Source: Taeniopygia guttata | Lineage: Eukaryota; Chordata; Aves; Passeriformes; Estrildidae | Length of the DNA: 64,000 nt | Reading direction: 5' to 3' | NCBI RefSeq assembly: GCF_048771995.1 | Contig: NC_133060.1 | Location: 1,199,501-1,263,500 of the forward strand | In this document: piece after piece, positions 1 to 64,000 of the stretch | Layout: every line of letters starts with the position of its first letter | Position numbering within the stretch: the first letter of the stretch is position 1 | Notes under the pieces: model-generated | The model's database searches: none | Seen by the model: the letters and a program-made list of their open reading frames with translations, nothing else | What the model was told of the DNA's origin: nothing | Position numbers and translations under genes: made by a program

Positions 1-67
1 GCCCCCCAAAAACCCCCAAAACCCCCCAAACCCCCCCAAAACCCCCCAAATCCCCCCCGAGCCCCCC

Positions 68-3000
68 ATGAGCCGCCGCCGCCGCCGCCTCGAGGACCCC
101 CGCGCCGCCATCGAGGCCAAACGGCGCCGCCCGGGGCTGCCGGCGGAGCCTCCGCGGCCCGACGGTACCGGGGGGGACCGGGGAGCGCTGAGGGGGTACC
201 AGGGGGTGTGTGGGGGGGGTCGCGGTTGTGTGTGCGGGGCTGCGGGTGGAATCTGGGGGTTCCCGGTGGGTCCCGGTGGGGTCCCGGTGGGTCCCGGTGG
301 GTTCCGGTGGGTCCCGGTGGGGTCCCGGTGAGTTCCCGGGGGTCCCGGTGGGCTCCTGGTGGGTTTTGGGGGTCCCGGTGGGTTTTGGGGCTCCCGGTGG
401 GTCCCGGTGGGCTCTCGGTGGGTTTCGGGGTTCCCGGTGGGGTCCCGGTGAGTTCCCGGTGGGATCCCGGTGAGTCCCCGGTGGGGTCCTGGTGGGTTTT
501 GGGGTTCCCGGTGAGTCCCCGGTGGGTTCCTGGTGGGTTTTGGGGGTCCCGGTGGGTTTTGGGGGTCCCGGTGGGTTCCCGGTGAGCTCCCGGTGGGTTT
601 TGGGGGTCCCGGTGAGGTCCTGGTGGGTCCCCGGTGAGCTCCCGGTGAGCTCCCGGTGGGTTTCGGCGTTCCCGGTGGGTTCCGGTGGGGTCCCGGTGAG
701 TTCCCGGTGGGTCCCGGTGGGGTCCCGGTGGGTTTTGGGGGTCCCGGTGAGTTCCCGGTGGGGTCCCGGTGGGGTCCCGGTGGGTTTTGGGGGTCCCGGT
801 GAGTTCCCGGTGGGGTCCCGGTGCCCCGGGGAGCGCTGAGGGGGTACCGGGGGGTGTGTGGGGGGGTCGCGGTTGTGTGTGCGGGGCTGCGGGTGGAATC
901 TGGGGGGTCCCGGTGGGGTCCCGGTGGGCTCCCGGTGAGCTCCCGGTGGGTTCCCGGGGTTCCTGGTGGGGTCCCGGTGGGTCCCGGTGGGTCCCCGGTG
1001 GGCTCCCGGTGGGTTTCGGGGGTCCCGGTGGGGTCCCGGTGGGGTCCCGGTGGGTCCCGGGGGTCCCGGTGGGGTCCCGGTGAGCTCCCGGTGGGTTTCG
1101 GGGGTCCCGGTGGGCTCCCGGTGAGTTCTGGGGGGTCCCGGTGGGTTTCGGGGGTCCCGGTGAGCTCCCAGTGGGTCCCGGTGAGCTCCCGGTGGGTTTT
1201 GGGGCTCCCGGTGGGGTCCTGGTGAGCTCCGGTGGGTCCCGGTGGGTTCTGGGTGGAATTTGGGGGTTCCCGGTGGGCTCCCGGTGATCTCCCGGTGATC
1301 TCCGGTGCCCGGTTCCCAGGCAGCCCCGCGGCGGTGGAGGCGGCGCTCGGGGCCGTGGCCGCGCTGTTCCCGCGCCGCCTGTTCGGGGACGCGCTGCCGC
1401 CGCTGCTGCTGCGCCACCAACTGTACAGCCTCGTGCCCGACCGCACCGCCGTGGACCGGCACCTGGTGAGGGACGGGCAGCGACGGGGACACCGGGACAC
1501 CGGGAACAGCACCGGGATACACCGGGATGCCCCTGGGACCCCCACCGGGAACACCGGGAACACCAATGGGACACCAACAGGAACACCGGGAACATGGGAA
1601 TGCCCCCGGGACCCCCCGGGACCCCCACCAGGAACACCGGGAACAGTGGGAACCCCAACGGGAACAACGGGACCCCCGCCAGGAGCCCTGGGACCACTAA
1701 CGGGAACACCGGGAACACGGGAATGCCCCCGGGACCCCCCGGGACCCCCACTGGGAACACCAGGATACACCGGGAACACCAACGGGAACAGCAGGAACAA
1801 CACCGGGAACAGTGGGAACATGGGAATGCCCCCGGGACCCCCACCGGGACCCACACTGGGGACACCGGGACCCCCAACGGGAACAGTGGGATGCCCTGGG
1901 ACCCCCACCAGGAGCCCCGGGACCCCCAACGGGATAACACCGGGAACACCAACGGGATCCTGGGATGGCCCTGGGAACCCCAATGGGATACACCGGGACC
2001 CCCAACGTGAACAACGGGAACACCGGGATGCCCCTGGGACCCCCCGGGACCCCCACTGGGAACAACGGGAACAACGGGAACCCCAATGGGAACAATGGGA
2101 CCCCCAATGGGAACAATGGGAACCCCAATGGGAACATGGGAATGCCCCTGGGACCCCCTACGGGAACCCCACTGGGAACACCGGGAACACCGGGACACCC
2201 AATGGGACCCCGGGATGCCACCAGGACCCCCACCGGGAACACCGGGATGGCCACTGGGACCCCTGGGAGCCACCAAGACCCCCAGGACCCCCCAAATGCA
2301 GCCCCGGGACCCCCCCAGGACCCCCCAGGACCCCACCAAGACCCCCCAGGACCCCCCAGGACCCCCCAAATGCAGCCCTGGGACCCCACTGGGACCCCTG
2401 GGACCCACTAAGACCCCCAGGACTCGACCGGGACCCCACTGGGACCCCCCCAGGACCCCGTTTCCCCCCCAGGACCCCCCTAGGATCCTCCAGGACCCCC
2501 CAGGACCCCCCAAATGCAGCCCCGGGACCCCCCAGGACCCCCCAGACCCTCCAGGATCCCCCAGACCCGCGTTTTTCCCCCAGGACCCCCGAGGACCCCC
2601 CAGAACCCCCCAAATGGCCCCCCAAGAACCCCCCAAACCCAGCCCAGAACCCCCCAGGACCCCCCCAGGACCCCCCAAAGCCCCCCCAGGACCCCCCAGG
2701 ACCCCCCAAGACTCCACTGGGACCCCCCAGGACCCCCCAAACGCAGCCCTGGGACCCCTGGGACCCACTAAGACCCCCAGGACTCGACCGGGACCCCACT
2801 GGGACCCCCCCAGGACCCCCCAGGACCCCCCAGGACCCCTCTGGGACCCCGCAGACCCCCCAAACGCCCCCCCAGGACCCCCCAGACCCCCATTTTTCCC
2901 CCCCAGACCCCCCCAGACCCCCCAGACCCCCATTTTTCACCCCAAACGCCCCCCCAGGACCCCCCAAAGCCCCCCCAGACCCCCCAGACCCCCATTTCCC

Positions 3001-6000
3001 CCCAGGAGCGGCTCCGTGCTGAGGGGCGGCTGCGGCTGCTGCACTTGGGGCTGGGCCCCGACGCGCTCGGGGTGGTCAGTGCGAGACTCTACCGCGAGAA
3101 GGTACCGCAACGGGGCACGGGGGGCACGGGGGGACCCCAGCGGTGACCCCGGACCCCCTGACCCACCCCAGGACCCCCCCGTGACCCCCTGACCCCCCTG
3201 GTGACCCCCTGACCCCCCCCCCAATCCCCCTGGTGACCCCCTGGTGACCCTCTAGGGATCCTCTGACCCCCTCCCGTGACCCCCTGACCCCTTCAATGAC
3301 CTCCTGGTGACCCTCTAGTGACCCCCCGGTGACCCTCTAGTGACCCCCTGGTGACCCCCACAGTGACCCCCTGACCCCCTCAATGACCCCCCTGGTGACC
3401 CCCTGGTGACCCTCTGACCCCCCCGTGACCCCCTGACCCCCTGGTGACCCTCTAGTGACCCCCAGACCCCCCGGTGACCCCCTGGTGACCCTCTAGTGAC
3501 CCCCTGACCCCCCTCAATGACCTCCTGACCCCCTGGTGACCCTCTAGTGACCCCCATCACCCCCACAGTGACCCCCTGACCCCCTCAATGACCCCCTGGT
3601 GACCCTCTAGTGACCCCCTGGTGACCCCCTGACCCCCCCCATGACCCCCTGACTCCTTCAATGACCTCCTGGTGACCCCCCCCAGTGACCCCCAGACCCC
3701 TTTAGTGACCCCCCCAATGATCCCTCAATGACCCCCCCATTGACCCTGTGACCCCTGGGTGACCCTTGGATGCCCCCTGACCCCCAGTGACCCCTGGGTG
3801 ACTCCTGTGTGACCCCTGGGTGACCCCTGACCCCGTTTCAGGTGCTGGCGGCCGTGTCCGGGTCCCCGCGGGAGCCGCTGGTGACCCCCGGTGCCCCCTG
3901 ACCCTTGTGTGCCCCCGACCCCCATGTGACCCCTGGGTGACCCCTGGGTGACCCCTGGGTGACCCCTGACCCCGTTTCAGGCACTGGCTGCCGTGTCCGG
4001 GTCCCCCCGGGAGCCGCTGGTGACCCCTGGGTGACCCCTGACCCCCATGTGACCCCTGGCTGACCTCTGGGTGACCCCTGGGTGACCTCTGACCCCTGTT
4101 TTAGGCACTGGCGGCCGTGTCTGGGTCCCCCTGGGAGCCGCTGGTGACCCCTGGGTGCCCCCTGACCCCTGGGTGACCCCTGGGTGACCCCTGGGTGACC
4201 CCTGGGTGACCTCTGACCCCGTTCCAGGCACTGGCGGCCGTGTCCGGGTCCCCGCGGGAGCCGCTGGTGACCCCTGTGTGACCCCTGGGTGACCCCTGGG
4301 TGACCCCCGGTGACCCCTGGGTGACCCCTGGGTGACCCCTGACCCCGTTCCAGGCGCTGGCGGCCGTGGCCGGGTCCCCGCGGGAGCCGCTGGTTCGGCG
4401 ATTTCTGGAGGTGGCGGTGATGGCGCGGCCGGAGCTGAGCTACGGAGAGAGGGACATGAGGGACATGGGATTTGGGGACAGTGACGTCACGTGAGGGACA
4501 CACAGGGGTCACCCAGGGGTCACGGGGTCACCCAGGGGTCACGGGAGCTGAGCTACGGAGAGAGGGACATGAGGGACATGGGATTTGGGGACAGTGACAT
4601 CACGTGAGGGACACTGGGGACACAGGGATGGGATTTGGGGACACCTGGATGGGGTTTGGGGACATCAAGATGAGCTTGGGGACACTCAGAATGGGTTTGG
4701 GGACACCCAGGATGGGGTTTGGGGACACTGGGGTGAGGTTTGGGACACTGGGGACACCCAGGGGACACCCAGGGGTCACCCAGGGGTCACAGGGATGGGC
4801 TGAGGACACCTAGGGTGGGTTTGGGGACATTGGGATGGGGTCTGGAGACACCTGGATGGGGTTTGGGGACACCCAGGGTGGGATTTGGGACACCAGGATG
4901 GGTTTGGGGACACTCAGGGTGGGTTTGGGGACACCCAGGGTGGGATTTGGGGACACCTGGATGGGTATGGGGACACTGGGGTGGCACTGGGGACACCTGG
5001 GGTGGGTTTGGGACACCCGGGTGGGGTTTGGGGACACCTGAGGTGGCACTGGGGACACCCAGGGTGGGTTTGGGGACACCCAGAATGGGTTTGGGGACAC
5101 CGGGGTTGGGTTTGGGGACACTGGGGTGGCACTGGGGACATCAAGATGGGATTTGGGGACACTCAGGGTGGGTTTGGGGACACTCAGGGTGGGTTTGGGG
5201 ACACCTGGGGTGGCACTGGGGATACCCAGGTGGGGTTTGGGGACACCTGGATGGGGTTTGGGGACACTGGGGTGGCACTGGGGACATCAAGATGGGATTG
5301 GGGACACCCAGGGTGGGATTTGGGGTGGCCGGGGGTGTCCCCAGGGCTGAGCCGTGTCCCCCCCAACGTCCCCAATCCCCCCAATGTCCCCAATGTCCCC
5401 CCAATGTCCCCAGTGTCCCCAATGTCCCCAATGTCCCCAATGTCCCCCCAATGTCCCCCCAATGTCCCCAATGACCCCAATGTCCCCAATGTCCCCAATG
5501 TCCCCAATGACCCCAATGTCCCCAATGTCCCCAATGTCCCCCCAATGTCCCCAATGACCCCAATGTCCCCCCAATGACCCCAATGTCCCCAATGACCCCA
5601 ATGTCCCCAATGTCCCCAATGTCCCCCAATGTCCCCAATGTCCCCAATGCCCCCAATGTCCCCCCAATGTCCCCAATGTCCCCAATGTCCCCAATGTCCC
5701 CCCAATGTCCCCAATGACCCCAATGTCCCCCCAATGACCCCAATGTCCCCAATGACCCCAATGTCCCCAATGTCCCCAATGTCCCCCAATGTCCCCAATG
5801 TCCCCAATGCCCCCAATGTCCCCCCAATGTCCCCAATGTCCCCAATGCCCCCAATGTCCCCCCAATGTCCCCAATGTCCCCAATGTCCCCAATGTCCCCC
5901 AATGTCCCCAATGTCCCCACTGTCCCCTCAGGCAGTTGGTGGCCGTGGGGCTCCTGACCGTGCGGGACGTCGGCAGTTGGTGGGTGGCGGTTCCGGGGGT

Positions 6001-7885
6001 CGGGCGCTTCGTGCGGGCGCTGCTGCGCGGTGAGCACCCACGGGACCCCCGGGGCACCCATGGGACCCCTCAGTGACCCCTCAGTGACCCACGGGACCCC
6101 CGGGGCACCCACGGGACACCCACAGGACCCTTCAGTGACCCCCGGGGCACCCACAGGACCCCCGGGACCCCTCAGTGACACCCGGGGGCACCCACGGGAC
6201 ACCCACGGGACCCCCGGGACCCCTCAGTGACCCACAGGACCCCCGGGGCACCCACGGGACACCCATGGGACCCCTCAGTGACCCCTCAGTGACCCACGGG
6301 ACCCCCAGGGCACCCATGGGACACCCACGGGACACCTGGGGACACCCATGGGACCCCAGGGACTCCTCTGGGACACCTCAGTGACCCCCTGACCCCTCAG
6401 TGACCTCTGGGACACCCACGGGACCCCCGGGACACCCCCGGGACCCCACGGGACCCTTCAGTGACCCCCCAGGACACCCATGGGACCCCCGGGACATCCA
6501 CGGGACCTCTCAGTGACCCACGGGACACCCACGGGACCCCCGGGGCACCCACGGGACCCCCGGGGCACCCATGGGACCCCCACGGGACCCCTCAGTGACC
6601 CCCTGACCCCGCAGTGACCTCTGGGACACCCACAGGACCCCCACGGGACCCCCAGGACCCCTCAGTGACCTCTGGGACAGCCATGGGACCCCCGGGACCC
6701 CTCAGTGACCCCCTGACCCCTCAGTGACCCCCTGACCCCTCAGTGACCCCTCTCTGACCCTTCCCTGACCCTTAGGACCCCTCAGTGACCCCCATGTGAC
6801 CCTGTGTGACCCCGTGTGAACCCTGTGACCCCCGTGTGACCTTGTCTGACCCCATCTGACCCCGTCTGACCCCCGTGACCCCGTGTGACCCCGTGTGACC
6901 CTGTGTGACCCCGTCTGACCCCCGTGTGACCCCATGTGACCCCCATCTGACCCCGTGACCCCGTCTGACCCCTGTGACCCCGTGTGACCCCAGGCCGCCG
7001 GGCGCTGCTGTCTCTGTTCCGTCGGGCGCGGCTGCGGCAGCTGCCCCAGGGGGCGCTGGGGGGGGGCAAAACCCCCCCGGGGGCCGCCCTGGGGGTCCCG
7101 TTCCTGCTGCACGACCTGCTGGGGGAGGGGCGGCTGCAAAGGTACGACCCCTGACCCCTCAGTGACCCCTCTGTGACCCCTGACCCCTCACTGACCCCTG
7201 GGGGTCCCCTTCCTGCTGCACGACCTGCTGGGGGAGGGGCGGCTCCTGAGGTATGACCCCTGACCCCTCGGTGACCCCTCACTGACCCCTGACCCCTCAC
7301 TGACCCCTCACTGACCCCTGACCCCTCACTGACCTCTCACTGACCCCTCAGTGACCCCTCAGTGACCCCTGACCCCTCACTGACCCCTGAGCCCCGGGGG
7401 TCCCGTTCCTGCTGCAGGACCTGCAGTGACCTCTATGTGACCTCTGACCCCTGAGTGACCCCTGAGTGATGCCTTGGTGACCCCAAGTGACCCCTCACCG
7501 ACCCCTTGGTGACCCTGAGTGACCCCTGACCCCTCACTGACCCTGGGGGTCCCGTTCCTGCTGCGTGACCTGCTGGGGGAGGGGCCCTGAGTGACCTCTG
7601 CGTGACCCCTGACCCCTGAGTGACCCCTTAGTGACCCCTGACCCTGAGTGATGCCTGAGTGACCCCTGACCCCTCAGGGACCCCCTAACCCCAAGTGACC
7701 CCTGACCCCTCACTGACCCCTAACCCATGAATGACCCCGACCCCTGAGTGACCCCTGACCCCTGAATGACCCCTGACCCCTGAATGACCCCTGACCCCTG
7801 AGTGACCCCCCGGTGACCTCTGACCCCTCTGCCCCGCAGCATCCCGACCCCCGCGGGTCCCCTGCTGCGATTGGCTGAGCCGTGA
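68..7885 (+). CDS. STK19: STK19 (WHR1), winged-helix nuclear protein, 7 coding exons
   Basis: Exons: 68-164, 1320-1465, 3006-3101, 4354-4490, 5932-6029, 6994-7141, 7840-7885 (TGA). All junctions are GT-AG and in phase; the product is 255 aa, as in mammals (about 254). Matches to human STK19 recalled from memory: a basic N-terminus (MSRRRRRLEDP), then LFPRRLFGDALPP and LYSLVPDRTAVDR in exon 2, LLTVRDVGSWWVAVPG in exon 5, FLLHDLLGEG in exon 6, and an end LLRLAEP against human LLRLPET. Once called a kinase, STK19 has no kinase motifs here either; current work describes three winged-helix domains that bind DNA and act in transcription-coupled nucleotide excision repair with stalled RNA polymerase II. 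The start is the first ATG, just after a C-rich leader. Exon 4 is the most diverged and is bordered by partial copies of itself. Exons 1, 3 and 6 use unusual GTACC/GTACG donors. Confidence 0.95.
165..1319 (+). repeat. G-rich minisatellite filling STK19 intron 1
   Basis: Variants of gtcccggtgggttttgggg with period about 16-22 fill the intron. A roughly 80-base block at 175-255 (ggggagcgctgagggggtac and what follows) recurs at 828-908, so the intron also contains a larger internal duplication. G-rich on the coding strand; no gene seen. Confidence 0.9.
1466..3005 (+). repeat. C-rich minisatellites filling STK19 intron 2
   Basis: Two successive arrays: 1480-2250 of caccgggaacaccgggaccc type, and 2250-3000 of ggaccccccaggacccccca type, the second with local duplications (for example the actaagacccccaggactcg block at 2408 and 2768). 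The first array is close to the reverse complement of the intron 1 array. Long open frames through it are repeat artefacts. Confidence 0.9.
3102..4353 (+). repeat. GTGACCCC array with four decoy copies of STK19 exon 4 5' end
   Basis: A gtgaccccctgaccccct array (3130-3840) passes into four units of 124-140 bases. Each unit carries a CAG or TAG acceptor, 39 bases nearly identical to the start of exon 4, and a GTGACC that could serve as donor: 3842-3880, 3981-4019, 4105-4143 and 4228-4266. The authentic exon follows at 4354. Copy 1 begins with Val like the human exon; the authentic exon begins with Ala. Confidence 0.9.
4491..5931 (+). repeat. STK19 intron 4: G-rich arm then C-rich arm, plus copy of exon 4 3' end
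   Basis: At 4544-4615 the last 60-odd bases of exon 4, with the cacgtgag donor, are repeated once. A gatggggtttggggacaccc array follows (4616-5345), then an (aatgtcccc)n/(aatgacccc)n array with period 9-10 (5355-5925). GGGGACA of the first arm and TGTCCCC of the second are reverse complements. Confidence 0.9.
6030..6993 (+). repeat. STK19 intron 5 CCCGGGACCCCTCAGTGACC-type array
   Basis: Units such as cacccacgggacccccgggg and acccctcagtgacc fill 6040-6780, then tgaccccgtctgaccccgtg units fill 6780-6990. No gene content is seen. Confidence 0.85.
7142..7839 (+). repeat. STK19 intron 6 array with three degraded copies of exon 6 3' end
   Basis: Tgacccctgacccctcac repeats contain three copies of the exon 6 end (ttcctgctgcacgacctgct and flanks): 7198-7252 with a ggtatg donor, 7395-7425 truncated, and 7545-7588 without the donor. 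The authentic exon end is at 7141. Confidence 0.85.
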
Positions 7886-8045
7886 CCCCGACCTCTGACC
7901 TTTGACCTCTGACCGGACCTGCCTGAGGAAGTCGCCCCAAATTTCTGCACGGGGGGCGTGGCCACGGCTGACCACGCCCATTGGGGGCGGGGCTAAGGAC
8001 GAGATGGCCACGCCCACTTTGGCCACGCCCACTTTGGCCGAGTGC

Positions 8046-8051
8046 AATAAA
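8046..8051 (+). terminator. STK19 polyadenylation signal
   Basis: AATAAA lies 161 bases after the STK19 stop codon, at the edge of the AT-richer intergenic repeat. Confidence 0.8.
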
Positions 8052-9320
8052 ACCAAAAATTAAATAAAATCAAACCCCCAAATCAATAAACCCGAAGTAT
8101 TTGAGAGATCAATAAATCCAAAATTCCATAAAATCAATGAAACCGAAATTGATAAAACCAAAATCAATGAATTCGAAATCAGTCAGATAAAAATCAATCA
8201 AACCACGGTCAGTGAAACGGAAATCAATAAAATCAATAAACCCCAGACCGATCAATCCCCAAACTGATTGATCAATTCCCAAACTGATCAAACCTGCAAT
8301 CGATCAAACCCGAAATTGATCAATCCCGAAATCGATTGCTCAATCCCCAAACTGATTGATCAATTCCCAAACTGATCATACCTGAAATCGATCAAACCCA
8401 AAATTGATCAATCCCGAAATCGATCGCTCAATCCCCAAACTAAGTGATCAAACCCCAAATCGATTGATCCCCAAATCAATCGCTCCAACCCCAAATCAAT
8501 CGATCAAATCCCAAGTCAATTGATAAATCCCCAAATCAATCAAACCGCAAAGTGATCAATCCCCAAACCGACGAAACCCTAAATCGATGGATCAATCCCC
8601 AAACCAATCAATCCCCAAACCGATCAAACCCGAAATCGATCGATCAATCCCCAAACCGATGAAATCTGAAATCGATCGATCAATCCCCAAACCGATCAAA
8701 CCCGATCGATCAATCCCCAAACCGATCAAACCCGATCGATCAATCCCCAAACCGATCAAACCCGAAATCAATTGATAATCCTAAATCGATTGATCAATCC
8801 CCAAACCGATGAAACCCTAAATCGATGGATCAATCCCCAAACCGATCAATCCCCAAACCGATCAAACCCTAAATTGATGGATCAATACCCAAACCGATGA
8901 AATCTGAAATCGATCAATCAATCCCCAAACCGATCAAACCCGATCGATCAATCCCCAAACCGATGAAACCTGAAATCAATCGATCAATCCTAAATCGATC
9001 GATCAATCCCCAAACCGACGAAACCCTAAATCGATGGATCAATCCCCAAACCAATCAATCCCCAAACCGATCAAACCCGAAATCAATCGATCAGTCCCCA
9101 AACCGATCAAACCCGAAATCAATTGATCAATCCTAAATCGATCGATCAATCCCCAAACCGATGAAACCCAAAATCGATCGATCAATCCGCAGACTGATCA
9201 AACCCGAAATCAATCGATCAATCCTAAATCGATCGATCAATCCGCAGACCGATCAAACCCGAAATCAATCGATCAATCCTAAATCGATCGATCAATCCGC
9301 AGACCGATCAAACCTCTTTA
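8052..9320. repeat. Intergenic AT-richer ATCGAT tandem array between STK19 and NEU1
   Basis: Repeats of caatccccaaaccgatcaaa and cccgaaatcgatcgatcaat (period about 36-40, with 12-base subunits) fill this gap; units become more regular after 8580. Base composition differs sharply from the surrounding GC-rich arrays. No gene is seen; short open frames here are repeat artefacts. Confidence 0.9.
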
Positions 9321-9359
9321 TTCCCAATAATTAATTGATTTCACTTTAATTCGATTTTC

Positions 9360-9474
9360 CCGCCCGCGGGCCCCACTGGCCGTTGCCCCTTTAAGGCCCC
9401 CCCCACGGTGCCATCGCCGCTTTAAGAACAAGCCCCGCCCACCCCCCCTCACGGCGCCTCTTAAAGGGGCCGCG
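9360..9474 (+). promoter_or_regulatory. Presumed NEU1 promoter/5' UTR
   Basis: The unique GC-rich stretch before the NEU1 ATG has a GC-box-like ccccgccc (9433-9440) and three TTTAAG/TTAAAG motifs (9391, 9420, 9462). No canonical TATA box and no CLEAR element (GTCACGTGAC) is visible. The transcription start cannot be fixed. Confidence 0.5.
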
Positions 9475-12400
9475 ATGGGCGCGGGGCGGGCGCGGCCGCC
9501 GCTTTTCCCCTTTTTCCTTTTCCCGTTTCCTTTTCCCTTCCGCTTCCTCCTCCCCTTCCTCCCCTTCCTCCTCCTCCTCCTCCTCCTGCTGCCCCCTCAT
9601 GGCGACGCTCGTTGGGTGGCGACCCCCGACACGGTACCGGCAACGGCGGCGGGGACCGCGCGGGGCGGCGGTTACGGGCCCGTCCCTCAGAGACCCTCAG
9701 GGACCCTCAGGGACCCTCAGAGACCCTCAGAGACCCTCAGGGACCCTCAGAGACCCTCAGAGACCCTCAGAGACCCTCAGAGACCCTCAGGGACCCTCAG
9801 AGACCCTCAGAGACCCTCAGAGACCCTCAGAGACCCTCAGAGACCCTCAGGGACCCTCAGAGACCCTCAGAGACCCTCAGAGACCCTCAGGGACCCTCAG
9901 GGACCCTCAGGGACCCTCAGAGACCCCCGAGAGACCCCCGAGATCCCTCAGAGACCCCCGAGATCCCTCAGGGACCCTCAGAGACCCTCAGAGACCCTCA
10001 GAGACCCCTCAGAGACCCTCAGGGACCCTCAGAGACCCTCAGGGACCCTCAGAGACCCCTCAGGGACCCTCAGGGACCCTCAGAGACCCTCAGAGACCCT
10101 CAGAGACCCCTCAGGGACCCTCAGAGACCCTCAGAGACCCTCAGGGACCCTCAGGGACCCTCAGAGACCCTCAGAGACCCTCAGAGACCCTCAGGGACCC
10201 TCAGAGACCCTCAGAGACCCTCAGGGACCCTCAGAGACCCTCAGGGACCCCTCAGGGACCCTCAGAGACCCCTCAGAGCCCCTCAGGGACCCTCAGGGAC
10301 CCTCAGGGACCCTCAGGGACCCTCAGAGACCCTCAGGGACCCCTCAGGGACCCTCAGGGACCCTCAGGGACCCTCAGAGACCCCCGAGATCCCTCAGGGA
10401 CCCTCAGGGACCCTCAGAGACCCTCAGAGACCCTCAGAGACCCCTCAGGGACCCTCAGAGACCCCTCAGGGACCCTCAGAGACCCTCAGGGACCCTCAGA
10501 GACCCCTCAGGGACCCTCAGAGACCCTCAGGGACCCTCAGAGACCCCTCAGGGACCCCTCAGAGACCCTCAGGGACCCTCAGAGACCCCTCAGGGACCCC
10601 TCAGAGACCCTCAGGGACCCTCAGAGACCCTCAGAGACCCTCAGGGACCCTCAGAGACCCCCGGGACCCCTCAGGGACCCTCAGGGACCCCCGAGACCCC
10701 TCAGAGACCCTCAGAGACCCTCAGGGACCCTCAGAGACCCTCAGAGACCCTCAGAGACCCCCGAGACCCCTCAGGGACCCTCAGAGACCCTCAGAGACCC
10801 TCAGAGACCCCCGAGACCCCTCAGAGACCCTCAGGGACCCTCAGGGACCCTCAGAGACCCTCAGAGACCCTCAGAGACCCTCAGAGACCCTCAGGGACCC
10901 CTCAGAGACCCTCAGGGACCCTCAGAGACCCCCGAGATCCCTCAGAGACCCTCAGGGACCCTCAGAGACCCTCAGAGACCCTCAGAGACCCTCAGGGACC
11001 CTCAGAGACCCTCAGAGACCCTCAGAGACCCTCAGAGACCCTCAGGGACCCCTCAGAGACCCTCAGGGACCCCTCAGGGACCCTCAGAGACCCTCAGGGA
11101 CCCTCAGAGACCCTCAGAGACCCTCAGAGACCCTCAGAGACCCCTCAGGGACCCTCAGAGACCCTCAGGGACCCCTCAGGGACCCTCAGGGACCCCTCAG
11201 AGACCCCCGGGACCCCTCAGGGACCCACAGGGACCCTCAGAGACCCTCAGAGACCCCTCAGGGACCCTCAGGGACCCTCAGAGACCCTCAGGGACCCTCA
11301 GGGACCCTCAGGGACCCTCAGAGACCCTCAGGGACCCTCAGAGACCCTCAGGGACCCTCAGAGACCCTCAGGGACCCCTCAGAGACCCTCAGGGACCCTC
11401 AGAGACCCTCAGAGACCCCCGAGATCCCTCAGAGACCCTCAGAGACCCTCAGGGACCCTCAGGGACCCTCAGAGACCCCTCAGGGACCCTCAGAGACCCT
11501 CAGGGACCCTCAGGGACCCTCAGAGACCCTCAGAGACCCTCAGGGACCCTCAGAGACCCTCAGAGACCCTCAGGGACCCTCAGGGACCCTCAGGGACCCC
11601 TCAGGGACCCCCGGGGACCCCTCAGAGACCCTCAGAGACCCTCAGGGACCCTCAGAGACCCTCAGGGACCCTCAGAGACCCCCGAGATCCCTCAGGGACC
11701 CTCAGAGACCCTCAGAGACCCTCAGGGACCCTCAGAGACCCTCAGGGACCCTCAGGGACCCTCAGAGACCCTCAGGGACCCTCAGAGACCCCTCAGGGAC
11801 CCCCGAGATCCCTCAGGGACCCTCAGAGACCCTCAGAGACCCTCAGAGACCCTCAGAGACCCTCAGAGACCCTCAGGGACCCTCAGAGACCCCTCAGGGA
11901 CCCCCGAGATCCCTCAGGGACCCTCAGAGACCCTCAGAGACCCTCAGAGACCCTCAGAGACCCTCAGAGACCCTCAGGGACCCCTCAGGGACCCTCAGGG
12001 ACCCTCAGAGACCCTCAGGGACCCTCAGGGACCCTCAGAGACCCTCAGGGACCCTCAGAGACCCTCAGGGACCCCTCAGGGACCCTCAGAGACCCTCAGG
12101 GACCCTCAGAGACCCTCAGGGACCCCTCAGGGACCCTCAGGGACCCCAGGGACCCCTCAGGGACCCTCAGGGACCCTCAGAGACCCTCAGAGACCCTCAG
12201 GGACCCTCAGAGACCCTCAGAGACCCCTCAGGGACCCTCAGGGACCCTCAGAGACCCTCAGGGACCCCTCAGGGACCCCTCAGAGACCCTCAGGGACCCT
12301 CAGGGACCCTCAGGGACCCTCAGAGACCCCTCAGGGACCCTCAGAGACCCTCAGAGACCCCTCAGGGACCCTCAGAGACCCTCAGGGACCCCCGAGATCC

Positions 12401-15400
12401 CTCAGGGACCCTCAGGGACCCTCAGGGACCCTCAGAGACCCTCAGGGACCCTCAGAGACCCCCGAGATCCCTCAGGGACCCTCAGAGACCCTCAGAGACC
12501 CTCAGGGACCCTCAGAGACCCTCAGGGACCCTCAGGGACCCTCAGAGACCCTCAGGGACCCTCAGAGACCCCTCAGGGACCCCCGAGATCCCTCAGGGAC
12601 CCTCAGAGACCCTCAGAGACCCTCAGAGACCCTCAGAGACCCTCAGAGACCCTCAGGGACCCTCAGAGACCCCTCAGGGACCCCCGAGATCCCTCAGGGA
12701 CCCTCAGAGACCCTCAGAGACCCTCAGAGACCCTCAGAGACCCTCAGAGACCCTCAGGGACCCCTCAGAGACCCTCAGGGACCCTCAGAGACCCTCAGAG
12801 ACCCTCAGGGACCCTCAGGGACCCCCGAGATCCCTCAGGGACCCTCAGAGACCCTCAGAGACCCCCGAGATCCCTCAGAGACCCTCAGGGACCCTCAGAG
12901 ACCCTCTGAGACCCTCAGAGACCCCTCAGGGACCCTCAGGGACCCTCAGAGACCCTCAGAGACCCCTCAGAGACCCCCGAGATCCCTCAGAGACCCCCGA
13001 GATCCCTCAGAGACCCCCGAGATCCCTCAGGGACCCTCAGAGACCCCCGAGATCCCTCAGAGACCCCCGAGATCCCTCAGGGACCCTCAGAGACCCTCAG
13101 AGACCCTCAGGGACCCTCAGAGACCCTCAGAGACCCTCAGGGACCCTCAGGGACCCTCAGAGACCCCCGAGATCCCTCAGGGACCCTCAGAGACCCTCAG
13201 AGACCCCTCAGGGACCCTCAGAGACCCTCAGAGACCCTCAGAGACCCTCAGGGACCCTCAGGGACCCTCAGGGACCCCTCAGGGACCCTCAGAGACCCCT
13301 CAGAGCCCCTCAGGGACCCTCAGAGACCCTCAGGGACCCTCAGGGACCCTCAGAGACCCTCAGGGACCCTCAGAGACCCTCAGAGACCCTCAGAGACCCC
13401 CGAGAGACCCCCGAGATCCCTCAGGGACCCCTCAGGGACCCTCAGAGACCCCCGAGATCCCTCAGGGACCCCTCAGGGACCCTCAGAGACCCCCGAGATC
13501 CCTCAGGGACCCCTCAGGGACCCTCAGAGACCCCCGAGATCCCTCAGAGACCCCTCAGGGACCCCTCAGGGACCCTCAGAGACCCCCGAGATCCCTCAGG
13601 GACCCCTCAGGGACCCTCAGGGACCCTCAGGGACCCTCAGAGACCCTCAGGGACCCCTCAGAGACCCTCAGGGACCCTCAGAGACCCTCAGAGACCCTCA
13701 GGGACCCCTCAGAGACCCTCAGAGACCCCCGAGATCCCTCAGGGACCCCTCAGGGACCCTCAGAGACCCTCAGGGACCCCTCAGAGACCCCCCAAGACCC
13801 CTCCCCAATGCCCCTTCCCCCCTCTGGGACCCCTCCCCAATGCCCCTTCCCCCCTCTGGGACCCCTCCCCAATGCCCCTTCCCCCCTCTGGGACCCCTCC
13901 CCAATACCCCTTCACTCCCCGGGACCCTTCCCCAATGCCCCTCCACACCCTGGGACCCCTCCCCAATACCCCTCCACTCCCTGGGACCCCTCCCCAATGC
14001 CCCCTCAGCCTCTGGGACCCCTCCCCAATACCCCTCCACACCCTGGGACCCCTCCCCAATGCCCCCTCAGCCTCTGTGACCCCTCCCCAATACCCCTTCA
14101 CTCCCCTGGACCCCTCCCCAATGCCCCTCCACACCCTGGGACCCCTCCCCAATGCCCCCCCACCCCCTCTGGGACCCCTCCCCAATGCCCCCCCACCCCC
14201 TGGGACCCCTCCCCAAAGCCCCTTCCCCCCTCTGGGACCCCTCCCCAATACCCCCTCAGCCTCTGGGACGCCTCCCTAATACCCCTCCACACCCCGGGAC
14301 CCCTCCCCAATGCCCCTCCACTTCCTGGGACCCCTCCCCAATGCCCCTTCCCCCCTCTGGGACCCCTCCCCAATGCCCCTCCACACCCTGGGACCCCTCC
14401 CCAATACCCCCCCACCCCCCGAGACCCCTCCCCAATGCCCCCCCAAACGCTGGGACCCCTCCCCAATACCCCTCAGCCTCTGGGACCCCTCCCCAATCCC
14501 CCCCCACCCCCCAAGACCCCTCCCCAATGCCCCTTCCCCGCTCCGGGACCCCTCCCCAATGCCCCCCCACCCCCCAAGACCCCTCCCCAATGCCTCCCCA
14601 CACCCTGGGACCCCTCCCCAATGCCCCTCCACACCCTGGGACCCCTCCCCAATGCCCCTTCCTCCCTCTGGGACCCCTCCCCAATACCCCTCCACACCCT
14701 GGGACCCCTCCCCAAAGCCCCCCCACACCCTGGGACCCCTCTTCAATGCCCCCTCACACCCTGGGACCCCTCCCCAATACCCCTCCACACCCTGGGACCC
14801 CTCCCCAATGCCCCTTCCTCCCTCTGGGACCCCTCCCCAATACCCCTCCACACCCTGGGACCCCTCCCCAATGCCCCTCCACCCTCTGGGACCCCTCCCC
14901 AATACCCCCCCACACCCTGGGACCCCTCCCCAATGCCCCTCCACCCTCTGGGACCCCTCCCCAATACCCCTCCCCTCCCTGGGACCCCTCCCCAATGCCC
15001 CTCCACCCTCTGGGACCCCTCCCCAATCCCCCTTCCCCCCCCAAGACCCCTCCCCAATACCCCTCCACACCCTGGGACCCCTCCCCAATGCCCCTTCCCC
15101 CCTCTGGGACCCCTCCCCAATGCCCCTCCACACCCCGGGACCCCTCCCCAATACCCCCCCACACCCTGGGACCCCTCCCCAATGCCCCCCCACTCCCTGG
15201 GACCCCTCCCCAATGCCCCCCCCACACCCTGGGACCCCTCCCCAATATCCTTTTCCCCCTCTGGGACCCCTCCCCAATACCCCTCCACCCCTCAAGACCC
15301 CTCCCCAATGCCCCTCCACCCTCTGGGACCCCTCCTCAATACCCCTCCACACTCTGGGACCCCTCCCCAATGCCCCCCCACACCCCGGGACCCCTCCCCA

Positions 15401-18400
15401 ATACCCCTCCACTCCCTGGGACCCCTCCCCAATACCCCTCCACCCCCCAAGACCCCTCCCCAATACCCCTTCCCTCCTCTGGGACCCCTCCCCAATACCC
15501 CTCCACACCCCGGGACCCCTCCCCATTGCCCCCCCACACCCTGGGACCCCTCCCCAATGAACCTTCCCCCCTCTGGGACCCCTCCCCAATGCCCCTTCCC
15601 CCCTCTAGGACCCCTCCCCAATGCCCCCCCACACCCTGGGACCCCTCCCCAATGCCCCCCCACACCCTGGGACCCCTCCCCAATGCCCCTTCCCCCCTCT
15701 GGGACCCCTCCCCAATGCCCCCCCACACCCTGGGACCCCTCCCCAATGCCCCCCCACACCCTGGGACCCCTCCCCAATACCCCTCCACCCCCCAAGACCC
15801 CTCCCCAATGTTCCCCCACCCCCATCGCTGCCCCCCTTGACCCCCGGGACCCCTCCCCAACCCCCAATCCTGAGCCCCCTCCCCAAATTCCGGCAGGTGC
15901 GGCCGCGGCTGCTGCGGGAGCAGGTGCTGTGGGTCAGCGGCGGGGGTCCCCCCTTCCCGGGGGTCTCCCGCCATGGGGCTGGGGGGTCTCCCCCGTTTTT
16001 GGGGGGGGTCCACACCTTCCGCGTGCCGCTGCTGGTGGCGCCCCCCGGGGGGGCCCTTCTGGCCTGCGCCGAGGGCCGCAAACGCTCGGCCGCCGACGTG
16101 GGGGCCAAAATCATCGCCTGCCGCCGCTCCCCCGACAGAGGTGGGGCTGGGGGCGGCTGGGGGGGGGTTTGGGGGGTCCGGGAGGGGGTTTGGGGGGTCC
16201 GGGAGGGGGTTTGGGGGGTCCGGGAGGGGGTTGGGGGGTCCCAGGGGGGAGTTTGGGGGGTCCAGGTGGGTTTTGGGGGATCCCGGGGGGGTTTTGGGGG
16301 GTCCGGGAGGGGGTTTGGGGGGTCCGGTAAGGGGTGGCGGGGTTCTAGGAGGGATTGGGAGGGGTCTGGGGGGGTCTGGAGGGGTCTGGGGGGATTGGGG
16401 GGGCTGGGGGGGCTCTAGGGGGAGTCTGGGGGTGTCTGGAGGGGTCTGGGCAGGATTGGGGGGGCTCTAGGAGGGGGGTTGGGGGGTCCGGGAGGGGGTT
16501 TGGGGGGTCCGGGAGGGGGTTTGGGGGGGGCTGGGAGGGGGTTGGGGGGTCCGGGAGGGGGGTTGGGGGGTCCAGGAGGGATTGGGAGGGGTGTGGGGGT
16601 GTCTGGAGGGGTCTGGGGAGGGTTGGGGGGGGCTGGGGGTGGCTCTAGGGGGAGTCTGGGGGTGTCTGGAGGGGTCTGGGGGGGGTTGGGGGGGCTCTAG
16701 GAGGGGGTCTGGGGGGGATTGGGGGGTCCAGGAGGGGGTGGCGGGGCTTGGGGGGGTCCTGGGGGAGGGATTGGGGGTGTCTGGGGTACTCTAGGGGGAG
16801 TCTGGGGGTGTCTGGGGGGGATTGGGAGGGGTTGGGGGGGCTCTAGGAGGGGTTTGGGGGGTCCAGGAGGGATTGGGAGGGGTCTGGGGGGGTCTTGGGG
16901 GGGATTTGGGGGGGGTCTGGGGTACTCTAGGGGGAGTCTGGGGGTGTCTGGGGGGGTTGGGGGGGATTGGAGGGAATTGGGGGGTCCAGGAGGGGATGGC
17001 GGGGCTCGGGGGGGTCCTCGGGGAGGGATTGGGAGGGGTCTCGGGTACTCTAGAGGGAGTCTGGGGGTGTCTGGAGGGGTCTGGGGGGGATTGGGGGGTC
17101 CAGGAGGGGGTGGCGGGACTGGGGGGGGTCCTGGGGGAGGGATTAGGTGGGTCTGAGGTACTCTAGGGGGAGTCTGGAGGGGTCTGGGGGTGTCTGGGGG
17201 TCTCTGGGGGGGGCTGGGGGGGCTCTAGGGGGAGTCTGGGGGGGATTGGGAGGGGTCTGGGGGGCACTGGAGTGAATTTGGGGGGGTCTGGAGGGGTCTG
17301 GGGGTGTCTGGGAGGTGTCTGGGGGTCTCTGGGGGGGTCCCTGTTGGTCTCCGGGGGTCCCTGAGTGTCTTTGTGGTTCCCTGGGGGGTCTCTGGGTGGT
17401 CCCCAGTGCCCCCTCCCCACATTTCCCCCCCCATTTCCCCCCAGGTGCCACCTGGGGTCCCACGCAGGTGGTGGCGGACGACGGCTGGGGGGGGGACGGG
17501 CTGAGTCTGGGGGCTCTGGCCGTGCTGGGGGGGGGGGAGGTGCTGCTGCTCTTCGCCCGCTGCGCCCACCCCCCCCAGGCCTGCGGCCCCCCCAGCACCC
17601 TCCTGCTGCGCTCCCCCGACGGGGGGCGCTCCTGGGGACCCCCCCTCAACCTGTCCGAGGTGGTGGGGGGAGAGGTGTTCGCCCCCGGGCCCGGCTCCGG
17701 CATCCAGGTGGGTTCTGGGGGGGCTTCGGGGGTCTGGGGGGAATTTGGGGGGGTCTGGGGGGCTCTGGAGAGAATTTGGGGGGGTTTGGAGGGGGTTGGG
17801 GGGGTCTGGGGGGGTCTGGGGGAAATTTGGGGTGGTCTAGGGGTGTCTGGAGGGAGTTGGGAGGGGTCTGAGGGGAATTTGGGGGGGTCTGGAGGGAGTT
17901 GGGAGGGGTCTGAGGGGAATTTGGGGGAGTCTGGAGGGGGTTTTGGGGGGTCTGGGGGGGTCTGGGGGGCGTCTGGGGGGGTCTGGGGGGCGTCTGGGGG
18001 GAATTTGGGGGGGTCTGGGGGGCACTGGAGTGAATTTGGGGGGGTCTGGAGGGGGTTTTGGGGGGTCTGGGGGTGTCTGGAGGGGGTTGGGAGGGGTCTA
18101 AGGGGAATTTGGGGGGTCTGGAGGGGGTTTTGGGGGGTCTGGAGAGGGTTGGGGGAGTCTGGGGGGCACTGGAGTGAATTTGGGGGGGTCTGGAGGGGGT
18201 TTTGGGGGGTCTGGGGGCCTCTGGAGGGAATTTGGGGGGGTCTGGAGGGGGTTTTGGGGGGTCTGGAGGGGGTTTGGGGGGTCTGGAGGGAGTTGGGAGG
18301 GGTCTGAGGGGAATTTGGGGGGGTCTGGAGGGGGTTTTGGGGGGTCTGGAGAGGGTTGGGGGGGTCTGGGGGAAATTTGGGGAGGTCTGAGGGTGTCTGG

Positions 18401-21400
18401 AGGGAGTTGGGAGGAGTCTGAGGGGAATTTGGGGGGGTCTGAGGGGAATTTGGGGGGTCTAGAGGGGGTTTTGGGGGGTCTGGAGAGGGTTGGGGGGGTC
18501 TGGGGGGCACTGGAGTGAATTTGGGGGGGTCTGGAGGGGGTTTTGGGGGGTCTGGATGTAATTTGGGGGTGTCTGGAGGGGGTTGGGGGGGTCTGAGGGG
18601 AATTTGGGGGGGTCTGGGGGAGATTTGGGGGGTCTGAAGGGGGTTGGGAGGGGTCTCAGGGGAATTTGGGGGGGTCTGGAGGGGGTTTTGGGGGGTCTGG
18701 GGGGCTCTGGAGGGAATTTGGGGGGGTCTGGGGGTCTCTGGGGGTCTGTGGGGGTCTGTGGGTGTTTTGGGGGGTCTGTGGGTATTTTGGGGGGTCTGTG
18801 GGGTCTGTGGGTATTTTGGGGGGTCTCTTGGGGTCTGTGGGTATTTTGGGGGGTCTCTGGGGGGTCTCAGGACCCCCATGACCCCCCCAGAAGCGGCTGG
18901 AGCCGTTCCGGGGCCGGCTGCTGTTCTGCGGGCACGGCACGCTGGAGCGGGACGGGGTCTGTGGGGATTTTTGGGGGTCTCTGTGGGTCTGTGGGGATTT
19001 TTGGGGGGTCTCTGGGGGTCTGGGGGGTCTGTGGGTATTTTGGGGGGTCTGTGGGTATTTTGGGGGGTCTCAGGACCCCCGTTACCCCCCCAGAAGCGGC
19101 TGGAGCCGTTCCGGGGCCGGCTGCTGTTCTGCGGGCACGGCACGCTGGAGCGGGACGGGGTCTGGGGGGTCTCTGGGGGTCTGTGGGGTCTGTGGGGTCT
19201 GTGGGTATTTTGGGGGGTCTGTGGGGGGTCTGTGGGTATTTTGGGGGGTCTCTGGGGGTCTCAGGACCCCCATAACCCCGCCCCAGAAGCGGCTGGAGCC
19301 GTTCCGGGGCCGGCTGCTGTTCTGCGGGCACGGCACGCTGGAGCGGGACGGGGTCTGTGGGGGTCTGTGGGGGTCTCTGGGGGTCTGTGGGGGTCTGTGG
19401 GTATTTTGGGGGGTCTCTGGGGGTCTGTGGGTATTTTGGGGGGTCTCTGGGGGGTCTCAGGACCCCCATAACCGCCCCAGAAGCGGCTGGAGCCGTTCCG
19501 GGGCCGGCTGCTGTTCTGCGGGCACGGCACGCTGGAGCGGGACGGGGTCTGGGGGGTCTCTGGGGGTCTGTGGGTATTTTGGGGGGTCTCTGGGGGTCTC
19601 AGGACCCCCATAACCCCCCCCAGAAGCGGCTGGAGCCGTTCCGGGGCCGGCTGCTGTTCTGCGGGCACGGCACGCTGGAGCGGGACGGGCTCTGGGGGTC
19701 TGTGGGGGTCTGTGGGTATTTTGGGGGGTCTGTGGGGATTTTGGGGGGTCTGTGGGTATTTTGGGGGGTCTCAGGACCCCCGTTACCCCCCCAGAAGCGG
19801 CTGGAGCCGTTCCGGGGCCGGCTGCTGTTCTGCGGGCACGGCACGCTGGAGCGGGACGGGCTCTGGGGGTCTCTGGGGGTCTCTGGGGGTCTGTGGGTAT
19901 TTTGGGGGGTCTGTGGGTATTTTGGGGGGTCTCAGGACCCCCGTTACCCCCCCAGAAGCGGCTGGAGCCGTTCCGGGGCCGGCTGCTGTTCTGCGGGCAC
20001 GGCACGCTGGAGCGGGACGGGCTCTGGGGGTCTCTGGGGGTCTCTGGGGGTCTGTGGGGATTTTGGGGGGTCTGTGGGGATTTTGGGGGGTCTGTGGGGA
20101 TTTTGGGGGGTCTCAGGACCCCCATAAACGCCCCCCAGAAGCGGCTGGAGCCGTTCCGGGGCCGGCTGCTGTTCTGCGGGCACGGCACGCTGGAGCGGGA
20201 CGGGGTCTCGCTGCTGCTCAGCGATGACGGGGGGCGCAGCTGGCGCAGGGGGGGGGTCCTGCCCGCCATCCCCTTCGGAGCCCCCCGCAGACCCCACGAC
20301 TTCACCCCCGACGAGTGCCAGGTACCCCCCGATTGGGTCTGGGGGTTTGGGGCTGGGGGTTTGGGGTCAGGGGGGTCTGGGGGTTTTGGGTTTTGGGGTC
20401 TGGGGGGGTTTGGGTCTGGGGGTTTCGGGGGTTTGGGGTCTGGGGGTTTGGGGTTTGGGGGTTTGGGAGCAGAGGGTCTGGGGGTTTAGGGTTAGGGGGT
20501 TTGGGGTCTGGGGGGGTTTGGGGTTTGGTGTCTGGGGGGGTTTGGGGTCTGGGGGGTTTGGGAGCAGGAGATTTGGGTCTGGGGGTTTGGGGTTGGGTTT
20601 GGGGGTCTGGGGGCATTGGGGTCTGGGGGTTTGGGGTCTGGAGGGGTTTCGGGTCTGGGGGTTTGGGGTGTGGGGGTTTGGGGTGTGGGGGTTTGGGGTC
20701 TGGGGGGGTTTGGGGGTTTGAGGTCTGGGGGTTTGGGGTCTGGGGGTTTGGGGTGTGGGGGTTTGGGTCTGGGGGTTTGGGAGCAGGGGATTTGGGTCTG
20801 GGGGGGTTTGGGGTCTGGGGTCTGGGGATCTTGGGGTCTGAGGGTTTGGGGTCTGGGGGTTTGGGGTCTGGGGGGGTTTGGGGTTTGGGGTCTGGGGGGG
20901 TTTGGGGTCTGGGGGTTTGGGGTCTGGGGGTTTGGGGTCTGGGGGTTTGGGAGCAGAGGGTTTGGGGTCTGGGGGGGTTTGGGGTTTGGGGTCTGGGAAA
21001 ATTGGGGTCTGGGGGGTTTGGGTCTGGGGGTTTGGGGTCTGGGGGTTTGGGAGCAGAGGGTTTGGGGTCAGGGGGGTTTGGGGTCTGGGGGTTTGGGGTT
21101 GGGTTTGGGGGTCTGGGGGTTTGGGGTTTGGGGGGGTTTAGGGGTTGGGTTTGGGGTCTGGGGGGATTTGGGTCTGGGGGTTTGGGTTTTGGGGACTGGG
21201 GGTTTGGGGCTGGGGGATTTAGGGCCAGGGGAATTTGGGTTTGGGGGATTTCAGGCCTGGGGATTTTGGGGCATTTCAGGGTGTGGGTGTCCCGCTGCAT
21301 GGGTGGGGATCCCGATGCATGGGTGGGGGTCCCGGTGAGTGGGTGGGGGTCCCGCTGAGTGGGTGCGTGGGTGGGGGTCCCGCTGTGCGGGTGGGGGTCC

Positions 21401-23531
21401 CGCTGCGTGTGTGGGGGTCCCGGTGCATGGGTGGGGGTCCCGCTGCGCGGGTGCGTGGGTGGGGGTCCCGGTGTGTGGGTGGGGGTCCCGGTGTGTGGGT
21501 GGGGGTCCCGGTGTGTGGGTGTGTGGGTGGGGGTCCCGCTGCGTGGGTGGGGGTCCCGGTGTGTGGGTGGGGGTCCCGGTGTGTGGGTGGGGGTCCCAGT
21601 GCGTGGGTGGGGGTCCCGGTGTGTGGGTGGGGGTCCCGGTGAGTGGGTGCGTGGGTGTGGGTCCCGGTGTGTGGGTGTGTGGGTGGGGGTCCCACTGCGT
21701 GGGTGGGGGTCCCGATGCGTGGGTGGGGGTCCCGCTGTGTGTGTGGGGGTCCCGCTGTGTGGGTGGGGGTCCCGCTGCGTGGGTGGGTGTCCCGGTGAGT
21801 GGGTGGGTGTCCCGGTGAGTGTGTGGGGGTCCTGCTGCGTGGGTGGGGGTCCCGCTGCGTGGGTGGGTGTCCCAATGAGTGGGTGGGTGTCCCGGTGTGT
21901 GTGTGGGGGTCCCGCTGCGTGGGTGGGGGTCCCGATGTATGGGTGGGGGTCCCGGTGTGTGTGTGGGTGTCCCGGTGAGTGGGTGTGGGTCCCGATGCGT
22001 GGGTGGGGGTCCCGCTGTATGGGTGGGGGTCCCGATGTGTGGGTGTGGGTCCCGGTGAGTGGGTGGGGGTCCCGGTGCGTGGGTGGGGGTCCCGCTGCGT
22101 GGGTGGGGGTCCCGGTGTGTGGGTGGGGGTCCCGGTGTGTGGGTGGGTGTCCCGGTGTGTGTGTGGGGGTCCCGCTGCGTGTGTGGGGGTCCCGGTGCGT
22201 GTGTGGGGGTCCCGGTGCGTGGGTGGGGGTCCCGCTGTGTGTGTGGGGGTCCCGCTGCGTGTGTGGGGGTCCCGGTGCGTGTGTGGGGGTCCCGGTGCGT
22301 GGGTGGGGGTCCCGCTGTGTGTGTGGGGGTCCCGCTGCGTGGGTGGGGGTCCCGCTGCCTGACCCCCTGTCCCCCCCAGCCCTACGAGCTGCCCGACGGC
22401 TCGGTGGCCGTCAGCATCCGCAACCAGGGCTGGTACCGGTGCCGGTGCCGCATGCGGGCGCGCAGCTGGGACGGCGGCGAGTCCCTGTCCCCCGCCAGCG
22501 TCACCCTGGAGCCCGACCTGCCCGACCCCGCCGTGGCCGCCGGAGCCCTGGCACTGCCCTGGCACGGGCTGGTGCTGTTCAGCAACCCGGCCCACCCCAG
22601 CCTGCGTGAGCGCCAGGGGACATGGGGACATTGGGGACATTGGGGACATTGGGGACATTGGGGACAGCAGGGACATTGGGGACATGGGGACATTGGGGGC
22701 ATTGGGGACAGTGGGGACGTGGTGGGGCACTGGCACTGCCCTGGCACGGGCTGGTGCTGTTCAGCAACCCGGCCCACCCCAGCCTGCGTGAGCGCCAGGG
22801 GACATTGGGGACATTGGGGACACTGGGGACATTGGGGACATTGGGGACATCGGGGACATTTGGGGACATCGGGGACATTTGGGGACACCTGAGGACATTT
22901 TGGGACATTTCGGGACATTGGGGGGACATTTGGGGACATTGGGGACACTGGGGACATTGGGGACATTGGGGACATTGGGGGGTGTTGGGGGGCATTGGGG
23001 ACATTGGGGACATTGGGGGACATTGGGGACATTGGGGATATGGGGGGCTCGGGGACATTGGGGACATTTGGGGACAGCAGCAACATTGGGGACGTTGGGG
23101 GCATTGGGGCATTGGGGACATTTGGGGACATTGGTGACATGGAGGGGACACTGGGGGCTTTGGGGGGACACTGGGGCAGGTTTGGGGCACGGCCGGGGTT
23201 GGGGGGACATCGGGGTCAGGGGTCAGGGGTCAGGGGCTGTCCCGGCTCTGGGGGTCCCCGCTGGGGGCGTGGCCTCGGTGTGGGCGTGTCCAACGAGGCC
23301 CCGCCCCCAGGCGTGAACATGACGCTGCGCTGGAGCTTCGACAACGGCACCACGTGGTGGGGGCGTGGCCTGCGCGTGTGGGCGGGGCCCAGCGGGTACT
23401 CGGTGCTGGCGGCCCCGCCCCCCGAGGAGGAAGGCTCCGCCCCCTTGGTCTATCTGATCTACGAGAAGGGGCGGAGCCTCTCCACCGAGAGCGTCTCATT
23501 GGCCACCATCAGCCTGGCGGGCGAGCCCTGA
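9475..23531 (+). CDS. NEU1: NEU1, lysosomal sialidase-1, 6 coding exons
   Basis: Exons: 9475-9633, 15897-16140, 17445-17707, 20139-20321, 22380-22605, 23311-23531 (TGA); phases agree and give 431 aa (human 415). Exon 1 encodes 53 aa, the same as the human segment before VQPL, and supplies a hydrophobic signal peptide. The sialidase FRIP motif is FRVP in exon 2. Asp boxes are SPDGGRSW (exon 3), SDDGGRSW (exon 4) and SFDNGTTW (exon 6). Family signatures: [44 protein letters not shown]-like LFSNPAHP and GPSGYS. The enzyme removes terminal sialic acids in lysosomes, in complex with cathepsin A and beta-galactosidase. The exon 1 donor (ACG then gtaccg) is the weakest call; phase and length support it. 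Exons 4 and 5 have partial extra copies in adjacent introns. Confidence 0.96.
9685..13797 (+). repeat. 4.1-kb 11-mer satellite in NEU1 intron 1
   Basis: More than 350 units of agaccctcagg/ggaccctcagg, interspersed with 12-base (ccctcaggga) and cccgagatccc variants. Variant patterns repeat at larger scale: 11641-11760 equals 12421-12540, a shift of 780 bases. Because 11 is not a multiple of 3 and no frame gains a stop, very long open frames arise in several frames. Confidence 0.97.
13798..15860 (+). repeat. 2.1-kb minisatellite in NEU1 intron 1
   Basis: About 65 units of roughly 31 bases, consensus ctgggacccctccccaatgc followed by a variable cccctccacac or cccttcccccct part. It abuts the 11-mer array and ends close to the exon 2 acceptor. 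Confidence 0.95.
16141..17444 (+). repeat. NEU1 intron 2 G-rich array
   Basis: Units of ggtttggggggtccgggagg (16150-16330), then gggtgtctggaggggtctgg with gggggctctagg variants. Larger segments of about 240 bases recur (for example around 16790, 16920 and 17040, each containing actctagggggagtctgggg). No gene is seen. Confidence 0.85.
17708..18890 (+). repeat. NEU1 intron 3 G-rich array, first part
   Basis: Units of gggggtctggagggggtttt and gaatttgggggggtctggag fill 17710-18720, then gggtctgtgggtattttggg units. This runs directly into the decoy exon array before exon 4. Confidence 0.85.
18891..20138 (+). repeat. Seven decoy copies of NEU1 exon 4 5' end
   Basis: Copies begin at 18891, 19094, 19287, 19481, 19624, 19795 and 19956, spaced 143-203 bases. 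Each has a CAG acceptor after caggacccccataaccccc and about 66 bases encoding [13 protein letters not shown] and GHGTLERDG, effectively identical to the authentic exon that begins at 20139. Each then dissolves into the gtctgtggg repeat, just where the exon itself reads ggggtctc. Confidence 0.95.
20322..22379 (+). repeat. NEU1 intron 4 G-rich arrays
   Basis: Two arrays: 20330-21285 of tttggggtctgggggtttgg type, and 21286-22358 of a near-perfect 20-mer, gtgcgtgggtgggggtcccg, with gtgtgt/gagt variants (over 50 units). Simple open frames on both strands derive from these units. Confidence 0.9.
22606..23310 (+). repeat. NEU1 intron 5 GGGGACATT array with copy of exon 5 3' end
   Basis: (ggggacatt)n with period 9-11 runs from 22616 to 23170. 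At 22728-22796 it is interrupted by a copy of the last 57 bases of exon 5 (tggcactgccctggcacggg to the gcgtgagc donor). The motif is the reverse complement of the aatgtcccc array in STK19 intron 4. Confidence 0.9.
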
Positions 23532-23550
23532 CCCCGCCCCTCGCGCGCGC

Positions 23551-23556
23551 AGTAAA
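23551..23556 (+). terminator. Probable NEU1 polyadenylation signal (AGTAAA variant)
   Basis: AGTAAA lies 20 bases after the NEU1 TGA; a canonical AATAAA is not seen nearby. AGTAAA is a known weaker variant. Confidence 0.5.
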
Positions 23557-24480
23557 GCCATTGGTTCAGAGCCGCGTTGCGTCATCACTGAGGGCGTGGC
23601 CCGGCGCTGGCGGGAAACGTCGCCATAGCGACGCGCGGGGAGCGGGGCGGGGCTTCCGCTGGGGCTTTGGCTGCGGCGGGGCTGCCCGCGGCGGTGCCTG
23701 AGCGGGGCGGAGAGCGAGCGGCGGGGGCGTGGCCGCGTTAATTTATTAAAATATATGCAAATTGAGTTATTAGCCATGTCCAACCGCGATGGATAAAAAG
23801 TCTTTAACAGTTTAAAGTTGGGAAGTGTGTGTTTACAGATCTCCTGCTCTGAAGTATTAAAGAAATGTGGGCGTTGATATAAATATAAAATAAATATAAT
23901 GTAAATATAATGTAAATAATATAATGTAAATATAACGTAATATAAATATCTGATTGTTTATCCAACTATCTCCAACAAGAGCTCTGTAATCGCTCCCAAA
24001 TCCCAATCTCCAAACTGCTCTAAAATCTCTACTAAAATCCCTAAAATTCCTCTAAGATCCCTTAATTTCTGTAAAAAGTCTAAATTCCTCTAAAAGCTCA
24101 AATAAAATCTCTAAAATTCCTCTAAAATCTCCACAAATTCCTGTAAAATCTGCAAATTCCTCTCAGATCTCTAATAAAATCTCTAAAATTCCTGTAAAAT
24201 TCCTCTAAAATCCGTAAATTCCTCTAAAATCTCCAAACTCCTCTAAAATATCTAAATTCCTTAAAATCTCTACATTTCTCTTAACATTTCTAGTTTTTTT
24301 TCTAAAATCTCCAAATTTCTGTCAAACCCCCCAATTCCTTACAATCCCCAAATCCCTCTAAAACCCCAAAATCCCTTAAAAAAGTCCCAAAATCCCTTAA
24401 AAAATCCCCAAAATCCCTTAAAAAAATCCCAAAAATTCCCCCAAATCCCCATTGCAGCTCCTCCTTCAGGCGATCTCCGC
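23557..24480. other. NEU1-DDX39B intergenic spacer
   Basis: GC-rich to 23730, then strongly AT-rich: an aaatataatgtaaatataat stretch at 23880-23950, and ctctaaaattcctctaaaat repeats (period about 16-30) at 23985-24445. An octamer-like ATGCAAAT occurs at 23754-23761. No gene or recognisable mobile element is seen. Confidence 0.7.
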
Positions 24481-24536
24481 GGACACCCCTCCCCAAGCCC
24501 CGCCGGGGTCCTCGCGGCGCGCGCGCGCGGGCCGCG

Positions 24537-24610
24537 CCGGAAGTGACGTCACCCTTCCCCCCCGCCGCCGCCGCCGCCGCCGCCATCGTCGGCCGCTCTC
24601 AGCGCTCGGG
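24537..24610 (+). promoter_or_regulatory. DDX39B: DDX39B promoter and noncoding exon 1
   Basis: An ETS-type ccggaagtg (24537-24545) overlaps a full CRE, TGACGTCA (24544-24551), followed by a CCG run, and then the donor ctcggg|gtgagtcggg with exon 1 ending at 24610. A YY1-type aagatggcgg lies just inside intron 1 (24795). Exon 1 is noncoding in mammals too. The start site within this stretch is not determinable. Confidence 0.75.
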
Positions 24611-24819
24611 GTGAGTCGGGCCCGGCCGGGGCCGCATCCGCCGCCATCGGCGCCATCCGCGCTCCTCTCCCGCCGCCGCCGCCTCCCCGCCCCTGGCCCG
24701 AGCCCCCCGCGCTCCCCGGGAGCGGCGGCGGCGGCGGGAGCGGCCGCGGGGGGCGGGGGGAGCCGCGGCTGGGGCGGCCGCGGCCGAGCGCGCCAAGATG
24801 GCGGCGGGGCTGAGGGGGG

Positions 24820-26898
24820 AGGGGGGCCCGGGGGGGGGTTTGGGGGTCCCGGGGGGGGTTTGGGGGTCCCGGGGGGGGTTTCGGTGGTCCCGGGGGGGGT
24901 TTGGTGGTCCTGGGGGGGGTTTGGGGGTCCCGGGGGGGGTTTTGGTGGTCCTGGGGGGGGTTTGGGGGTCCCGGGGGGGGTTTCGGTGGTCCCGGGGGGG
25001 GTTTCGGTGGTCCCGGGGGGGGTTTCGGTGGTCCCAGAGGGGATTTCGGTGGTCCCGGGGGTGATTTTGGTGGTCCCCGGGGTGGTCACTGGTCACAGAA
25101 GTCATTTTGGTGGCCTCAGAGGGGATTTTGGTGGCCCCAGAGGGGATTTTGGTGGTCCCGGGGGTGATTTCAGTGGTCCTGAGGGTGGTCACTGGTCACA
25201 GAAGTCATTTTGGTGGCCACAGAAGTGATTTCGGTGGTCCCGGGGGTGATTTTGGTGGTCCTGAGGGGATTTTGGTGGTCCTGAGGGTGGGTCACTGGTC
25301 CTGGGGTGGTCACTGGCCACAGAGGGAATTTTGGTGGCCCCAGAGGTGATTTCGGTGGTCCTGAGGGTGGGTCACTGGTCCTGGGGTGGTCACTGGCCCC
25401 AGAGGGGATTTTGGTGGTCCCGGGGGTGATTTCGGTGGTCCTGAGGGGTGTTGGTGGCCTCGGGGTGGTCACTGGCCACAGAGGGGGTTTGGTGGCCACA
25501 GAAGTGATTTCGGTGGCCCTGAGGGGATTTTGGTGGTCCTGAGGGGGTCACTGGCCACAGAGGGGATTTTGGTGGCCACAGAGGTGATTTTGGTGGCCCG
25601 GGGGTGATTTCGGTGGCCCTGAGGGTGGTCACTGGTCCTCGGGGTGGTCACTGGCCACTAAAGTCATTTTGGTGGTCCCAGAGGGGATTTTGGTGGCCAC
25701 AGAGAGGATTTTGGTGGTCCCAGAGATTATTTTATTGGCCCTGAGGGTGGGTCACTGGTCCTGGGGGGGGTCACTGGCCACAGAGGGGATTTTGGTGGTC
25801 CTGAGGGTGGTCATTGGTCTTGAGGGGTGGTCAGTGGCCATAGAGGGGGTTTTGGTGGTCCTGAGGGTGGGTCACTGATCCTGGGGGGGGGTCACTGGCC
25901 ACAGAGGGGATTTTGGTAGCCCCGGGGTGGTCACTGGCGCTCACTAGGCCCCTGCCCCCCTAACTAGCCCCACACCAATCTCAGTAGCCCCACACCAATC
26001 TCACCAGCCCCCTGCCCACCTCACTAGCCCCCTGCCCCCCTGCCTAGCCCCACACCCCCCTCATTAGCCCCACACCCCCCTGACTAGCCCCACACCAATC
26101 TCACCAGCCCCCTACCCCCCTGACTAGCCCCACACCCACCTCACTAGCCCCACACCCCCCTCACCAGCCCCCTTTCCCCCTCACTAGCCCCACACCAATC
26201 TCACTAGCCCTAAAACCGATTTCGGTAGCCCCCTGCCCCCCTCACTAGCCAGGAGCTCTCCCTAGCCCTAAAACTGATCTTGGTAGCCCCCTGCCCCCCT
26301 GACTAGCCCCACACCAATCTCACTAGCCCCACACCAATCTCACTAGCCCCACACCAATCCGACTAGCCCCACACCCCCTTCAGTAGCCCCACACCAATTT
26401 CACTAGCCCCACACCAATCTCAGTAGCCCCACACCCCCCTCACCAGCCCCACACCAATCCCACTAGCCCCTTGCCCCCCTCACTAGCCCCACACCCACCT
26501 CCCTAACCCAGAGGCACTCAGTAGTCCTAAAACAAAGCTCAATAGCCCCACACCCCCCTCAGTAGCCCCCTGCCCCCCTCACTAGCCCCACACCAACCTC
26601 ACTAGCCCCACACCCACCTCCCTAACCCAGAGGCAATCAGTAGCCCTAAAACCAAACTCAGTAGCCCCACACCCCCCTCAGTAGCCCCACACCCCCCTGA
26701 CTAGCCCCACACCAATCTCACTAGCCCCCTGCCCCCCTGACTAGCCCCACACCAATCTCACTAGCCCAGGAGCACTCAGTAGCCCTAAAACCGATGTCAG
26801 TAGCCCCACACCCCCCTCACTAGCCCCACATCCCCCTCACTAGCCCCCTGCCCCCCTCACTAGCCCCACACCCCCCTCACCACCCCTTCCCCCCTAGG
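24820..26898 (+). repeat. DDX39B intron 1 arrays
   Basis: 24825-25930: gtcccggggggggtttcggt units drifting into ggtcactggccacagagggg with attttggtggtcctgagggt. 25930-26880: cactagccccacaccaatct and cccctgcccccctgactagc units. The skew flips from G-rich to C-rich at about 25940, giving a pyrimidine-rich run up to the acceptor at 26898. SNORD84 or SNORD117 homologues, present in mammalian DDX39B introns, were not recognised. Confidence 0.85.
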
Positions 26899-26921
26899 TC
26901 CCAGCTGGCGGGGCCGAGGCC

Positions 26922-44289
<17,368 letters not shown>

Positions 44290-44599
44290 GGACCCCCCAA
44301 GCCCCGCCGCCGCCGGAACCCCCCGGGACCACCCCCAAAACCCCCAAAATTCACCCCAAAACCCGGCCCGGCCGCGGGGGGGTTGGGCCAGCCCCCCCCC
44401 TCCCCCTCCCCCGGGGTTTTGTAGAAAAAAGCCAAAAAAAGACAAAAAAAAAAAGAAAAAAGAGGAAAAAAACCCCCAAAAATCGACGTTTCCCCCGTGT
44501 AGCAGCTGGGGGGAGGGGCCTGGGGACCCCCGACCCCCCCCGGGACCCCCCAAAACCCCCCCCCGGCCCCCCCGGCTGTAAAATTTTGGTTTTTTTGGT

Positions 44600-44605
44600 A
44601 ATAAA
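44600..44605 (+). terminator. DDX39B polyadenylation signal
   Basis: AATAAA about 310 bases after the DDX39B stop, with a GT-rich downstream segment (cgagcgtgtgggggcgtgg). The 3' UTR also holds an A-rich run at 44420-44475. Confidence 0.85.
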
Positions 44606-44619
44606 GTTTTGCCAAATCG

Positions 44620-44867
44620 GCCTCGAGCGTGTGGGGGCGTGGCTTGCGATGCAAATGCCCATAAAAGGCAAAAGGGGCGTGGTTTGCGCGGGAGTGGGCG
44701 TGGCTTCGCTGCTGCAACGGGACGTGCGCATAAGCGGCGAAAGGGGCGTGGTTTGCGCGGGAGTGGGCGTGGCCACGATTCCCGCCCTTCGCTGCCGCCG
44801 CCATTTCGGTTGTGGGTGGGCGGGGCCTGTGGCGGCGCTATAAAAACGGGCGGAGGGCGCGTGCGCG
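44620..44867 (+). promoter_or_regulatory. TATA promoter of the snoRNA host gene
   Basis: TATAAAAA at 44839-44846 lies 29 bases before a CTCTTTTC start (44868). Upstream, a block of aaggggcgtggtttgcgcgg with gagtgggcgtgg occurs twice (44671-44703 and 44740-44772), giving multiple CACCC/Sp-type gggcgtgg boxes. An octamer-like atgcaaat lies at 44649. The architecture fits a strong 5'TOP gene promoter. Confidence 0.75.
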
Positions 44868-44889
44868 CTCTTTTCGGGCCTGCGGCGGG

Positions 44890-46060
44890 TGAGCGGCGGG
44901 TGGGAGCGGGATTGGGGGTCGTGAGGGGAAATTGGGGGTTCTGAGGGGGAATCCGGGGTTCTGAGGGGGAAATTTGGGGTTTTGAAGGATCGGGGGTTAT
45001 GAGGGGGCGATCAGGGATTCTGAAGGAGGATTGAGGGTCGTGAGGGGAAATTGGGGATTATGAGGGAAGATCGAGGGTTATGAGGGAAAATTGGGGGTTT
45101 TGAGGGGGGGATCAGGGGTTCTGAAGGAGGAATCCGGAGTCATGAGGGAAGTTTAAAGGTTCTGAGGAGGGATCAGGGATCGTGAAGGAAAATTGGGGGT
45201 TGTGAGGGGGAAATTTGGGGTTCTGAGGGGGAAATTTGAGGTTCTGAAGGAGGATCGAGGGTTATGAGGGGAAATCCTGGGTTGTGAGGGGGCGATCAGG
45301 GATTCTGAAGGAGGATTGGGGGTCGTGAGGGGAAATGGGGGATTATGAGGGAGGATCGAGGGTTATGAGGGAAAATTGGAGATTTTGAGGGGGGATCAGG
45401 GGTTCTGAAGGAGGAATCGGGAGTCATGAGGGAAGATTAAAGGTTCTGAGGGGGGATCAGGGACCGTGAAGGGAAATTGGGGGTTATGAGGGGGAATCCG
45501 GGGTTCTGAGGGGGAAATTTGGGGTTCTGAGGGGGAAATTTGGGGTTTTGAAGGAGGATCGGGGGTTATGAGGGGGCGATCAGGGATTCTGAAGGAGGAT
45601 TGGGGGTCGTGAGGGGAAATCGGGGATTATGAGGGAGGATCGAGGGTTATGAGGGAAAATTGGGGGTTTTGAGGGAGGATCGGAGGTTCTGAAGGAGGAA
45701 TCGGGAGTCATGAGGGAAGTTTAAAGGTTCTGAGCGGGAATCAGGGATCGTGAAGGGAAATTGGGGTTTGTGAGGGGAAATCAGGGATTTGAGGGGGGAT
45801 CAGGAGTTAATGAGGAGGGATTGGAGTTTGTGAAGGAGGATTTGGGGTTCTGCAGGAGGATTTGGGGTTGTGAGGGAGGATCGAAAGTTCTGAGGGGAAA
45901 TGGGGGATTATGAGGGGAGATCGAGGGTTATGAGGGGGGATTGAGGGTTATAATGAGAGATGAAGGATTCTGAAGGAGGATTTGGGGTTTTGAGGGGGGA
46001 GTCAGGGATTGTGAGGGGAAATTAGGATTCTGAAGGAGGATTGGGGGTTCAGAGCGGAAA
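44890..46060 (+). repeat. SNHG32 intron 1 array with 285-base higher-order unit
   Basis: Basic units of gaggggaaattgggggttat/tctgaaggaggatc (24-30 bases) are organised in a higher-order unit of about 285 bases present three times (from about 45025, 45311 and 45594), each with the block gtcatgagggaagtttaaag. Confidence 0.85.
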
Positions 46061-46101
46061 TCTGAGCACATTTGGGGTCCCCAGTCCCTTTTTGGGGTTT
46101 T

Positions 46102-46167
46102 GTCGCGCTGATGATGCCAAGGACTAGAGTCTCCGAGCCCCCTGAGGACACAGCACACCTGAGCGAC
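46102..46167 (+). ncRNA. SNORD52: SNORD52-like C/D box snoRNA
   Basis: Terminal stem GTCGC (46102-46106) with GCGAC (46163-46167); C box CTGATGA (46108-46114); D box CTGA (46159-46162); D' CCGA (46133-46136); C'-like TGAGGA (46143-46148). The guide GACTAGAGTC (46122-46131) before D' is an exact complement of GACTCTAGTC, a highly conserved 28S rRNA motif near the peptidyl transferase region, matching the known U52/snR78 target. Its 3' end lies 80 bases before the next acceptor, the usual spacing for intronic C/D RNAs. The C box has C at position 1. Confidence 0.8.
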
Positions 46168-46302
46168 GCCCCCAGACCCACCGGGGACCCCCAAACCGCG
46201 GGCTGGCCGCAGGGTCTCACCCCATTCCTCCTTTTCCTCCTCCGCAGGTGGCGGTGCCCGGCGGGACCCCCGGTAAGACCCCCGAGATCCCCCCAAAACG
46301 TG

Positions 46303-46383
46303 ACGGCGGCGGCGATGAGGAACCGGTTCTAAAGCTCCGATCCGCCGTGAGGACGAACTCGCAGCGCCCTGAGCCGCCGCCGT
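46303..46383 (+). ncRNA. SNORD48: SNORD48-like C/D box snoRNA
   Basis: A perfect stem pairs ACGGCGGCG (46303-46311) with the complementary CGCCGCCGT end (to 46383). C box GCGATGA (46312-46318), D' CCGA (46337-46340), C' GTGAGGA (46347-46353), D box CTGA (46369-46372). The D guide CGCAGCGC (46360-46367) is the same 8-mer, at the same offset from D, as in human U48 as I recall it. The 5' guide region does not obviously match human. The distance to the acceptor at 46594 is about 210 bases, enlarged by a duplicated gaccctcccgggggtctcca block (46421-46505). Confidence 0.7.
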
Positions 46384-46662
46384 GCCCGGGGCATCCCCCG
46401 GTGCCGGTACCGGGACACCGGGACCCTCCCGGGGGTCTCCATCCCCCATTCCCAGACCACCGGGACCCTCCCGGGGGTCTCCATCCCCCATTCCCAGACC
46501 ACCGGGACCCTCTGGGGTGACCCCAACCCCATTTTGGGAGCTCCGGAGCCGTTTTCCCCCGTTGTGACTCCGTTATTTCTTTTCCTTCCGCAGCCCCGGG
46601 ATGAAGGCTTGGCTCCTCGGAACCGGCAGCTCCGGGTTTGGGGTGGATTTGGGTGAAATAAA

Positions 46663-47275
46663 AGCGATTTTTGGGCCTGAGAGTTTCTGTCGTTGTTTCT
46701 GTTTTGGGGTGGGCACCGAGACCCCCAAATCGCCCCCTCCCCTCCCGCCCAAAGCTCCGCCCACCCCGTGATTGACACCGGGAGGCCCCGCCCACCCCGT
46801 GATTGACACCTCGCCCGGAGCTCCGCCCACACCCCGGGGAGGCTCCGCCCACCGCCGCCTCCAGCCGCTCCCCGCCGCACCCCCGCCCACCGCCGCGGCT
46901 TTGGGGCGAATAACGGCGGGTTTGGGGTAAATAACGGCGGGTTTGTGGAAATAACGGGGATTTTGAGGTAAATGACGGCGGTTTTGGGGTAAATAACGGC
47001 GGTTTTGGGGCCCCGCGGGCCGCGGCCGTTCCGTGAGGGCGGAGCCGGACGCGGCGGGGCGGCCTCGCCCTCACCAAAGATGGCGGCGGCGCCCTCAAAC
47101 AAAATGGCGGCAGCGGCGGCGCTGCTAAGATGGCGGCGAGGGCCTCACGCTGATTTTTTTTTTATTATTTTTACATTTTTTTTTTCCCCCTCCCAACACG
47201 AGGCGTCGCCTTTACCGGTCGCCCGCTGCCGGTGCGCGGCGGTTCCGCGGTTTTTAACGGCTCCGGCAGCGGCGG
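46663..47275 (+). promoter_or_regulatory. BAG6: BAG6 promoter region and noncoding exon 1
   Basis: After the SNHG32 polyA site: two copies of ccgcccaccccgtgattgac (46758, 46789), a ggggtaaataacggcggttt array (46900-47010), and three YY1-type aaGATGGCGG/aaaATGGCGG motifs (47077-47137). A T-rich stretch follows (47153-47190), then a GC-rich exon ending at 47275 with donor gtgagcccc. YY1 sites near the start are typical of TATA-less housekeeping promoters. Whether the T-rich part is transcribed is unknown. No other gene is seen. Confidence 0.65.
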
Positions 47276-47533
47276 GTGAGCCCCGGGAGGATCCCGGGAG
47301 GCGGCGGATGTGTGTGGGGGCCGCTCGCGCATGCGCAGAGCGGAGGAGGCGCTGCCGGACCGGAGCCGCCGCGGCCGCCTCGGAGCGTCGGAGGTGGGGG
47401 AGGGGGAACGGGGGTCCCGAAGGGGTCACGGAGGGTCCCGAGGGGGTCACGGAGGGTCCCGAGGGGGTCACGGAGGGTCCCGAAGGGGGTTCGGGGGGGA
47501 GCGGCCCCGCTGTAACGGCCTCTCACCCCTCAG
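47276..47533 (+). other. BAG6 intron 1
   Basis: Donor gtgagc at 47276, acceptor cccctcag ending at 47533. It holds a short tandem array, gtcccgagggggtcacggag, four copies at 47414-47485. Otherwise unique. Confidence 0.7.
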
Positions 47534-47602
47534 GGCCGCCCGTTGCCGTCGCCGCCGCCGCCGCCCCCCGGTGCCGGTGCCGGTACCGGTGCCGGTGCCG
47601 CC

Positions 47603-50600
47603 ATGGCGGAGGAGCGGCCCGAGGTGCTGCAGGTGCTGGTGAAGACGTTGGACTCGCAGACGCGGAGCTTCGAGGTGGAACCGGAGGTGAGGGGGGTGCC
47701 GGTGTGACCCCCGGTGACCCCTCCCGGTGCCGGTGTGACCCTCCCGGTGACCCTCCCGGTGCTACCGGCAGATCTCGGTGCGGGAGTTCAAGCAGCGAAT
47801 CGCCGGCGCCGTCAGCATCGCGGCCGAGAAACAGCGGCTGATCTACCAGGGCCGCGTGCTGCAGGACGAGCGGAAACTGCGGGAGTACAGTACGGGAATA
47901 AACCGGGAACCGGGAATGGGAACGGGAATGGGAACGGGAATAAACCGGGAACCGGGAATAAACCGGGAATAAACCGGGAATGGGACCGGGAATGGGACCG
48001 GGAATGGGAACGGGAATGGGAACGGGAATGGGAACGGGATCTACCAGGGCCGCGTGCTGCAGGACGAGCGGAAACTGCGGGAGTACAGTACGGGAATAAA
48101 CCGGGAACGGGAACGGGAATGAACCGGGAATGGGAACGGGAATGGGAACGGGAATAAATCGGGAATAAACTGGGAATGGGAACGGGAATAAACCGGGAAT
48201 AAACCGGGAATGGGAACGGGAATAAACCGGGAATAAACCGGGAATGAGAACAGAAATGGGAACAGGAATAAATCGGGAATAAACCGGGAATGGGAACGGG
48301 AATAAACCGGGAATGGGGACGGGAATGGGGATGGGAATGGGAATGGGACCGGGAATGGGGAATGGGGAAATGGGAACGGGAATGGGAATGGGAACTGGGA
48401 ATAAACCGGGAATGGGAACGGGAATAAACTGGGAATGAACCGGGAATGGGAACGGGAATAAACCGGGAATAAACTGGGAATGGGAACGGGAATGGGAACC
48501 GGGAATGGGAACGGGAACGGGAATAAACCGGGAATGGGAATGGGAATGAACCGGGAATAAACCGGGAATGGGAACGGGAATGGGAATGGGAATGGGAATG
48601 GGAACGGGAATGGGAATGGGAATGGGAACGGGAATGGGGAACCAGGAATGGAACGGGGAACTGGGAACGGGAACGGGAATGGAACGGGAACCGGGAATAA
48701 ACCGGGAATGGGACCGGGAATAAACCGGGAATAAACCGGGAATGGGGATGGGAACCGGGAATGGGAACGGGAATGGGAATGGGAATAAACCGGGAATGGG
48801 AACGGGAATGAACCGTGAATAAACCGGGAACGGGGACGGGAATGGGGATGGGAACCGGGAATGGGAACGGGAATGGGACCGGGAATGGGAATGGGAACGG
48901 GAATGGGAATGGGAATGGGAATGGGAATGGGACCGGGAATGGGAACCGGGAACGGGAATGGAACGGGAACCGGGAATGGGAATGGGAACGGGAATGGGAA
49001 TGGGAATGGGAATGGGAATGGGACCGGGAATGGGAACCGGGAACGGGAATGGGAACGGGAACCGGGAATGGGAATGGGAACGGGAATGGGAACCGGGAAC
49101 GGGAATGGGAACGGGAATGGGAACGGGAATGGGAATGGGAATGGGAATGGGAATGGGAATGGGAATGGGAATGGGAATGGGAATGGGAATGGGAACGGGA
49201 ATGGGAACCGGGAACGGGAATGGGAACGGGAATGGGAATGGGAATGGGAACCGGGGCCTGGGGGGGGTCTTGGGGTTGGAATTTTTTTGGGGGGATTTTG
49301 GGGTTGGAATTTTTTGGGGGGGGTCTCGGGGTTGTTTATTTTTCTGGGGGGAATCTCGGGGTTATTTTTGGGGGGGTCTCGGGGTTGTTTATTTTTGGGG
49401 GGGTCTTGGGGTTATTTTTTGGGGGGGGTCTCGGGGTTGGAATTTTTTGGGGGGGGTCTTGGGGTTATTTTTTGGGGGGTCCTGACCCCCCCCGTCCCCC
49501 CCAGATGTGGGGGGCAAGGTGATCCACCTGGTGGAGCGCGCCCCCCCCCAGTCCCCGGGCTCGGGGGGACCCTCGGGGGTCGGCGCCTCCCCCCAGCCCC
49601 CCCAAAACGGGGGCGGCCCTCGGGGGGGCCCCGACAGGAACGCCAACAGCTACGTGATGGTGGGGACCTTCAACCTGCCGGTGAGGGGATTGGGGGGCTC
49701 TGAGGGGGTTTTGGGGGGTTTTGGGGGGTCTCTGAGGGGGTTTGGGGGGCTCTGAGGGGGTTTGGGGGGGCTCTAAAGGGGTTTTGGGGGGCTCTGAGGG
49801 GGTTTGGGGGGCTCTGAGGGGATTTTTGGGGGGTCTCTGAGGGGTTTTGGGGGGCTCTGAGGGGGTTTTGGGGGGGTTATGAGGGGGATTGGGGGTCTTT
49901 GAGGGGGGTTTTGGGGGGCTCTGAGGGGGTTTGGGGGGGCTGTGAGGGGGTTTTGGGGGGCTCTGAGGGGGTTTGGGGGGGCTGTGAGGGGGTTTGGGGG
50001 GGCTCTGAGGGGATTTGGGGGGCTCTGGGGGGGTTTGGGGGGGCTCTGAGGGGATTTGGTGGGGTTTGGGGGGGCTCTGAGGGAGTTTGGGGGGGCTCTG
50101 AGGGGGTTTGGGGGGCTCTGAGGGGGTTTGGGGGGGTCTGAGGGGATTATTTGGGTTCTAAAGGGGTTTTGGGGGGGCTCTGAGGGGTTTTGGGGGGCTC
50201 TGAGGGGGTTTGGGGGGGCTCTGAGGGGATTTGGGGGGGCTCTGAGGGGATTTGGGGGGCTCTGAGGGGTTTTGGGGTGCTCTGAGGGGGATTTGGGGGG
50301 CTCTGAGGGGTTTTGGGGGGGTTTTGGGGGTCTCTGAGGGGATTTGGGGGGCTCTGAGGGGATTTTTGGGGGCTCTGAGGGGATTTGGGGGGCTCTGAGG
50401 GGATTTGGGGGGGCTCTGAGGGGTTTTTTGGGGTTCTAAAAGGGGTTTTGGGGGGCTCTGAGGGGGTTTGGGGGGGCTCTGAGGGGATTTGGGGGGGCTC
50501 TGGGGGATTTGGGGGGCTCTGAGGGGTTTTTTGGGGTTCTAAAGGGGATTTGGGGGGGCTCTGAGGGGATTTTGGGGGGGTTATGAGGGGGTTTGGGGGG

Positions 50601-53600
50601 CTCTGAGGGGGTTTGGGGGGGTTTGGGGGGGCTCTGAGGGGGTTTTGGGGGCTCTGAGGGGATTTGGGGGGGCTCTGAGGGGATTTGGGGGGGGGCTCTG
50701 AGGGGTTTTGGGGGGGCTCTGAGGGGATTTTTCGGGGGTTTTGGGGGGCTCTGAGGGATTTTGGGGGGCTCTCAGGGGGGTCAATAATTTGGGGTCCCCC
50801 CCCCAGATCGACGGCTCCTCCGTCGACGTCCACATCAACATGGACCAGGGCCCCGGCCAGGTGGGTCTGGGGGCGTTTTGGGGGGTCCCGGCCCTGCCCC
50901 CCAATTTTGGGGGTCTTGGGGGGGGCCCGGGGTGACCCCCCCAATTCTGGGGGTCTTACGGGACCCCCAAAATGTCCCCCCAAAAAGCAGAGTGAGCCCC
51001 GAATGCGGCTGCTGGTGGCCCAGCACATGCTGAGGGACATCCAGGGGGTGCTGGCGCAGCTGGAGGTGAGACCCCCAAAATCACCCCAAATTCATCCCAA
51101 AGTCACCCCAAATTCAACCCCAAAATCCCCAAAATTCACCCCAAAAATCCCCCCAAATTCACCACAAAAATCTCCCCAAATTCACCCCAGAAATCCACAG
51201 AATTCACCCCAAAAATCCCCCAAATTCAACCCAAAAATCCCCAAAATTCACCCCAAAAAATCCTCCCAAAACCCATCCAGGGGGTGCTGGCGCAGCTGGA
51301 GGTGAGAGACCCCCAAAAATTACCCCAAATTCACCCCAAAAATCCCCCAAATTCACCCCAAAATCCCCCCAAAATCACCCCAAATTCACCCCAAAAAATC
51401 CCCAAAATTCACCCCAAAAATCCCCAAAATTCACCCCAAAATTCACCCCAAATTCACCCCAAATTCACCCCAAAAATCCCCAAATTCACACCCAAAATCC
51501 CCCCAAATTCACCCAAAAAATATCCAAAAATCCCCCAAATTCACCCCAAATTCACCCCAAAAATCACCCCAAACCCCCCCAAATCCCCCCTTAAACTCCC
51601 CCCAAATCCCCTCAAATGCCCCCAAATTTCCCCAAACCCCCCCAAATTCCCCCCAAATTTCCCCAAATCCCCCCAGATTTCCCCCAAACCCCCCAAATCC
51701 CATTTCCCCTCCCCCCCCCAGGGCTCGGGGGGGTCTCGCTCCCCCCCCCAGGCCGAGGGTCCCCCCCCGGCTCCCCCGGAGCCCCCCGGGCCCCCCCCCG
51801 AGGAGCCGATGGAGGCGGCGGCGCCCCCCGAGACCCCCGAGACCCCCGAGACCCCCGGGCCCGGCCCCGAGGCCGCCAGGTCAGAATTGGGGGGTTTGGG
51901 GGGTCCTGGGGGGGATTTGGGGGTCCCAGGGGGAATTGGGGGGTCCTGGGGGGGTTTTGGGGGGTCCTGGGGGGAATTTGGGGGGTCCTGGGGGGGGTTT
52001 GGGGGGTCCTGGGGGATATTTTGGGGGTCCCAGGGGGGATTTGGGGGGATTTGGGGAGGGGTTCGGGGGTCTTGTGAGGGGTTTGGGGGGTCCTGGGGGG
52101 TTTAGGGGGGTCCCAGGGGGGATTTGGGGGTCCCAGGGGGGGTTTAGAGGGTCCTGGGGAGAATTTGGGGGTTTCAGGAGGATTTTGGGGGGTCCTGGGG
52201 GGGATTTGGGGGGTCCCGGGGGGGGTTTGGGGGGTCCCAGGGGGGATTTGGGGAGGGGTTTGGGGATCCCAGGGGGGATTTGGGGGGTTTTGGGGAGATT
52301 TGGGGGGGTCCCAGGGGGGATTTGGGGGTCCCAGGGGGGAATTGGGGGGTCCCAGGGGGGGATTTAGGGGGTCCTGGGGGGGATTTGGGGGTCCCAGGGG
52401 GGATTTGGGGGTCCCAGAGGGAATTTGGCGGGTCCCGGGGGGGGATTTGGGTGGTCCTCATGGATTTTTGGGGGTCCCTTGGGTGGATTTTGGGGGGATT
52501 TTTTGGGGGGGGGTTTGGAGTCCCTTGGTGGGGATTTTGGGGGTTTTTTGGGATCCTTTGGGGGGTTTTTGGGGTACCCTTGGTGGGGTTTTTTTGGGGG
52601 TATTTTGGGGGGGTCCTGGGGGATTTTGGGGGTCCCTTGGGGGGATTTTGGGGGTCCCTTGGGGGGATTTTGGGGGATTTTTTGGGGGTATTTTGGGGGG
52701 GTCCTGGGGGATTTTGGGGGTCCCTTGGGGGGATTTTGGGGGATTTTTTGGGGGTATTTTGGGGGCTCCTTTGGGGGATTTTGGGGGCGTTTTTTGGGGT
52801 CCCTTGGGACGATTTTGGGTGGGTTTTTTGGGGTTCACTTGGGGTGATTTTGGGGGGTTTTTTGGGGGTCTTTTGGGGGCGTCCTGGGGGGATTTTGGGG
52901 GTTTTTTTGGGGGCTCATTTGGGCGATTTTGGGGGGGTTTTTTGGGGGGTTTTTTGGGGTCCCAGGGGTTTTTTTTGGGGTGATTTTGGGGCTTTTTTTT
53001 GGGGGGGGGGGGGTTGGGTGATTTTGGGGGAGGGTTTTGGGGTGATTTTGGGGGGTTTTTTGGGGGGTCCCTTGGTGGGGATTTTTTGGGGGTCCTGGGG
53101 GATTTTGGGGGGGTTTTTTGGGGATCCTTTGGGGGATTTTTTGGGATTCCTTGGGGTGATTTGGGGGGGATTTTTTGGGGGTCCTTTGGGGGATTTTGGG
53201 GGGTCCCTTGGTGGGGATTTTGGGGGCGTTTTTTGGGGGTCCCTTGGGGGGATTTTGGGGGGGTTTTTTGGGGGTCCTTGGGACGATTTTGGGGGGTATT
53301 TTTTGGGGTGATTTTGGGGGGGTTTTTTGGGGGTCCTTTGGGGGATTTTGGGGGGTCCCTTGGTGGGGATTTTGGGGGGCTTTTGGGGTGATTTTGGGGG
53401 GGTTTTTAGTGATCCTTTGGGGGATTTTGGGGAGGTTTTTTTTGGGTTTTTTTGGGAGGTCCCTTGGGGTGATTTTGGGGGGATTTTTTGGGGGTCTTTT
53501 GGGGGGGTCCTGGGGGGATTTTGGGGGGTTTTCTTTGGGGCTCCCTTGGGGGATTTGGGGGGGTCCTGGGGGATTTTGGGGGCGTTTTTTGGGGTCCCTT

Positions 53601-56600
53601 GGGGGGATTTTGGGGGGGTTTTTTGGGGTTCCCTTGGGGTGATTTTGGGGGGGTTTTTTGGGGGTCTTTTGGGGGGGTCCTGGGGGGATTTTGGGGGGTT
53701 CTTTTTGGGGCTCCTTTGGGGATATTTTGGGGGGGTCCTGGGAGGTTTTGGGGGGTTTTTTGGGGTCCCAGGGGGGTTTTTTGGGGTGATTTTGGGGCTT
53801 TTTTTTTTTGGGAGGGTTTGGGTGATTTCGGGGTGTTTCCCGGGGGTCCCTGACTGACGCCCCCTCCCCACCCCGCAGCCCCCCGAGCCCCGCCGAGCTG
53901 GGGGAGGTGCTGGGGGAGCTGCGGCGCCTGGAGCTGCGCCTGGAGCCGCATCGGCAGCGCTATCGTGACATGCTGGCGGCCGCCGCGACAGCCGACTACG
54001 GCCACGACGTGGGCGGGGGTCCCGGGGGGCTTTGGGGGGGCTTTGGGGGGTCCCGGGGGGGGTTTGGGGCGATTTTGGGGGGTTTTGGGGGTCCCGGGAA
54101 GGGTGGGCGGGGCCATATCGGCAGCGCTATCGCGACATGCTGGCGGCCGCCGCGACTGCCGACTACGGCCACGACGTGGGTGGGGGTCCCGGGGGGCTTT
54201 GGGGGGATTTGGGGGGGATTTTGGGGGGATTTTGGGGGGTTTTGAGGGTCCCAAAAGGGGGTTTGGGGCGATTTTGGGGGGTTTTGGGGGTCCCGGGAAG
54301 GGTGGGCGGGGCCATATCGGCAGCGCTATCGCGACATGCTGGCGGCCGCCGCGACAGCCGACTACGGCCACGATGTGGGTGGGGGTCCCGGGCGGATTTG
54401 GGGGGGATTTGGGGGGATTTTGGGGGGTTTTGGGGGTCCCAAAAGGGGTGGGCGGGGCCATATCGGCAGCGCTATCGCGACATGCTGGCGGCCGCCGCGA
54501 CAGCCGACTACGGCCACGACGTGGGCGGGGGTCCTGGGGGGCTTTGGGGGGATTTGGGGGGGTTTTGGGGGAATTTGGGGCGATTTTGGGGGGTCCCGGG
54601 GGGGATTTGGGGGGATTTTGGGGCGATTTTGGGGGGTTTTGGGGGTCCCAAGAGGGGTGGGCGGGGCCGTATCGGCAGCGCTATCGCGACATGGTGATGA
54701 TATCCTGGGGGAGGGGGGATTTTGGGGGGGTTTTGGGGGGTCTTGAAGGGGTTTTGGGGGTCTCGGGGAGTTTTTGGGGGTCTCAGGGGGTTTTTGGGGG
54801 GGTCTCTGGGGGGTTTTTGGGGGGTCCCTGATGAATTTTGGGAGGATTTTTGGGGGTATCTCTGATGATTTTTGGGGGGGTCCCTGATGATTTTTTGGGG
54901 TGTTTTTTGGGGATCCCTTGGGGGGATTTTGGGGGGGTTTGGGGTTTCCTTGGGGGGATTTTGTGGGGGGGTTTGGGGGGATTTTTCGGGGGTATCCCTG
55001 ATGATTTTTGGGGGTATTTTTTGGGGGGTCTCTGATGATTTCGGGAGGATTTTTGGGAGGTGTTTCTGACGGATTTCGGGGGTGTCTCTGACGATTTTTG
55101 GGGGTGTTCCTGATGATTTTTTAGGGGTGTTTTTGAGGGTGTCTCTGATGAATTTTGGGGGTGTCTTTTAGGGGGTCCCTGATGATTTTTGGGGGGTGTC
55201 TCAGATGATTTTTGAGGAGTTCCCTGCTGATTTTCGGGAGGATTTTTGGGAGGGGTTTCTGACGGATTTTGGGGGTGTCTCTGACGATTTTTCGGGGCGT
55301 CCCTGAGGATTTTCGGGGTGTCTTTGGGGGGTGTCCCTGCTGATTTTCGGGAGGATTTTCGGGGGGTGTTTCTGACAGATTTCGGGGGTGTCTCTGCTGA
55401 TTTCGGGGTCCCCCCCCAGGCGGAGGCGCGGGAGGCGGCGCAGCGGCTGCAGACGCTGGTGGGGGAGGGGCAGCGGCTGGTGGCCAACGCTCTCTTGGCT
55501 CTGTCCGAGCTCCGCGTCAATTTGGGGGGACCCCCCCCCCGCCCCCTGACGCTGGCCCGGCCCCTCCCCCACTACGGACCCCCCATGCTGGTCCAGCAGG
55601 CCACGATCCCCATCCAGGTGGGGCACCCCCAAATTTGGGGGGGGGGGGGGGATTTGGGGGGGTGGGGGGAGGGGCAGGGATGGAGGTATGGGGGGAAAGG
55701 GTTAAAAATGGGGGGGGGGCTTAAATAGGGGGGGGGAAAGGAGCCAAAAATGGGGGGAATGACCCCAAAATATGGGGATGGGGGCATTAAAATGGGGAGG
55801 GGACCCTGAAATGGGGGAGGGGGACCCTGAAATGGGCATGGGGACCCCAAATTGGGGGGGGGGACCCTGAAATGGGGCGGAAAGGACCCAAAAATTGAGG
55901 AAATGACCCAAAAATTGAGGAAATGACCCCAAAAATGGGGATGGGGGCCTTAAAATGGGGGAGGGGAATCTCAAAATGGGGATGGGGACCCCAAAATGGG
56001 GGAGGGGGACCCCTGAAATTGGGGAGGGGACCCCAAAATGGGGGAGTGGGACACTGAAATGGGGGAGGGGGACCCCGAAATGAGGATTGAGACCCTACAA
56101 TAAGGGTAGGGACCCCAAAATAAGGGTGGGGACCCCAAAATGAGGGTGGGGACCCCAAAGTGGGGGTGGGGACCCCAAAGTGGGGGTGCTGGGGGGGGGA
56201 GGGGGGGGTGAAGCCCACCCTGGGGCGTCCCCCCCTGACCCCTCCCCCCCCCCGGCCCCCCCAGATCAACGTGGGCACCACGGTGACGATGGCCGGGAAC
56301 GGGGGTCCCGCCCCCCCCCAAACCCCCCCGAGCTCCCCCCCGGCCCCCCCGCGCCCCCCGGGGACCCCCCCGAGGCGGCCCCGCCCCCCCCGGGCCCCTC
56401 CCCCCCCCCGCCCCCTCCCCCACCCCCGGGGCCCCCCCGCGTGATCCGGATCTCGCACCAGAGCGTGGAGCCCGTGGTGATGATGCACATGAACATCCAG
56501 GGTGAGCCCGGGGACCCCGAAAATGCCCCAAAAACTGACCTGGGGACCCCAAAAATGGCCCTAAAATGGCCCCAAAAACAGCCCCAAAAACTGACCCGGG

Positions 56601-59600
56601 AACCCCAAAAATGACCCAAAAATGGCCCCAAAAACTGACCCAAAAACTGACCCAAAAACTGCCCCGGGAACCCCAAAAACGGCCCCAAAAACTGACCTGG
56701 AACCCCAAAAATGACCCAAAAATGCCCTAAAAACTGACCTGGGGACCCCAAAAATGGCCCTAAAAATGGCCCCAAAAACTGCCCCAAAAACTGGCCCGGG
56801 AACCCCGAAAATGACCCAAAAACTGACCCGAAAACGGCCCCAAAAACTGACCTGGGGACCCCAAAAATGGCCCTAAAATGGCCCTAAAAACAGCCCCAAA
56901 AACTGACCCAAAAATGGTCCCAAAAACTGACCCAAAAACTGCCCTGGGGACCCCAAAAACGGCCCCAAAAACTGCCCTGGGGACCCCAAAAATGGCCCTA
57001 AAAACTGCCCTGGGGACCCCAAAAATGACCCAAAAATGGCCCCAAAAACAGCCCCAAAAATTGACCCAAAAACTGCCCTGGAACCCCAAAAATGACCCAA
57101 AAATGGCCCCAAAAACTGACCCAAAAACTGACCCAAAAACTGCCCCGGGAACCCCAAAAACGGCCCCAAAAACTGCCCCAGGACCCCCAAAAACTGCCCA
57201 GGACCCCCCAAAATCCCCCCGTGGCCGCCCCCGTCCCCCTCCGCTCTCCCCAAACCCCCCCATGACCCCCCAAATCCCCCAAACCCCCCCATGACCCCCC
57301 AAATCTCTGGGCCCCCCCAGATTCGGGATCTCCCCCCTCGGGGGGCTCGGCCGGACCCCCCGGCCCCGGGCTGGGCATCGGTGAGTGGGGCTGGGGGCTT
57401 CGGGGGGGGGCTGGGGGGGTTTTGGGGGGTCTGGGGGGAATTTTGGGGGGTCCGGGTGGGGTTTTGGGGGGTCTGGGGGGGGATTTGGGGGAGTTTTGGG
57501 GGGTCTGCGGGAGTTTTAGGGGGGGGTTTGGGGGGTCTGATGGGGATTTTGGGGTGTCTGGGGGGGATTTGGGGGAATTTTGGGGGGTCTGGGGGAGGTT
57601 TGGGGGGTCTGGGGGGGGATTTGGGGGAATTTTGGGGGGTCTGGGGGGGGCTCTGGGGGGGTTTTGGGGGGGTCTGGGGGTGTTTTGGCGGGTCTGAGGG
57701 GAGTCTGGGGGGAATTTTGGGGGGGGTCTGACGGGGATTTGGGGTTTTTTTGGGGGGTTTTGGGGGTCTGATGGGGATTTTGGGGGTCTGGGGTTTTTTT
57801 GGGGGGAATTTTAGGGGGGTCTGGGGGGGCTCTGGGGGGATTTTGGGGGATTTTGGGGGGGTCTGGGGGTTTTCTGGGGGTTTTTTTGGGGGGGGTTTGG
57901 GCGTTTTTTTGGGGTTTTTTTGAGGGGTTTTTAGGGTTTTTTTTGGGTGTTTTTGGGGGTTTTTTGGGGTTTTTTTTAGGGGGTTTTTTGGGGGAGTTTT
58001 TTGGGGTTTTTTTGTGGGGGGTTTTTGGGGTTTTTTTTTGGGGTTTTTTTAGGGGTTGTTTGGGGTTTTTTTAGGGTTTTTTTTGGGGGATTTTTTGGGG
58101 GTTTTTGGGGGGTTTTTTTGGGTGTTTTTAGAGGGTTTTTGGGGGATCTGTGGTTTTTTTTGGGGGGATTTTTGGGGGGTTTTTTGGGGGGGGATTTTGA
58201 AGGTTTTTTTGGGGTTTTTTTTGGCATTTTTTGGAGGGTTTTTTTGGGGTTATTTTTGGGGGTCCATCCTTTCTGACCCCCCCTCCCCTCCCCCCCGCAG
58301 GCGGTTTGGGGGTGCAGCTGCCGCCCCTCCCCCCGAGTTCCTTCAGGCGGTGGCGCAGCAAATCACCCAACAGGCCATGGCCGCCGCCGCCTCCGCGGCC
58401 ACAGGTACCGACCCTGACCTCTGACCCCTGACCCCTGACCTCTGTCATCTGACCCTTATTGACACTTACTGACACTTACCGACCCCTGACCCCTGACCCC
58501 TGACCTCTGACCCTTACTGACCCTTACTGACCCTTATTGACCACTGACCTCTGACCCTTACTGACCAATGATCTGTACTGACCCCTGATCTCTGACCCCA
58601 AATGACCCCAACTGACCCCGAACTGACCTCATCTGACCCCGTCTGACCCCAAGTGACCTCATCTGACCACAAATGACGCCAAACTGACCCCAAATGACCC
58701 CAAATGACCTCGTCTGACCCCAAGTGACCCCAAGTGACTCCAAAGTGACCCCAACTGACCTCATCTGACCCTGAATGACCCCAAATGACCCCGAAGTGAC
58801 CCCAAATGACCTCATCTGACCTCATCTGACCCCAAAGTGACCCTGAATGACCCCAACTGACCTCATCTGACCCCAACTGACCCCAAATGACCCCAACTGA
58901 CTCCAAATGACCCCGACTGACCCCAACTGACCCCGAAGTGACCCCAAATTACCCCGACTGACCCCAACTGACCCCGAGGTGACCCCAAATGACCCCATCT
59001 GTCCCCAACTGACCCCAAGTGACCCCAAGTGACCCCGAGGTGACCCCCCCGTGTCGCTGCCCCTCCCCCCAGGTCAGCCCGTGGGGGGGTTCCCCTCCCC
59101 CGCCCGGGTGGTCATCGCCCGTCCCTCCGCCCCTCCCCCACGGCCCACCCACCCCGGGGCACCCCAGAGCGGAGCCGGAGCCGTGAGTGGGGGAGGGGCG
59201 GGGGGAGGGGTGGGGGGGTAGGGGAGGGGTTTGGGGGTCCCTAAAGGGGGTGGGGGAGGTGTTTGGGGGTACTGGAGGGGGTGCGGGGGGGGGGAGGGGA
59301 GGGGTTTGGGGGGGTGGGGGGCAGGGTTTGGGGGTCCCTAAAGTGGGTGGGGGAGGGGTTAGGGGGGTGGGGGGAGGGGTTTGGGGGGTGGGGGAGGGGT
59401 TTTGGGGTCCCTAAAGTGGGTGGGGGAGGGGTGCAGGGGGGTTTTTGGGGGATGGGGGAGAGGTTTGGGGTCCTTAAAGTGGGTGGGGGAGGGGTGCAGG
59501 GGGGTGGGGGAGGGGTTTGGGGGTCCCTAAAGTGGGTGGGGGAGGGGTGCAGGGGGGTTTTTGGGGGATGGGGGAGAGGTTTGGGGTCCTTAAAGTGGGT

Positions 59601-62600
59601 GGGGGAGGGGTGCAGGGGGGTGGGGGAGGGGTTTTGGGGTCCCTAAAGTGGGTGGGGGAGGGGTGCAGGGGGGTTTTTGGGGGATGGGGGAGAGGTTTGG
59701 GGTCCTTAAAGTGGGTGGGGGAGGGGTGCAGGGGGGTGGGGGAGGGGTTTGGGGGTCCCTAAAGTGGGTGGGGGAGGGGTTTAGGGGGTTTTTGGGGGTG
59801 GGGGAGGGGTTTGGGGGGTGGGGGAGGGGTTTGGGGGTCCCTAAAGGGGGTGGGGGAGGGGTTTGGGGGTCCCTGGGGTGTGGGGGAGGGGTTTAGGGGG
59901 TACTTGAGGGGGTGGGGGAGGGGTTTGGGGGGTCTTTAGGGGGTGGGGGAGGGGTTTGGGGGTTCCTTCGGGAGTGGGGGTGGGATTTGGGGGTACCTGA
60001 GGGGGTGGGGGAGGGGTTTGGGGGTCCCTAAAGTGGGTGGGGGAGGGGTTTGGGGGTCCTTCGGAGTGGGGGAGGGGTTTGGGGGATGGGGGGAGGGGTT
60101 TGGGGGTCTTTGGAGGGTGGGGGAGGGGTTTGGGGGGGTCCTTTGGGGGTGGGGGAGGGGTTTGGGGGGGTGGGGGAGGGGTTTGGGGGGGTCCCTAAAG
60201 GGGGTGGGGGAGGGGTTTGGGGGTTGGGGGAGGGGTTTGGGGGTCCCTAAAGTGGGTGGGGGAGGGGTTTGGGGGGTCCTTAGGGGGTGGGGGAGGGGTT
60301 TGGGGGGTGGGGGAGGGGTTTGGGGGTCCCTAAAGTGGGTAAGGGAGGGGTTTGGGGGTACTGGAGGGGGTGGGGGAGGGGTGGGGGAGGGGTTTGGGGG
60401 TCATTGGGGGGTGGGGGAGGGGTTTGGGGGTCCCTAAAGGGGGTGGGGGAGGGGTTTGGGGGTGGGGGGAGGGGTTTGGGGGGTCCTTGGGGGGTGGGGG
60501 AGGGGTTTGGGGGGTCCTTGGGGGGTGGGGGAGGGGTTTGGGGGGGTTTTGGGGGGTGGGGGAGGGGTTTGGGGGTCCCTAAAGTGGGTGAAGGAGGGGT
60601 TTGGGGGGTGGGGGAGGGGTTTGGGGGGTGGGGGAGGGGTTTGGGGGGTTTTTGGGGGGTGGGGGAGGGGTTTGGGGGGTCTTTAGGGGGTGGGGGAGGG
60701 GTTTGGGGGTCCCTAAAGTGGGTGGGGGAGGGGTTTGGAGGGGGAGGGGAGGGGTTTGGGGGGTGGGGGAGGGGTTTGGGGTCTCTGGGGGTCTGGGGCT
60801 GTTTTGGGGGTCCCGGGGGGGGTCTGGGGGTCAGGATCCCCCCCTGAGCCCCCCCGTGTCCCCCCCAGGCCCCCGGGGGGGCGTCGCTGGCTCAGGTGAT
60901 CAGCGGCCTGGTGGGACAACTGCTGATGCAGCCACTGGTGCTGGGTGAGCAAACTGGGAGCACTGGGAGGGACTGGGGGGGACTGGGGAGGAACTGGGGG
61001 GGGCACTGGGCCATACTGGTGGTTACTGGGAGGGGCTGGGGGGGCACTGGTTTATACTGGGAGGAACTGGGAGGAACTGGTGGTTACTGGGAGGGGCTGG
61101 GGGGGCACTGGTTTATACTGGGAGGAACTGGGAGGAACTGGTGGTTACTGGGAGGGACTGGGGGGGCACTGGTTTATACTGGGAGGGACTGGGGGGGCAC
61201 TGGGCCATACTGGTGGTTACTGGGAGGGACTGGGGGTCACTGGGGAGGGACTGGGGGGGCACTGGTTTATACTGGGAGGAACTGGGGGGGCACTGGTTTA
61301 TACTGGGAGGAACTGGGGGGCACTGGGGAGGGACTGGGAAGGGATTGGGAGGGACTGGGGGGGCACTGGTTTATACTGGGAGGGACTGGGAGGGCATTGG
61401 GGGGGACTGGGGGGGCACTGGGGAGGGGCTGGGGGGGCACTGGTTTATACTGGGAGGAACTGTGAGGGGACAGGGGGCACAGGGGGCGGGGCCTGGTTGG
61501 AATTTGGGGGGTCCCGGGGGTGCCACGCCCCCCTGACCCCCCCTCCCCCCCCCCTTTCCCTCCCCTCCCCCAGCCCAGGGCGGCTCCTCGGCCCCCCCGG
61601 CCCCGCCCACCCCAAGCTCCGCCCCCTCCCCCACCCAAGCCCCGCCCCCCGCCCCTCCCGGCCCCGCCCCCCCGGCCGGGGGGGCCCCGGGGGGTCCCGA
61701 TGGCTCCGCCCCCTCCCCCGGCCAAGCCCCGCCCCCATTGGCCCCGCCCAGCGCGGGGGGCGTGGCCGAGGCGCAGCCCCGCCCCCTGGTGGGGCTGTTG
61801 GGGGCGGGGCTGTTGGGGGCGGGGCCGGCGCCGCTGGTGGGCGTGGCCGTGCCCGGGGGCGGGGCTCTGCTGGAGGGCGTGGCCGAGCTGCTGCAGGTGG
61901 GTGTGGCCTCGGGGGCGGGGTCTGTAATGCATAATGAGGGGGCGGGGTTTGTGATGCATAATGAGGGGTGGGGCCTGTAATGCATAATGAGGGGGTGGGG
62001 CCTGTAATGCATAATGAGAGGGCGGGGTTTTTGATGCATAATGAGGGGGTGCGGCCTGTAATGCATAATGAGGGGGCGGGGCTTGTAATGCATAATGAGG
62101 GGGTGGGGTTTGTGATGCATGAGGGGCGGGGCTTGTGGTGCATAATGAGGGGGTGGGGCCTGTAATGCATAATGAGGGGGTGGGGTTTGTTATGCATAAT
62201 GAGGGGTGGTGCTTGTGATGCAAAATGAGGGGTGGGGCTTGCAATGCAAAATGAGGGGTGGGGCTGATGCATAATGAGGGGTGGGGCTAGCGGTGCATAA
62301 TGAGGGGTGGGGTTTGTGATGCATAATGAGGGGGTGCGGCCTGTAATGCATAATGAGGGGGCGGGGCCTGTAATGCATAATGAGGGGGCAGGGCCTATAA
62401 TGCATAATGGGGGGGCGGGGCTAGTGGTGCATAATGATGGGGTGGGGTTTGTAATGCGTAATGAGGGGGTGGGGCTTGTGATGCATAATGAGGGGGTGCA
62501 GCCTGTAAGGCATAATGAGGGGGCGGAGCTTGTGATGCATAATGAGGGGGCGGGGCTGACAGAGCATTGCATTGCGGGTCAAAGTGGGCGGGGCTTGTCA

Positions 62601-63057
62601 CATAAGGGGCGTGGCTGTTAAACGAGGGCGTGGCTTACGAGGGCGGGGGGTCAAGCCACGCCCCTTTAACCCTTTGTGCCCCCCTCTCCCCCGCAGGCCG
62701 CCCAGCCTGGCCCCGCCCCCTCCCCGCCCGAAGCCCCGCCCACCTCCGACCCCTCCCCCTCCCCCACCTCCGCCCCTCCCCCTTCCCCCCCTCCCCCTGC
62801 AGACAGCGCTGGCCCCGCCCCCCCATCCGGAAGCTCCGCCCCTCCGTCTGGAAGCCCCGCCCCTCCATCCGGAAGCCCCGCCCAGGGGGCGGAGCCGCTG
62901 CCCCCCGAGTTCTTCACCAGCGTCCTGCAGGGGGTGCTGAGCTCCATGTTGGGGCCCCTCGGGGCGCCCCCCAGCGGCCCCCCCGAGAGCATCGCCGCCT
63001 TCCTCAGCCGCCTCAGCGGGACCCCCGGGCTGCTGGAGGGGTCCCCGGGGCCCGACG
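47603..63057 (+). CDS. BAG6: BAG6 (BAT3/Scythe), N-terminal three quarters, continues beyond window
   Basis: Coding exons: 47603-47686, 47772-47889, 49505-49680, 50807-50860, 50991-51065, 51722-51879, 53879-54008, 55420-55617, 56265-56501, 57321-57380, 58305-58404, 59073-59182, 60869-60944, 61574-61896, 62697-63057. The UBL domain spans [19 protein letters not shown] through [18 protein letters not shown] and [11 protein letters not shown]. Then [32 protein letters not shown], the DUF3538-type region in the exons at 53879 and 55420, [67 protein letters not shown] and [16 protein letters not shown]. The C-terminal BAG-like domain lies outside the window. BAG6 is the holdase of the tail-anchored protein/quality-control pathway with GET4 and UBL4A. 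Two exons (56265, 58305) each need one extra base to stay in frame. Confidence 0.96.
47890..49504 (+). repeat. BAG6 intron 3 GGGAATGGGAAC array with a copy of the UBL exon end
   Basis: Pentamer/hexamer-based gggaatgggaac/gggaataaacc repeats run for about 1.35 kb (47893-49255). At 48040-48089 they contain a perfect copy of the last 50 bases of the preceding exon (atctaccagggccgcgtgct to the tacag|tacggg donor). From 49260, ggggtcttggggttattttt units run to the acceptor. Confidence 0.92.
49681..50806 (+). repeat. BAG6 intron 4 G-rich array
   Basis: Units of ggggggctctgagggggttt (period about 20-22) fill the whole intron; no exon copies are seen. Confidence 0.9.
51066..51721 (+). repeat. BAG6 intron 6 C/A-rich array with one copy of the exon end
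   Basis: aaattcaccccaaaaatccc units. A copy of the preceding exon end (atccagggggtgctggcgca to gaggtgaga) lies at 51278-51307; the authentic donor is at 51066. Confidence 0.9.
51880..53878 (+). repeat. BAG6 intron 7 G-rich arrays
   Basis: gggggtcctggggggatttg units (51890-52470), then ggggattttgggggtccctt and ggggttttttgggg units (52470-53830). Reverse complement of the ccccaaaaatcccc repeats of intron 6, across the exon 51722-51879. Confidence 0.9.
54009..55419 (+). repeat. BAG6 intron 8 array with four copies of the exon 8 end
   Basis: Copies of the last 60-odd bases of exon 53879-54008 (catatcggcagcgctatcgc through gactacggccacgac plus donor gtggg) end at 54175, 54374 and 54520. A fourth, cut short after cgcgacatg, starts at 54668. 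Between them lie ggggggattttggggggttt units. From 54720, ggtgtctctgatgatttttg units run to the next acceptor. Confidence 0.93.
55618..56264 (+). repeat. BAG6 intron 9 array
   Basis: gggggaccccaaaatggggg/gaccctgaaatgggg units with period about 20-24. Confidence 0.85.
56502..57320 (+). repeat. BAG6 intron 10 C/A-rich array
   Basis: ggccccaaaaactgacccaa and ctggggaccccaaaaatgg units; larger segments recur at about 340 bases. Confidence 0.85.
57381..58304 (+). repeat. BAG6 intron 11 G/T-rich array
   Basis: gggggtctgggggggatttg units, then tttttttggggggttttttg units of only G and T for about 380 bases (57890-58270). Complementary to intron 10 across the exon 57321-57380. Confidence 0.88.
58405..59072 (+). 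repeat. BAG6 intron 12 TGACCCCAAA array
   Basis: tgaccccaactgacctcatc and related 10-11 base units (58410-59040), similar in type to the tgacccc arrays of STK19 introns 3, 5 and 6. Confidence 0.85.
59183..60868 (+). repeat. BAG6 intron 13 G-rich array
   Basis: About 60 units of ggtgggggaggggtttgggg with tccctaaagt inserts, locally organised in larger units of about 121 bases (59420-59760). Dense GGGG runs make the RNA/coding strand a strong G-quadruplex candidate. Confidence 0.9.
60945..61573 (+). repeat. BAG6 intron 14 ACTGGGAGG array
   Basis: actgggagggactggggggg and cactggtttatactgggagg units, 60955-61460; the remainder is unique C-rich acceptor sequence. Confidence 0.88.
61897..62696 (+). 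repeat. BAG6 intron 15 TGCATAATGAGG array
   Basis: About 24 units of 26-28 bases with consensus tgcataatgagggggcgggg followed by cctgtaa, from 61920 to 62560. It has little relation to any other array here. Confidence 0.92.
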
Positions 63058-64000
63058 GTGGGGCTGGGGGGGTTTGGGGGGGTCTGGGGGGGATTTGGGG
63101 GGGATTTGGGGGGACCCCAGGGCTGCTGGAGGGGTCCCCGGGGCCCGACGGTGGGGCTGGGGGGGGCTGGGGGGGATTTGGGGGGCATTTGGGGGGTCCT
63201 CAGGGCCCGACGGTGGGGCTGGGGGGGATTTGGGGAGGTCTGGGGGGCGTTTGGGGGTGTTTGGGGGGGATTTGGGGGGAGTTGGGGGGGATTTGGGGGT
63301 GTCTGGGCGGGATTTGGGGGGGATTTGAGGGGCTTGGGGGGGATTTGGGGGGTCCCCCGGGCTGCTCGAGGGGTCCCCGGGGCCCGACGGTGGGGCTGGG
63401 GGGGTCTGGGGGCTTCGGGGGGGGGTCTGGGGGGGATTTGGGGGGTCCTCGGGGCCCGACAGTGGGGCTGGGGGCTTCTGGGGAGGGTTCGGGGGGGTCT
63501 GGGAGGGATTTGGGGGGTCCCTGGGTCTAACAGTGGGTCTGGGAGATTTGGGGGGGGTTTGGGGGGTCCCCTGGCCCTGAGAGTTGGTCTGGGGGGGATT
63601 TGGGGGGGGTCTGGGGGAGATTTGGGGGTGTTTGGGGCACAGGGCCGGAATTTGGGGCTCACAGGGGGATATTTGGGGGGCACAGGGGTGGAATTTGGGG
63701 TGCACAGGGAGTGTAATTTGGGGGGCACAGGGAATATTTGGGGGGTACAGGGATGGAATTAAGGAACACAGGGGGATATTTTGGGCTCACAGGGGATATT
63801 TGGGGCTCACAGGGGATATTTGGGGCTCACAGGGCCGGAATTTGGGGGGCACAGGGCCGGAATTTGGGGATCACAGGGGATATTTGGGGCTCACAGGGGA
63901 ATATTTGGGGCTCACAGGGAATATTTGGGGCTCACAGGGGGATATTTGGGGCTCCCAGGGCCGGAATTTGGGGGCCACAGTTGATATTTGGGGGGCACAG
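63058..64000 (+). repeat. BAG6 intron 16 array with four copies of the preceding exon end (runs off window)
   Basis: Copies of the exon 62697-63057 end (gggctgctggaggggtcccc to the gacggtgggg donor) lie at 63113-63154, 63201-63213 (short), 63351-63388 and 63445-63456 (short), in gggggggatttggggggtct units. From 63620, gggatatttggggctcacag units run to the window end. Confidence 0.9.

Follow-up and report, generated by a model that had tools for sequence, protein, structure and literature searches.

How do genes remain readable when the introns between their exons have taken up, in tandem, pieces of those same exons? The question is posed by a stretch of zebra finch (Taeniopygia guttata) DNA, the 64-kb window analysed here, in which an earlier note had listed 15 exons with partial copies in an adjoining intron and had counted well over 50 such 'decoy' half-exons. 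The window has a GC content of 62.9% (from base counts), and repeats found by TRF make up 83.5% of it, exons counted in. It holds STK19, NEU1, DDX39B and part of BAG6, all four on the + strand; in mammals these are genes of MHC class III. The contig that carries the matching models of NEU1 and STK19 is 4,884,911 bp long, and chicken chromosome 16 has been classed as a dot chromosome; for our window, placement on a dot chromosome is only a candidate one.

Integrity of the host genes

Thirty-seven exons were placed by hand together with their splice sites, the start of BAG6 exon 11 (E11) being uncertain; NEU1 E1 (about 9475–9636) was located via the NCBI zebra finch model instead. The spliced DDX39B product aligns with the human protein without a gap over 428 of 428 residues. 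That of NEU1 E2–E6 is identical to the NCBI zebra finch model (100% over 378 aa) and resembles sialidase-1 (8du5; E 4e-124), while the STK19 product is identical to zebra finch isoform X5 (100% over 255 aa) and resembles STK19 structures (E 2.7e-60). In BAG6, E1–E8 encode the ubiquitin and BAG6 Pfam domains and match BAG6 structures. The exons of DDX39B and STK19 and E2–E6 of NEU1 are unaltered by the copies that lie near them, and no extra segment derived from copies appears in the three spliced products. The claim that the host proteins stay intact thus holds for these genes; for BAG6 it holds only in part, since the gene is recognised but its reading frame breaks in E9.

This break in BAG6 E9 (56265–56501) falls in a C-rich stretch at about 56300–56440, and an assembly error, a small extra intron and a true change cannot be told apart as its source. 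Elsewhere, NEU1 intron 1 (9684–15823) consists almost wholly of two arrays, one of a 10-bp unit repeated 405 times (4.1 kb) and one of a 31-bp unit repeated 65 times (2 kb).

Partial exon copies in the adjoining introns

We screened 36 introns with the published chicken settings (blastn-short, matches of at least 20 nt and more than 42.1 bits). Three of these introns are partial, namely intron 1 of NEU1 and of DDX39B, whose starts were set arbitrarily, and the last one of BAG6, which meets the end of the window. Across the 36 introns, 56 matches exceeded 42.1 bits, all of them proximal, with no distal and no minus-strand match, and every one of the 56 copies the exon edge that faces its host intron. 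The matches belong to 17 edges of 15 exons and occupy 15 of the 36 introns. When the same screen was run on shuffled sequence, 10 mononucleotide shuffles yielded no match, and 10 first-order Markov shuffles yielded no proximal match and one distal match. All 15 exons on the earlier list are confirmed by this screen, with its controls free of proximal matches.

A junction probe (35 nt, made of 10 intron and 25 exon bases, with up to 7 edits allowed) picked out 56 copies that span the junction, spread over 15 of the 69 edges, in a run made without controls. An earlier run of the probe, which left out the BAG6 E15 donor, had detected 52 copies in proximal position, belonging to 14 of the 68 edges, and two distal matches, with no match in its three Markov controls. 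'Well over 50' is therefore a fair count of the half-exons. A sensitive Smith–Waterman screen of all edges was not used for counting, as exon parts score up to 41.5 against unrelated introns. Donor edges are affected in 12 of 34 cases and acceptor edges in 5 of 35 (Fisher p 0.054), a difference in which we claim no excess.

The copies are 22–70 nt long (median 39.5) and at least 84.7% identical to their exon, 31 of the 56 being identical throughout. The largest share of any exon that is copied is 45%, a figure that bears on whether these are tandem exon duplications or a form of intron gain. Intron gain by tandem genomic duplication works through a direct duplication that carries splice sites, and direct duplications carrying splice sites are what the introns contain. 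Yet there is no whole-exon copy among them, and the spliced products of DDX39B, NEU1 and STK19 hold no segment that copies have added, so that either kind of duplication seems to us scarcely credible as an explanation.

Copies along the four genes

In STK19, E4 (4354–4490) has copies on both sides. Its acceptor-side array (3822–4268) comprises four copies of the acceptor with 41 exon nt, all four with AG, and its donor side (4544–5189) has one strong copy (4544–4614; 60 exon nt and the GT) together with five weak fragments, none of them individually significant. The donor side of E6 (6994–7141) carries three copies (7196–7617) with 55, 34 and 55 exon nt, in which the donor dinucleotide is GT, is not covered by the match, and is GC in place of GT, respectively. 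In NEU1, E4 (20139–20321) is preceded by an acceptor-side array of seven copies (18873–20025), each with the acceptor and 70 exon nt, and E5 (22380–22605) is followed by a single donor-side copy (22724–22805) with about 64 exon nt and the GT. These copies, like all those described below, lie on the + strand.

DDX39B has copies at seven exons. Two donor-side copies of E2 (26898–27132) carry 22 exon nt and the GT (27194–27586). E3 (28452–28579) has two acceptor-side copies (27952–28314; acceptor and 34 exon nt) and two diverged donor-side ones (28671–29247; 52 exon nt, with GT and TT), of which one passes 42.1 bits. On the acceptor side of E4 (29686–29778) are four copies that have no AG (28856–29562; one passes 42.1 bits), and on that of E5 (32314–32497) an array of 18 (30762–32288), 17 with AG and 15 passing 42.1 bits. 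The remaining three exons are copied from the donor side: E8 (38601–38710) in an array of three copies with 42 exon nt and the GT (38853–39250), E9 (41033–41177) in an array of eight with 59 exon nt and the GT (41295–42669), and E10 (43359–43506) in two copies with 52 exon nt and the GT (43631–43889), one of which passes 42.1 bits.

All BAG6 copies are donor-side. E2 (47772–47889) has one copy of 50 exon nt with the GT, 100% identical (48038–48107), and four weak fragments nearby; E5 (50991–51065) has one of 28 exon nt with the GT (51274–51324); E7 (53879–54008) has an array of four, with 67, 67, 67 and 34 exon nt, three of them with GT (54109–54696); and E15 (62697–63057) has an array of four junction copies, two of which pass 42.1 bits (63111–63471).

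Contact with the exon edge

The copied piece usually does not end at the exon edge but runs over it into the intron, giving a unit made of intron motif, splice site and exon edge, or the mirror image of this. Of the 56 matches, 46 (82%) come within 1 nt of the exon border, and 13 of the 17 edges have at least one match that does so. AG or GT is kept in all 52 junction copies of the earlier probe run, a tally biased by the choice of copies for their likeness to a probe that contains the junction. Among the looser copies, the splice dinucleotide is missing from every one of the four at DDX39B E4 and from some at STK19 E4 (donor), STK19 E6, DDX39B E3 (donor) and BAG6 E2. The four DDX39B E4 copies begin 7–9 nt inside the exon and show no AG at the matching place. 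Thus the statement that copies always start or end exactly at the edge and carry the splice site describes most of them, and fails for DDX39B E4. The copies of this exon (28856–29562) look as if a founding copy had lost its acceptor AG before amplification.

Shared breakpoints and microhomology

Within the larger arrays, the copies have their exon-side breakpoint in common. This is the case for seven of seven copies of NEU1 E4 (at 70 nt), eight of eight of DDX39B E9 (59 nt), four of four at the STK19 E4 acceptor (41 nt) and three of three of DDX39B E8 (42 nt); all four copies of BAG6 E7 start at the 67-nt breakpoint, and 17 of the 18 copies of DDX39B E5 end at exon nt 30–34. Such common breakpoints fit one founding capture followed by amplification. 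The weak fragments at the STK19 E4 and BAG6 E2 donors have a breakpoint unlike that of the strong copy, and seven of the 17 edges have just one copy over threshold, so expansion is not shown for every edge. The spacing of the NEU1 E4 array varies between 142 and 203 bp.

The end of the NEU1 E4 half-exon, GGGGTCT, is also present in its intron motif. We counted, array by array, the bases shared by the exon side of the breakpoint and the native intron motif, and set them against junctions simulated at random within that exon and intron. The breakpoints had been placed by hand, those of NEU1 E5 and DDX39B E10 being moved a few bases past mismatches; of 16 arrays, 14 could be tested, with BAG6 E15 standing outside this set. 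Summed over the 14 testable arrays, microhomology amounts to 43 bases against 18.9 ± 4.7 expected (P 5e-5), or against 15.4 expected in an alternative run. Copy junctions must be excluded from the test, as the sum is inflated when they are left in (61 against 15.8). By array, p is below 0.05 in four of 14, and two of 14 have no microhomology. The data favour microhomology-guided capture, but no single array proves it beyond doubt. The earlier idea of slippage across the junction followed by expansion is consistent with the common breakpoints of the larger arrays and with the microhomology of the group, though not with every array, and so is partly supported.

G-quadruplex motifs number 410 on the sense and 320 on the antisense strand, against 265 and 131 in Markov shuffles. 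Their density is 14.0 per kb in introns with copies and 12.4 in those without; as they hardly separate the two classes of intron, we do not use them as evidence on mechanism.

Divergence among the copies

The seven copies of NEU1 E4 show three single-base differences in 7 × 70 nt, and the three copies of DDX39B E8 show none in their exon parts. Could assembly or polishing have inflated collapsed repeats and so produced a false number of copies, or even false copies? Some arrays, such as that of DDX39B E8, have exon parts without any difference, the introns are extreme repeats, the frame break in the C-rich stretch of BAG6 E9 could be an assembly error, and the study of chicken introns by Hron et al. 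(2026; Genome Biol Evol evag038, PMC12954441) warns of local technical artefacts. Against this, several arrays (DDX39B E9, STK19 E4) have substitutions between their copies, the spacing in NEU1 E4 is variable, the repeat structure of chicken PHF8 introns was confirmed in raw nanopore reads (PMC12954441), and exon-edge repeats occur in protein models of two other birds (see below). We therefore regard an artefact of assembly as very unlikely.

The decoys differ from their exons at all codon positions: in 54 copies, compared over stretches set by hand and with the weakest copies excluded, unique differences number 29, 16 and 14 at positions 3, 2 and 1. A mild third-position excess would be expected if the real exon had also changed silently after the duplication.

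Strength of the decoy splice sites

Splice sites were scored with a matrix built from the window's own real sites. By this measure the real donor is equalled or outscored by 19 of 26 decoys, whereas only 7 of 28 decoy acceptors equal or outscore theirs. The acceptors differ by array, the fraction being 5/7 for NEU1 E4 (decoys 6.9–15.2, real acceptor 7.7), 1/4 for STK19 E4, 1/2 for DDX39B E3 and 0/15 for DDX39B E5. In several arrays, therefore, the strength of a site is not enough to tell the real exon from its decoys. The splicing machinery presumably has to choose the right copy, which may be distinguished by being paired, over the whole exon, with the splice site at the opposite end. In the zebra finch protein models considered (two of NEU1 and six of STK19, all of them gene models and representatives of 90% clusters), decoy use was found in 0 of 8.

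Some of these models depart from the expected exon chain. NEU1 isoform X2 (P0005) skips exactly E4 (20139–20321), the exon preceded by seven decoy acceptors. Three STK19 models, P0122 (X1), P0129 (X4) and P0130, stop E4 near 4451, some 39 nt before its end and at a place without a GT, possibly reflecting another haplotype or a model confused by repeats. P0123, P0129 and P0130 skip STK19 E3 (3006–3101), an exon with no captured copies of its own.

Exon-edge repeats in other birds

A scan for 12-residue self-repeats was applied to 168 listed homologues (120 of 362 for NEU1 and 48 of 48 for STK19), with exon numbers in other birds inferred from peptide similarity. It flags three of the 168 listed, all birds, and two birds among them have self-repeats at exon edges: NEU1 of Eudromia elegans (P0019) contains four tandem copies of the start of E2, and STK19 of Passerculus sandwichensis (P0136) repeats segments from the end of E4 and the start of E5. 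In both public models, decoy half-exons have probably been annotated as coding. The repetitive N-terminus of Myiozetetes STK19 is not an exon edge, and the Haemorhous NEU1 model seems, by eye, to read an off-frame fragment of E4. Compared with zebra finch, NEU1 E2 and STK19 E5 are different affected edges, while STK19 E4 and NEU1 E4 overlap. The scan replaced a blastp test of exons for internal repeats, which returned mostly motifs that we take to be the sialidase Asp-box, along with fused-looking models, and missed both birds. The Camarhynchus DDX39B model (P0279) was too garbled to use.

Recurrence in other birds might suggest that the half-exons have a function, selection maintaining them as alternative or poison splice sites, and so might the AG or GT of all 52 scored junction copies, the five of seven NEU1 E4 decoy acceptors that outscore the real one, and the exact skipping of E4 in isoform X2. 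However, that AG/GT tally comes from copies chosen by their likeness to a junction-containing probe, the DDX39B E4 copies have no AG, and all 15 scored decoys of DDX39B E5 are weaker than the real acceptor. The zebra finch models use none of the decoys, the differences from the exon are spread over all codon positions, and the affected edges partly differ between species. We consider retention by selection very unlikely as well.

A proposed origin

Very probably, the window shows exon stuttering as defined by Hron et al. (2026), in zebra finch genes whose introns are rich in GC and filled with minisatellites, and we propose that it arises by the following steps. A minisatellite beside a splice junction would mispair, in a shifted register, with a short piece of the exon that resembles its motif, and slippage, template switch or unequal exchange would produce a tandem duplication that spans the junction. 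The unit so formed, of intron motif, splice site and exon edge, would expand and contract with the minisatellite, so that later copies would share their exon-side breakpoint. Purifying selection would spare only the events that keep one full exon beside its other splice site, and the copies would for this reason be half-exons facing the intron. Splicing would normally take the copy that can be paired across the full exon (exon definition), which would leave most decoys silent. Within this scheme, the initial slippage or exchange, the filtering by selection and the part played by exon definition are inferences.

One can go further, in a direction that we think rather unlikely, and suppose that a motif-like exon stretch matching the intron minisatellite is what starts capture, that one capture per edge is amplified, and that the decoys, in many cases no weaker than the real sites and probably differing in number from one individual to another, make the efficiency of splicing in essential genes vary heritably. 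If this were true, the essential genes affected would include DDX39B, which itself encodes a helicase of the spliceosome, and the NEU1 isoform that skips E4 would be an example of such splicing variation.

Comparison with exon stuttering and other known systems

The earlier note knew of no named description of this process; one exists. Exon stuttering was described and named by Hron et al. (2026) from 236 chicken introns. According to that paper (PMC12954441), it is located preferentially on dot chromosomes, where it occurs in 190 of 5,572 annotated chicken introns (3.4%), intron-length polymorphism between individuals is a main feature, and more than 90% of copied sources lie within 1 base of the exon border; local repeat expansions in other birds are also mentioned. 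What we describe has in common with it the direct tandem repeats, placed in the neighbouring intron, of one end of a coding exon together with its donor or acceptor, as well as exon parts of tens of bp, an exon that stays intact and introns full of local tandem repeats. Thus the window, which represents one haplotype, fits the tested features of the definition, with a looser contact with the border (46 of 56 matches, or 82%, against more than 90% in chicken).

Our case differs in species, zebra finch here and chicken there, and in density. Copies affect 15 of 36 introns (42%) in the window and 3.4% of chicken dot-chromosome introns (Fisher p 5e-13), a density about 12 times as high that is overstated by a window picked for looking striking and annotated by hand. 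The names DDX39B, BAG6, NEU1 and STK19 are absent from the main text of PMC12954441 (the gene list of its Fig. S5 lies outside this statement). The word 'microhomology' is likewise absent from that main text, and microhomology at breakpoints is tested here. Of the mechanism the authors say that they can only speculate, and the microhomology and common breakpoints found here provide sequence evidence on this open question. The instability of bird genomes named in 2026 is hereby extended to a songbird and to several essential genes that lie close together. Such genes are a natural setting in which to learn how the spliceosome selects one of several near-identical splice sites, and they warn that genes of this kind are easily mis-annotated.

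Two other systems invite comparison. Unlike intron gain by tandem genomic duplication, the process seen here makes no new intron, the duplicates lying inside an existing one. Intronic VNTRs that affect splicing, such as the ABCA7 VNTR (PMC5954066), resemble our arrays in being intronic tandem repeats with a possible effect on splicing, but our arrays have the exon edge as part of their repeat unit. The phenomenon is real and, since 2026, of an ordinary kind; its density is unusual, and it is informative on mechanism.
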